From: Mixia osmundae IAM 14324
Taxonomy: Eukaryota; Basidiomycota; Mixiomycetes; Mixiales; Mixiaceae
DNA length: 64,000 nt
Reading direction: 5' to 3'
Assembly (NCBI RefSeq): GCF_000708205.1
Contig: NW_014575553.1
Location: 429,606 to 493,605 of the forward strand
Below are positions 1 to 64,000 of this stretch, one piece after another. The notes beneath the pieces are model-generated. The model had not been told where the DNA came from. It saw only the letters and a program-made list of their open reading frames with translations, and did no database searches. How positions within the stretch are numbered: position 1 is the stretch's first letter; the number at the start of each line of letters is the position of its first letter. The translations under genes and the position numbers were made by a program.

Positions 1-191
1 CCGGTATACGAGACATTAGGACCGAAAGCAGTACTAGGGACGCCGGGCAGGGAAGATGCGTAGCTAAGCGCGTTGTCTTGGTCTTTGACTTGAGCAACGC
101 CGCTGACGAGTAGCAATATATCGACCAATGCACACAATGCAGCCATGATGAGGCCAGACCATGCGATCGTATCCTTGCCGGTATTGATCAT
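1..191 (-). CDS. Partial membrane protein, N-terminus only
   Basis: The start codon is at 191-189 and the gene runs off the window edge, so about 63 residues are visible. After a short polar N-terminus there is one clear hydrophobic segment of about 20 residues (rich in A, L, I, V), followed by a polar stretch with N-glycosylation-like NVS. This looks like the first transmembrane helix or signal anchor of a multi-span fungal membrane protein such as the SUR7/MARVEL-like groups, but the rest is missing and the family cannot be named. Confidence 0.55.
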   Translation of the reverse strand, partial: MINTGKDTIAWSGLIMAALCALVDILLLVSGVAQVKDQDNALSYASSLPGVPSTAFGPNVSYT

Positions 192-665
192 TCGTGCGAG
201 TGCAATTTTTGCGTGTCAATGAGAGGGAGCGGGAGGAGACAAGGCGGCATGCCAGCAGGGAGGTCCGTGTGTGCTTTCTTTTGCAGACCGACAACGCGTT
301 GACGACGAGTGATGAAGCAGACAAGTGACGACGAGCCCAGGCTGGAAAAAGGAAGACGACATGGCTTAGTCACGTGATCACTGCTCTGCCACGCGACAGC
401 CTGGTCGGGTCGCGTAGTCTGCGCTCTGCGATCGAAATTCATCAACCTTGCGTCTTCGAAATTCGTGGACGTCTCGAAGTTCTGGGCGGTCTTCGTCCCA
501 TCGTATCGATACACAAACAGCAACGATACGATTCCCCATTATCGCAGCGACACTGCATCAGACTTTGACGAAGTCCGCCTGCCTACTGCTCCGGGCCACG
601 AGCTACGATCGACGCGTCTCACACGCATATCGGCGCACGCGAGGCGCCGCCATTAGCGCAGCTCG
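192..665. other. Intergenic, divergent promoters
   Basis: This 474-bp gap separates the diverging partial membrane gene and the secreted protein gene. Short open frames on both strands overlap each other and show no recognisable protein, so they are treated as chance frames. No RNA gene or repeat is evident. Confidence 0.5.
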
Positions 666-1972
666 ATGACAGCACCCTCTAATTCGAAGCGGTCCACGCT
701 TCCCCAGAGACAGCGGCGACGGATGATATGCAGTCAAAGCGTCTGCATCTGCCTTTGCTTGCTCTCGATCCTAGTAGCGCCTGTCGAAGCCGGTCTGCAA
801 AAGGTGCCTAGGGTGCATGCGCGTCGACATGCTGCCAGTAGCGCGTCAAAGTCTGTCAAGATTGCCAGCACGGCTCGTCGGAGGGTACTCGTACCTGCCT
901 CGACCACAGACACGCCGTCGCCAGCTGCCACTGCCGTCTATGGCACGCGTGTCAGCACAGAGGTTGGCGCAAATGACGCGGCTAGCTCGTCACTCGATAC
1001 GTCTGCATTAGTGGCATCCGTCGTCTCTTCCGTCGTCGCATCCGCGGTCTCACATGTCACTGCAACTAGTAGCGCATACGGGGCCAGTAGAGGCGGCAGC
1101 TCGACCGCGTCTCGTACGAGGACAGGCCCACAGGCCACAGGGACACAGGTCGTGCCCCTAGCCACGATGCCCCAACCATTCGACACTGTCTTGTCGACAA
1201 ACTTCAGGTATGCCGACTTTCCACGTTCAAGGCCCAGCATTTGCTGATTTCAGGTCGACAGCTCAACAGCATGCCCTTCATTCTTCGAGCAATTTCTTGC
1301 CTCGCCGTCATTCAGGTCTTGCTATCCCTTCTCGCTCTTGCTCGGCACATCAACCGCGTTCTTTCAGATCCAGAGCAATCTGACAGCTCTCTCCGCCGTC
1401 CTTGACAATTCTTGCGCAGCGGACACACAAGTGTGCTCAGACAAGATGATCTCGCTTGCTCAAGCAATACAAGACCCGGCTGCGTGCGGGAACGATTTGA
1501 AAGCTGGCAATGCGCTTGCACAGTCTGCACTCAATGGCTTCTTGAACTACGACATGATGTCGCAAGTCGGCTGTCTGAAAGACAACAGCACAGGCGACTA
1601 TTGCTTCGCCGAAGCTGCGAGTAATGATACCAGCGTCACTGATCTGTATTGGTACCAGCTGCCTCTCGGGACGACACTGCCGAGTGGCACACAGGCCAGT
1701 TGCGACGCATGTCTCGTGAAGACCATGTCGATCTACAGGTGTGTTGACCATTGAAAGCAGCCATCTCCTGCTGATCTCCTAATGACAGCGATTATGCTTC
1801 AAACTCAACGCTGCCAATCTCCCGCACTTACAACCAGGCGAGAAGCGTCGGGAGCATCAATTGTGGTCCTTCCTGGTCGCCTCTCGTAGTCGCCACAGCT
1901 GCGAACAGTGCAGCATCACTATTTATACCCGTCGCATTCGTGCTCGTTTCATTGCTATTTACGCTGTCATAG
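666..1972 (+). CDS. Secreted Cys-containing protein, probable GPI anchor
   Basis: Exons 666-1207, 1262-1738 and 1789-1972 join in frame across introns of 54 and 50 nt. The product is about 400 residues: a hydrophobic signal segment near residues 20-40, a long Ser/Thr/Ala-rich spacer, then a Cys-containing domain (about residues 185-355), and a final hydrophobic tail ending LLFTLS, as expected for a GPI-anchor signal. The Cys domain with CPSFF and regularly spaced Cys resembles an uncharacterised fungal surface-protein domain (DUF7729-like, from memory). A surface or cell-wall role is inferred from architecture only. Confidence 0.75.
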
Positions 1973-2082
1973 ATGGTGCCAAATGTTGTAAACACAAAAG
2001 GTGAACAAGGGTATTGCAATCAACATTGTAATTTGCTGCTCATGCGCGCCCACCATGGACTCGCACTGCTGAATGCGAATGA

Positions 2083-4003
2083 TCATACAAAGAGCTCCCA
2101 AGGCGCATCTGCTGTGCCTTGCTCCAGGATTCGACCGCCTTGAGCCGTGCAGGAGCGGACTGGGCAGCGTGTCCAATAGTCCCAGACGCCATCACAAGCC
2201 TTCCAAACAACGAAACGTCAGTCTCAAGCCTCGCGCACCCGGGAAAAGCTGACCTCCACATCGGCTTTGCGTTGACGGGCAAGTGCTCTGGGATTGAACT
2301 TTGCCTTATCCTCTTCTGCGATCGGACTCTGCCAGCTGAGGTTGTCCGTGATAGCAGCGGCAGGATCGATGAGAGCGCGAGCGCGAGCCGCCTCGAGGCA
2401 GGCCGAACAGACGGTATGAGTGCATCGCAAGACCCAAGGTCGACCTGCACCTTTTCCGCGTTCTACCTTGCGCATTGCCGGTCGCGGTAGGCTTGAGATA
2501 CCAGCCGAACCAGGCTGATCAAGCATCAGAGGGGTCAGACAGCTTGCGCAAACGGGCACATGACTCCTCAGGATGCCACCTTTCTTGCTCGTGCTGGCGA
2601 TACCGATTTCTGGGGATGCGATGACATCTTTCGAGAAGCCCTTGGCGCCCGAGATCCCCTTCGGATGACTTTTGTCCATCGTGAAGGAAGGCGGGGGATG
2701 ACGGCCATGTACATGCTCATGGATCATGCCAGGAGCGATGAGACGAAAGTGCATGCCGTCGCGTCCAGCATGGGCCAAGTGGTGATGAGGTGCATAAGCA
2801 GCCTGACGATTTCCAAGACCAGCTCCGAGCACCTCGAGGCCGCGTTGGACCGGATCAGGTCGGCCTAATGCCTCAAAATGTTGCCCACGGTTTCCTGCAA
2901 CGTTGAAAGCCGGTTCGCGATGTGCAGCAGCAAGCGGCGGCCGCTCGTCGATCTCGAAATCAGCAGGACCGAGGCCAATCAGATCGCGGAGGCCGCCCGC
3001 GCCGAGCAATCGTTGCAAGCGCGCGTGAGCTTGCTGCATCGTGCGAAAGGGATAGCGATCTGGTCAAAGCTTGTTCAGCAGATTGTCGTTTCAGATGGAC
3101 AGGCAGCTTACGATTCTCGTTGCCTTCCGGGACCTGGACGAGTATGCGTTGACGAGGGCGAGGTTCTGCCTCTCCATAGTCTCTACCTTGTACGATCCCT
3201 TCTCGTATTGGTTCCGGCAGAGTGCCTCTGAAGTGATCTTGACGAGGCGCGGGCGGCATATGAGTAGCGCCAGGAACTGCACGGGTGAAAACGACATCGT
3301 CATCTCGAGGGATGGCCTGCACGGCCGGTGTTGGTCGTAGACGAGGCGGGTCCTCGATCTCGTCGACGATTATGGGTGCAGGTACTTCGCGCACGACGAT
3401 GACCGATGAGCTACGACGGCGACGATGATTACCCGTTGGCAGGCGACCTGGGGTGACATTGGCCAACAAATCCAGATCGATGCGTTCTGGAGACGCAGCA
3501 TCGGTGAGATCGATAACACGATTAGGACGAGTAGGAGGTGGGAGCGAGGTGCTGGTCATAGGTTGCGCGGCTGATGTAGACGCGACAGGAAGCGGACTGC
3601 TCGAGTCTACGTCAAAGGGGATTGAAGCCCTTTCCTTGCCCTTGGCCTTGCGGCGTTGCTCTGCAGAAGGTTCTTCCCCCTGATCGGTGGCAGACTGCGC
3701 CGTGTCCGCCGCGGCGGTGACGAACGAGCTGTCTGAAACGCTGGTGTCGAGATCTTGGCTGAACTCTGGTGTGACGTCGAGATCCATCGGGGCAGAGCCA
3801 TTGCGAGATCCTGAAGGCATGGCAGCCGAGTCTGAATGATGCGGTCGCTTCACAGAAGGCTCATCGGACGACTGTGAATGACTGTCGTCGGTGAGATCGA
3901 TGTCAGGCTGGACAGCTCTGCGTTTGCCCTTGTCTCGTGTGGTATGGTCTGTTGTCATGAGCTCATGGGACGAGAAGTTCGCATCGACGGATAGCTCGTC
4001 CAT
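2083..4003 (-). CDS. SIM- and RING-containing protein, STUbL-like E3 ligase
   Basis: Exons (coding order) 4003-3112, 3059-2254 and 2199-2083 give about 604 residues. The N-terminal half is acidic and disordered and carries several SUMO-interaction-like motifs: IDLTDD, VIDLTD, VIVV and IIVDEIED. The C-terminus (about residues 470-600) has a RING-type Cys/His pattern, CASC, then CTHTVCSAC, then CPVRSC; the last Cys pair is reached only through the third exon. SIMs followed by a C-terminal RING is the design of SUMO-targeted ubiquitin ligases such as Rfp1/RNF4, which ubiquitinate SUMOylated nuclear proteins. The RING spacing is loose, so another RING family is possible. Confidence 0.65.
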
Positions 4004-4305
4004 GGTGAGTGAGTATCAGCGCATTCAGGGACCGTCACTAGGCGATTTGTCAGCGAGACTGGTCTGGCCGAGTGTGAAAGTCGGTGTTGTGATTCGAAAG
4101 GCGTGTGGCGACAGGTACGATACCCTGCCTGTTCCAACCAACAGTGCGCTTAGGCTCGCCTCGGCAGCGCTAGCGAGACATCAGATCTCCTGCAGCTCAG
4201 GAGACGCAATCTTTCGGCGTGATCGTTTGCCGGTGGACTCATAATTTCTGCCAAGTCAATTCAAGAGCATATGGGCATCCGGTCGAAAATGTGCGCGACC
4301 CAAAA

Positions 4306-5796
4306 ATGAAGAGTACTCCTCGCCCGGTCAATCTGCTTCTGTAAGTCATTGACATCCATCACAGATCTAGCAGAATCGCTAGTCCAGTGCTCCTACATGA
4401 TGATCTTCCAAGAATTACTCTTTCCCCGACCTACCGACCATGCCGAGAGCTCAAAGAGAACCTGGTCAGTCGAGCGTTTGGCTGTCCGGCCTCGTGTCGT
4501 CAGTCATCACTCAGCTGGCCGGGTTTTGCTCTAGCGGGGTCAAAGCCGCTTTAGCCATACTTGCCAGTATATCCATTCGTCTGACCCTTTCCGGGCTTGC
4601 AACTCCTGCTTGCCCCCTGTCGCTGCAAAAATTTGCAAAGTACGTTGCTGACTCGTCAGTCGGACAGGCATAGCATGCAGAGTCGGTGTACGAGCCAGAG
4701 ATAGCTTGTGTAAGTCGTCTGCTCCCAGCTCTCCTGCACTCTGCCTCCCTACAGCCGTCTACAAGATGAATGGCCCCCAGCCGTTTCTATTCGCAGTTTC
4801 TACTAGAGCGTCCCTTCGTCATGTCGTTCGGTCCGGTCATCATCCCGCAAGCGGTCCCCTTCTTTCTGTATGCACGCGGAAGCTCGTCTTCTGGGATCTC
4901 GTCTCCTCGGGACGTTGATCCGGTTCGGTGTCTCGCAAGAGTCGCCTGACGAGGTGCAAAGGTGTAGCCAGCAGACTTGCATCTGACAGAGGTCGCCTGG
5001 ATTGCTTCACCCAGCTGTCGGCGGGATCTTCAAACCCTCTCGTCCGCGCTGGCGGGCTTTCTATACCAAAAGCGCATCCTCTCGTCTGGATCGGTCGACC
5101 GGCATGACCTGAGAGAGCTTGAGCGGTTGACTGCTTCGGGACGGCCTCAGTATCGTTCGGCTGGACGTCATGTTAGCCCATAGGGGTGTCTGACCATTCT
5201 TCCGAGCCCAAGCTACGCGTCTCTGTCGAGTTCGGTACTGACGTGCACACGTCTTGCAGATCGGGGCATGCCTCTTCTGGAGGGATAGGCAATGTACGTA
5301 GCTCTCTTTTGCATCTGTCTTTTCCTGCCCGTCCAGAGATGAGAACTACTCCGTTCAAAAGTATTAGGAAGTGCCGTCAGATTTCCTTGATTCGCCTCTC
5401 GCACGCTGTCAACGAACTCTTGCTCGATCCTGTCAGTCTCGCCAAACGCGTCTCGATTGACTAGCCCATGCTGCCACTCTGACCTCGTAGCGCTCAGACG
5501 AGGCCGGCTCGTGTTACTCCAAACTTGCTCGCTTGTGCCGCTCCTGTGGCGGGAAGGCCAAGTGAGTGAAGGGCGCGCAGACGGTCCAGTCTTTGAGCGT
5601 TCGGTCGTGGGATCGGGACTTGGTGCAAAAGATCAGCGTGGACTTGGCGAGCGTGGGTCTGCTCGGCTGGTTCGCCAAGTCGGGAGGGCAGGAGAGCTCG
5701 TCCGGCCTGTCGAAGGCAATCGAGGCAGACGACAAAAGAGACACGCCTGATGCCCCTCTTTGTGCGAGGGATTGTGTTACACAACTCATCGCTTGA
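4306..5796 (+). CDS. Unresolved multi-exon gene
   Basis: No single long frame exists, but coding-like frames can be chained: exon 4306-4340, a candidate 24-nt intron (perfect gtaagt...cacag, 4341-4364), an exon to about 4464, a 50-nt intron, an exon to about 4638, further short exons, and a final part with a candidate 19-nt intron at 5562-5580, ending at 5796 in a frame with TQLIA before the stop. The middle joins (about 4680-5500) could not be fixed. Recognisable pieces are hydrophilic and helical with no domain I can name. It may be a real gene with many small introns or a decayed one. Confidence 0.35.
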
Positions 5797-5937
5797 GCAG
5801 GTATGCGTTGAGGGTCATGTTGATTTCAACACAATTCTATGCATGTATTGTCAGGATCTACACAATGGATCTGTACAGATTGAAACAGACGAATAATTAT
5901 GTACACCTTATAAGCCTCTGTGCAAGCAACGCTCACA

Positions 5938-6628
5938 TCATGCCCGGCCGGCATGGCCGTCCTTGTCGAGGCTGTCTACAGATTCGCTAGGTCTGACGCC
6001 AGTCCAGCTTCTTGTCTCTACATAGGTGAATACAGTCGCGAGCACGGTGAACAAGATCGAAAGCCAGCCCGTGATAACGTAGGCTTTGCCGAGCGAGGAT
6101 TGGTTGTAGGCAAGGGTGACTCCAAGACGATCGACGTATGAGCCAATCTCCGACTGAGGTACGCCTGGGACATCGAGGACCGCATGCCCGGTAGCAACGA
6201 TGACGGTCGCTGCCAATACTGCCGCGAAGAGGAAGACGCTCGAGATGATGAGCGAGAGCATGATTGGCTTCTTATAATAGCCAGGTCTGAACGTGATGAG
6301 CAAGTTGACCAAGCCCGTTGCCGAGCCTGCAATCGCTCCTGCAGCGATCACTGTATGACCTGTGTCAGCGATGCCGATGCTGAGAAGCACACGACCACTT
6401 GCCTGCGCCGCCAACGCCAAGGAAAGAGGCAGCTCCTAAACTCGCGCCATCGCCGAACAGAATGGGTGCCTGACCCTTGGCATCGTTTATGTTCTTCAGC
6501 GATGCGGATGCGAGTGCGCCAGTGACTATGCCAATGATATTCGCCAACGTCAGGCAAGCAAGAGCCGCGATAGGCGGATTGCGATTACGCTGCGCCCACA
6601 GTTGGTCTGCTCGGGATTTGATCGTCAT
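5938..6628 (-). CDS. Four-transmembrane protein
   Basis: Exon 6628-6403 joins exon 6359-5938 to give about 215 residues. Four hydrophobic helices are visible, roughly at residues 20-40, 77-100, 110-135 and 175-197, with a longer loop between helices 3 and 4 and a charged C-tail (DSLDKDGHAGRA). The layout resembles MARVEL/SUR7-type plasma-membrane proteins, but no diagnostic motif was recognised. The best join uses a GC donor (gcaagt, 43-nt intron 6360-6402). An alternative GT donor would leave a 31-nt intron and insert five extra residues. Confidence 0.65.
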
Positions 6629-7104
6629 CGTCTCGGATCGTGCGAGAGCGTGTGCAAGGAAGTGCGGCGATGGTTGTTGTAGACTGATGAACGGCGAAAG
6701 ATCATTTCACAAAGGGACCCGAGCGCGCTTGCGAGAAGACGAGACTGGATGGAGCTACGAATAGAATTTGATCGAGCGAGCAAAATGAAATGTCGATCAC
6801 TGCTATCGTCTGCGGTCGGTTGCGGCGAGCCTGGGTGTTGAGCTTGCCCAGCGCCGAGTGCTATGTGTTCACTCATGCCATCACTCACATCGTGCATGCT
6901 GCTGATTCCTGTCGTGACACGTCGCCGGACTGCTTGTCTTGTTCCGCACGGACCCTATCTTTCGAGAGCCCTTCCACGAGCCGGTCTTCTCTCGGTATGC
7001 TTCGTGCTTCCGTTTGTTTCGGGCAGCTGGGACATAGTTCCGCATAGTTGATTGTTGGTACGAGCTGCTGTCGGCTTGTGCATGCGCAGACGGTCAGCAA
7101 GGCC
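6629..7104. other. Intergenic, divergent promoters
   Basis: This gap lies between two diverging genes. The open frame continues upstream of 7105 to 7048, but those extra 19 residues come before a good F-box-proximal ATG. No RNA gene or repeat was seen. Confidence 0.5.
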
Positions 7105-8718
7105 ATGGCAGACCCATTGTCGGACGATGTGCTCGAGATCATATTCGACTTTGTCTGCGTTCCACTGCGTCCTGTTCCGTTAGCCAGCCCAAATACGGCT
7201 CGACTCGAACTGACTGCAAGACTGCTACGAGTCAGCAAGCGATTCAACCGAATGCTGCTTCCGCGAGTCTTGAAGAATGTCTCGATGACCTGGTCTGACA
7301 AAAATGCAACGAGCTTATTGCACCTGATCACCAGCAGACCCGAGCTATGCAGACATCACATGCGATCTATCACGCTCCTCTTTGTCTCCAATCGGCGCAA
7401 CAATGACTGGCGACCGCCTACGACGCGGCAGCACGCGCGACAGTGGCAATTGCGCAAAATCCTTGTGCGATCTGCCATCACCTCGACACCGAGCTGCCTG
7501 ATCGCTCTCGGAGGCCTTCGTATCACTACAGGTGCTTCCTGGCTCGCCATACTATCGGCAAGCATGATCTCGCTCTTCCTCTTGACTTGCTCTGCCTCGA
7601 CCGAAGGGTACAACACGATCTGGCCTTGCCTGTCTGCAGGTTTGGTCTGTCTGCTCACAGTTGCTGTTCGATCCCTCCTGGCCGGCACTGGCTTTCTCGC
7701 AAGAGTGCCGCAATCGGACAGGCTATTCTTTGCCGCCGCCCTTATTGCCTCGGGCATCGCTCTTAGCACCGAGCAGATTCTCGAGCCCTTGCGCGACCAT
7801 CGTCAGCAAATCCGCATGAGAGCGATATCACAGATCTTGCGGAGTCTGCCCGCTCTGGAACATCTCAGCGTTGTTGATCAGCTCAACTGGGAGCATGAAG
7901 ATATCTTGCCATTTGATGCGCTTGACGGGCTTGAACTTGAACATCATCCAAAGTCACTGACATATTCAAACGATTTTTCGTCGAGCTACGCCGCACTGGC
8001 GAGCCTTTTAAGTCATCTAGACGGTATACGTTGCTTGCGTCTCCGCAAGATGGGTCAGATCGTTACTGCCGCTAACGCATCAGAACGTCGAGCATTCTGG
8101 ATCTGGCCAGAACGGCGGCCCCCCTTGCGCCTGCGCAGACTCACTGAGCTATACCTAGATCAAGCGGACCTGTCTTGGCAGGACATCTGTGCGCTCGTTC
8201 CGCCAACGCTGTCTGCGCTGTCGGTACGCCGGCCCAACCTGCCCGGCTTCGAAAGCATCTTCAACCACTGCTGTGGTAGCCTGAGAGTTCTCCTCGTACA
8301 TCATGCCGAAACGATTGCACCTACGATCAATTTTAGCAAGCTTCAGCGTCTTCAGGCAGCAAGCTTTTCACACGTTCTCATCGGACCAATCATTGGTAGC
8401 GCGCCCGACGAAGTCTCGACGGCGCAGGACCTACAGAATGAGCGCATTGAGTGGCTTCAGCTAGCATCTCAAGCGGCCTTGCTCAGTGCCCTCGATAAGG
8501 CTCAAGGTTTGCGGCATCTGCGAATTGATGTGCCGGTATCATACTCGACTGGCTACAACTTAGCCGTCTTTGCCAAGCGAATGCCTCGCCTCAGACGAAT
8601 GACGCTGCTCTCAGCCGGCAGTAGCGCCAGCGAGCATGTAGAGACATTGATCGAAGCTTGCCATGCTATTGACGTTCCGGTCGACATTCGAGAGACTGTT
8701 GTCTACAATGCACAGTGA
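7105..8718 (+). CDS. F-box/LRR-like protein with a hydrophobic central segment
   Basis: This is an intronless gene of about 537 residues from the ATG at 7105. The N-terminus has an F-box-like signature (LSDDVLEIIFDF, then LLRVSKRFNRMLLPRVLKNV). The C-terminal half contains repeated leucine-rich segments typical of fungal F-box/LRR substrate receptors of SCF ubiquitin ligases. Residues about 145-230 contain three hydrophobic stretches (around SWLAILSASMISLFLL, LVCLLTVAV, FFAAALIASGIAL) that could span a membrane, which is unusual in this family. Substrate and location are unknown. Confidence 0.65.
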   Translation: MADPLSDDVLEIIFDFVCVPLRPVPLASPNTARLELTARLLRVSKRFNRMLLPRVLKNVSMTWSDKNATSLLHLITSRPELCRHHMRSITLLFVSNRRNNDWRPPTTRQHARQWQLRKILVRSAITSTPSCLIALGGLRITTGASWLAILSASMISLFLLTCSASTEGYNTIWPCLSAGLVCLLTVAVRSLLAGTGFLARVPQSDRLFFAAALIASGIALSTEQILEPLRDHRQQIRMRAISQILRSLPALEHLSVVDQLNWEHEDILPFDALDGLELEHHPKSLTYSNDFSSSYAALASLLSHLDGIRCLRLRKMGQIVTAANASERRAFWIWPERRPPLRLRRLTELYLDQADLSWQDICALVPPTLSALSVRRPNLPGFESIFNHCCGSLRVLLVHHAETIAPTINFSKLQRLQAASFSHVLIGPIIGSAPDEVSTAQDLQNERIEWLQLASQAALLSALDKAQGLRHLRIDVPVSYSTGYNLAVFAKRMPRLRRMTLLSAGSSASEHVETLIEACHAIDVPVDIRETVVYNAQ

Positions 8719-8736
8719 AGACTACAACACCCAAAT

Positions 8737-11700
8737 TCACTCGGCCTGAAAAGATTTGCCCCTGACGTGGGCGTAAGCGCTGCGAACCAACTTCTTCGTT
8801 TCCTCGACTGATCGCCAGTCTGCGGCCATTCGTCTGCCGATCGTGTCAGTTGCAAGTTCGGAAGTACATGAAAGAGCATACTGCAAACGGATGGTCGACA
8901 GAACGAGGACTGCCACGCTCTTGAGGCGCGGCACGCGCTCTTCTGGCTCATTACTAGCGAGCAATGGCAGGCCAAAGCGCTGAAGCGTCAAACTGGTCGT
9001 ATCGATTCTGTAACCTGGTCAGGCCCTTGTCCATACATACATGTATCCACGTACTTGACTTGTTCTCGCTCGAGCTGCGTCTGCAAGTACTCCTTTTGCA
9101 GGCGGAGGTCGTCTCTAAATTGCCCTTCGCGCAGACATCTTTTCTTGAGATACGCAATCCATTGGAAGAGTCCGCGGCATTCCTCGCGATGGCGTGCAAT
9201 AAGCTCGTTGGTGTCGTCAGAGCTGTCGTCAACGTCAGCTCCGATTGAAGCCTCAGACGGCTGTACATACGATGGCTGACTTGCTAGCTGAGCAAGCTCT
9301 GTGATCCGTTGCTCTGCTTCGCTGAGCTGCTGTCGTAGAGACTTTTGAGCTTCTGACGCTGAAAGCTGCAGACCCGTGGCGGGCTCGCGTAGCGCAAGGT
9401 CGATGTCGCGACCCAACACAACCGCGTCTTCCTGGACTGCTTTGAGCTCCTCGCGGAGGCTGTCGATGGATTTGAACATCTCTGCCTTGCTGCGATGAAG
9501 GTGTCGCTGCTCGCGCCCTGCTTTGCGTAGCTCGCTATCCTTGCGCTTCAGCACCGCTTTCAGTCGGTCGATCTCTTCGACTTGCGCTGCCAGTCTGACA
9601 TCTACATCCCAAACGCTGGCTCCTAGCCTAGTGAAGTCGTCTGTGATGGATTCTTGGCGCTGCATCCGCTCGCGTCAGTACAAAACGTCATGACTGCCCA
9701 GAGACTCACAGTAAGTAGACGATTGATGACAGAAATGGCAGTGATGCGTTCGCTGGCTAATTTCGACGCAGTCGTGGTGTCGACAACATCAATCTGCTTC
9801 TCGAGAGCCCGAATAGTGTCGCGTTGGGCCGTGACGGTCTCTGCAATGGATCCATATTCTTCGAGCAGATCGCGAGCGTCACTTTTGCTGGCCCCGAAGT
9901 GCATCTTAAGCTTGTAGACAAGCTGCTTTGCAAGATCGAGCTCCTATATCTAGTCCATTAGTGACGGGCTGACTTTCTGCGCCTCACTCGCCTTTTCCAC
10001 GCTGGCATTGCGCTCCTCTGCCTGCGTAAGATGTCTGACTTTATCGACTAGCTGGTCGAGATAAGTGTTGGTGACGTTGCCAGCACTGCGCTGTCTCTCT
10101 TGCCATTCATGTGGTCCCAGGGCTTCCTGCAGCTCGCGTGATAGCATAGTGCTGTCGAGGCGTAGGGTCTTCAATTGAGCAGCCAGTGACACATTATCGT
10201 AAGCTGCTTCGGCCAATTGCTCCGTGAGACGTTTGATTTCCATGTTGGCGTCGTTCAATTGCTTATCGAGTTGTTGCACATGCTCTGCCACTTCTGGAAA
10301 TGTCTTTCCTTCAAGGCACTTTGATGTGCTGCCGCGATCTTTAATCGCCTGCACCAATCGCGGGTCAGCAGGCATATAAAGTGGCACATGTAACGAACGC
10401 CTTTGAAAAGCTCAGGTGATGTACCAGTCGTAGCCGAAGAAATATTACTGATAGACTTGCCGGGTGTAGACGAAGGGCTGCTTTGGCGCATAGCTCTCAA
10501 AAGATTCACATGCACGGCCTTTGTTTCGATGTCTTTGCTCTTCAATGTTTCGGTAAAGCGGGTCTGCATGTCGCGGTTATCCTTGCGCAAACGCTCACAT
10601 TCCGTCGTGAGCTTTCGGATCGTCTCCAGAGAGTCTGCACTGTCGGTGGCTGTTTGAAGCGGACGGATTTTGTGTTGGCCTGTCTCCTGCTCGAGTGACA
10701 ACACCCGGTTTTGTGCAGCGCGCAATTGCTCGTGCAGGCTTTTGTCATCTGCGGCGGTGGGCGAATGTACTGGACGCGAACGAAGTTGTCGCTCAATTGC
10801 TTCACATTTGGTCTGAGCTTGCGTAGCAGCGACTTCCGCGACTGAAAGCTGTCTCGCGAGGGCATCGTGTTCTTTGGCTTGCTCTGCAACGAGTCGTCTG
10901 AGCTGATCGAGCTCGCCCGCATGGGCATCGCGTTCTTTGCTGAAGTCAGATCTCTCGGCCGCCAAGTCCCGAGACTGCTGTTGGATACTTTCTTCTTGCG
11001 TCCTCATCACGTCGTCAAGCTCAGCGTGAAGTTGCCTCATCTTGTCATTGTGAGCTTGCCCTTGCTCCTGCAGCTGGTTCTCGAGCATCTCGATCCGATC
11101 ATCAACCAGAGAAGCTCGCTCGAGCATCCGTCGCGTGAGCTCGGCAGCAGGAACGCGCGTCTCTGCGTCGATTGCTGCCAACTCGTCTGACTCGTCGATG
11201 AGCTCGAATGCAGCGTCGCGCAGAGTCTTGAGCTCGTCTGTCGTTAGCTCAAGAGCGCGCTGAAGTTCGCTGATTTGAGCAGCACCATTCGACTTGGCTT
11301 TAGGCGTCGGTGCATTGGTGGCTTCGTGGCGGAGACGATTGATCTTCTCTCGCTGTTCTTCGACAGTTTCCAAGAGCGCGTGATTCTCCGCTGCGAGCTT
11401 GGTCTGCATGCCCTGTAGGTACGAAAGCAACTTTCGACCGTCAGTGTTGATCTCATCATCGTCCAGCGGCAGCGAGTTGTTGAGGTTTGGATGTATTGAC
11501 CGGCCATAGGTCGTGAGATCGTCGGAGGTGCTGCTCGAAGCACTTGCGTCGCTCTCGTCAGCAGCAGAGGCACCAAACTGAGACAGATTGTATTTGGGAG
11601 TGCGGTCAGCGGTGGCGGATACATGTCGACGAGCATAGGGCGTGCCTTTGACGCGCTTGAACCTGTTCGTAGAGGCTACAGCCGTGCGCTTGAGCGTATC

Positions 11701-12687
11701 GAGCAAGTACGCTTTCCTCAACTGTGCCGAGTCCGAGCCATTTCGCGGGCCGGGCGTGGCCGGATCTGCAGCTCGCGAATCATCGAACGTCGTCATACCC
11801 TCCGATGCCTTGCTCGGGCTTGCCAGCCATGAGAGATTGCGGTTAGGCGTGTCATTTCCAGGCAAGACAGTCTCGTCTGCGCTCTGCTGAGCAAAGTCAT
11901 CCTTGTCGAGCGAGCTGACCGTATCCGGCGGAGAGGGCGGCATGTCCTTGCGAGTGGCAGATCGACCGAGCTGCTTTCTGCGCATGCTGACGTTAAGCAT
12001 GTTCGTCGGCAATGCCTGCTGTTGTCCGTCGTTGTCAGACTCGACATCTTCGACCGTCGTGTCGAGATCTTGTGGCGGTTGCCCTGCCTCTTTGGGCTGT
12101 GCAGGTGAGACGGAAACGGATTCTATCGACTGTTGCGACTCGACATCTGTGAGAGCGTGGCCATCTGGATATCTTGCAAGTTTCGACCTGGCACGAGGAC
12201 GTGATGCAGGCGCGAAGCGGTTCGAGTGTGCATTACGAGGAGCGGGCGATCCGTTCGCTCGAGCGGTAGCAGGGGATGCCTGGCCGGCCAAAATGCTGGG
12301 GCTAGAGGAACGCGATCGAGGGCCTGGTCGGACTGTGCTCGCCTGACTAGCTCGGCTTGACGCGACGGGCGAGGGCGAGTTCTCCTTGTCTGCATGATGT
12401 CGCAAATGGAAGCGATTGCTCGGCGTCACAGAGTCTGCACGTGCTGGCTTGGTGAGCCCCATCTCGACAGATTCGTCGAGCGTGCTGTCGAGTCCGTTGA
12501 GCATGTTGACAGAATCGCCGAGGTGGTGTCTTGACGGGCTACTGTCAACTTCAGAGTCGGAGACAGAGTCTGTGTCGCCAAAGTTGGGCAGGGCGGGTAG
12601 GTTCATGTTGGCATGCTCGTTTTGAGCTTGTCGTCGGCCGATCGTCGAGACCGAGTCCATCGTGTTCAGCAGCGCGGCTGACGCCAT
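8737..12687 (-). CDS. PACT-domain spindle pole body protein (Pcp1/pericentrin-like)
   Basis: Exons 12687-10399, 10348-about 9974, 9943-9710, 9659-9055 and 9007-8737 give about 1,255 residues. The first 400 residues are Ser/Pro-rich and disordered, then long heptad-rich coiled coils follow to about residue 1,100. The C-terminus matches a PACT domain: FQWIAYLKKRC, FRDDLRLQKEYLQTQL, then LLASNEPE and a helix FKxVAxxVLSTIRL-like segment. PACT domains anchor pericentrin, Pcp1 and Spc110-type proteins at the centrosome or spindle pole body, where they recruit gamma-tubulin complexes. The intron between exons 2 and 3 is either 30 nt (donor 9973) or 57 nt (donor 10000); both keep frame. Confidence 0.75.
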
Positions 12688-12918
12688 CTCGCTGCTATAC
12701 AGCTGCTTCTATCAGCACGATGGGTGGCGCCAGAGCAGTACGGCTGACCTGGAGGACGTTCAAGAGGCCCTTACTTTCGTCTTGTTGACACTGCCAAAAA
12801 GCAGTCGCGGTTTGGAGTCTCTCACGCTGTCGCGTCTGCCACGAGGCCCGTCACGCTCACCGGTCACCGGCGACTTTGGGCGACTTTGGGAGTCGAACAT
12901 AACGGGCTCGTTGTAGTC

Positions 12919-13964
12919 ATGCAATCGCTCGACCGGCTGGTAGCCGACCCCCGGTATCGCGACATCCTCGCCATTGTCAAAGGCGCTCGCAATGGACTGG
13001 TCTATGGCGCCAAAGTGCGTATACGAGCTCGAGATAGGCCGACTGTGTGCTCATTCTGCCCTCGACAGGTTCGCTTCCCGCATGCACTCGTCATGACAGT
13101 CCTCTTCCACAGCACGCCGTACGCTCGAAGTGTATATGTGCTCTGAAAAGCCAGACTGAATCGCTCGCAGATGGTCACAACGGGCTCGATTTGTGTACAA
13201 CGCGACGAAGCAGCACTCACTCAATCTGTGCAAGTTTGTGACCATCTACAAGACTGCGCTGCTCCTGCAACGATACCTGAATGGCGGCAAGGAGCGCTCG
13301 CTCGATACGTTCTTTGCCGGTCTCATTGGCGGCTGGACTGTCTTTGGTGAACGGAATGCAGTGAATGAACAGGTTAGCCCCCCAGCGAATGGACAGAGTA
13401 GAGATATTGACAGGCGTGGATCGCTCTCAGATTGTGCTTTACGTCGTCTCTCGGGTCGTCACCTCTGCCTTGCCGCGACAGAGCACGCCAGCATCGCGAT
13501 CAGGCACGGGCAAGCCGGTCGCAATGGTCCCCCAGGGATCTGCGCCTACAGCCAATGCAGCAGCCAAAGCGAGCGCATCGTCTGTGCCGAACCCTCCGGG
13601 CTGGCCTTACCCTCGTCCGCTGCCGCCCGACAGTAAAGTGTTCGAGGTTGTCGCTGCTGCCACGTGGGGAGCTGTCATGTGGCTATTCGCCCATCGACGT
13701 CAGAACTTACAATCTGGCATGGTCAACTCGATGCAATATCTCTGTGCGTCCCTGCTTCATCTTATGGGGCCATGCTCATGCACTGTGTTAGACCTCGACT
13801 CGGAAGTTTGGAGTGGTGTCAAGACACTCATCTGGCGTGAGCATCATGGCCTCATTCATGGTAGAAGTACGGACTGATGATCTCCATATCACAACAGACA
13901 ACAAATAGATGGCTACACCGAGCGCGCACGACACGTTGATTGCATGGGCAGATTGGCTAGATAG
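12919..13964 (+). CDS. Peroxisomal membrane protein PXMP4/PMP24-like
   Basis: Six exons (12919-13014, 13069-13118, 13171-13372, 13431-13743, 13792-13836, 13909-13964) splice in frame to 253 residues. The protein matches the PXMP4/PMP24 branch of the Tim17 superfamily: GARNGLVYGAKVRFPHA near the N-terminus, FAGLIGGWTVFG in the middle, and LQSGMVNSMQYLYLDSEVW near the end. Family members are multispan peroxisomal membrane proteins of uncertain function. A Pro/Ser/Ala-rich insert of about 45 residues lies between the conserved blocks and makes it longer than the animal protein (about 212). Confidence 0.85.
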
Positions 13965-14002
13965 GCTCGCGCTTTTGACACTTGAGTCCATGCGACTTCC
14001 CA

Positions 14003-14564
14003 TCATCGCACGCTTCGGCGGGCTCGTGTTGGGGGCGGGAGCTGTGCAGCCTGTGATTGCAAAGTCTGACCATACGCGGCTGCCGTATCGCGTCTGTCCC
14101 TTTCTTCCTCGTCTTCATCGTCATCATCGTCGTCATCGTCGTCGAAGCGGAGCCGATGGCGACCCTGTGCGCGTTGCCGCGCTTGTTGCTCTGCCTGTTC
14201 CTCCTCTTCCCTCTCGAATGCAGCGAGCTCTTCCTCTTCGCGGCGCGCTTCCTCTGCCTGAAGTGTTGCCCATACGCTCGCTTTGAACAGCGTCAGGACG
14301 AGGCCGAGCTTGCGTTCTAGCGGGCGAAGATGATTGAGAAGGGCTGGCTGGGTGCTAGCGAGGGAAGATGCGAGCGTGGCGAGCTGTGCGTCGGATGCAG
14401 TCAGCTCTGTGCGCGCAAGGAGAGCGCGGACGTGTAACCTTGTCGAGATTAGCGGCCATACGAGCGTACTCATTGAGAACCTGCGCCTCCGGTGTTGTGA
14501 ACTGTGCGCTGTCGGTATAGCATGATGCGGTATCGCGTGTCAGTGGTGGCTCTGAGGCTGCCAT
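14003..14564 (-). CDS. DAD3: DASH complex subunit DAD3
   Basis: Exon 14564-14439 joins exon 14404-14003 across a short 34-nt intron to give 175 residues. The core matches DASH subunit Dad3: EAQVLNEYARMAANLDK, then LRPLERKLGLVLTLFKASV. Dad3 is part of the ring-forming outer kinetochore complex that couples chromosomes to spindle microtubules in fungi. Yeast Dad3 is under 100 residues; here a Glu-rich helix, a run of Asp (about 9) and a basic end extend the C-terminus. It diverges from TFB5 with only 97 bp between start codons. Confidence 0.8.
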
Positions 14565-14661
14565 TGAGGCCGGGGCGTCGAGCGTCAGCGTCACTCGGCC
14601 AGCTAGGCGAGACGCGATTTTGCTCGTTTCGCTGTCTTTTTCTTGGTGGGCTCATGAAGTC

Positions 14662-14921
14662 ATGGTCAAGGCGCTCAAGGGCTCCCTGCTGACCTGGTGA
14701 GTGTCTCCTCGGGCATGCGCATGCGTCGATCTCAGACGGTGCGTGCCAGCGATGCCGCAGTGAAGCAGATCATCCTGCAGCTCGACGAGCGAGACAAATT
14801 CATCATTGCCGATCTTGATGAGACCCACCTGCTCGTCGCCACCGAGCGGGTGGAGGACATCAAGGCGATGTTGGACGTAGAGGCCAGTCTGCGTTGCTCT
14901 GCCTCCCGTAAGACGAGCTGA
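14662..14921 (+). CDS. TFB5: TFIIH subunit TFB5 (TTDA homologue)
   Basis: Exons 14662-14696 and 14750-14921 give 68 residues, the normal size for this tiny protein. Diagnostic features are the start MVKALKGSLLTCD, then AVKQIILQLDE and FIIADLDETHLLV. Tfb5 stabilises the core of TFIIH, used in RNA polymerase II initiation and nucleotide excision repair. The second exon would be too short to find without the intron join. The last ten residues are less typical. Confidence 0.92.
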
Positions 14922-15460
14922 CGATGGAGGGGATCGAACAGCTCGAAAAACATATGTTTACGCTCGATGGCTGATGCATCATTTTGCTTCATCACCACCT
15001 AATTCAAGCACGGCTCTGGACTTGAAGGGATCACACGGCATCCGGCATGCCGTTAGTAGACCTGTTCAGCTGCACCAAACTTTTTCACAGCTGGATAGGG
15101 GGACGTCAAAAGAAAAGACGTTGGCAGAGATCGCAACATGCCGTCTTAATGGCTCCTTCCGTCGTACCAAGGGACTGGGTCTTCGCTTTAGGCAGACATA
15201 CACTTTGCATGCCTGCCATGCTCTTCCTTCTCACCTTGTCTAGACATGCATGCTTATCTCATCCTCGACTCGCCAATCTCTGCATCGAGAGCTGCTGCGG
15301 ATACTGTATGCCAGTGCGAATCAAGATGATAGGAGGTCATATGCATGAGTACGCTCTCAATAAGCGATGAGCGCTGAGGCCTGAGGCGCTGAGTTGGCTC
15401 ACTCGCGTCGCGTGTATTGTCATCGCGACTCGTGTAGATTGCGCCCGCCGCTCCAGCGTC
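14922..15460. other. Intergenic, no gene seen
   Basis: This 539-bp stretch lies between two co-directional genes. It has only short overlapping frames with no recognisable product. It presumably holds the TFB5 3' end and the promoter of the next gene. Confidence 0.5.
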
Positions 15461-18041
15461 ATGGCTGAGCCCCTCGTCTTCGAGAGTCCTCTGGCAGACT
15501 ATTTGGACGCTCGTACGCGTGTCCACAAGCTTGCTGATCAGCTTGGGCTCATGCTAGCTCTTGTCTCAGATCAAATCGATGTCGATCGCCAACGCATTGG
15601 TATCGCTCGCACCAAAGCGCTGTCTGTCGATGCAACAACGGATGCGAGCAGCTATGAGAGTAGCGAAGCTGGTATCTCGAGCGTAGCAGTGCGCAGATGC
15701 AAGATATCGAGCACATCCAATAAAAGCACAAAGGCGCATCGGCGACGTCAGTCTACAGCCCGACAGCAGACCAGTGCCGAGCCCATCCTATGCACATGCA
15801 CCGTCGCTCGATCAGGGCTAGGCTATGCCTTCGGATTCAGACCAGAAGAGCTGACATTCACGCTGGCGCGACCGGGCCGAGCTGTGCCCGAACTACATCA
15901 ATCAAGCTGGTCATCGCCTTGGCCGCTGAACAGCCGTCCCGCACGGCAAAGAAGTTCCATCTCTGCTGCAAGCAGATCGTCAGAGTCAGAGACAATCGAT
16001 CGACTCAGATATCTTGTTTCCTCGTCGTCATTATTGGCAGACCAACCCGCGACGCTCGCAACGCCTGCCAACATACCGAAGCGTGTCGACAGGCCAGCGC
16101 CGTCTTCTGCAAGCTCTCGAAGTGTACTACACCTTACTGGCCTGATCGTTCCAGCGATGGCTAACCTGCCGTTTGCGAGGCCGCTTACCGAGCCGCGCGC
16201 ATCTGCCTTGCTGCTCATCATCACACTCGCTATACTTTACGCGCTCGATCGCCTCTTCTTACTCTTTCGAAGCTCCGCTGTCGATCCCATCACCCCTGAA
16301 AGCCTGCAGAGCTCGCTCGTTGATCGACTGACGAGCCTACTTGACGAATCTGAGCAGCTCGATGTTATCATCGGACGAGTGACGAGGCGGATCAAGGAGC
16401 GAGAGTGCATAGACCTAGGCTTTCGGTTGTGAGCTCATAAACTCCACGCTCTGGCACATTGCTGATGCCTTCATGCTCAGATCAGACACGTTGCCGCCCA
16501 TTTCGCGCGTAGAGGCTTCGCGAGCCACACGACTGAGGGCTGAGGCCGTCCGCGATGCGCTGTCCAGTGCCATCGCCCGCACGCGAACTTCGTACGCCTC
16601 CGCTGCTTCTTCGCTACAACAAGTGGTCAATCAAGATATCCTCACACCTTTGCTCGACATGTTTGTCGCCGAGCCATCCGTAGCTCTCCCGCGCTATCGC
16701 TCGATCTCGCCTACCATCTCGCCACCGCTTTCACCGCCTTTGGCGACATTGCCGCTCGATTCGTCATCCGGAACGAGTGAGACTGTCCAATCGCAGCTCG
16801 ATCCGGAACTGCGGCGCACAGTGATGGCCGAAGGCAGCGACACGAGTTTGACGAGCGAGCCTGGCGGCGAGCATGCTATAAAAGCTAGACAGAGATCGCA
16901 TCGTCAGAGTCTGACTGTGCCGCTTCTGCCCGAGCAACGGAAGCGGCGAGGTAGAGGTTCATTGACACCATATAGCAGCGATGCATCTGGCGAAGGTTCG
17001 ACGTCTGAGATCTGGGCGGCAAAGCGGCGCTCGCTGTCGCATGCGCCAATGGCACAGGAAGTCTACGCTGCACAGACACAGCTCAACAGTCCGAGATCTC
17101 TCGACAATCTTTTGACAAGTCACAGAGCTATGCATAATGAGCGCAAGCGTCTTCTGTGCCATCTGCTGTCGGTTGAGACGCCAGAAGGAGAGATCGAGTA
17201 CGATGCTTTGTCGTTCTGGGCTTCGCTCGATGCCTCGCTGGCCAGTGTACTCAGGACGATCCGGGAAGCGCACGCGAGTCTGTCGAGGACTGCAGATACT
17301 TGCTTTGGCGCAGATTCGGTGCAGCACAAGCATGCTTCGCTGCCCCTCGATACGTTGACGAGTACGAACAATCATAGCTTCGCGCCTGCTATGTCTCCCT
17401 TGCAGCTCCGCCAGGCGCAGCTTACCGCTTATCTCAAGAGTACCCATGACGTCTTGACCGCTTGTAATGCACTCGGTGCAGCTCTCAGCAACACGGCGGA
17501 GGATGTACAGCGCATGCTTGCTGCTGATCCACCCCGAGACGAAGCGCTCGGCGCCCAATTGATCTCGCAGCATGATCGTGCTCAAGAGCAACTTTATGCC
17601 GCACACAAGCATTATCAGGACACCCGACTGATGCTACGTCAGCTCTTTATCTTGCCCTCCTCAGCGAATCAACGATTCTCGGGAGCCTCACCCTCGCCAG
17701 TACCAGAAGCGCTCGAGATTGAAATCGATGAGGCGACACCCCAGAAACTATCACCCGAACCGGATCTTCCTGGATCACCAGCAGAGACCAATGGGCTTCA
17801 GCTGTTGGTGGAGAGTGACGCGGTCATTGACCTCATCTCGCTACCCGAGGACGTTTTCGAAGGCGAAGAGGCTAGCGAGCCAAATCGGCGGCCAGCAATG
17901 TCACGCGCAGAGCGGATAGCGCTCGCGAAAGAGATAAGGGGCAGATCAGAGCCTCCAGCTCCTCCTGCAGCAGATGTGGCCATGCTGAGCGAGCTCAAGG
18001 ATGTCATTGGCGCAATAAAGAGTCGCAAATCTGTTGTATAA
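15461..18041 (+). CDS. Vezatin/Inp2-like membrane protein
   Basis: Exons 15461-16428 and 16481-18041 (52-nt intron) give 842 residues. The N-terminal 230 residues are polar. A hydrophobic segment at about residues 240-265 (ALLLIITLAILYALDRLFLLF) is followed by a long helical region, then a large Ser/Pro-rich and helical C-terminus. This layout resembles fungal vezatin-domain (Inp2, myosin-binding motif of peroxisomes) proteins, which attach peroxisomes to myosin V. The match is by architecture and general helical pattern, so the family call is tentative. The gene converges with PRP18, with 81 bp between stops. Confidence 0.5.
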
Positions 18042-18122
18042 ACAACAATCGTGCTTGCTTGTACAACTTGCTCGATATTGCTAGCCCATCCTGATGCGCT
18101 GCGTGAGCAATCTATCAGCCGC

Positions 18123-19415
18123 TCAGAGATTGACGTACATCTGGCTGAGATCTGCGGGCGGTCTCTTGATCTGGGCAAAGCTGAGCAACCGTTTGAGTGA
18201 CTGGATGTACTTTCGTGATACTTCATCGTTGAGCACATGAGCGACAGAGTTGCTGAAGATCTTCTCGCGAGCCGAACGCTCGTGGATGCCCACCATGGTG
18301 ACACCGATAGGCCAGGGCGCATTGCCTATCGAGAGACGCAGATAGGCGTCATTTGCTCGCAAGTACTCGCGGACTTGCATGTTGTGCACGATCTCTGCGA
18401 TTGCAGAGAGTACATCCGGTTCTAGCTCCTGACAGCAGGCTCGTCAGCTAGTGTGTGTGCGCTCGCGCGCCAGAACGGACTCTTTTGCGTAGAGCCTTGA
18501 ACAAAGGCTTGAGGTATTCGGCAGACTGCTTCTGCGTCGCTGCAGCTAGCTTGCCTTGTGTACTCCTTCTCACTGACTCCGGCCTCTCGGCCATACTCGC
18601 TTCCCACTCTTTGAGCACTTTCTATTGCAGCAGCTAGCGTCAGCTGGATAGTGTAACTTTATTACTCGACATACTTTGAGGGCGAAGTAAATGTGCGGGT
18701 ATAGCTTGCGCGGGTCAGTCTTGAGAAGAGCGAGATCGATGATGATGTCTCCTTCTTCCGTGCGTTTGACGTTGTCGTCCTCTACGGCGGCCACGGCAGA
18801 TCCTGCTGGCGAAGATGCGCCTGGTGTGCCGACGGGAGAAGTGCCTCCGCTTGCGATTGCGTCTGCCTTGATCCTATCCGCTGCGGTCTTGCCGACAGTC
18901 GTAGGATTCGTCGTAATGGTCGGATTGGCCAAGAGGCTCTGGTCGACGCCTTCCATGGCGCGCATGAGATCATTTTGCTGTCCCTCTGTACGCTCCTCGA
19001 TCAATTCGAGTGCACGCAATCGCAGTCGACGCTCTCTGTTGGATTCCGCAAACAAGCGGATGGGTTGACCTTTGGACCGAAGCCGTCTGACCGCTTCCTC
19101 GTCTGACACATTGAAAGCTTCTGGTTTCTCATCTTGCACGATCAGAGATGCCGAGTCTGCAGGGGTAGCGAGATCAGAAGTCACATCCGGCTTGAGAGAT
19201 CCTCCCAGCTTCTCCTCCGTGCCTGCAGCTTGCTTGGCAGCGTGCCAAAGCTTAGCTTCTCGTTTTGCTAACTCATCCCGCTTTGATGCTTGTTCTGCCT
19301 CTGAGCGAGCTGCTTCTAGGTCACCCCGCCTGACGTATTTCTTCGAGCCGCCGGTCAGACTCTCCTTGGCCTTGCGCTTGCGCTCAATTTCTGCGCTTAT
19401 GTCCCCAAAGTCCAT
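18123..19415 (-). CDS. PRP18: Pre-mRNA-splicing factor Prp18
   Basis: Exons 19415-18675, 18621-18481 and 18428-18123 give 395 residues. An N-terminal PRP4-like/SFM helix ([22 protein letters not shown]) precedes the Prp18 core: [36 protein letters not shown] split between blocks, and [22 protein letters not shown], then [17 protein letters not shown]. Prp18 acts with Slu7 in the second catalytic step of splicing, helping 3' splice-site use. Size and order match the family. The C-terminus ends shortly after SQM at a stop; a small extra exon cannot be excluded. Confidence 0.93.
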
Positions 19416-19790
19416 CGTGAGAGAGCGGTGAGTGGGTTTGGTATATTGCGAAACAAGAAATTCACTTTGCCTTACAGCACTGACCGATACTTATTTACTT
19501 ATTTTCGAGTCTGGTCAAACTTTGACCCCGCCTCGCGCGAAATCCAGATTAATTCCCATTCGCAGATGGCTCAGGCACAGAAATAAATCGCAAGGCGAAT
19601 GGACATTATAGTACTCGGGGCACATCATCAGATTGAAATATTGACAGAGCAGACCGACGCGCGACGCGAACGCGACTGTCAGCTGCAGAGCTACTGAATC
19701 AAGCAAGTCGAGACTGTACGGTCTGGAGCAAATACTGTCGACGATCTCTTTAGTCATTCACTCGCCAGCCAGAAGGAAAGACTAGTCAAT
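19416..19790. promoter_or_regulatory. Divergent PRP18/H2B (copy 1) intergenic region
   Basis: This 375-bp gap lies between PRP18 and the first H2B. Only the last 30 or so bases before the H2B ATG resemble the leader of the second H2B copy, with a few substitutions. Farther upstream the two H2B promoters are unrelated, and no TATAA-like box comparable to that of copy 2 is seen here. Confidence 0.5.
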
Positions 19791-20268
19791 ATGCCTGCCA
19801 AAGCCGCTGACAAGAAGCCGAGCTCGACCGCCGGCAAGGCGCCTGCTGCTGCCAAGAAGACGACGGCGGCGAAGAAGACGGCGTCCAAGACGGCGCCTGC
19901 TGATGGCAAGAAGAAGCGCAAGACGACGCGCAAGGAGACCTACAGCACCTACATCTACCGAGTGCTCAAGCAAGTCCACCCTGACACGGGTATCTCCAAC
20001 AAGGCGATGTTGATCCTCAACTCGTTCGTCAACGACATCTTTGAGCGGATTGCCTCCGAGGCCTCCAAGCTCGCGCTGTACAACCGCAAGTCGACCATCA
20101 GCTCGCGCGAGATCCAGACCGCCGTCAGACTCATCCTGCCCGGCGAACTGAGCAAGCACGCCATCAGTGAAGGAACGAAGGTGCCGAGCCGGGTTTCCAA
20201 GCGTGGCGTATCGATGCTGACTTTGCGTGCGCTTCCAGGGTGTCACAAAGTTCTCGTCGGCAAAGTAG
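19791..20268 (+). CDS. Histone H2B, copy 1
   Basis: Exon 19791-20180 joins exon 20239-20268 across a 58-nt intron to give 139 residues. The Lys/Ala-rich tail is followed by the H2B fold ([39 protein letters not shown]-type core, [20 protein letters not shown]) and the end [13 protein letters not shown]2B pairs with H2A in nucleosomes. The coding sequence is identical to copy 2 at 41925-42402. Unlike copy 2, it has no H2A partner beside it. Confidence 0.97.
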
Positions 20269-20429
20269 GCGCTCAACCGTGTCGACCGTATTTTCGAGCT
20301 TCTCGTTGTGTCTTTCATTGTATGCCATCGGCTTCCATTCACCTGTTGCGCCTGCTTGCCCGTCGCGAGCGAGCGCGTCTTTTCTGAGATCTCAGCGTCA
20401 CTGGTACATCACGTGCCAGTTGGGCGGCA

Positions 20430-21171
20430 ATGCCATCCCATGCGCACGCTTGCGGTGACGACTGCGGCCATGCGCACGATGATGACGCCCACATTCGACC
20501 CGAGGACGGCGAAAAGGACTTTCTCTGGGGCCGTATCGATCGAGACGGTGTCGTTGCTCTCAACGAGAGCGTCGAAGGCTCAGGCAAGCTCGTCATCAAG
20601 CCTTTTGATCGGCGCAACGACGAGCAAGAGTGTGTCGAGAGTGACGCAGATGAGCAACTCATCCTTCGCATCCCCTTTACGGGCGCCGTCAAACTTCGAT
20701 CGATCCTCATCAAGCCAGGCGGCTCGGGACAGTGCCCCGACAAGATGCATATCGTCTGTCCTGCTTACTGCTGTCCAGCCGTAGACTCATCTCTCGATGC
20801 GGCAGTTTGTGAACGAGTCACTCGACTTTGATCAGGCCAGTGAACGCGAGCCGGTACAGACTGTCGAGATTGTGTCTAGCCGGAGCACGATCGAGTACCC
20901 CGTCAGACCGGCAAAGTATCACTCTGTACAATCCTTGACGCTCTTCTTTCCCTCCAATCATGGCGACGAGACCACTCGAATCTACTTTGTCGGCTTTCGC
21001 GGTGAATACACCCAGGTAGATCACTCGGGTGGGCGATTTAGTCAGACTGATGACACTCGCCGGCAGCTCTCGAGAGAGGCCATCAACTTTGTCTATGAAG
21101 CTCAGGCTAATCCGGCAGACCATCTCAAGATCAAGGGCATCGACGCGGGCCCTTCCTACGCGGGCACTTAG
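20430..21171 (+). CDS. PITH-domain protein (PITHD1-like), copy 1
   Basis: Exons 20430-20753 and 20806-21171 give 229 residues, close to PITHD1 in other eukaryotes. The N-terminus is His/Cys/Asp-rich. The PITH signature follows: CVESDADEQLILRIPF, VKLRSILI, KMHIFVNESLDFDQA, YHSVQSLTLFF, TRIYFVGFRGEY. PITH domains occur in thioredoxin-like proteins that bind the 26S proteasome; stand-alone forms are less well understood. It lies wholly inside the inverted duplication and is duplicated at 41022-41763. Confidence 0.9.
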
Positions 21172-21333
21172 GTCCCGCTGCGTCGATACAACGTGCGCGC
21201 CNGTTTGTAGAGTCGCCAGAAGTATCGCTGCTCGCTCTGGNGGNATANTCTGCGNGAGANGGGCCATCACATCACTCAGGAGCAGGACCGGCGAGACAGT
21301 CTGCAGCAAACGACGCTTGCACGTACACGCAAG

Positions 21334-22638
21334 ATGTCATGGCTAGCGATTGCCACAGTGCTATCCCTCTCTGCGCTTTCATCAGCATCAGTCGTCCATA
21401 TACCCTTTCGAAACGATCACCTGCTTCCCGTCGTCGGCCAGCGAGCTGACAACGTCCCCACGAGCGACTATATCGTCTCCTTTGTCAAAATCATCGCCAA
21501 CGGCCGCGCAGACTGTCCTCGTCAGCTTCCTCAACCCGCAAAAGCACTCCTCTGACCGCACGCATCGCAGAGGGTCAGACCAATTTTGAGGACGGCACGA
21601 TCGAGTTGCTCATCATTAACCAAAGAGGCAACATCGTCTTTGATACCAATGACAGATACCTCATCAGTGATGTCAACTTGCTGTACACGACAGATGAAAA
21701 CGGCTTCATCTTTGGTCACTTCAACATGACCCTCACCGGCGTTTCTGCTATGCAATCCTCTTCGACGCCTTCGACAGCCGGGACTTCCCCCTGGGCCGAT
21801 CCTCAGACTCGCTATTGCTGTCGGCCCTTTATGGCTTTCAGAGTCGTCATCGGCTTGACTCAGCCTGCATTCATACCCGAAGTCAAGCCGTTCAAAACAT
21901 GGGTTGCCTGCAACCCAAACAGAGCGTCGCGAGGCGATGGTCGTTGTCGCAAAACGTTCTCTCCTAGTGTCACCGAATGTAATCCGACTACTGCCACTGC
22001 CAACATTCGTGCGGCATCGGTGCCAGTGCCTGCACACCCACAAGTCTCACGCTACGAGATTGCCGCTCAGGCCAGCGGTCTCTGTCCTCAAGGATACGCA
22101 TCTACCGAGCTCGCCAGCGTGGAGATTTTCGTCGTGGACCAGCATAGCCGTGCCAGGTTCATCGCTGTCAACCGCATTTCCATAGTGAATATCGAATCTC
22201 GCAGGCAGCTGATACATTCGGGCCAGCGATTGATCGAGATTCAACTGACCGCAAGGTTTCTTGCCTTGCCTTGCCTTGCGTTTCTCATGTGCTCATCGTC
22301 AAGCAGGAGTCACGGCGAACAGCAGGAATGGCAGAACAACGAAGACCGCGTGTGCTGCAAGCCCATCTTCAGAGCCTTTTTCTGGCTCGGCGTCGATGAT
22401 CTCAGTTTTATGTACCTGCCCGACGCAACGCTGCGCACTCAAGAGCTCGTTGCTGCATGCCCGCCCAGTAAGTCTTCTGCGCTCGCATAGAGCTTGACTT
22501 ATACCTCGTTCAGGCGTCTTCTCGTATGCTGACCCCCACTGTCAGATCACGCCTTTCAATTGGCCCGGCGAGTGGCCGTGCACGATTCAGAGCAAGGCGG
22601 TCTACAATATACCTTACGGTGCACAAACCCAAAAGTAG
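21334..22638 (+). CDS. Secreted-protein family member 1 (long)
   Basis: Exons 21334-21520, 21571-22467 and 22514-22638 (introns of 50 and 46 nt) give 402 residues. A signal peptide (LAIATVLSLSALSSAS) is followed by ADCPQGQTNFEDGTI, a central region, a DRVCCKP block, CPPS, and the end KAVYNIP...QK. The same order of blocks occurs at 32636-33962 and on the opposite strand at 22657-24066, and the last exon is 125 nt in this gene and in the 32.6-kb copy. The function is unknown. The first 251 bp lie in the inverted duplication. Extra in-frame introns in the large exon cannot be excluded. Confidence 0.75.
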
Positions 22639-22656
22639 CTGTCGAAGGACAATGCA

Positions 22657-24066
22657 TTACTTTCGAGACGTGGAAGGTATGATGCTGTACGGCCTGAGCC
22701 ATGCACGACTCTTTGAAGCCGCGCATATCGACACGGTCGGCTCATACACAATGGAAGCCGGGCAAGTTGATGCGGGAGCTGCCATCGGATCTGCGTTTGC
22801 TGTCAGAGCCACAGCGAGCTCCAAGAGGATACATACTGGGCGGACAGACAACCAAGAAGTCGCCGTAGAAGGCCGGATCCGCCTGAAAGAGCTCCTCATG
22901 GATGCCCAATGCAATACGGGTCTGGATCGCCGTCAGCGCCTACCTGGAGTATACTTCGGCGAACCACCTGTAGGATCGCACGACAGCATAGTCTATCGAC
23001 TTGGCGAGACCATGGCTGGTTCTGTGCAGGCATTGAGCTTCTGTACAGGGCGCAAGGGCAAGAAACCGACAAATCCGGGACCTCTTGTGATGATAAGAAG
23101 GCGCAGCACGTCGTAGCCTTGCACTGTGCCATGGCCCAGTTTGGTGACGCTCTCGATACGCTGTCCTGTCCTGATCGGTCAGACATGTTTGCCTCGACTG
23201 GTACGCGCGCACGTCCAAACTGTCATATTGGTCAGACACCGTCGCCAATGATATCGTGCACTCACGGTGAAGAATTGGACGGGGTAGCCAGCATGACTGA
23301 GCACCGCGATATCGACGTGCGCTTGCTGCGTTTTTGAAGGTCCCCCTGTCGCAGATTCAGCCACAGTCGCGCCGAGAGCACGGACTTACAAGCACACTCT
23401 GAGCGTCCGAGCACTTGTACTGAATAGCACGTCAGGCGAGGCCATTGGTCGATGGACATGACATGCAGCTGCACCGTCGGCGTCGACCGCTGACACACAT
23501 GTCGAGTGTAGGAATAGCCTGGACTTGTACTGCAGTCGACCCAGACAAGAGCACTCGACCGAACGAACTGAGTACGATCGGCACTAAGCACGATCGTGAT
23601 ATTGGCATACGGCCGACAAGTCGCCTTTGCTTCGTCTGACCAAAAGTCTTGCCTTTGCGCGTCAGACTCGAGCGTGAGCTGTACCTCAGCGTAGATGGAT
23701 TCGGACACATCAACGAGCGTATCGACCAGTTGAACGTCAACGACAGTGTCAGCTAGGAGTGCATCAGCTGGTTGCATCTCACTTCTGATGTCGCTCACAG
23801 TCAAAGGTCTTGATTTGGACAGTGCGCATCTTCGTGACAATTGCGATCTGTGTGCTAGCGAGATCGATGACAGTGTCTCCCTCTGCTCTCGCATCCATCA
23901 GCGGGGAGCAGAGCCGGGCGACGGAGATGCGCGTACGCGAGCACTCTGCTGATGCAGTAAGAGACAAGTCATAGTATTGCAGCGCCGGTCGAAGTCGAGC
24001 GCCGTCGGCAGCCACAGAGGCAAAGAGGCTGCCGCACGCCAAAGCGACAGCCACGTTGATTAGCAT
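22657..24066 (-). CDS. Secreted-protein family member 2 (opposite strand)
   Basis: The start is at 24066 with a signal peptide (LINVAVALACGSLFASVAA). Resolved pieces are exon 24066-23937, a 51-nt intron, exon from 23885 downward, and at the 3' end exons 22939-22837 and 22799-22657 with introns of 28 and 37 nt. These restore the family blocks: ECSPEGDTVIDL near the start, then LCCRAI, TRIALGIHEELF, VVCPP and the end YSIIPSTSRK. The middle (about 23800-22970) has long open frames but the joins were not fixed. It converges with member 1, with only 18 bp between stops. Confidence 0.6.
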
Positions 24067-24316
24067 GTTGAGTGCGAGTGGATGTGCAAAGAGGACAGGC
24101 AGGGAATAGATCGCGGCATGAGTCGCTCTTGCGACACTTGCCAATGAGTGAAGGGGCTGACTGTGTCATCGCAAATGCATTGGCGATATATGACGCTGCA
24201 ACGTGCGGACTGCAGTGCACCGGTCGATGAGACAACAGTCTGGCCGGGCCTGAGCAGGCTTCCGTCGAACGGGCCGGTCCAGCAAGTGATGAGATCTGAC
24301 AGTGCGGGGCTGCAGA

Positions 24317-25100
24317 TCAACGGTAGTCTCTACGGCGGTCGGGGCTGCGACTGCGACGGGAGGCGCGAGGTGAGCGCTCACGACGGTATGGCCGCTCATC
24401 ACGCGATGATGCGCGAGGACGATCGAGTGAGGAAGCCTTGGCGGCTCGCTTGAGTTTCTTTTGCTCGTGCCGTCGCTTTCGCTCCTCTTTGGTTTCGCCA
24501 TCGTGCTTGGAGGAGGATCTGCGTTTCTCGCGGGCTTGCTCGATGAGGTAAGCTGCCATGGGGTCTTCAAGATCGATATCTGGCAGATCTCCGTCCGAGT
24601 CGACTGGCTTGACCGCCCGAGCAGCCTCGCTCGCAGTGATGTGTTTCTCTGGCAATGCGTTCAGGGATTGCTCGCTGCGCTCCTTCATCAAGCCAGTCTC
24701 CTGATCATGCTCTAGATGCTTGAAGTTCTTCACGTGATCAACCCGAAGCGTTCTCTCGAGCAGCTTTGAGCCGGTGAGATTGTCGACGGCGAGCACGGTG
24801 GAACGCTGATCCTCATACATCACAAAAGCGAACCCTCTCGGCTTGTGCGTCGTCTTGTCGCGCGGCATCTCGACGTTGACGACTTCGCCGTACTGGGAAG
24901 CTATCGTGATCACATCACCCTCGGTAAGAGCCTCATCGAGGCCGCCCATGTAGATGTAGGCCGACTCCCTGTATTCGTCATGCCAGCTGCCACCGCCGAG
25001 CTCGAGCTGGCGTGCATTGATGGTCCGGATCTGATTGACCAGACTGGAAGGGACCGTGTCAGCTCACTTGGGTCAGGAAGACCGACGGACTGACCTCATT
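24317..25100 (-). CDS. IST3: RES-complex RNA-binding protein Ist3/RBMX2
   Basis: A 5-nt first coding exon (25100-25096, ATGAG) joins exon 25043-24317 across a 52-nt intron to give 243 residues. The conserved start INARQLELG...SWHDEYRESAYIYMGGL, the RRM (RNP1 GFAFVMYED), and an Arg/Ser-rich tail identify Ist3/Snu17 (RBMX2). It belongs to the RES complex with Bud13 and Pml1, which promotes splicing and nuclear retention of unspliced RNA. The tail after the RRM is longer than in yeast, as in animal RBMX2. Confidence 0.92.
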
Positions 25101-25397
25101 CGGCGACTGCCTGCCTGGCGCTCGACGTGAACAGCGGCGCGCTGCCAGTGCTGTCAGAAATCATTTGTCAGCTTGAAAGTGGGTCAAACGAGCGTTGCGA
25201 TTTGGCGCCAGTCAGCACTCGGCCAGGTGAAAGAAGTCGTCGGACCGCTTCGGAAACCTGCTCAGTCGCTCACCAAGCCATCTCAGGAGACGCACCCGAC
25301 CGCCAGACGGCACACCAACGCGCTCACCTTCGCACAGGCGTCCCCTTTACTGGGCTTGCCGCACCAACAGCGAGAACAAACAGTCGGCAGCCTCACG

Positions 25398-26645
25398 ATG
25401 CAGGCGTTCCCCTTGCGACAGTCTGCGATCACGAGCATCACGGCTCCATCAGTCGAAGAGGTCTTCAGGGAGGATCTGGCAGTTCGCCTGATCTGCCCTT
25501 CCTGTCAAGATCCGACGCCCAATTTGGCCGAGGAGTACTCGTCAGGCGACCTCGTCTGCCGATCTTGCGGCCTCGTTCTCAGCGATCGCATCGTAGACGA
25601 ACGCAGCGAGTGGCGCACGTTTGCGGGAGACGAAAAGGGAGACGATCCCTCTCGTGTCGGCGGTCCGTCACCTCTGGCCGGTCTTGGTGGTTCAGCAGAC
25701 CAGTTCTCTACCATCATCTCTGACCGGTTAGTGACCTTCTCTTGCCACTCGTCCCTCATGTATAGCCCGTCGGATCTGTGCGTTCGGACGGAGCTGACCC
25801 TGCGTGCCTACCCGTGCGCGCTCCACCTCTAGAGATGGCAATTCTGGCCTCGCAAAAGAACTCCAAAAAGCCGCTCTCCGTACCCAGCGAGCGTCTGGCG
25901 AGAAGAATCTCGTCGGATCCTACAAGGAGATCTCAGCCGTTTGCGAGAAGATCAACCTGCCCACCATGGTGAGCGACATCGCAAAGCAGCTTTACAAACG
26001 TCAGGACGACGAGAAGTTGCTCAAGGGCAAATCGAACGACGCCATCATCGCCGCTTGCATCTTCATCGCATGTCGACAGGCAGGCGTCTCTCGTACTTTC
26101 AAGGAGATCGTCGAGCTTTCCCGCGTGCCCAAGAAAGTTCTCGGGCAATGCTTCAAGATCCTCAAGTCTGTCTTTGACACCAACGACGTGGGTACGGGCG
26201 GAATCACCGCAGACGGCACTGTCGTCACCGATACTACCCATCGCGTCAACCTCGGCGGCAACGGGCCAGAGGACACCATTGTCAGATTCTGCAATCACCT
26301 GGGCATGTCAGCCTACATCCAGTCACGCGGCCGGGAGGTCGTACGCAAGGTCATGAATCTCGGCGTTCTGGACGGCCGATCGCCTGTCACCGTCGCAGGC
26401 TCGTGCATCTACCTCACCGCCCATCTATTCGGCGAGCCCAGAAGCGCTAGAGATATCGGTGAAGTCGCTGGCGTGACGGATGGCACCATTCGTATGGCCT
26501 ACAGGTCAGTCACACCGAGCTCATAGATCCTCCGTCCACACTGACACTTTGGGACAGGCTCATCCACCCTCACCTCGACGAAGTCATCGACCAAGCGTGG
26601 ATCGACTCGGGACGCGCGGACAGATCGCTCTTGCCTTCAGTCTAG
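25398..26645 (+). CDS. SUA7: Transcription initiation factor TFIIB
   Basis: Exons 25398-25726, 25833-26504 and 26558-26645 give 362 residues. A zinc ribbon at residues 33-60 (CPSCQD, then [22 protein letters not shown]) is followed by the B-linker and two cyclin folds ([20 protein letters not shown] and [15 protein letters not shown]). TFIIB bridges TBP and RNA polymerase II at the start site. The first intron (106 nt) is twice the usual length here. The open frame extends upstream of 25398, but without a better ATG. Confidence 0.95.
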
Positions 26646-26832
26646 ACTAGATTGGCTCATCGGCCGAGCGCTCTGCCGGATGGATTCGCTCGCCATGTCG
26701 GTCTCCCTGTACGATAGAGCATGCATGTCACCCTGTTGTTGTCAATCTGCGTGAAGACTGATCGTGACTTAGCCAGCTTGGTCGCGTCGGCGGATGCTCA
26801 CTCTGATCGGGGCGACAGCTCGACGGTACATC

Positions 26833-27644
26833 ATGAGCTCAGCAGCATCACTCAGACCGATCGTCATCTCCGGGCCGAGCGGTACAGGCAAATCGACACT
26901 GCTCAAGCGCCTGTTTGACGAATACCCCGACACCTTTGGTTTTAGCGTGTCTCGTAGGTCGCACAGGTTCTAGGTGGAGCTGCTGCATCTGACGCCTCGA
27001 ACACGATGCAGACACTACCAGAAAACCCCGGCCGGGCGAAGAGGATGGCAAAGCGTACCACTTTGTGAGCAGGGATGCGTTTAAGGAGCTCATTGATCAA
27101 GTAAAGCTACTCAGCTCTGTTGAGCCGCTAAGCTAAGAGCTCGTGCAGAACGGGTTTGTAGAGCATGCGGAGTTCTCCAAAAATCTCTATGGCACTAGCG
27201 TCAAGGCGATACAAGACGTCGCGGGCCAGGGGCGTCGCTGTGTCCTCGATATTGATAGTCAGGTACGCTCGAGTACGCACCATTCCCTTGACCGTCTCAG
27301 CTGATGGCTTTCCGGATGTGCAGGGCGTGAAGCTCATCAAGGCCAATCATGCTCACCTGAAACCGATCTACGTCTTTCTCTCGCCGCCCTCACTGGCCTC
27401 TTTGCGCACGCGACTGTCAGGGCGCGGCACAGAGTCTGAAGACTCGCTGAGGTCGAGGCTAGAAGCCTCAAAGGGCGAGATAGAGTATGCAAGAACGGGC
27501 GCGTACGATACCGTCATTGTCAATGACGATCTAGACAAGGCGTATCAGAAGCTCAAGGCCGTCGCCGTGGAAGACAGATTAGAAGCAGACTCAAAAGTGC
27601 CGCCAATGGACGAGGATCCTGCAGAGCTGGCAGCGAATGCATAG
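26833..27644 (+). CDS. GUK1: Guanylate kinase
   Basis: Exons 26833-26953, 27012-27100, 27140-27262 and 27324-27644 give 217 residues. The P-loop GPSGTGKS is at about residues 14-21, followed by [34 protein letters not shown] and VLDIDSQGV, all diagnostic of eukaryotic guanylate kinase, which converts GMP and ATP to GDP and ADP. The second intron is only 39 nt. The C-terminus has an acidic extension of about 20 residues. Confidence 0.95.
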
Positions 27645-27682
27645 ACGTCTACAGCGACCCGCTTGGTTTGAGCTGTGCTGGT

Positions 27683-29231
27683 CTAGCCTTCAAGCTCTGG
27701 GTCCTTTGTCGTTAGATGTTTGTCCTCATCATCTGACAGGTCGATAGCCTGTCCATGCGAAGCAGAAGGAGGCTTGTCCTTCCTGGCGTGGGTGTCCGGT
27801 CTGACGATGGCAGACGCAGGTATGATGCCGTCTCCGTTGAGATAATCGTACTCTGTCGTCGTCACAAAGTCGTGGAAGTTCACCCAGGTCGCGAAAGTAG
27901 CTTCCTCTTCCTCTTTGGACCAGATCTTGGGGTAAATCTGCTCGCTCTTGAACTTCTCCATGACGGCTGTATGGTCCGAGAAGCGCAACGCTTGACGCTC
28001 TCCCGACTCTTCATCTTGCCTGTTGGCCTTGAGACCATCTAGCCGCGAGTTGTAATTGTTGAACTCGGGATATTCCAGGAGCAAGCCAAGACTGGGAGCT
28101 TTGGGGACGGCGATGCGGGAGGGCCCGAAACATTCGAGCACGAGGGTCGAAGGCGTGCCGGTGCGAACCGATAAGATCGCCAATCCGATCATCTTCCGCT
28201 GTGCGCGAAACGCAGCCATCAGTCGATGCAGTGGCTAAGGATCGTGCCAGCGTACGATCTGATGCAGCATGAAGGACTGCCCGTGAAGTTTGATGGAGAT
28301 CCATTCGGCATCATCTATCAGGAACGGATCAGACACGATGACCTGTTTCATCACTCTCTGTGCACTGCGGTCACGGAAATCCTTGCCAACGGTAAAGTTC
28401 CAGAAATTATGCGAGCCGAGGTAGCGAGCCAGGGTTGTTCTGAGCGAATCTAGCTTCTCTGGCGTAATTCGCCACAGCTTCCTCGCGGGCAGAGTATCGG
28501 CGAAGATGAGCTCTGGATTCTGCTCGTTCCAGAAAGTCTCCAGAGGCTTTTCTGCCATTCGCGCAGCCATGGGCGTGCCCGGCTTGGGCGGGAGAAAGAC
28601 GTGGGTCGGCAGGGTGTAGTTGTACCAGCGTGAGTCGCAATTTGAGCGAGGATTGAAGCCGCCGGTGACGCGAGGGCAAGCCCATACTCTGAGATGATCA
28701 GGCAGATGTCGATTGATGTGTTCCACGATGTTGTCTGACGATGCGAGCGTTGTGGGCTGCAGAATGAGCTTGAGCGAGAACAGGTTGCCAGCCGCGTGTA
28801 CGCCAGCGTCCGTCCTGGCTGTCCTCGCTAGACCGACCTGCATGACTGATCTGTGTTGAGACCACCTCAGAGGGGGCTTGACGGACCTTACTAGCGCTCT
28901 CTGCGTTGTCCTTGCTGATGCAGCCTGCTTTGACGAGTCCTTCAAAGAAAGCGCCCTCGATCGTGCGCAGCTCGCTCTGACTGGTCGCAAGCCATCTCAT
29001 GAGCTTGCATGTACCCTCTTTGACACAAGGCAGTCACATTTGAGAGCCATAGTAGCCTGTGCCGCAGTAGCCGACGAGGAGAGCCACTTTGCGCTTGGGC
29101 AGCTTATTAGGCGACGAAGTTGACGCTACTGGCTGTTCGGACGGGGAGGCTATGCGTGCTCGCTTCGCTTCAGGCTCTCTGACGGGCGAGGCGGACTTGT
29201 CCCTCCTTGGCAGAGGCACATCGCTCGTCAT
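27683..29231 (-). CDS. PUS1: tRNA pseudouridine synthase Pus1
   Basis: Exons 29231-29038, 28995-28887, 28837-28256 and 28198-27683 give 466 residues. The basic N-terminus precedes VALLVGYCGTGYYGSQ. The catalytic Asp lies in ARTDAGVHAAGN (about residue 111). Further family blocks are RVWACPRV, FNPRSNCDSRWYNYTLP, GSHNFWNFT and LHQIRKMIGLAI. Pus1 makes pseudouridine in tRNAs and some other RNAs in the nucleus. The acidic C-tail (DLSDDEDK) is typical. It ends head to tail with GUK1, with 38 bp between stops. Confidence 0.94.
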
Positions 29232-29309
29232 CAGTCGGCGTGAGTTGGAGAGAGTCGAAATTATTGTCGTCAGCTCGTCATCATCGCATCGTCAGCACTC
29301 TCGTCAGCC

Positions 29310-31422
29310 ATGTCCTCGCTCGAGGGCGGCTTGTATGCCTTCACACTGCCGCAAGAGATCCTTGCCTGTCTCCAAGTGCGCTCCTTCGGCGGTCAAGCGA
29401 CAGAGACGGGCCCAGTGGAGCCAGTCCAGCAGCAAGTTCGCAATGGACTCCAGTCAACCTCACTGGGCTGTGCGACCTGCGCCGTCGTTGTCTTTGCCGA
29501 TCTGCCAGAGCAGAGAGAGCACTTTCGATCAGACTGGCATCGCTACAATCTCAAGCAGGCCGCCTCATCGTCACAGCAGCAGCAGCAGCAGCAGCAGCCC
29601 ATCACTGAGGAACGATTTCATGGGCTCATAGACAGTCAGTCCTGCGGCATCCTCTTGTGGCTTGTATGTTGACAAGAGCCTCATAGATCTCTCAGCATCC
29701 ATCTCGGGCTCAGAAGGCAGCTCGAGCGACCTTGAGACCGATGAAGACTCCCGATCAGGCCTACAGCGACTACTCGCGCGCCAACGGCTCACGAACGATC
29801 TGGCCACAGACTCCAGCGAGGAGCGAGACAGCCGAGGTCCACGATCTCCACTGCTCTGGTTCACCGCCGAGCCTGCACTGAGTGATACTCAGATTGGTAT
29901 CTACCGTGCCCTCTTTCCGTCGGATGCCAAAGCAACACGCGATCGCCCGGCCGCGGCATGGCTGTCAGAGCTTGCAGAGCTGCAGGTGAAGCCTCACATA
30001 CCGAAGCCGCCGAAAGCACTTCGGGCTCAGGTGGCTCCTGCTGATAACGCAGCGTCGACTGAGCCGCACTCGCGATCCTGGCTCATGATCATGATCGGCG
30101 GCGGTCACTTTGCTGCCATGCTTGTCTCACTCGTGCCCAAGCTGGTCTACAAGGGCACGAAACTTGAGAAGGAGCCCGAGGTGTTTGCGAGCAAGACCTT
30201 TCATCGATATACTACTCGGCGCAAGCAAGGCGGCGCCCAGTCTGCGAATGACAACGCGAAGGGAAACGCAAAGTCTGCGGGAGCAGGATTGCGTCGCTAC
30301 AACGAAGCTGCCTTGACAGATGAGGTCCGAGAGCTGCTCCACGACTGGCGTGAGGACATTGCCCGGACAGAAGCAATCTTCTTGCGGTCCAGTCGGGCGA
30401 ATCATAAAGTCTTCTTCGGATATCCTAATGCTGTGCTTGAGAAGCGCGACCCGAGGATACGAGGCATCCCCTTTCCGACGAAGCGTCCTACTTTATCGGA
30501 GCTGACGAGAGCCTTTCAAGAGCTCACTCAACCAAGAATCTCTCATCTCACTGCCGATGCGCTTGCTGCCCTCGATGCCGAATATCTTGCTTCGATCGCG
30601 CCTAAGCCCAAGCCGAAGCCGGTAGAGAGTAAGGTCACGCCGAAGCCTGTCGAGCCAAAGTTGTCGAGCGAAGAGATTGAGCACCGAGAACGGTGGCAGC
30701 GCGTTGTCGACATGGTGCACAAAGGTCGTCTGGACGCCTTGTGCCAATTCATTGCCCGACATCAAGCGAAACCAGAGACCAATGCTGCCGGCGTCGATTA
30801 CTTGCATGACTTACCTGGCTTCCTCAAGGAGTCGGCCACCGCTACGACGCTGCTACATCTCGCAAGCCAAGCCGATCAGCCGGAGATAGTGCGCTGGCTC
30901 TTGTACGAGCAGCGGGCAGATCCTACGCTTGCAGCCTCGCTCAGTCAGCATCACACTCATCGTGCACCTCAGACGCCATACGAGCTTGCACGCTCGAAGG
31001 AAACGCGCAACGTCTTTCGGGTGTGTTACTATGAGCACCCCGATTGGTGGAACTGGTCAGCTTCAGACGGCGCAAGAGTGCCTAGCGCGCTCGACTCAGC
31101 TGCAGAACAGCTTCACAAGGCGCGAGAGCAAGACCGCCTGCAAGCTCTGCGGGACAAGGCTCAAGCCAAGGAAGCTGCTAGACAGAAGGAAGCAGCGGCC
31201 GAAGCTGCACGACAAGCAGAAGCCGATGCCGAGACGGTTGCATTGGAGAGAGCCAAAGTACTCGCTACTCCGTCGGTCAAACCACGACGACTTGGCGGGG
31301 GACCGCCTGCTAAGCTCGAGAGAGCTCGTAACAACGATGCCGGCCTGGACGAAGCTGCACGAATGCGCATCGAGCGAGAGCGCCGTGCACGAGCTGCGGA
31401 AGCACGTCTTGCCGGCAAGTGA
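29310..31422 (+). CDS. VMS1: Vms1/ANKZF1-family ribosome quality-control protein
   Basis: Exons 29310-29634 and 29687-31422 give 686 residues. A C2H2-type zinc finger (GCATC...EHFRSDWHRYNLKQ, residues 54-78), a polyglutamine run coded by CAG/CAA repeats, a VLRF1 domain with IGGGHFAAMLV, ankyrin-like repeats (TTLLHLASQADQPEIVRWLL) and a C-terminal VCP-interacting motif (RERRARAAEARL) appear in the family order. Vms1/ANKZF1 releases stalled nascent chains from 60S ribosomes and links to Cdc48. The end overlaps no other gene; the RNase H2C gene converges on it. Confidence 0.94.
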
Positions 31423-31445
31423 GTGTTGCAGCAGATGCATTAGCT

Positions 31446-32375
31446 TCAGCCGTGGATCTTCAGGCACGCATGAGTCACATTCTGCACAGCAAGGTATGTG
31501 CGTACTAGATGAGCAAGCTCGACCCATTCGTGCACGGCGCGCGAGTGACCTTCGCTGCCCAGTGTCGGCAGGATGTCGGGATGCCAAACGCGTATCGATT
31601 GGAAGCCGCCCACTGCTTGGAGTGTCTTTGTCGTCTCGAGGTCTTGCACGAGTGGCGGTTCAACCGCTGGCTCGCGCGACAGCGAGGCGGTCTTGGCTTG
31701 CCACAATTGGGCGACCTCTTGCTCGAGTGTCTGAGCTGTATCAGGGCCGTCGCGCTCTTCGTCTTCGTCTGCCTGGGAAGAGTCGGGCGATAGCGCGAAC
31801 CGTTGCTTGCGCGGGCTTCTGCGCAAACCAGGCACCACGCCTTCCAATTTGGCGCGTTTGGGCGCTCGCTGGGGCGTTCTGGGGCCTTGATGCTTCGCCC
31901 CTGAGGACTGTGCCGAGTGGAGTGATGTGCCCTGGGCTTGCAAGACGACGCCGGTGTAGCCGCTCGGCAGGTCGAGGTCGAGAGCGCACATGAGCCTGCC
32001 TCTAAAGCTAGCCTGGTGGTAATGACAGCCTTGCTTTGCTGGAACCGCTGTTTTGGTCGCTTCGACAGACGAGACGGACGTGGCAGGAGTGAAGGTAGAG
32101 GCGCCATCAGACGATGCCCCCGGCGTCATTGACTGACTGGAGATCTCACTGGCGCTAGCTTGGCTGCTCTCCACGCCGAGCGACGCGGTCGTGATCTGTG
32201 CTTCTGAAGGCGCCAAGGGCTGCGCCTGTGCATTGAGCGGCGCCGACTGGACAACGAAGTAGCGCTCGATTTGTGCTGGCCCGTCGTGCTTGAGCGCAAA
32301 TGGCATCCATTGAACGAGCGTCTCGTCTAGCGTGGCTGCTTCTGGTATGAGATCGAGTCGAAGCTGAGCCGTCAT
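31446..32375 (-). CDS. Ribonuclease H2 subunit C
   Basis: This is an intronless gene of 309 residues. The conserved blocks are IERYFVVQ near the N-terminus, the hallmark ASFRGRLMCALDLDLPSGYTG split in the middle, and VWHPDILP near the end. Subunit C (yeast Rnh203 family) is a non-catalytic part of RNase H2, which removes ribonucleotides from DNA. Between the blocks are low-complexity Ser/Ala stretches and a basic segment. The stop is 23 bp from the VMS1 stop. Confidence 0.88.
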   Translation of the reverse strand: MTAQLRLDLIPEAATLDETLVQWMPFALKHDGPAQIERYFVVQSAPLNAQAQPLAPSEAQITTASLGVESSQASASEISSQSMTPGASSDGASTFTPATSVSSVEATKTAVPAKQGCHYHQASFRGRLMCALDLDLPSGYTGVVLQAQGTSLHSAQSSGAKHQGPRTPQRAPKRAKLEGVVPGLRRSPRKQRFALSPDSSQADEDEERDGPDTAQTLEQEVAQLWQAKTASLSREPAVEPPLVQDLETTKTLQAVGGFQSIRVWHPDILPTLGSEGHSRAVHEWVELAHLVRTYLAVQNVTHACLKIHG

Positions 32376-32635
32376 GTTCGTTCTGCCGTCCAGAGAGCCA
32401 CCGCAAGGGGGAGGGGGCGGATACGCGAGACGCGCCTTATTAAAGCTTTACAGCTGACAGGCTTAGCGCTTAACGCGACCGAGCTCGCTGTACCTTCAAA
32501 GTCCACCATCGGACCTCTCTCAACCTCTCCAGCTACTGCTCAGGTTTCATCAGGTGCAACCCTGCAGACCGACAGCTGCGCCTTCTGTTGCCCGCTTCGA
32601 ACCGCACGCAAGAGTAAACCCCTTTTGCTCGCAGA

Positions 32636-33962
32636 ATGCTGGAGGCCATATTTGGCATTTTGCTGCTGCTGCTGTCAGCAATCGTTCCCGCACTTTGTCA
32701 GGACGGACACTTGCTAGGCATCGATCCCGACATCGCAGATGAGTTCATCATGCCATACTACAAAATTGAGAGTGCGTCCTCCCTGGCCCTCTCTCGAGAC
32801 CGTCCCCACACGCGTCTTTTGCAGCAAAGGTTGTGGCAGAATGTGCAGGTCGTACGACGACGATCACTCCCGCGTTCTTTGAGGTCGTCACCATCTCAAA
32901 AGCGAAGCAGCAGCTCACACAGAAGCCTTTCAACTGTAAGTCAGACCGGCCCTCGCAGGTCGCATCGCCTCGTTGATGATGAAACAAGTCATCAATGTCA
33001 ACAGACTGAATCTGCGGGGTATAGAGCGAGACGAGCAGGGTCGGCCGACAAGAGGCATTTGGATCTACTTTGTCAATGCTGACGGTCAGCCACAGCGCAA
33101 CTGGACGCCCACAAACCGGCGCTGTTGTCGCGCAGTAGCTTCGGCGAGCATCCGGCTCGGCCTCACAGAGGCCTTTGTCGGTGCTTCTGCCGTCTGGGGT
33201 ATGAAGATGAAGTGCGGGGGCGAGGGCTCCGACCCTTCGTGTGCTATTCGAGACGTCAAATGCGCAATCACACAGTGGAGCGTTCAGCAGGTCATTGAGC
33301 CAGTCGAATATCGTCCGATCACCAACAGTATCCGCTTTGCAGCAGGAGCTAGCGCGTCTTGTCCCATCGCATCAGAAGGCGGCTTCGTCAGACCACAAGA
33401 GTACTATACAGATACGAACGCTAGGGAGGCCGGGTTCTTCACGCTCGTCGTGTTCGGCGTGCAATCGCCAACGGGTCACTACTACAAGGATTTTGCCTTG
33501 TTCGACGCGAGCAATGTCTTCCAGAGTGTCCAGAGTGCTGAGGATCGCAGCACGCGGACAGTGACCGTAGCCATCGTGATGAGGCAAGTCACGTCTGCGG
33601 GTCTCTCTGTCTGCCTGACCGATCGAAGCACCGCAGAGGATCTGGTCTCGCCCAATCTGCCTGGCCCGAGGCGGATCGGCCTTGCTGTATGCCCAACTTT
33701 GTCGTCGAGATCACGTTGGGCATCATTGAAAACAGTTACATCATCCACAGAAGGACCGACGATCGCGGCTTGTTTGTCGCCTGTCCGCCAAGTAGGTCCC
33801 GTGCCTGCCCTGTGGCCGATAGTTGATCTGTTCACAGGCTTGTATTCGCGCGCGACGCCTGCTTGTGCCAAGGAGTACCCTGACAGCGGAGAGACATACT
33901 GTGAGCGTACGATCTACAGCATCTACCAGGTTCCGCTCGATGAGGGCCACCAGAACAGCTAG
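32636..33962 (+). CDS. Secreted-protein family member 3
   Basis: Exons 32636-32771, 32825-32935, 32959-33644, 33671-33791 and 33838-33962 give 392 residues, with introns of 53, 23, 26 and 46 nt. The signal peptide is FGILLLLLSAIVPALC. Family blocks shared with the loci at 21.3 and 22.7-24.1 kb are CRIASL, DRPCCMPNFVVEITLGI, LFVACPP, and an ending around CERTIYSIYQVP. The 23- and 26-nt introns have proper GT...AG ends and are needed to keep frame and to recover the shared blocks. The function is unknown. Confidence 0.75.
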
Positions 33963-34052
33963 TCGAATGCAGACATGATGCATTGGCGTGACACGTGTCA
34001 ACGGATTCGCGACTGTTCATTTCTTTGAGCCGCCGTCGACATTGAGGCCACC

Positions 34053-34875
34053 ATGAGCGCACTGCAGGCAGCCTGGCGGCCGCTGGCTGCTCTGACGCCT
34101 GCTCGGATGCTTGCAAGTCGGCTTGAGCTAGGTCAGTCGTCGTGATGGCTATGCGTGCATCCCGCTGACCGAGCGAACAGATCGTGCAGTCTGCCTCTGC
34201 CAGCAAAGATGGGCTAGCACGTCTCAGAGCCTGCCTGCAAGCTCCGCAGCAAGACAGCCAGGCAATACACCGAGACTGCCACGATCGATGGTCGCACCGG
34301 CCACGAAACCAGCAGGGCTCTCGGCCATACCGCCGCAGAACATCGGATCTGGCCTGACCACAGAGGACGCTGCGAGACTGCTTCGCTCACAGCCGAAGCA
34401 CTATGTCGTCGCTCGTCTCTACGCTCGCAACTACCTGCTGACCGAAGGCGATCAGCTTACCGTACCACTCTTGCGAATCAAGCCACCTCAAATCGCGTAC
34501 AAGCCTCAGCCGAGCCAGCCTCAGGGCGGTGTCGTTCCTGTGGGCAAGAAAATCAGGCTACATGGCATCGTCGAAGTAGGCTCGAGGGACTATACGCTGC
34601 GTGCCCCAGAGGTCCTACCGTCATCAGCCGACGGCACACAAATCATGCCTTTTGTCGCGCGACGGACCGCAAGCGGCACACTTGACCCCCAGCGGGTCTA
34701 CGTCGAAGCCATCGTGACGGAGCACACGAAGAGCAAGATGGAGACTCTGCTCAAGAAGAAGAGAAGGAAGAACTACCAGCGCACGATCAAGTCGAAACAT
34801 GATTGGACGAGATTGCGCATCACGAAGATCGAGGTGACAATGCCAGGCGGTGCCATTGCACAGCGGTCTGTGTAG
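34053..34875 (+). CDS. Mitochondrial ribosomal protein bL21m
   Basis: Exons 34053-34131 and 34181-34875 give 257 residues. The first 45 residues are Arg/Ala/Ser-rich without acids (QRWASTSQS), as in mitochondrial presequences. The L21 fold follows: KHYVVARLYARNYLLTEGDQLTVP, YVEAIVTEHTKSKM, and the family hallmark KKKRRKNYQRTIKSKHDWTRLRI split over the end. It is part of the large mitoribosomal subunit (yeast Mrpl49). Confidence 0.93.
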
Positions 34876-35029
34876 TCAGGCTTCGCTCTTGTTGTATGCC
34901 CATAGCTGCATGCCCGTCACTTGTAGTCACGGCAGACTCGCAGTGTTGTTCTTGCCTTTGTTCTCTTGTGTGACCTCTGACGTTGACGCGCCTCGCACGA
35001 AGGCAGGCTTCGAGGCCTTGCCCGCCGCT

Positions 35030-36902
35030 ATGCGCTGGCACTGGGGCTTCTTCTTCTTCGTCAGTGCGACCTCCGCGCAGCTCCAGATTCCGTTCGTCAA
35101 TCACGCAGCGTCTCAGCCTCAGCCCGCAGGGCCCCTCGTCTGGGGCGAGCTCAATGTACTCGCAACGACCGACATCCACGGCTGGCTGCGAGGTCATGCC
35201 TCGTATGGGCAACAGACTGCAGAGGAGACAGAGCGTAACGCTTCGGGAGACTTGGGTGACTTCTACAGCTTCGCCATTCGGATGAAAGCACTGGCTGCCG
35301 AGCAGAAGCGAGATCTCTTGCTCGTCGACTCGGGCGATCTGCATGATGGCAACGGCCTGTCAGATGCTGATCCCTTCATCAAAGGTCACACGGTCATGCA
35401 GCTTCATCGCAAGCTGCCTTATGACATCACAACCATAGGCAATCACGAATTATACAACCTCACGGTCGCGCAAGATGTTCATCAGACTCACGCTCGTGTG
35501 CTCGGCGAACGCTTCCTCACGAGCAACGTCAACATCACCCTCGCATCGGGCGAGAGTGTGCCGATTGGTCATCGCTTCAGACGATGGACGACTGCGCAAG
35601 GCCGAAAGCTCTTTGCGCTTGGTGTTCTTTTTGATTTCACTGGCAATGCGCACGGAACGGTTGTGCAACCTGTTGCCGCCATGCTCAGAGAAGAATGGCT
35701 TGCAGAAGCGCTGTACGAGAGGCCGGATGCCTTTGTGCTCGTCGGGCATATGTCCACGCGAGATGACGGCTGGCGTGCTGTCATTGAGCACTTGCACACG
35801 CGCCATCCTGGCGTACCAGTGTATGTCCGCTTGCTGCTCGCTCAACTGTGATCCTGACACGGTATTGCAGGCTTACCTTTGCCGGGCATGCGCATGTGAG
35901 AGACTGCATTCAGCATACACCGGCCTCCGTCACGCTGGCATCCGGTCGGTATTTCGAGACGATCGGCTGGCTTTGTGAGTCGTCCAAGGCTCGGACGGTC
36001 GGAGAACTGATGCAAAGGCAGCGGCGAACATCTCCGGTCCTCGGCTCGAGTTCTCGCGCAAATACCTCGACCAGAACCCTACGACGTACGCATACCACCT
36101 TGGACTTGACCGCTCAAGTCTGTCGACCAGCAAGGGCCGTGGGATCTCTGCGGAGCTGCAGCAATACTCGCACGCATGGAATCTTTCGCATCAGTTTGGC
36201 ACCGCGCCGCAGTCCTTCTATGCCAATCGGGCGCCAGAGTGGTCGAGCAAGTCCTTACTCAGACTCATGACAGATGTCATTTTTACCACCGTCATGGCCG
36301 ATACATCTCGTCCGCTATCCCACGTGATGATCATGAACACCGGCGGTATCCGCTTCGACATCTTTCAAGGTCCTTTCACTACAGACAGCCAGTGGCTCGT
36401 CGTGCCGTTCGAGAGCCGACATGTCTTCCTTCCGCGAGTCAAACGGGCGCACATAGAAGCACTATTGCCTGCACTCGAGCTGCATGGCCCGGCGATCGCT
36501 GCTCGTCTGCGTAGTCAGCAGGCCCTTGACGACGCGCAGATCAATGCGGACTATGCAGCGCATACTCGTCGGATGGCGGCGCTTGGCCAGACAGATTTAG
36601 AAGCCAGCACAACCTCTAGCCTGACAGAGGGCTATCGAACCTACGATGACTGTCCCGGGAGAGGCGACGACACGTTGCACCGACCAATTCCTTCGTTCGC
36701 AATCCCAGAATACGTGACCAACGCTCTGCGAGAAGGCGAAAACGAATTCGATCTCGCATGGTTCGACTTTCTGACGCCACTCATCCTCGCGACGCTCAAC
36801 ACTGTGCAGCAAGAGTACCATTACGTCCAGGCAGATGTATCGGTGTATTCAGCAATCAAAGAGGATGAGATGCTAGGCGTCTTTGCGCGCAAGTACTGGT
36901 AG
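35030..36902 (+). CDS. Secreted calcineurin-like phosphoesterase (5'-nucleotidase family)
   Basis: Exons 35030-35820, 35871-35974 and 36022-36902 give 591 residues. A signal peptide (WGFFFFVSATSAQ) precedes the metallophosphoesterase motifs in order: TTDIHGW, DSGDLHDGNGL, GNHELYN, GHMSTRDD and FAGHAHVRD. A 5'-nucleotidase-type C-terminal domain follows with NTGGIRFDIFQGPF. It matches the yeast YHR202W-like group of vacuolar or secreted enzymes, whose substrate is not established. The start was chosen for the signal peptide. Confidence 0.88.
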
Positions 36903-36966
36903 ACTCTTCGCTGTTGTCAGAATTACGTAGATGTATGCATGTTGCTACACGTCTGCTTATCAGCCG

Positions 36967-37368
36967 TCAGACTCGGCTTGTGCTGCAAGGTCGACCAGCA
37001 GCTTCGACTGCGTTCGCAGCCTCCTCAAATTGCTGACAATGCAAAGTGTGCAAGCGAGCTACCGTTACGAGTCAGTGGCTGACTGAGCGGACCCGGTTCG
37101 ACATACTCGAATAAGCTCTCAGCTTGGCCCGGAGGGATGACTCGCCATCGCTGCTAGGATGCGCAAGGGACGAGTCGGTGACGCTAGGCTGGAAGAAGCC
37201 ATCCTGTGTTGTCGGCGTGGCAGGCGACTGCTCGGCCAACTCGACACGGGTGACCATGTCCATATCCTCTCAGAAAGCTCTTGTCAGATGGTGCAGCATG
37301 TTGCGAAGCTATGAGACATGTTCATGGGGCTCGACGATCAGGAGTCGATGACGTAGCCACTCTGTCAT
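36967..37368 (-). CDS. Small protein of unknown function
   Basis: Exons 37368-37318, 37266-37107 and 37058-36967 join in frame (introns of 51 and 48 nt) to about 100 residues: MTEWLRHRLLIVEPHEH, then a Ser/Thr/Pro-rich middle, then a helical end with HCQQFEEAANAVEAAG. I do not recognise it. The joins use good GT...AG sites and typical intron sizes, but support is modest, and upstream exons (a frame ending TDLEASQLLDD near 37390) may belong to it. Confidence 0.35.
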
Positions 37369-37543
37369 CAAGGAGCTGGCTCGCTTCGAGGTCCGTGAAC
37401 GTCCTCGCTGCGCTGAGAGTGCAGTCAGCACTCCGCTGTGAGTGAGAGGCCCAACAGATTGCTCGAAAGAGCAGAGAGATCAGCCTTGTCGGCACGCTGG
37501 CTGGGCGTGCAGGGTCGCGTGCGGATGTGACACCACGACAGAG

Positions 37544-38622
37544 ATGGATGAGCTCTGTGTGCTCGACATTGCAGGCCTCCGACTCGAGCCAGAGCACGAT
37601 CAGCCGCTCATCTCCGATGGCATCCAGACTGCAGTCAAGAAAGGCCGACCCCAGCTCGCTATCAATCTCGCGTTCACCGACGGGACCACACAGCGTTTCC
37701 TGCCTCCTCACCGCTGTGACAGCTTTGAAGCCGTACAGAACATCGTCAGCTATACGTATCTTGAAGCGACCAGAGCGATCCTCGCTGCACGTGGTGTTAC
37801 TGCGACGATTGAGGCAGTCACTCGCGTCGATGTATTCCTTGTCCCTCTTGCCAGCAAACAGGCCTCAAGTCAAGCCGTCAGCCTAAGCGTAGGTCAGCCG
37901 CAGAGCAGTGCGTGGGTCCCTCCCTGCGTCGTCGCTCGGTGCTCATGCTCGTGCAGACGGTGCCACCATCTCTGCTAGCACGACGAGCGGTGAATGTAGA
38001 TCTCGCTTCATCCGCAAGATCTTGTCTGACATCGATAGCAGTCGAAATCCATTCGACGGCATGCGGAGGCACCTTTGACCATCTTCACTCCGGTCACAAG
38101 ATTCTCCTGACCATGGTCGCATTCATCAGTGGCAAGCGCGCAATTGTAGGCGTGACAGGCGACAAATTGCTCAGCAAGAAGGAGAATGCAGAGCTACTAG
38201 AGCCAATGTGTGCAAGTCGTCTCTATATCAGCCAGAGCTGATGCGATGAGTTGCCAGAGAGACTCGCACTCGCAAGGTGGAAGCCTTCATGGCCTCAATC
38301 TCTCCTCGATTGGTTATCGAGACGCCCGTGCTCGACGACGTCTTTGGCCCTACAGCTACCGACCCTGACATCCAGGGCCTCGTCGTCAGTCGCGAGACAG
38401 TCAGCGGTGGCAAAGCTAGTGCGTGCATGTTCTCCCAGCTGGCCCAATTGACGTGGCGCTGCAGTCGATGCTGAGCGCAAGAAGAACAACCTGGGCGGCC
38501 TGCGCACCTTCATCATCGACGTCATTTCTGAGCAAGTGAGCATGCATGACGACAGTAGCGCAGAGGATTTGAAGAATCTCAAGATCGGCAGCACCGCCAT
38601 CCGTCGAATGCTAGCAGAGTGA
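37544..38622 (+). CDS. CAB4: Phosphopantetheine adenylyltransferase (CoA synthesis)
   Basis: Exons 37544-37888, 37957-38209, 38251-38418 and 38465-38622 give 307 residues. The nucleotidyltransferase signature GGTFDHLHSGHK is at about 152-163, followed by VGVTGDKLL, the block FGPTATDPDIQGLVVSRET and AERKKNNLGGL. It matches eukaryotic PPAT (yeast Cab4), which adenylates 4'-phosphopantetheine to dephospho-CoA. The N-terminal 115 residues are a divergent extension usual in fungi. The second intron is 41 nt. Confidence 0.92.
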
Positions 38623-38665
38623 AGCGCATCATTACAACAGACATACAGAATCCTGCGCAAGCCGT

Positions 38666-40297
38666 CTAATGCTCAATCTCACCTTTTGCGTGTGCGGATG
38701 CGACCTTTGTCATGACCTCGACTTGGTTGGCGACATCTCGCAAGACGCCCAATACGCGCGAGTTGCCTTCCGAAAAGGTATAGATATGGTATCGCAGATC
38801 TTGATCCTTGCAGAACTGACGTACGAGCGCGTTGGCAGCCCGCAGATTGTGTCGCGGCAGGCGTGGGAAGAGATGATGGGTGACTTGCATATGTAGACCT
38901 CCATGGAGAAAGTCGAGATAGGCTGGACACTCGACATCCATCGTAGTCCGGATCTGTCGGCTTGCGAAGCTCTCGTACAGTCCGACGTCCTCTGTAGACA
39001 TTGCAAAGTGGCTCAATACGATCTATGAATCTGTCAGTGCAAGCTCGGAATCAGCGTCGAGAGCTCACTTGGACATGTAAGGGTGATGTCGTAGCGAAAG
39101 CCACCATGACAAAGGCGATCCGTAGACCGGTCGTCGGGATTCCTTTGAGCAGCAGTGAGAACCAGATCCAGAAGAATGCGATTCCGGTCATCTCTAGATT
39201 GCGATAGAAGCCACGAGGCGCTTTGGTGGCCAAGAAGGTATACGAAAGTGCGAACAGATTGAAGCGACCGAACATCATAACGAGGAAGTAGAGTTTATGC
39301 CTGGCCAACAGTGAGCTTTGGACAATTCACGAGCACACCGGACATACTGTATGCTGACGAAGAAGCGTGCCGGAGCATCGTATTCCATGATACGATCGTA
39401 GTAGGTGCTCCGCATGCTCTTGAAAAAGTTGGGCGAGATGGCAAAGAATGGCATATGCTGGATATCAGGATCGTGCTGGGTATCGTTGGTCACGATATGA
39501 TGCACATCATGGTTATCGCACCACCATCCGACACTCAGGCCGCCAATGAAATCGGCGATGCAGATGCCCAGCAAACGATCCCATCGGTGGCTGCCTGTGA
39601 TCTCCATATGACCGGCATCGTGCACGACAAAGGTCACTTGATGCCAGAACAGGCCGAGACTGAAGGCCGAAAGCAGATATTGCCAAGTCGCGGTCGCGGT
39701 TGTATAGAAGTAGACAAAGCTGGCAAACAATGCGCCGTAGCGAAGGAGCTCCCAGCGATAGTTCTTCAGCGGCTTTGGATCGTATAGTCCAGCAGCAATG
39801 ACTTGGTCGTGGAGAGCGCGATAGGCTAGCGAGATCTTGTGTTCGCGCTCTGGGCTGATCGAACTGCGAGGCGCCTCTGGCTCGAGCTGGGGCGGCACTG
39901 GCGTGGAGTCTCCGGCACCGCGACGTTCGTACTGTGCCAATGAGGCTGCGAAGGTGGGCGTTGACTGGTACGCATCGGCCTTGCCTGACCATGCCAAGCT
40001 TTGTACTGGCGGCACAAGTGGTTTCCAGCCGAGCTCGTCAGTGTACTCGCTCGCGTCGACCTTGCCAACGACAAAGTGACGCATCCTTCGGAGCGTCGGC
40101 TCTGGATGGTATGCTTCTATCTCGTCGCAAGCATCTCTGCCGACAAAATGCAGAATCGCAAGGGGTCCGCCAGGATGTCGCGCAAGCCAGGCATTCAACC
40201 GATAGACAAGCTGTCGGTGCAAGACCAGCACATGTCCTTGGGCGATCAGAAAAGCGATCTGGTCGCGGCTGAGCGTCTGGAGCTCGCCCGTCAGCAT
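38666..40297 (-). CDS. Sphingolipid delta-8 desaturase, cytochrome b5 fusion
   Basis: Exons 40297-39348, 39300-39069 and 39022-38666 give 512 residues. An N-terminal cytochrome b5 domain has the heme motif HPGG (41-44). The desaturase part has three His boxes, HDAGH (about 226), HDVHH (about 266) and QVTHH (about 440), the last with Gln as in front-end desaturases. The block HVQIVLSHFAMS before box 3 is also typical. It likely introduces the delta-8 double bond in the sphingoid base of ceramides in the ER, a step toward fungal glucosylceramide. A front-end fatty-acid desaturase is the alternative. Confidence 0.88.
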
Positions 40298-40560
40298 CTT
40301 GCGGCGTCTTCAGCTGTTGACAGTCGTTGCGATTTCGCTGGACTTTGGAATCCTGTAGGCGCGGCTTGCCACGCGCCACGTGGAAACCTCCTCGAGCCTC
40401 CTCGAGCTAGATGCCGTTCTCCCTCAGCAGTGTATTTCACGATGTATAATCAGCAGCAGGGACTGCATGTATAAAGTGCGCTGGGCTCTACCGTGCGGCA
40501 AGGCTCAGTGATATACGATTTGAGCGGCAAACAACCGCTTTTCATTGCCTCTCACGACAT

Positions 40561-40859
40561 TTACAGCCCACGAGGCAGGCTGAAGTACACGATCGTGCCG
40601 TCCCCAAGATTGGTCTGACCCTCTGCGATGCGTGCGGTCAGAGGAGTGCTTTTGCGGGTTGAGGAAGCTGACGAGGACAGTCTGCGCGGCCGTTGGCGAT
40701 GATTTTGACAAAGGAGACGATATAGTCGCTCGTGGGGACGTTGTCAGCTCGCTGGCCGACGACGGGAAGCAGGTGATCGTTTCGAAAGGGTATATGGACG
40801 ACTGATGCTGATGAAAGCGCAGAGAGGGATAGCACTGTGGCAATCGCTAGCCATGACAT
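40561..40859 (-). CDS. Secreted-protein family member 4 (short)
   Basis: Exon 40859-40673 and exon 40622-40561 give 82 residues. The first 66 residues, with signal peptide and CPQGQTN, are identical to member 1 because they lie in the inverted arm. Then the sequence departs: LGDGTIVYFSLPRGL and stop, instead of continuing for more than 300 residues. The reading frame and splice sites are intact, so it could encode a short secreted protein, be a truncated paralogue, or reflect assembly at the arm edge. Confidence 0.55.
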
Positions 40860-41021
40860 CTTGCGTGTACGTGCAAGCGTCGTTTGCTGCAGACTGTCTC
40901 GCCGGTCCTGCTCCTGAGTGATGTGATGGCCCNTCTCNCGCAGANTATNCCNCCAGAGCGAGCAGCGATACTTCTGGCGACTCTACAAACNGGCGCGCAC
41001 GTTGTATCGACGCAGCGGGAC

Positions 41022-41763
41022 CTAAGTGCCCGCGTAGGAAGGGCCCGCGTCGATGCCCTTGATCTTGAGATGGTCTGCCGGATTAGCCTGAGCTTCATAG
41101 ACAAAGTTGATGGCCTCTCTCGAGAGCTGCCGGCGAGTGTCATCAGTCTGACTAAATCGCCCACCCGAGTGATCTACCTGGGTGTATTCACCGCGAAAGC
41201 CGACAAAGTAGATTCGAGTGGTCTCGTCGCCATGATTGGAGGGAAAGAAGAGCGTCAAGGATTGTACAGAGTGATACTTTGCCGGTCTGACGGGGTACTC
41301 GATCGTGCTCCGGCTAGACACAATCTCGACAGTCTGTACCGGCTCGCGTTCACTGGCCTGATCAAAGTCGAGTGACTCGTTCACAAACTGCCGCATCGAG
41401 AGATGAGTCTACGGCTGGACAGCAGTAAGCAGGACAGACGATATGCATCTTGTCGGGGCACTGTCCCGAGCCGCCTGGCTTGATGAGGATCGATCGAAGT
41501 TTGACGGCGCCCGTAAAGGGGATGCGAAGGATGAGTTGCTCATCTGCGTCACTCTCGACACACTCTTGCTCGTCGTTGCGCCGATCAAAAGGCTTGATGA
41601 CGAGCTTGCCTGAGCCTTCGACGCTCTCGTTGAGAGCAACGACACCGTCTCGATCGATACGGCCCCAGAGAAAGTCCTTTTCGCCGTCCTCGGGTCGAAT
41701 GTGGGCGTCATCATCGTGCGCATGGCCGCAGTCGTCACCGCAAGCGTGCGCATGGGATGGCAT
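41022..41763 (-). CDS. PITH-domain protein, copy 2
   Basis: Exons 41763-41440 and 41387-41022 encode the same 229 residues as copy 1 (20430-21171), with the same 52-nt intron. All PITH blocks are intact. It sits between the short secreted gene and H2B copy 2, all on the minus strand, in the same order as in arm A. Whether the organism really has two copies depends on the assembly question raised for the arms. Confidence 0.85.
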
Positions 41764-41924
41764 TGCCGCCCAACTGGCACGTGATGTACCAGTGACGCTG
41801 AGATCTCAGAAAAGACGCGCTCGCTCGCGACGGGCAAGCAGGCGCAACAGGTGAATGGAAGCCGATGGCATACAATGAAAGACACAACGAGAAGCTCGAA
41901 AATACGGTCGACACGGTTGAGCGC

Positions 41925-42402
41925 CTACTTTGCCGACGAGAACTTTGTGACACCCTGGAAGCGCACGCAAAGTCAGCATCGATACGCCACGCTTGGAAAC
42001 CCGGCTCGGCACCTTCGTTCCTTCACTGATGGCGTGCTTGCTCAGTTCGCCGGGCAGGATGAGTCTGACGGCGGTCTGGATCTCGCGCGAGCTGATGGTC
42101 GACTTGCGGTTGTACAGCGCGAGCTTGGAGGCCTCGGAGGCAATCCGCTCAAAGATGTCGTTGACGAACGAGTTGAGGATCAACATCGCCTTGTTGGAGA
42201 TACCCGTGTCAGGGTGGACTTGCTTGAGCACTCGGTAGATGTAGGTGCTGTAGGTCTCCTTGCGCGTCGTCTTGCGCTTCTTCTTGCCATCAGCAGGCGC
42301 CGTCTTGGACGCCGTCTTCTTCGCCGCCGTCGTCTTCTTGGCAGCAGCAGGCGCCTTGCCGGCGGTCGAGCTCGGCTTCTTGTCAGCGGCTTTGGCAGGC
42401 AT
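41925..42402 (-). CDS. Histone H2B, copy 2 (paired with H2A)
   Basis: Exons 42402-42013 and 41954-41925 encode the same 139 residues as copy 1. This copy is divergently paired with H2A (start at 42772), the usual fungal arrangement that co-regulates the two histones in S phase. Its leader differs from copy 1 starting 3 bases before the ATG, so the two copies have separate promoters. Confidence 0.96.
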
Positions 42403-42771
42403 ATCGACTAGTCTTTCCTTCTGGCTGGCGAGAGAGTGACTAGTAAAGTTACTGTTGTTGGTTGGTGTTGAGAGAGTCGCGTTCGGGTTGCGTTCTTATA
42501 GATTCGGAACAAAGCTCGCGCGAGTGTGTTGTGAGAAGTTGTAAGCGGCCGTCGATCGGGGCAATTGAGCAGAAGACGCGGTACGTTTGGGAGACGTAAT
42601 CTTACAAATCAATAATTTAATGTCCGCGAATCGTTTTGTTGTTGAGCGCGTGCGTGAGAGCGAGTTGGACGGAGAGAGCAAACATAAAAGGTCGACCGGT
42701 TCGTTCGGACAGACACAAGACTTTTCTCACACCAACAAGTACTTTACGCAAATAAGTACTAGATCATCAAC
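42403..42771. promoter_or_regulatory. Shared bidirectional H2A/H2B promoter
   Basis: This 369-bp region lies between divergent start codons. A TATA-like CATAAAAG at 42683-42690 lies about 85 bp before the H2A ATG. On the other strand CTATAAGAA (around 42495-42503) lies about 95 bp before the H2B ATG. The spacing and symmetry suit a shared cell-cycle promoter. No known histone upstream element was recognised. Confidence 0.6.
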
Positions 42772-43287
42772 ATGAGCGGCAAAGGCGGTAAATCTGGCGA
42801 GGCTACCAAGTCGGGCTCTAGCTCGCGATCATCAAAGGCTGGTCTTCAGTTCCCGGTCGGTCGTATCCACCGTCTGTTGCGCAAGGGCAACTATGCTCAG
42901 CGTGTCGGTGCTGGTGCACCTGTCTACCTTGCCGCCGTTCTCGAGTGAGTCACGCGCGTGCGTGTCTGTCACGAGTATGCTGATCGTGGTTTCATTTAGA
43001 TACCTAGCGGCAGAGATTCTCGAGCTTGCAGGCAATGCTGCCCGTGACAACAAGAAGTCTCGAATCATTCCCCGTCACCTGCAGCTCGCCATCCGCAATG
43101 ACGAAGAGCTCAACCGTCTCCTCGGTGGTGTGACGATCAGCCAGGGTGGTGTCCTGCCCAACATTCACGCTGTACGTGCCCCTCTAGCTGAGATTGCTGT
43201 CATCAAGGCTGATGAGCACATGTTCAGGAACTGCTCCCAAGCAAATCAAAGATCAGCAAGAAGGGCGGTGCGTCGCAAGAGGCATAA
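42772..43287 (+). CDS. Histone H2A
   Basis: Exons 42772-42944, 43000-43171 and 43228-43287 give 134 residues. The core [38 protein letters not shown], given here only in part ([14 protein letters not shown]), is followed by [20 protein letters not shown] and GGVLPNIH. The tail ends KKGGASQEA, so the SQE phosphorylation site used in the DNA-damage response is present, but the last residue is Ala where fungi usually have Leu. Confidence 0.97.
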
Positions 43288-44772
43288 GCTTGGCATTCCT
43301 GTTCGACTTTCTCGTTGTGTCTTCTGATTGTATGCCTCGCGGCCCATTTCATACTGTCCCTCGTGTCTGAGCGCGTTACTGGCTTCAGTCCGCGCAAAAT
43401 TGCATCCCGTCAGGTGATACACACGCTCGTGATCGCATTGCACGCCGGTGAGGCAGATCGCCAATCAAAGCAATGCGGACACTAGCCCGGAATGATTCTT
43501 CTGATGAGATAGCGAGCTCCATCGCCACAAACGATGCAATTCCGTGGCCTATCGCAATCTATTCGCGAGCCCAGGTGAATCGCGATTGGATAGATGATTT
43601 CTGGTTTGCACAAGTGTCAGAAGGCAGGGTAGCAGATCTAAGGCAAGGTGGCGAACTTCTACCGTTTTGCAGTCATAGCCAAGCTTTGTCGAGGCGCGGC
43701 AGCAGATCATGGGCATACTGAAGTTGTTGCGATATAGTCTTCATCAGCCAGACGGCACGAGGTCGAACGTAGTTGCTAGCTAGATCGATCGAGTCTTGCA
43801 GCAGATCCACCTGTCTGGCTATGAAATATGGATACAAAACGACATCCGAGAGCTATCTGTGCATCTGTCGTGCCGATCGAGAAGCCGGATAGTCGGGATC
43901 TGCCTGTTTGATGGCAGACGTCTTTTGCTTTTAGTCTATGACTCGTCTGAGGAGGATCCATGACCAGCTTGAACACCAAGACATCGGAAAGATCTACACA
44001 TCGAACGTATTGAGGAACAGGAACAGCCGTCAAAGCAACAATGAACGATTTGGGTATGCTGACGGAAGCGCCAGGCGCAGGCGATCTCCAATTTGGCGTA
44101 CTTAGCCTTGTCTCTATCGCAGGTGGCTTGCTACCTCAGTATTACGAGCAAGATGCAAGTCTGAATACTGCCAGTACAGTGATCGCCGGAAGCTTGGTGT
44201 CATCACTAGCTACGAGACTGCTCCGCGTGCATGGATAGACACAGCTACCGATGCATTACGTGGTGTCATGCACAGTCCCAGATATTGCATTGACGAGAGT
44301 TCACGGAAGTATGTATGGCTGACGTGTCTTGAGCGTGTTGGATGAATAGTTGGAGAGCCGGCAGCATCGTGGCAGAGTGGCGAACAAACCTCGCATGACA
44401 CAGCGAATGACAGGAAACCATGCGAATCATGTCGATATACTTATCGGCCTCGACTGTCCAGAGACGGGTCAGAAGTGCTGAGAAGGTTCGTTGAGCAGAC
44501 AGAGTGGTGGAGTCATACCGGATAGGAAAGGGTGTGCGAAACCTGCGATCGATTCGTCACGTTATTGATCTCGGCAAACACTCGTGTTGACATCTCATGG
44601 GTGATGTTGACGAATAATTCTTGACGAGTCGAAAACGGTGGACACGCTAATGAAGCGCTCGGGCAAGGTTTGCCGATCTTGCTTGTGCCGATGCTAATAA
44701 TAAATTCGGAAATCGTCTGGGCACATTCAGCCCGCTTGGTCGCGAGTTGAAGGAGCTAGCCTACAGGACAAG
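43288..44772. other. 1.5-kb gene-poor stretch
   Basis: Both strands were read. Only short frames are present, none with a recognisable domain, signal peptide or convincing splice chain. No tRNA-like B box (GGTTCRANNCC) or rRNA was seen. It contains the H2A 3' region and the promoter of the Cys-rich gene. A non-coding RNA cannot be judged from sequence alone. Confidence 0.45.
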
Positions 44773-45163
44773 ATGACAGTGACTCAAGCACCTGCACAGA
44801 GCTCGACAATGTCGATGAACGCGCCCGTAGAGGTCGGCGCGATGTCAAAAGCGCCTGCGACGCCTGAGCAGCCCCAGACAATCGCCGAGGCTATCAGGGG
44901 TGGTGGTCATTACTTGCTCGACTGCATAGGCGGTCTCTGGTGAGCAGCGCAGCATTCAGCTCATGAGCTTTGCTGTGAGCAGCGCGAGAAGATGGGCTGA
45001 TGTGGATGCGATGCAGCATCTGCTGCGCTCTGGAAGACATCTGCTGCTGCTGCGCAATCGACGAATGCTGCCACCTCGTCGCCCCATGCTGCGAATGTGA
45101 GTCGCTGTGTGGCGTGATGTGGCACATGGCCAGGCTGACGACGAGCGCGCAGACGAGGATTAG
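44773..45163 (+). CDS. Small Cys-rich CYSTM-like protein
   Basis: Exons 44773-44939, 45017-45096 and 45153-45163 (introns of 77 and 56 nt) give 85 residues. The first half is Ala/Pro/Gln-rich, then GGGHYLLDCIGGLC leads into a dense Cys tail (ICCALEDICCCCAIDECC, then CCECYED). This is the pattern of CYSTM-type small membrane-associated proteins, thought to act in stress responses through palmitoylated or metal-binding Cys. The first exon alone stops early, so the splice is needed to reach the Cys tail. Confidence 0.65.
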
Positions 45164-45586
45164 ACGCGAAAGCGCACGGTCAAAGCGATAGATCGCAGCA
45201 ATGTGGCCTTCTTGGATGATAGTCGGGTATGCAACCGTCGTGGAAAGTCATGAGCGATCAGATCGGCATGTGCGGTATGTGTTTGGGCCACCATGACCAT
45301 CTCAAAAGTGGGTTATCACGCCGAGCTTGGGTGTTCAAATTAGAGCTCTTTCCGGCCAGCCTGAGCGTTTAGTCTGCAAATCTGAAGCGTCGTCGTGCTA
45401 CAGCTGAGCATGCCTTTGATCTGCATGCCTTGAGAGTGATGGACGAGTAGAGTCAGGTGAAGCCAGGCCCAGGCGCCGGTCGATGACGTTATGACGCGAC
45501 GCGAGGATGGGGGTGGCAAAGGGACAAAGAGCCAACGAAAATCCGAGCAGGGCCACACCTTCCTTCTCCCAAGTTCGAGCACGACC
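45164..45586. other. Intergenic, no gene seen
   Basis: This 423-bp gap lies between two co-directional genes. The open frame of the downstream SDR extends upstream to 45491 without extra family similarity, so the ATG at 45587 is preferred. Confidence 0.45.
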
Positions 45587-46423
45587 ATGAAGCAGGACAA
45601 TCTCAATTTCAAGTGCGCACTCGTAACTGGCGGCGGAGGAGGCATCGGCAGAGCCTTGGCAGAGTATTTTTTGTCAAAGGGAAAGGAAGTTGTCATTGCC
45701 GGACGGACAGAGTCCAACCTCAAGCAGACCCTCGAAGAGATCAAGGATGACAAGCTCAGCTATGCCGTACTAGACACGAGCAAGCCAGAGACATTCGAGG
45801 CCTTTGTCGCTGATCTCTTGAAGAAGCACGACGTCGACTGCCTCGTCAACAATGCTGGCATCCAGAAGCCGATCCAGATTGTCGACGGAGGCTTGGACAA
45901 CCTGGCAGTGTATGACCAAGAGATAGCTACCAACATCATCGGACCGGTCCATCTCACTCAGCGACTGCTCCCTAACATCGTCAAACACAAGGGCGTCATT
46001 TACAACGTCGGCAGTGTACGTATTGTCCATCATCGAGCCACGCAGCACAGGCTAAGTCTGATCAACGTACAGTTGCTAGCCTACACAGGCATGGTTAAGT
46101 GCCCCTCCTATAATGCCACGAAAGCCTACATCCATTCGTGGAGCATCGCTTTGAGGTACCAGCTCGAGTCTAGTGGTGTAGCAGTGGCGGAAATCATCCC
46201 CAGCAGTACTTCCACCGCCCTTCACCGGGACCACGACGATCCGCACAACAATGACAAGGACAAGAACCCGAATGCGCAGACCGTAGAGGAATTCATGGCA
46301 GATATCACCAAGCTCATAGAGGCTGGGGAAGCCGATCTGCCCTCGTCCACAGCAGAATCCGTGGTGCACAAGTACAACGATGCCTTCTCCGAGGGCTGGA
46401 AAAAGCTCAATGGCAAGAGTTGA
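45587..46423 (+). CDS. Short-chain dehydrogenase/reductase (DltE-like)
   Basis: Exons 45587-46015 and 46073-46423 (57-nt intron) give 259 residues. The cofactor motif TGGGGGIG is near residue 14, NNAG is in the middle, and the catalytic YNATK with upstream Ser (VGS) lies across the splice. These are classical SDR features; the order and the HSWSIALRYQL segment resemble the DltE-type oxidoreductases of bacteria and fungi. Substrate unknown. Confidence 0.88.
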   Translation: MKQDNLNFKCALVTGGGGGIGRALAEYFLSKGKEVVIAGRTESNLKQTLEEIKDDKLSYAVLDTSKPETFEAFVADLLKKHDVDCLVNNAGIQKPIQIVDGGLDNLAVYDQEIATNIIGPVHLTQRLLPNIVKHKGVIYNVGSVRIVHHRATQHRLSLINVQLLAYTGMVKCPSYNATKAYIHSWSIALRYQLESSGVAVAEIIPSSTSTALHRDHDDPHNNDKDKNPNAQTVEEFMADITKLIEAGEADLPSSTAESVVHKYNDAFSEGWKKLNGKS

Positions 46424-46484
46424 ACGCTCGGAGAGTTTGCTTTGATGTCACGATGCATATGTACTACACGCTGAAAGACATAGA

Positions 46485-48101
46485 TCAGACCTCAACGAAT
46501 GCACGATACGCCACGAGGTGGTTGCCAGAGAGTGTGACTTTTTCGTTGGCACCAATAAAGTAGACTTGGCCGGCTTGCTTGATGCAAGCAGTCTGATCGC
46601 CAACCGAGAGTCTCGCCTCTCCCTCTAAGGCCGTGACAATCATGATACTGGGCCCGCCTATGGGTGCATGGGTCTCTTCCTTGCCTTCTGGCAAGTCGAT
46701 AAGCGCGACACTGAACTCCTCAATTGGTGGGTCGTATAATTTTGTGTATCTGGCTTGCTGAAATGACTGTGGTGTCATCAGCTGCTTGTCCGAAGGTCCA
46801 AAGGTATAAGTGAGCATGTTGATGAGCGTGGGTGTGTCGCGAAGCTTTGGCGTCAAGCCAGCGCGAACGACATTATCTGAGCTTGACATCAGCTCGGTCA
46901 TGACCAATCCTTCGTAAGACGTACCACTGGTAGCCATGCACTCGACGATATTGCCAGTGAGATACGCGTGGGGCTCGTTGGCTTTGAGAAAGATGGCCTG
47001 TCCGGGCTCGAGGGTGACGACGTTGAGAACGAAGGAGCAGAAGATGCCGACATCATTCTTGAATTGCTCGTCTAGTCTGACGACGAGCTCCTCGATCGAC
47101 CCCGAGGGGAAGTCGGCAGACGTATCAGCCTTGCCTTCTTGCGAGTATACTTCTGCTTTGTAGCGCTGCACGAGCTTGCGAACTTCAGGCTTTACAACCT
47201 TTTCGGGATGCGCATTCATGAGAGCAGCGAACAGATCCTTCAGAGCGTCCTGTAGCTTCTTCGCGTCTGCAGTGACGTCGCTCGAGCCCGCCGCTGTCCT
47301 GTAGCCTTTTGAGACCAGCTGCTTGGGCGCTTCTCTGACCGCAGACAGGAACGCTTCTGACGCCGATGCGTCCGTTGCATCGATGACGCTCTTGAACTCG
47401 GGTACGCCGTCGAGAAAGTCGGCTATCTCCTGGAGCGGTCTGAAGCCGCAGAAGCCGGAGAACGCGGTGATGGCAATAGCCATCTCAGGCTGCCCTCGGA
47501 TCGTTAGCACGCGAAACTGTCGTCGTCCGCTGGACCAATCACCTTGTGATTGTCATCTGTCAGGAGAAGCACAGCGATGAGTACAAGGCGGAGCACAAGT
47601 CTGCATGCATACCTTTGTAAGCGTCGGGCTTCTCCTTGTGTAATCTCTTTGCCAGTTGCTTGTCAGGATGAGCCTGGATGCTGAGCGCTTTGCCAATCGC
47701 GAGCACTTTGAACAAGAACGGCAGATCATCTTTGCCGTAGTGCTTCCGCACGGTGTCACCGAGGAGCTCCGGCTGAGCTGATAGCCTGTCCGAAAGAGAT
47801 TCGAGCTTGCTAGCCGTGCTAGAAGCGCCTTGCTCTGTCGAGCTGACCGAGTCCGAGCTTGGCACTATCCGGGACGGGAGCGAAGGATGTGTACCCATCC
47901 ATAGCTGCTTCTTGAGATCAAGACAAGCTGCTACTCGCTCTGCAAACCGCCCACCTCTGCGTAGGGCTTGTCCGCGCTATACTCCTTGTCGAATCCCGGA
48001 ATGACGCCTGCAAATTCAGACACCGTCGAGCCATCCTTGCCCAACACTCCCCAATCGTAGCTTTGCACCGCAGCCGCGAGCTCAAAGACAGTCTCGCCCA
48101 T
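46485..48101 (-). CDS. PMI40: Mannose-6-phosphate isomerase
   Basis: Exons 48101-47955, 47904-47613, 47556-47543 and 47489-46485 give 485 residues; the third exon is only 14 nt. Family blocks are QSYDWG, KPYAELWMGTHPS, LSIQAHPDK (zinc ligands), YKDDNHKPEMAIA, and EPHAYLTGNIVECMATS. PMI40 interconverts fructose-6-phosphate and mannose-6-phosphate, supplying GDP-mannose for glycoproteins and cell wall. The NHKPE block is recovered only with the 14-nt exon, which confirms it. The ATG at 48101 was chosen because family similarity begins there. Confidence 0.95.
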
Positions 48102-48285
48102 GTCGAGCACTCGCCGGTTACTCAACGCTCGACGCGTGCGCGTGTGCGTGCCAGCGCGCCGAGTCTTGCCACTCACGGTCCGCTCCTTCTCGATCGGATA
48201 GCAGGCCTGCAGTCTGCGATGAGCAATACACCCTTGGATCCAATGAGTACAGGTGTGGGGTAGGAGTCAATGAAGGTTATAGGAT

Positions 48286-51200
48286 TTACGACCGTCGGAC
48301 AAACGGCGAGCCGATCCTGCTGCGGCTCTTGATCGAGGCGGGTGTGACAGATCCCTCTCGAACAGAATCACCAAGGCCGGCAGAGGGCGACCAGTCGAGA
48401 GACATCTCGAAGATGGCGCCTAATTCGGTGGGTATAGAGACATCGGCACGGACGCCGTCTGCCATGGGTTGAAGATGCTGCCATATGTCAACAGTAGCCT
48501 GTCCGACCTGGCGGTCTTTGAACGTATGCTTGTCGAGCAAGACCAGTTCGACATAGCAGGGTCCATTGGCAGATGTCGCAATCGTCACAGGCTCCTCTTT
48601 GAAGGTTGCTTCTGTGCCGCTGTGTTTGACCGCAGCCGACTTCTCGTACACTTTGCCATCCTTGCGAATGATGACGTAGGGCTTTACGTCGGCTTCCGAG
48701 AGACCGTGTACGGAATTGATGGTCAGGCGTAGACTGCCCTGACGTGTGGTTGCATCGGACAGCTCGAGGCCAGCAGCTTGAGCTTGGGTCGGATCGAGCA
48801 CAGCGCCATCTTCGGTCACGATCGTACCGTCTTTGTTCTTTCGCTTGATGCCCACTACCTTGCGTGCACCTGAGAAAACTCCACCGCCAACGCCTTTCAC
48901 GACTGAACCGCCGCCTTTCGCAACGCCTGCGCCAACGCCAAGCACGCCTCCGCCTGTGGCCGTCATGACACGTCCAGCACCGCCGACAAAGGTCGAAGTC
49001 GCCGCTCTTGATCGAGCGACAAATTCGGGTCGGAAGAGCAAACGCAAGCGGATGTGGCCTTGTCGCTTGCCGGTCTTCGGATCTGCAAGATCGATTGTGA
49101 CTTGAGATGGTTGAAATGGTTCAAGGCTGGCCAGATCAACTTTCGCTTGACCGAGCTTATCGTCAGCGTTGCCCATGTCCCAATCGTAGCATTTGAGCAC
49201 AAAGTCTGCCGCGACTCTACTTTGCACGTTCACCGTAAAGTCCTCGTCCCATTTCGGTGAAAGCGTTTTCTTCTTGATCTGACTCTTGAATACATCTTCG
49301 CCGTTGAGAGTGAACTTGACGTATGGATCGGACTTTCCATTGCGGTCGGCTGCAGGCAGATCTCGGCCGTCGAGGACGTCGACACGTAGGACGCCACAAT
49401 CTATTCATTGTCTCAGTAAAACGCTGCGGTCACGTCTTCCGTGCTCTACGTACTGTTGACGCTCTCACGAGGCTCGATCTGGATTGCGACTGGCACATAT
49501 CGAGCTTGAATGGTGACCGTGCTGCGGAATGCGCCGTTGGGACCAGTCAAGACAAAGTCGTGTGGCTTGTCCTGGCAGAAGACGCATCAGTCAAAGTATG
49601 TGTCAACGGCATCAACGTACCAGGCAATCGCCAAGGAAAGTATCCATGTCGCCGCTAAACTGTGCATATGTATCGTCATTGGTATCTTTCTCAGCACTGT
49701 CAAGAAATGTCAGCTCGGTGAGTATATCGAAGGCTTTGACTGACGTGTTGAGCTTGAGAATGACGCGGGAGAACTCGCGCTCCCGAATGAAAGCCTCGCC
49801 GACTTCGTCCCAGGTGACGTTAGTCGTTCTTGCGGGCTCTGTCGAGTAGGCCGGCCAATAGGCGTCATCGCATGCAATCTCTAGTCGAGCGCCTTTCCTG
49901 GCTAATTGTCCGCCGATGATGCTGAAGACGACGACACCGGAGGGTGCAGACAGTATCTCATCGCGCGACATCTCGACATGGTCCCTTGCCTTTGAGTCTT
50001 TGTCGGCTGTACCTATGGTCGAGTCTTCGACGATACCGTTCTTAATAGCTGCTTCGGCATCCGGAGCGGGCTGTATCGCACCCTTGGCTACCTTTGCAAG
50101 GTCCCTTGTTGATGCATTCGGAGTGATTGTAGTCGATGCTGGACCTTCAATGACAGATGCATTGTCGTCCTGATCGGCAGCCTTTATCTTATCGACTGCG
50201 TTCTCAACCGCCTCGAAACTGACAGGGATGTTTGCGCAGGGGAAAAATTGGACTGTGTAGCTGACGCTACCCTTTATTGTCTTACGATTGTTCGTCGCTA
50301 GCGGCGAGTTACGGTCAAGCTTGCCCTTTGACAGCCAAGGGGCGCGCTTCGTGTCTCTACCTTCTTCGAGCAACGAGGCGACATCGAGATCAGTCTGACC
50401 TAGCGTCCTGTCCTTGCCATTGTGCTCATAGTCCATACATTCCAGCACGAGTTTGTCCTTTTCGGAGTGGATGGGCACGTAAACGATCTCATCCCATTCG
50501 GGATTGAGGTTATTGTTGACGACCATCGTTCTGGCGACGATGATACCCGAGTGCAGAATGCGCATGTACGGATCGCTCTTACCGCCTGTGAGCGCTTCGA
50601 CATTCTTGAGGTCTTTACCGTTTTGGAAATGGAAACGGAGGACACCAAGTGGCCTCGTGTAGCCGCCCGCGCCACTGACTGCGCCAGCCATCATGACGGG
50701 CTTCCAAGCAGCGCTGAAGCGAGCTCGACCGCTTGCGCAGCCGTTCAGCGGGAACCAGTCGTTGCTCTTGGCGTTGGCTGCCATTAGCTCTTGAAGTTTG
50801 ATGTTGACATAGCCTACGATCGGATCTTTTGTAAAGCCACGGTCGTCGCAGACCTGGACGGTGACCATCGCGGAGCCTTTGTCGGTCACCAGTGCTTCAG
50901 CTGGGTGCTCCCAGATAGGGTTGATCGTCCGCTTGAGCTGCTGGCTGCGACTGATCTCGACGCCATTGAGCAATATCTTGGCATATGGATTGAGCTGGCC
51001 AAGTGTTGTCTTTGACTTATCGAGCTCTTTAGCCTGATTGAGCATGATGCGCACGATACCCGTCTTTGTTTCGGGTATGGGCTCCTCTGTACCGTCTTGC
51101 AACTTCTTCGCTTTGAGCACAGGGAAGTATCGGACATCGCCAGTGACCAGGCCGCGCTCCTTGCCTTCCGAGAAGAGTGGCACGCTGACAGCTTCCTGCT

Positions 51201-53003
51201 CGGGATCCTGCTCGAGCGACTTGAGGTCGAAGTTGCCAATGCCCAACTCAGAGTCTTTGCGACGTTCATTGTAATCGAAAACGCTGAGCGTAAGGCTGTC
51301 GGCGAGTGACTTGATGAGCAGAAACTTGGTTTCATTCCAGTGGGGATTAGCAGTCGAGTGCTTGATCTTTGTGCGCGCGACTTCAGCCCGCTGACTGAGC
51401 GAGAAGCTGACGTAGGGATCAGGAGTACCGCCGCCGACCTTGGTTCCTTTGAGGCCTTTGCCCTGGAACACAGTGACCTGCAAGACGCCGATTGCAGCAT
51501 CGGCTGGCTGACCAGAGAGCATCTGCTCCAGGTTGAGCGTGAATACGTTGGGATCATACATCATGGGACCGAGCGTAGCGTTGAGCTGGCTCATGATGAA
51601 GCTATGCAAGCCAGGTATGATGCTGAGATCGAAACCGACGGGACGGAGGACAAAGTCGATGTGTGGAGGCTCCATGAAGCTGATATCGACCGTCTGAGCA
51701 TGTGGGAAATTGGCGATGAGTTTGATTCTGATTCTGAGCAGGCCGGTGAAGCTGATGTTCTCGACGACAATGTCTTTTGAGACGCCGGCAACGCCTTTGC
51801 CAATTCGAATCGTCAACACAATCTTTGGATTGACTTTATTGGCCGCTGCTTTGACGGTGAGATCGTCAACATCGTTTGGCGTAAAGTTGACCTTCCAATC
51901 CATGACGACAATGTCCTCTGGCGTATCCGGAAAGGTACGAACGTGATCGATATAAGGCGCCTTTGTACCTAGCGTGAAGGTCGTCATGCGAAGACTGTCC
52001 AGGAAGCCCGGCGTTGAAACGCTGAGGACCTGATCCACCGAAGCAACGATAGTGGCGGAGAGGACAGGCTCGTAAATGATCCAGAAACGTTGCAAGAATG
52101 AATTCATCCATCCTGCCGACTCGAACTCGGTGAAGAGCCTCGTCTTCGCGATCTGCCGAGAGATATCATCACGAGCGTTGTGGCGCGTCCGGCTGATCGA
52201 ATTGGAGTAGTACGTCGCGCAAAAGGCGAGGATGATGAAGAGCCATCCCCAGCCGCCGCCGAAGACGGTGGCATAGTGGGAGGCTGCGACAGCAAAGAAG
52301 ATGATGGCCGCACTGCAGAGCGCACATCCTATCAGGGGTTGCTCAAGGCTAGTCTACGAGGAAGTCATACTTGTGGAAGTAGGTGCCGTAGAAGCTCTCG
52401 TTCAAGAAGTCAGACAGCAGGTTGCGCTGTCTGATCTCGACGGGCGAGAGCATGCCATCGCCATCCTGTGCGAGCTGATCGTTCCAGCCAATCTTGAACC
52501 AGTCTGGGATCGGTCTGGCAGGTTCGGTAGGATAGGCGCCCACTGTGGCAGGTTGAGAGGCACTCGTCGTGGCGGTGTCTGCTGGCGTGCGGTGCTGCTC
52601 CGGCTGATTGACCTTCTCGACCGACTTTGCATCGACGGTGGGCTTGATGTCGGTCGTACCTGCAGCGTCCGTCTTGACCTCTGTTCGTGAGGCAGGCAGT
52701 AAGCAGTGAGCGTGGGGCATGCGCCCTCGAGGGGATGAGCAGTCACTCGCCTTTGGCAGTGGCATTGTTGCCATTGGCGAGCCCGTTGGTGCCCCTTCCG
52801 GACAAGTCATCAAGTCTGCTGCCCTCGTTCTTTGCGACCTGGCTTGCTTTGGCTTGGGGTGACGCCGAAGCCGAGAAAGTGTGAGTCTCTGTGCCCGTAC
52901 CGGTCGTGCTCAGCGGATGGCTGGGATTCGCTGTGCCTTGCACGGCCAGCTTGTCGGAGCCACCCGTCGTGGGCGCATAGTCGCTCGCCTGTGGGAACGA
53001 CAT
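48286..53003 (-). CDS. Tricalbin-like ER-plasma membrane tether
   Basis: Exons 53003-52751, 52680-52371, 52312-49621, 49571-49454 and 49400-48286 give 1,495 residues. A disordered N-terminus is followed by a hydrophobic hairpin (NAAIIFFAVAASHYATVFGGGWGWLFIILAF, in part), an SMP lipid-transfer domain (WMNSFLQRFWIIYEPVLS onward), and several C2 domains with DPYV/DPYM and NPxW motifs. This is the tricalbin (Tcb) layout; such proteins tether cortical ER to the plasma membrane. The first intron fits only a GC donor (gcgagt). It diverges from TIM10, with 106 bp between starts. Confidence 0.93.
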
Positions 53004-53109
53004 CGCCCCTGCTGCCTCGAGACTCGCCAAAGAGCGTCTCTCCCGGGCTGGGCTGGATGGCCTGTCGTCGCCTCGCGTTGCCCTGCCTGCAGTCAGTTTG
53101 TTCGACAAG

Positions 53110-53519
53110 ATGAGTCTGTTTGGAGGCGGCCGGGCGCAGTCGGCAGCTCAGATGTCGGCAGAGGTGAGCAGGCTGGCATGAGTGTAGGCCCGTGTGCTCA
53201 AAGCGCATGCAGAAAATGGAGGCAGCCGTCACCGAGATCGAGATGGTGGCCGACATCTTCAACAGGATAGTGTCCAGCTGCCACGGCAAGTGCATCGGCA
53301 CTCGCTACAATGACTCACAGCTCAACAAGGCAGAGGGCGTCTGCATTGACCGGTCAGTCTAGCCGCTACAGCATGTCAAGCTCGGGCTCATTTCGGGGAC
53401 GAGACAGATGCGTGGCAAAGTTCTTCGCCGTCAATGAAGCGGTCGGCAAGCGGATGCAGCAGGCTCAAGGGCAGCAGCAAGCCGCGGGGAGTAGCACCAC
53501 CAACATGTTTGGCTTCTAG
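53110..53519 (+). CDS. TIM10: Mitochondrial intermembrane-space chaperone Tim10
   Basis: Exons 53110-53163, 53213-53352 and 53408-53519 give 101 residues. The twin CX3C motif is CHGKC and CIDRC, with RCVAKFF after it, and the block EIEMVADIFNRIVSSC is typical of Tim10. Small Tims carry hydrophobic precursors across the intermembrane space to the TIM22 complex. A Gln-rich tail ends the protein. Confidence 0.93.
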
Positions 53520-53535
53520 CTTGTTGCAGTTCCTT

Positions 53536-55567
53536 CTAGAGCGAAGTGCGAGCGAGATCCTGTTGAAGCCCGTCCCAGGGATGCTCGTCCTTTGGCGACT
53601 CGGCGAATTCGGCGATCATGCGTCCTCCTGCTGCCATCGAGGTACCCTCGCCATCCAGCGCCGAGGAGGGCGGAGAGTTGATGATCTCTTCGCGTGAGGG
53701 TATCGGTAGCCTGCAAGCGCGCGAACCGGCCTGTCAGCCATGCAAGCAATCTGGCTTAAGCACGGGACATACGATTCTTGGCGCTTTGCTGGGCGGACAG
53801 GTTCTTGTATTGGTTCTCTGACGAACGCACGGAACTCGCGTACTTCCTCGGCAATGAGCACCTTCATGCCTTCGATCGTGTCTTCATTTTCGAAAGCGAA
53901 GTCGAACGTCGTGGTCGTCGTCAAGATGTCCGCTGGATCATACCATACGCTCAGGTAGGGATGTCGCAGAGCGTCCTGGCATGTGATACGCTCGGCAGGA
54001 TCGAATGCGAGCAATCGGGCGAGCAGGTCGAGCGCCTGAGGATTCGCATGCGGGTAGAGCAGATTGAACGGAATGCCCGCTTTGTAGGGCAGACTGCGGA
54101 TGTACTCCTGCGCTCTCGGGCTGCCCACGCGTCGCAGGGTCTGATCGCTGGGAGTACCGAGGTAATGAATGATCTGGTTCAATTGATCCACGTAGTCTGC
54201 GCACTCGTCAGACGCGGGCAGCTGGTCGAGCAGCCTGTTTACCTTTCCCTTTGAAGATGGGTCGTCCCCCCAAGAGCTCTGCGAGGATGCAGCCGACGGA
54301 CCACATGTCGACTGGACTGTCATGTCAGACCGATGGCAGCTTCCTACAGAGTGTACGCACTGGCGGTCGTGTAATTTTGAAAGGACAGCATGATCTCCGG
54401 AGCACGATACCATCTGGAGACACTTTGCATCAGCGCGTCAAGGTGACAGAGGCACGAGAAAGAGACCTAGTAGCAACGTATTCCGTCATGAGTCCTCCGC
54501 CGTTCGGATCGTTGCCCTTGTTATCGAGATCGAATCCTCTCGCTAGTCCGAAATCACAGATCTTGAGCTCACAGTCGGCATTGACCAGCAAGTTGCCTGC
54601 TCGAGTTCAGCATGCTCCCGTCTTGTGACAGATTGGGCATTCACCTGGCTTGAGATCTCGATGGAGAACATTAGCAGAGTGTATGTACTGCATGCAGACC
54701 TGTTGAGCGAGGTTTCAATATCGCTCAGCTGACCTACACGAAGTCCACAAAGCGTCTGATAGATGAATGACTGAAAGTGCGCGTCTGACAGAGGCTGACC
54801 CGACCGAATCTGTCAGGCACATCAGTGTCGTGCTAACTGCCCACGATGAGACTCACGATCGCGTGCAGATCAGCTTCCATGAGCTCCTCCTGCACGAGCG
54901 ATCTAGGATCAATATACAGTCCTGAGACTAGCCTGCTTGGATGCTCACGTAAAGATACCTATCACGCGTGCTTGAGTCAGTTTGGGACATGCGCAAGCGA
55001 GCATGACGTACACTTCCTGAAAGTCGTGAGGATCGATGATATCCATGTCATACAGACAGGTGATCTGTATCTCCTGGCTAAATCAGCTGTCGCCTGACGA
55101 GCGTCAGGCCGCGTACGTTCTTGTGACCGCAGAAAAAGCGCAGTAGCCTGTGGGCGCCAAACCCCATCAGCTCGTTTGCGCCTGATTAGGCATGCGCTTA
55201 CTTGAGCTCTCGCAGCGCTCTCTTGGTGAGAATCTGTTGCCGCCTCGCGTGAGCTTGGTTGAGCGGCCAGCGCTGCCATCGTCCTACCTTTTTGGTGAAG
55301 ACTTTGGTTATCTTCTTGATAGCAACAGCCTCTCCTGTGCGGCTGTTCTTTGCTGCGCTGCAAAATTGCCAAGCGTCAGTAGCAGACAGCGCTTCGCGCG
55401 AGCAGGACGGACCAGACGATGCCATAGGCGCCTTGACCCAATTCCTTGACGAACTCGTACTCTCTCTCGACCCAAAAGTCATTGCCGAGGACTGGGAAGC
55501 TGTGCTTGGATGTCTTCGGTGGCTGGTTCGCAGAGGAAGAGCTCGCTACGGGAGCCTGATTCGCCAT
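53536..55567 (-). CDS. Slt2/Mpk1-type MAP kinase (TEY)
   Basis: The first exon runs from 55567 (an in-frame ATG at 55684 is possible) to about 55415, with [11 protein letters not shown]. Later exons carry [60 protein letters not shown], the activation loop [14 protein letters not shown], and [10 protein letters not shown]. The last exon ends at 53536. TEY and the DPHDFQE block point to the cell-wall-integrity MAPK rather than Fus3 or Hog1 (TGY). About ten small introns are present; the join between DFQE and EELMEAD (about 54870-55030) was not resolved. Confidence 0.88.
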
Positions 55568-55979
55568 TGTCGCTTTAGAAAGGCCTTGAGGTGCAATTGA
55601 AGCCCCGACGGCAGCTGATGAGGACAGACCGGCAGCGAGCGTGTCTTGTACGCTTGACGTCGCTCGGTGTCTACCAAGTGGCATCTATTTATTCGTTCAG
55701 CGCTCGTCGGAATGGGGCCCGTGGGCAACACCAGCTGAGCCGAATTGGCCAAGGCGATGCACGCGCGACCTGTCGATATGGCACGCTCGACCGGCACCGC
55801 CACGAACCTTGTCCATCTCCCTCACGCTCGGCGTCATACACTCTCAGCAACATACATCATCCTCTGCAGCGTGGAGCGTCGATGCGAGCATGCAGTGTGT
55901 ACAATGTGCAAAAGTCGTTCAAGGTGTGCAAGGGCAATTGCATGATATGCCTGCAGTTGACCGAAGGCCATGCCACGGC

Positions 55980-56998
55980 CTACGAGATGAATTGCCACTG
56001 TCGTCGTCGAGAGAGATGAGCATCTGCACGAAGGCTTGTGTGCAACACACTTACAGTCATGCCCGACAGACGGCCAGCGCCCAACGGACTGAGTTTCTGG
56101 AAAGCGGCCGGCGACAGATCGAGACTGCCAGCGATCTCGCAGCCCGCGCAACGATCGACAATACTCACGACGATGCTCTTGCCTCCCCAAGAGACTTGTG
56201 CTGCCCACACGAGCTGTTGTCAGCACAGCAGACGGTGCATGTACGAAGCAGCTTGCCTTTTCGATTGCAAAGCGGACTGTTGTTCGGGTTGCCGCCATTG
56301 GGGAAGCTGTCGAAGAGCTTGTAGGAGGCAGCGGCAATCATGTCAGAGTCCTTGTTGACGGTGCCGCACGCGTTCAGACCGCAAGAATAGAATGTCAGCT
56401 GTCCAGAATAAGTGGTCCCCGATCCTCCTGACGAGACGGCCTTGCTCCCGGCACCAGACAAGAAGGTCGTGCCCGCCGAACTTTGGTGGCTTGCATGCTT
56501 CTTATGCGCGACCTTTTTCGGCTTGGCAGAGTGGTGTTTCGACTTGTGGTGATGTTTATGGTGATGTTTTTGGTGCCTGTGCTTACGGTGATGATGGTGA
56601 TGACGGTGATGATGGTGATGGTGATGATGGTGCTTCGCACGCTTCGTTAGCCCGGATTCCTCTGTGCCTTCGTCATCCTCTCCTTCAGCCTCGCCAGCCT
56701 CGTCGTCATCGACTCGCTCGGGCTGTGGACTAGCAAGTTCGGCTTCCAGGAATGCTTCAGAATCCCCGTCATCCTCCTCATCTGTCAAGGCATCCAGTGC
56801 CGCTGCTCGTTCTGACAGCATGCTCGGTCTTCCATCATACTGCCGCCTTTGTAGCGATATCGGGCCCAGTCCGTGCGCAACATCATGGTCGCGGACATTG
56901 TTTAGATCTGTCAGTAGACTGGCGCCAGTATTGATCGAACTGCATGCAGCCGACGAAAGCACGGCTGCCGAAAGCAGTAGCAAAGTCGCTCGAGCCAT
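55980..56998 (-). CDS. Secreted expansin-like DPBB protein with a His-rich linker
   Basis: Exons 56998-56257, 56200-56055 and 55997-55980 give 301 residues. A signal peptide (TLLLLSAAVLSSAAC) precedes an acidic region, then a His/Lys-rich stretch of about 50 residues with long His runs (residues 122-170), then a double-psi beta-barrel: GQLTFYSCGLNACG, NPNNSPLC, VSWGGKSIVVSIVDRCAGC, LDLSPAAF. Single-domain DPBB proteins such as loosenins act on cell-wall polysaccharides without hydrolysis. The His run is unusual and may bind metal. The first intron best fits a GC donor. Confidence 0.82.
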
Positions 56999-57132
56999 GT
57001 CGCTTAAGTAGCACCACTTGTACTAGTCGTACTTCACGAGCCAGAGGATGAGACACAACATAGGCGCACGCGTTTGGCTTCTTTTGATATTTTCGGCGCA
57101 GACGCGTCCTTTTGAAAGTCACGATATGCGGA

Positions 57133-57188
57133 GATCTGAGGGCCACGTCGCGCTTGCGGGGATCTGAGGGGCTTAGTGCGCTTGCGCG
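57133..57188. promoter_or_regulatory. Two tandem 28-bp units upstream of the proteasome gene
   Basis: GATCTGAGGG, seven variable bases, then GCGCTTGCG occurs twice with a period of 28 bp, ending about 40 bp before the proteasome alpha ATG (57227). The conserved parts and variable spacer suggest a repeated protein-binding site, but no known factor is recognised. Confidence 0.4.
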
Positions 57189-57226
57189 CCAGGCGAAGCA
57201 AGCGCTACATCTGACAGCATTCCGGC

Positions 57227-58243
57227 ATGACCAGCATAGGAACGGGCTATGACCTGAGCTCATCGTAGGCCTCTGACGGATCGAGACTCGTGCAGAAGCT
57301 GAAGAGCAGTTTGCAGGACTTATTCACCCGACGGTCGCATCTTGTAGGCTGGCCGCTCGTCGAACGAGAAACGAGCTCATTCGGAGCGGCGCTACAGTCA
57401 GATCGAATATGCAGCAAAGGCGGTCGAGAATGCTGGCACAGCGCTAGGCCTGCGAGTCAAGGATGGCATCGTGCTCGCCGTCGAGAAGCTCGTACAAAGC
57501 AAGCTGCTCGTGCCTGGCGCAAACCGACGCATCGCGAGCGTAGACGACACTGCAGGTCTCGTACGTGTGCCACTCCACGCAGCGATGCATGGCTCATCAT
57601 AGCATAACCATAGGCAACCGCTGGACTGCTCGCTGACGGCAGACATCTCGCAAATCGGGCAAGAGAGGAAGCAGACAATTATCGAGACACTTACCGCACC
57701 GCCATACCGACGAAAGTACGTCAGGCACCCGTGAGCTTATGACGAGCTCATGTTCGATGACAGACTCTAGCAGAGAGGCTAGCGATGTACTGTCAAGCCT
57801 ACACGCTTTACTCGTCAGTCCGCCCTTTCGGTCTTTCCTCAATCGTCGGCGGCATCGATGACAAATCAGGCGAGCCAAATTTGTTCATGATCGAGCCATC
57901 TGGCGTCTTTTGGGGCTATCGTGGCTGTGCTGTCGGTAAAGGACGTCAGCTGGCAAAGACAGAGATTGAGAAGCTCAAGCTAGAGGAGCTCACTGCACGC
58001 GAGGCTGTTTTCGAAGCTGCGAGGATGTAAGCTTGGCTTCACAATCACAGCACCATTCTGAAGCTTCCGAACAGAATCTACTCTGTGCACGACGAAGCAA
58101 AAGACAAGTCATTCGAACTCGAGTTGACGTGGATCTCCAAGACAGAGACAAACGGCAAACATATGCCAGTGCCTCGAGATCTTCAGCAAGAAGCAGAGAG
58201 AGGGGCAAAGGAAGCGCTAGATGCTGCAATGGACGATGACTAA
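57227..58243 (+). CDS. PRE10: 20S proteasome subunit alpha 7 (PSMA3/Pre10)
   Basis: Six exons (57227-57264, 57317-57343, 57398-57560, 57614-57715, 57764-58026, 58075-58243) give 253 residues; exon 2 is 27 nt. The alpha-type start is [26 protein letters not shown], given here in part (YSPDGRIFQIEYA). Further blocks are [25 protein letters not shown] and [15 protein letters not shown], followed by the acidic C-tail DAAMDDD, all matching PSMA3. The alpha ring gates entry into the proteolytic chamber. Confidence 0.95.
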
Positions 58244-58260
58244 TGCATCTCGCTCACAAC

Positions 58261-61212
58261 TCAGCTAGCAAATTTGCCTGGCTTGCTCCACGCTTTTGGC
58301 AGCGTGCTGAGTAAACTCTGGAATGGCCGTTCGATAGCCGCAAGTTCGTTCGCGCCAAGAAAATCAAACGCAAGCAGAGATTGATACTTGACGCTCGTGG
58401 GCTTTGAAGCGGTCGAGTCTGCGACAACCGCGGACTCTCGTCGACGCTTCTTGCCTTGCTGCTCAAAGGGCGGCAAGTCGATTGTCTGGGCCCAGCTCGA
58501 TCCCCACGCGATAATCTTATTGAGGCTTGCATGGGTGCTCAGACCAATGAGCTGGTCGCGATGAAGTTGCAAAGTGCCGGCGCTGTCCAGGGGCTTGCCG
58601 CTCAGCCAGAGTTGCTCGCGCTTCAGCTCGACATTGTAAGTCTGCAGAGTATTGTTCGGCAGACCGATGACCAAGGTACACGAGCCTGGAAGAAACGTCA
58701 TAGCGTTGGCTGGCAGGAGAGTCGACGGCATGCTCCACTGATGTCGGAGACTGTCAAGATTGTAGATCTCGACATGCAAGCCACTGCCGGCAGCTAGCCA
58801 TTGTCCATCCGAGCTGACTGCAAAGGCCGTGATGGGTGGATGGTCACTGTTGTCCCCGACGGTGATCGCGTCGGCCTCATCATCGCTCGAGCTCGACGAC
58901 CCTTCCGCCAAGTCATGATGCACGCCATTGACATGAGCGTGACCATTCGCGTTGCCGTTAAGATGTGCATGCCCGTTAGTCAGCCGAACGATCGATCTTT
59001 CTGCGCTACTGTTTCCTCGTGTGCGAGCAAAGACGTGTACGGTCTTGCAAGCTTCTGCCAAATGGAAGATAGCAATGTCCTGGGTTGACAGCGACGCCGC
59101 AATGAGTCGCTGGTTATCCGCAGTGAAGGCTATCGCAGATGCGCCCTTGATCCGGCCAAACGCTCGAGATTTGTTGACAGCTACAGTGAGTGGCTTGATC
59201 TTCCTGGGCGCTAGAGAGCCGTCCGCTTTTTGGGTCAGCTCGAACAGCCGCAGCTCGTGGGTATCTGATGTCGCCAACCAGCGTCCATCCGCCGAAATCG
59301 CCGTACAAACAAGGTTGCTCGCAAGCTGGATGACTTGTCAACTGGTGCAATGGGGTCACACGCCAGGACGTACCTTCATCTCGATGTCCACGAGCTTTAC
59401 CCAAGGCAAGGCGAGATCGGCGTCCCCCATCTTGGCGTTGAGGCGCCATATGCCGATTGATCGCAATCGTTGACAGACGACTAGACGCGAGGAACGACAG
59501 ATGTGCACTATCGGGGCAGCAGCGGGCGCATAAGAGTATCGACGCTGCGTAGCGTCCTCGAAACGGATGGCAGGCCCGTCACTGATCGGATTGATACGCC
59601 TCTGTGATGATACTGGCGCGATGGGCAAAACAGACAGACCAAGATCTAAGCCGCCTGAGATCAGCAGAGGTACAGCAGCCGGCGAACGTCCTTGTAAGTT
59701 TGACGCATACATCGGTGATACCGCCAGCGCTCTCACGTCGTGCGTATGTACCCGACGGGAAAATGACAGGCTCCAGCGTCGAGCCTGTGGGACATAGGCA
59801 ATCTCGGTGACGCGCTGATCGACGCCCGAAGTGAAAAGTGATCTGCCGTCGTAAGACACAGACAGGCAGAGACAGTCAGCTTGGTGCGCCGCGAACGATT
59901 GCAACTGGACGTTCATCCGAGGATCCCATAGTTTGACGTTGCCCATCGAATCTCCAGAAGCGATTGTGCCATCGCTGCGCGTTCGAGTCAACCTCGCATC
60001 GGACATTCCTTCCAGAGCATACCTCAGCACAGTCACGGCCCAAACAAGAGTCTGTTGATCCTTGCGGCGCTCTGTCGTCATCTTTGCAACGCATCGCCCC
60101 GAACGCGCGTCCCATTTGCGGATGCTCGAATCTGCGCCGCCCGTGACAAGCAGCACATCCTCTAGGCCTTGTCTTGCGCCCGAAAAGGGGACGGGTAGAC
60201 CCCAAGCAATGCTGAGCATCCGCGTGCCGACACGATCGAACCGGCGGGAATGTTCGAGCGTATCGTCCCAGAGCGAGATGAGTCTGACGCAGCCATCCTC
60301 ACAGCCAATGGCCATAATGCTCGAAGTCGCGTTGATGGCGACAGACCATATCGAACCGCCTTGCGAGTCAATGCGGTTCTGCACATACAGAGTCAGACGT
60401 GTACGAGTAGTGCATTATGGGCTTGCCCTGATCTGGCCCCTCTGTGAGCCTAGCCAAGACCACTCGACAAGCTCGCTGCCGCCTCCTGAGCTAAACAGTC
60501 GAGGCGGAGTGAGTAGCAGCTTTGCTTGCTCCCGCGCGAGCTCATCTGTCGAATCGGCGAGATCTACCTCTGACGGCGAGAGTACGTTCTGGTGAGCGAA
60601 AGCGAGATGCTCTACGCGTGACGGCAAAGGCAGGGGCAAGACTGCCAGTTGCACGTAGCCTTGTCTATTGCCATCCAGAGAGCTCTGCTTGGCTTTGCCC
60701 TTCCTGTCTGATGATGGGGCTGCTGGTCGAGCGGTCACCAGGGGGCGAGCACCATCGCCGTCCAGCCATGTCCAGAGCTCAATGCCAGACTCTGCCCGGC
60801 CGACCGCGATCAGTTCTCTTTCCTGTGCACCCTGGGAGAGATCAGGGCGAGAGAAGCTGAGATGCTTGCAGGTCGACGGTCTGAATGTGGACGGCGTCAG
60901 AGCCAGACAAGTGATGCTCGAAAATTGAGGATCGACGAATTGCAGCCGATGCAAGGCCAGCCTGCTTGCTTCTTGCTCTGCGCCGACTTTTTCACTGGTG
61001 CTCGCTTCAATCTGCGATACTTTGCTGTCCAATCTGCGCCTCTGTGGCTCAGGTGACTTGTCTGCGTCGGATTCGGCTGAACTTTCTTCTGTGCTTTTGC
61101 TAGCCGAGGCAGGCTTGCGGACATGCCCGTTCACAGCTCGGACTGCATCTTGAGATTCTGTAGCAAGCCTCCCGGCGGGTATCGTGCGGCCATGGCTGAC
61201 CTTGCGTGCCAT
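58261..61212 (-). CDS. UTP4: U3 snoRNP component Utp4 (Cirhin)
   Basis: Exons 61212-60427, 60378-60023, 59974-59374 and 59325-58261 give 935 residues. A charged N-terminus is followed by many WD40-like repeats (GGSIWSVAINA, ADSSIRKWDARSGRC, QTLVWAVTVLSDGTIASGDSMGNVKLWD in part). Utp4 is part of the t-UTP/UTP-A complex that starts assembly of the small-subunit processome on pre-rRNA. The first intron has no usable GT donor before an in-frame stop and fits GC-AG (gcaagc, 48 nt). The second intron is 48 nt and could be read through in frame. Confidence 0.9.
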
Positions 61213-61264
61213 GCGGAAAGCGACAAGGATTGAGGCTACTCTGCGAATCTTGCATAGTCATCAG

Positions 61265-61480
61265 ATGAATATCGGAGTTGCAAGCGCGATGCCCCACGCC
61301 AACCTCGTCGGCGCATCACTTGTCGTCATCACCGGCGCTCCTGCGCAGGCTCAGCACGTCGTCGAGCAGACATGGAAAGCAGGTGACCCTACTGCGGCGG
61401 AGGCTCAGCAGCGATAGCGCGCTGCCGGCGCGGCAGACTACCGGACAAGCGAGAGGATGGCTCGTCAAACTGATCTAGTT
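61265..61480 (+). CDS. Possible small protein
   Basis: An ATG at 61265 opens a frame (ANLVGASLVVITGAPAQAQHVVEQTWKA) that looks like a short hydrophobic segment followed by a helical part. A candidate 35-nt intron would extend it to about 58 residues with a basic end. It could be a small mitochondrial or membrane protein. No family is recognised and the exon structure is uncertain. Confidence 0.28.
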
Positions 61481-61689
61481 TGGTGTCAGGAATGGCAAAG
61501 TCGCCGACAGCCGAGGGCGATCTGGCGTACACCGACGGCCCGCCTTCTCCTCGACGGTGTGCACAGGAGTGCTTGCTGCACTAAGCTCCTACTCAAGCCT
61601 CGTGAAGCCTCTCATGAGCGAAGAGCGAGAGTGAGAGCAAGAGCGTCGAGATTAACAAGAAGTACCAGAAAGTGAACATTACAAGCATC

Positions 61690-62748
61690 ATGGGTGAGCG
61701 TACTATGACACTCAGCTAGACCCGAGCTAATGGGAAGCTAGCTGACATTCCTGTGTCATTTCCCTGTGCCGACTTTGGTGCCGATGCGCTCTTGCAGCTC
61801 CTGCCTGCTGGCCTGCCGCCTTTGACGCCGCCTCGAGCAATCCTTCAGAGACAATCCTCGACGGACAGCGTCAGGGGAATCATGACGGACGAACGAGTGT
61901 TCGATTTGCAGTTGCAAAGCTATTTTGCAGCGCTCAGTCCGAGCAAGCAAGGCCGAACGACGGTCACACGGTCTGACGTTGGCGATATTGTATCCCTCCT
62001 GTCGGGACAAGATGATGACATGCGCGACATCAAGTTCAGGAGCTGGGCATTCAGAAACTTCAAGCTATCCGCCAATGACTCCCGCCTCGTATCGACTTCA
62101 AACGGCCTGCCAATCGCATGTGTCGAGCAATATTATAGCATCTGCGCGGCAGCTCACGGCAAGTGTATGCATGGCGGTCGCGATAAGACACACAAGGCTG
62201 TCACTGCCAAGTGGGCATTCATTCCAAAGGACATTGTCGCACGCTTCGTCGCTACCTGTCCACTTTGTCGCATGAAGCGTCCGTCGATGCACGACGACTC
62301 GGCGATGCCGACCGATTTTGATGCTCACCGTTTCAAGCCGGAGTCTGGCCCTCTCGAGCAGTCGAACAGCGACGGGGAGGAAAACGACTGCATGATCATT
62401 TCGCCGCCGCCGAAGTCGCGCTGCCAATCTGTGGACGAGCAGGCTCCTATCCTCTGGACGCCACAGCGTGAGGATCCTCTCGCGTTGCCGACAGAGCTTC
62501 TCACGCCGCTCGCGATGCTCGCTCGTGCAGATGCTGAGCCTGATGCTGTGAAGCACGGGTCACGGGAGCATGCCAGTGGACTATTCAAGTCGTGTCAAGA
62601 GCTCTTCAGTCCGATCGCGTGTGACGGCACCTTCACATTCGAGAGCACGCTCGACCTTGCCTTTGACGAACAATATTGGCCAGGGCTGCATGCTGAACCG
62701 AATGCGACCCTCTGCGAACGTTTTGCACTAGATTGGATGCTCGCATAG
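61690..62748 (+). CDS. Protein with an integrase-type H2C2 zinc motif
   Basis: A 4-nt first coding exon (61690-61693, ATGG) joins exon 61742-62748 across a 48-nt intron to give 336 residues. Residues about 90-180 read RSWAFRNFKL, then CAAAHGKCMHGGRDKTHKAV and CPLC: an H-x4-H and C-x2-C zinc motif of the retroelement integrase N-terminal type. There is no DDE catalytic core, gag or RT nearby, so it is not an intact element. Fungi often carry single-copy genes of this kind, perhaps domesticated as regulators. The C-terminal half is polar and disordered. Confidence 0.65.
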
Positions 62749-64000
62749 TGAGCCTAAGAGCCGTGTTGTTGCCATTGTATAACCTTATTTCGGGAAAGCT
62801 AGAGGGCACTCGCGGTGAGTCCACAGTCAAGCCAGCCTGGTGCAGCCTGCGCTAAAGCTCCGAGAGGCAACGAAAGCGAACTGACAGGGGTTGCATTCGG
62901 CTCGAACGGCAAAGAGATGCTCGTCAGTGGTCTTGATCGGGCCATAAGAGTGTTGTCGTGAAGGGCTGATTTCATCGCTAAATCTGTGCTTTGGTTTTGA
63001 GCTGCTTGTGAGTGGAGCAGGAAGGTGATCCTGCCAGTCTCGCTCTGCATGCAACTTGTCAAAGCTTGAAGCTTGGCCGACTGCAAGGACATGCCGACCA
63101 TGGTCCTCACAGCGCCAGACGATGGTCGATAGACAACTTTACTGATTTCTCGAGACAAGCCACGGCTATGGTAGTAGGGAATGCATGCATTGACAAGTCG
63201 AGGTGCGCAATTCGTCATCAGCGAGAGCAATGGCGAGAGAGATGCCGCGCAGGATTGAATCGACACTGATCTGCCGACTCGAATCTACCGGGGTACGTAT
63301 CTTCCAAGTTTCCGTTAGCTTGCTCTGTCTGATGCAGACGATGCGAGGAAGATCGGTGATGTCANTGAGNGTGAGAATGTATATTCAAGGTAGGCGATTG
63401 TCGATANGCAAGCGAGTCGGTGTCCAAGTCATGACGGGTCGAGAGATGGCCAGAGCAATGCATATGACCAGTAGTCTGACAATGAAGCTGATGAGTTAGC
63501 AAAGCGAGCGTGCTATTGCGTCGGCGAAGACAGGAAGACAGATGATGATACTGAGCGAGTGCGCGCTAGTGCGCGCTGGGTCGTGTGTACAAATCGACGC
63601 GAATGAAGGTGATCTCAACTAAATCTGCGAGCAGANNGAGATGTCNANGAAAAGTCNCGACAGANTATCTGGTGTANTCTGACTGACCAAAAATATTGGA
63701 CAACTCATGAAGAGACGAGAGAGATGCAAATCGAATCGTCTGATCAGACTNACNANAGGGACCGAAGGAATCGAATGCTTGGATTGAGGAGCGTCTGTGG
63801 CCGAGTAGGGTCGCGGCTAGTCAATCGAGCTGAATTCTTCCAGCGTGTGTTGCGATTTCGCAACAAGCTGAAGGCCTAGTTTACGTTTGCGAAAGCGTGA
63901 CGGGGATGTAGAGGTGGATTGGATTGCCTATGGCCAGACTATAAGTGCAAGAAACCACCGAATGGGAGAACCGACTGTGAGCGGCGCTGATCGATGATCA
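62749..64000. other. Gene-poor end with ambiguous bases
   Basis: No convincing gene was seen. A minus-strand frame at 62799-63266 lacks an ATG and any family similarity. From 63365 to 63755 there are about a dozen N bases and purine-rich sequence, suggesting poor base quality or a difficult repeat. Confidence 0.5.

Follow-up and report, generated by a model that had tools for sequence, protein, structure and literature searches.

Results

An inverted pair of gene-bearing arms

The window, the whole 64,000-nucleotide stretch of Mixia osmundae DNA analysed here, contains a single repeat pair by a repeat search with an exact seed of 20 and a length of at least 100; the same search found no direct repeat family in the window. 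The two members, arm A and arm B, lie in opposite orientation, and each carries a histone H2B gene, a gene for a PITH-domain protein and the 5' portion of a third gene, here called gene 3. The features are as follows.

18123–19415, minus strand: PRP18-like gene, start codon at 19415; Pfam PRP4-like motif on the N-terminal ORF (E 3.6e-09)
19751–21606, plus strand: arm A; core 19789–21584, fringes 19751–19788 and 21585–21606, with three mismatches each
19791–20268, plus strand: histone H2B gene, copy A; exons 19791–20180 and 20239–20268; 139 aa; Pfam Histone (E 2.1e-23)
20430–21171, plus strand: PITH-domain gene, copy A; exons 20430–20753 and 20806–21171; 229 aa; Pfam PITH (E 1.2e-53)
21202–21260, no strand: the six Ns of arm A, after the PITH stop codon and before the start of gene 3; mirror 40933–40991
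21334–22490, plus strand: gene 3, copy A; proposed exons 21334–21520 and 21571–22490; 368 aa; exon 2 crosses the inner arm boundary
21607–40586, no strand: interior, 18,980 nt
39275–40297, minus strand: cytochrome b5 / fatty acid desaturase gene (first ORF); Pfam FA_desaturase (E 4e-12) and Cyt-b5 (E 4.7e-11)
40561–40859, minus strand: gene 3, copy B; same start, stop after 82 aa, 26 nt past the arm end
40587–42442, minus strand: arm B, the inverted copy of arm A
41022–41763, minus strand: PITH-domain gene, copy B; exons 41763–41440 and 41387–41022, the mirror coordinates
41925–42402, minus strand: histone H2B gene, copy B; exons 42402–42013 and 41954–41925, the mirror coordinates
42772–43287, plus strand: histone H2A gene; exons 42772–42944, 43000–43171 and 43228–43287; ORF with Pfam Histone_H2A_C (E 4.7e-14)

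Both H2B and the PITH-domain gene are complete in each arm, with two exons apiece and introns of 58 bp (H2B, from the spliced translation) and 52 bp (PITH). When the PITH protein was compared with viral contigs, one stretch matched a pattern and none was confirmed as a relative. Past the outer end of arm B stands an intact H2A gene, divergent from H2B copy B, and only at this arm does H2B have H2A beside it. A divergent H2A–H2B pair is a usual arrangement in fungi and is taken as the ancestral state. The H2B copies (20293–20326; mirror 41867–41900) and H2A (43302–43336) also have in common a 35-nt stretch of 88.6% identity, situated 25 and 15 nt past their respective stop codons; a 22-base pattern drawn from it, with up to three mismatches allowed, matches only at these three sites in the window (0.00 expected from shuffles), and the stretch is possibly a fungal histone 3'-UTR element.

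The other three flanks are of different make-up. Outside arm A, the gene at 18123–19415 is divergent from H2B copy A, with its start 335 nt from the arm; we take it to be PRP18, the Pfam match being to a PRP4-like motif, and presume that the C-terminal ORF at 18123–18443 belongs to it. Inside arm B, the desaturase gene is transcribed away from the arm, and its start codon lies 289 nt from the inner end. The interior between the arms has Pfam matches to an RRM protein, TFIIB, bVLRF1 with ankyrin, RNase H2 subunit C, ribosomal L21 and metallophosphatase / 5'-nucleotidase domains, along with a pseudouridine synthase match just below its curated cut-off (23.0 against 23.3 bits). The bVLRF1 release-factor domain (E 3e-59) and an ankyrin repeat occur together in an ORF at 29632–31422, presumably a Vms1/ANKZF1-like protein. 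Seven tandem repeats are present in the window, none of them within or adjoining the arms. RNA genes as seeds of the repeat are unsupported, because Rfam at gathering thresholds gave no match in the window and ARAGORN detected nothing there.

Arm identity is complete in the core and broken only at the edges

The arms align without gaps at 99.68% identity over 1,856 columns (blastn), and a match of such length is not due to chance. Under the mapping x to 62193−x, the 1,796 bases of the core, six Ns included, show 0 differences from their partners; the six mismatches all fall in the outer 38 columns (19757, 19760 and 19788) or the inner 22 (21585, 21589 and 21604). An earlier note on this DNA had placed the arms at the core coordinates, about 19 kb apart and free of differences; the repeat search and the base-by-base mirror comparison agree with that span, spacing and identity, and extend the similar block by 38 bases outward and 22 inward. 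The contrast between 6 mismatches in 60 edge columns and 0 in 1,790 callable core columns (Fisher p = 9e-10) is biased and by itself no biological measure, because the fringe was defined by its own mismatches. Edge-only mismatches are what is expected when reads separate just where the copies start to differ.

The ambiguous bases are common to both arms

In arm A, Ns stand at 21202, 21241, 21244, 21248, 21255 and 21260, and a column-by-column check found an N at each of the same columns in arm B, bearing out the earlier report that six ambiguous bases coincide. Uncertainties at the level of the consensus are thus common to the two arms, the pattern of a collapsed repeat written out twice. The earlier note had gone further, holding that identical Ns can come only from a copied or collapsed consensus; they point strongly to collapse and fall short of absolute proof, since two identical copies could in principle both acquire Ns in matching columns through a sequence-specific failure of reads. 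One consensus was almost certainly written into both arms. Because the Ns indicate this, the identity of the core is no measurement, and its zero divergence is unusable as evidence for recent duplication or for gene conversion. A paper on Mixia osmundae names 454 sequencing with Newbler 2.3 (PMC3376729), and nothing in the present reading depends on it. Short-read yeast assemblies are described, in an excerpt of a Saccharomyces study, as merging inverted repeats into one contig and losing their orientation (PMC9731477).

Across the window 25 Ns occur: 6 in each arm and 13 scattered over 63365–63756, near its low-G+C end (G+C 0.504 for 63001–64000). No 16-base word of 63365–63756 recurs in the window in either orientation; scattered Ns therefore occur outside the arms as well, in sequence that has no partner in the window. 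This cluster perhaps marks a further collapsed repeat, with its other copy elsewhere, or simply sequence of low quality.

An intact and a broken neighbourhood at each arm

Gene 3 distinguishes the inner ends of the arms. Both arms carry only its 5' part, and the coding sequence continues past arm A and is cut off past arm B. The proposed intron is 50 bp long with a CTGAC branch-like site, found by eye; the protein has no Pfam match at E 0.01, and its second exon has no match among solved structures at E 1. In a codon test, the first 45 codons of the frame outside arm A (21609–21743) scored 0.270, a value that none of the 3,435 wrong-frame, 9,778 intergenic or 687 training windows reached, in a comparison that was made post hoc, after the profile had been viewed, with overlapping windows and with training on 18 hand-picked ORFs out of 53. 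The signal is weaker over longer stretches: the score over 100 codons was reached by 3/2,940 wrong-frame and 47/9,078 intergenic windows, and that over 293 codons by 9/1,250 and 45/7,116, respectively. Over the first 45 codons outside arm B, the three forward frames score −0.26, −0.04 and −0.30. Each of the three inner fringe differences alters an amino acid of gene 3 (F/L, E/G and E/V), as would be expected if the truncated copy were free of constraint.

Each arm thus has one intact and one broken neighbourhood. We regard the outer junction of arm B (to H2A) and the inner junction of arm A (to the rest of gene 3) as native, and the outer junction of arm A (to PRP18) and the inner junction of arm B (to the desaturase gene) as broken. 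As is characteristic of an inverted segmental duplication around a unique segment, the two copies are long, face opposite ways and have unrelated flanks, all four of which differ from one another. By blastn, the best match between the outer flanks is a weak one with E 0.33, over a 21-bp stretch, and the best between the inner flanks has E 0.41, over two 16-bp stretches.

The 21-bp stretch lies upstream of both H2B copies (19660–19680 at arm A, 42472–42492 at arm B), where 18 of 21 bases agree around a CGAACGCGACT core. Against controls that, for all flank comparisons, were plain shuffles in 20-base blocks, its score under strict scoring was reached by 0/500 shuffles of the proximal 150 bp and 3/500 of the whole upstream stretch, and under loose scoring by 6/500 and 216/500, this similarity being one result from a set of eight such comparisons. 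The motif itself is not rare in the window, with 4 matches at up to two mismatches against 3.73 expected. The stretch is perhaps a promoter element that both H2B copies have, or else what is left of an older and longer duplication. No similarity was found beyond the inner arm ends, where the score was reached by 339/500 and 147/500 shuffles.

We also compared the two broken junctions with each other, using 150 bp from the outer flank of arm A and 150 bp from the inner flank of arm B, and found no short repeat common to them of the sort that might remain after a staggered or duplicating break. In the proper sense the score was reached by 498/500 and 221/500 shuffles; in the opposite sense it was reached by 208/500 under strict and 74/500 under loose scoring, and in a repeat run by 228/500 and 84/500. 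A break at the PRP18/desaturase site accordingly left no such trace.

Discussion

Probably two loci under one consensus

The arms probably represent two real loci, to judge from their surroundings. This is the better reading because flanks that differ at all four ends, fringe substitutions and a truncated gene are not what copying a consensus would produce. The earlier note had argued for two real paralogous loci from the flanks and edge substitutions, and this argument gains from the genes, which are sensible on both sides of each arm. As the probable account, we favour a pair of real loci for which a single consensus was printed. On this view the fungal chromosome would have a true inverted segmental duplication, with H2B, the PITH-domain gene and the 5' portion of gene 3 at two sites, and reads from the middle 1.8 kb, not being separated, would have led the assembler to build one consensus, with six uncertain bases, and to write it twice. 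That estimate covers the two loci together with the single consensus; the origin of the layout is a question it has in common with the first two alternatives discussed below, and the likelihoods given here overlap and do not sum to one.

The arrangement of the arms suggests a past inversion, or else a mis-orientation. PRP18 and the desaturase gene may once have been divergent neighbours, and H2A, H2B, PITH and gene 3 may once have formed a single block. If 19 kb had been inverted with staggered breaks at the H2A–gene 3 end, a single step would have yielded both the inverted duplication and the present layout, and a complete copy of each gene would have been left. In Drosophila, inverted duplications at both ends of inversions have been attributed to staggered breaks, according to the accessible part of one study (PMC3355041). 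The asymmetry of native and foreign junctions that such breaks would leave is seen at both arms, with the outer junction of arm A blurred by the 21-bp similarity. Later, the arms may swap sequence by gene conversion, which could also flip the interior. We put the chances of a past inversion at about even, and ongoing gene conversion is possible and somewhat doubtful. The proposal of the earlier note that recombination between the arms could yet invert the 19 kb is plausible.

Staggered-break inversion, duplication followed by a flip, and a mis-oriented interior all give the same layout, and the sequence alone cannot choose among them. Under the second of these, the block would have been copied in opposite orientation into the PRP18/desaturase intergenic region, recombination between the arms would then have flipped the 19 kb, and gene conversion would have maintained the likeness of the core while the edges decayed. 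The 21-bp similarity hints at such an older, longer duplication with its core kept alike by gene conversion: it suggests decayed homology beyond arm A, is easier to reconcile with an older duplication than with one staggered break, and weakens the case for a clean foreign junction at the outer end of arm A. Diverged fringes flanking an identical core fit as well, and the excerpt on the Saccharomyces repeats discussed below describes a similar process (PMC9731477). Two events are required, however, the upstream similarity is weakened by loose scoring and could be a shared promoter element, nothing similar was found beyond the inner end, and the identical core is itself a shared consensus. We consider this course of events unlikely.

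We hold it to be just as unlikely that the duplication is real and its interior was mis-oriented by the assembler. One arm would then have H2A and the unbroken gene 3 as its neighbours, and PRP18 and the desaturase gene would flank the other. If reads are shorter than an arm, 1.8 kb of identical sequence gives no information on orientation, the consensus common to both arms suggests that they were not kept apart during assembly, and flipping the interior restores two simple neighbourhoods. On the other side, read pairs spanning more than an arm, if there were any, would have fixed the orientation, and the four junctions bear no sign of error. A false duplication, in which the assembler inserted a single real block twice, would account for the six shared Ns and the absence of core differences, but is improbable: the flanks differ at all four ends, the edges carry six substitutions, and gene 3 beside arm B is truncated with a stop of its own, none of which would arise from a copied consensus by itself.

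Comparison with known inverted repeats

Returning to two real loci that share one printed consensus, the closest known case is the flip/flop region of Saccharomyces chromosome XIV, where, in the portion of the paper available, 24 kb lie between 4.2-kb inverted repeats whose arms are kept alike by gene conversion (PMC9731477). As there, gene-bearing inverted repeats with near-identical arms surround a segment of about 20 kb, and the merging of arms by short-read assemblies, with orientation lost, has a probable counterpart here (PMC9731477). Unlike those repeats, as that excerpt describes them, the Mixia arms are shorter, carry H2B and a PITH-domain gene, have a printed identity that is a consensus, and are seen in a single orientation from one assembly (PMC9731477). 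Of the homogenisation that marks the flip/flop type, the Mixia arms show an identity confined to the core, which is itself a shared consensus.

Two animal systems offer further parallels. Inversions 2h and 2q of D. mojavensis resemble the present locus, in the accessible part of their description, in having inverted duplications of non-repetitive, gene-bearing DNA at two breakpoints, of which one copy may be partial; they were compared with an uninverted relative, whereas here a single sequence stands alone (PMC3355041). The human X-chromosome inversion HsInv0389 (FLNA, EMD) likewise involves inversion of a segment mediated by inverted repeats and is called recurrent in the excerpt available; it differs in being mammalian and in having been genotyped in many individuals, against one assembly here (PMC3961182). 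Among the literature matches listed, none gave an earlier account of the Mixia repeat, which is no proof of its absence from print.

Implications

An inverted duplication of a histone gene is of a known kind, and the value of this one lies in a caution about assembly and in a small inversion that can be tested. An identity of 100% between two arms of a draft assembly can be the product of bookkeeping. Until reads confirm them, the order and orientation of the genes lying between such arms are no basis for synteny or for histone copy counts. It is rather improbable that the locus is a second fungal flip/flop region, outside Saccharomyces, in which an old H2B-carrying inverted duplication stays identical through continual gene conversion and the 19 kb invert back and forth in the population. 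Were that so, one H2B copy would always lie beside H2A and the other always beside PRP18, and the housekeeping genes on the inverting 19 kb would include those for TFIIB and RNase H2 subunit C. A real inversion would make the locus a compact fungal case of an inverted duplication that leaves at least one complete copy of H2B, the PITH-domain gene and gene 3.
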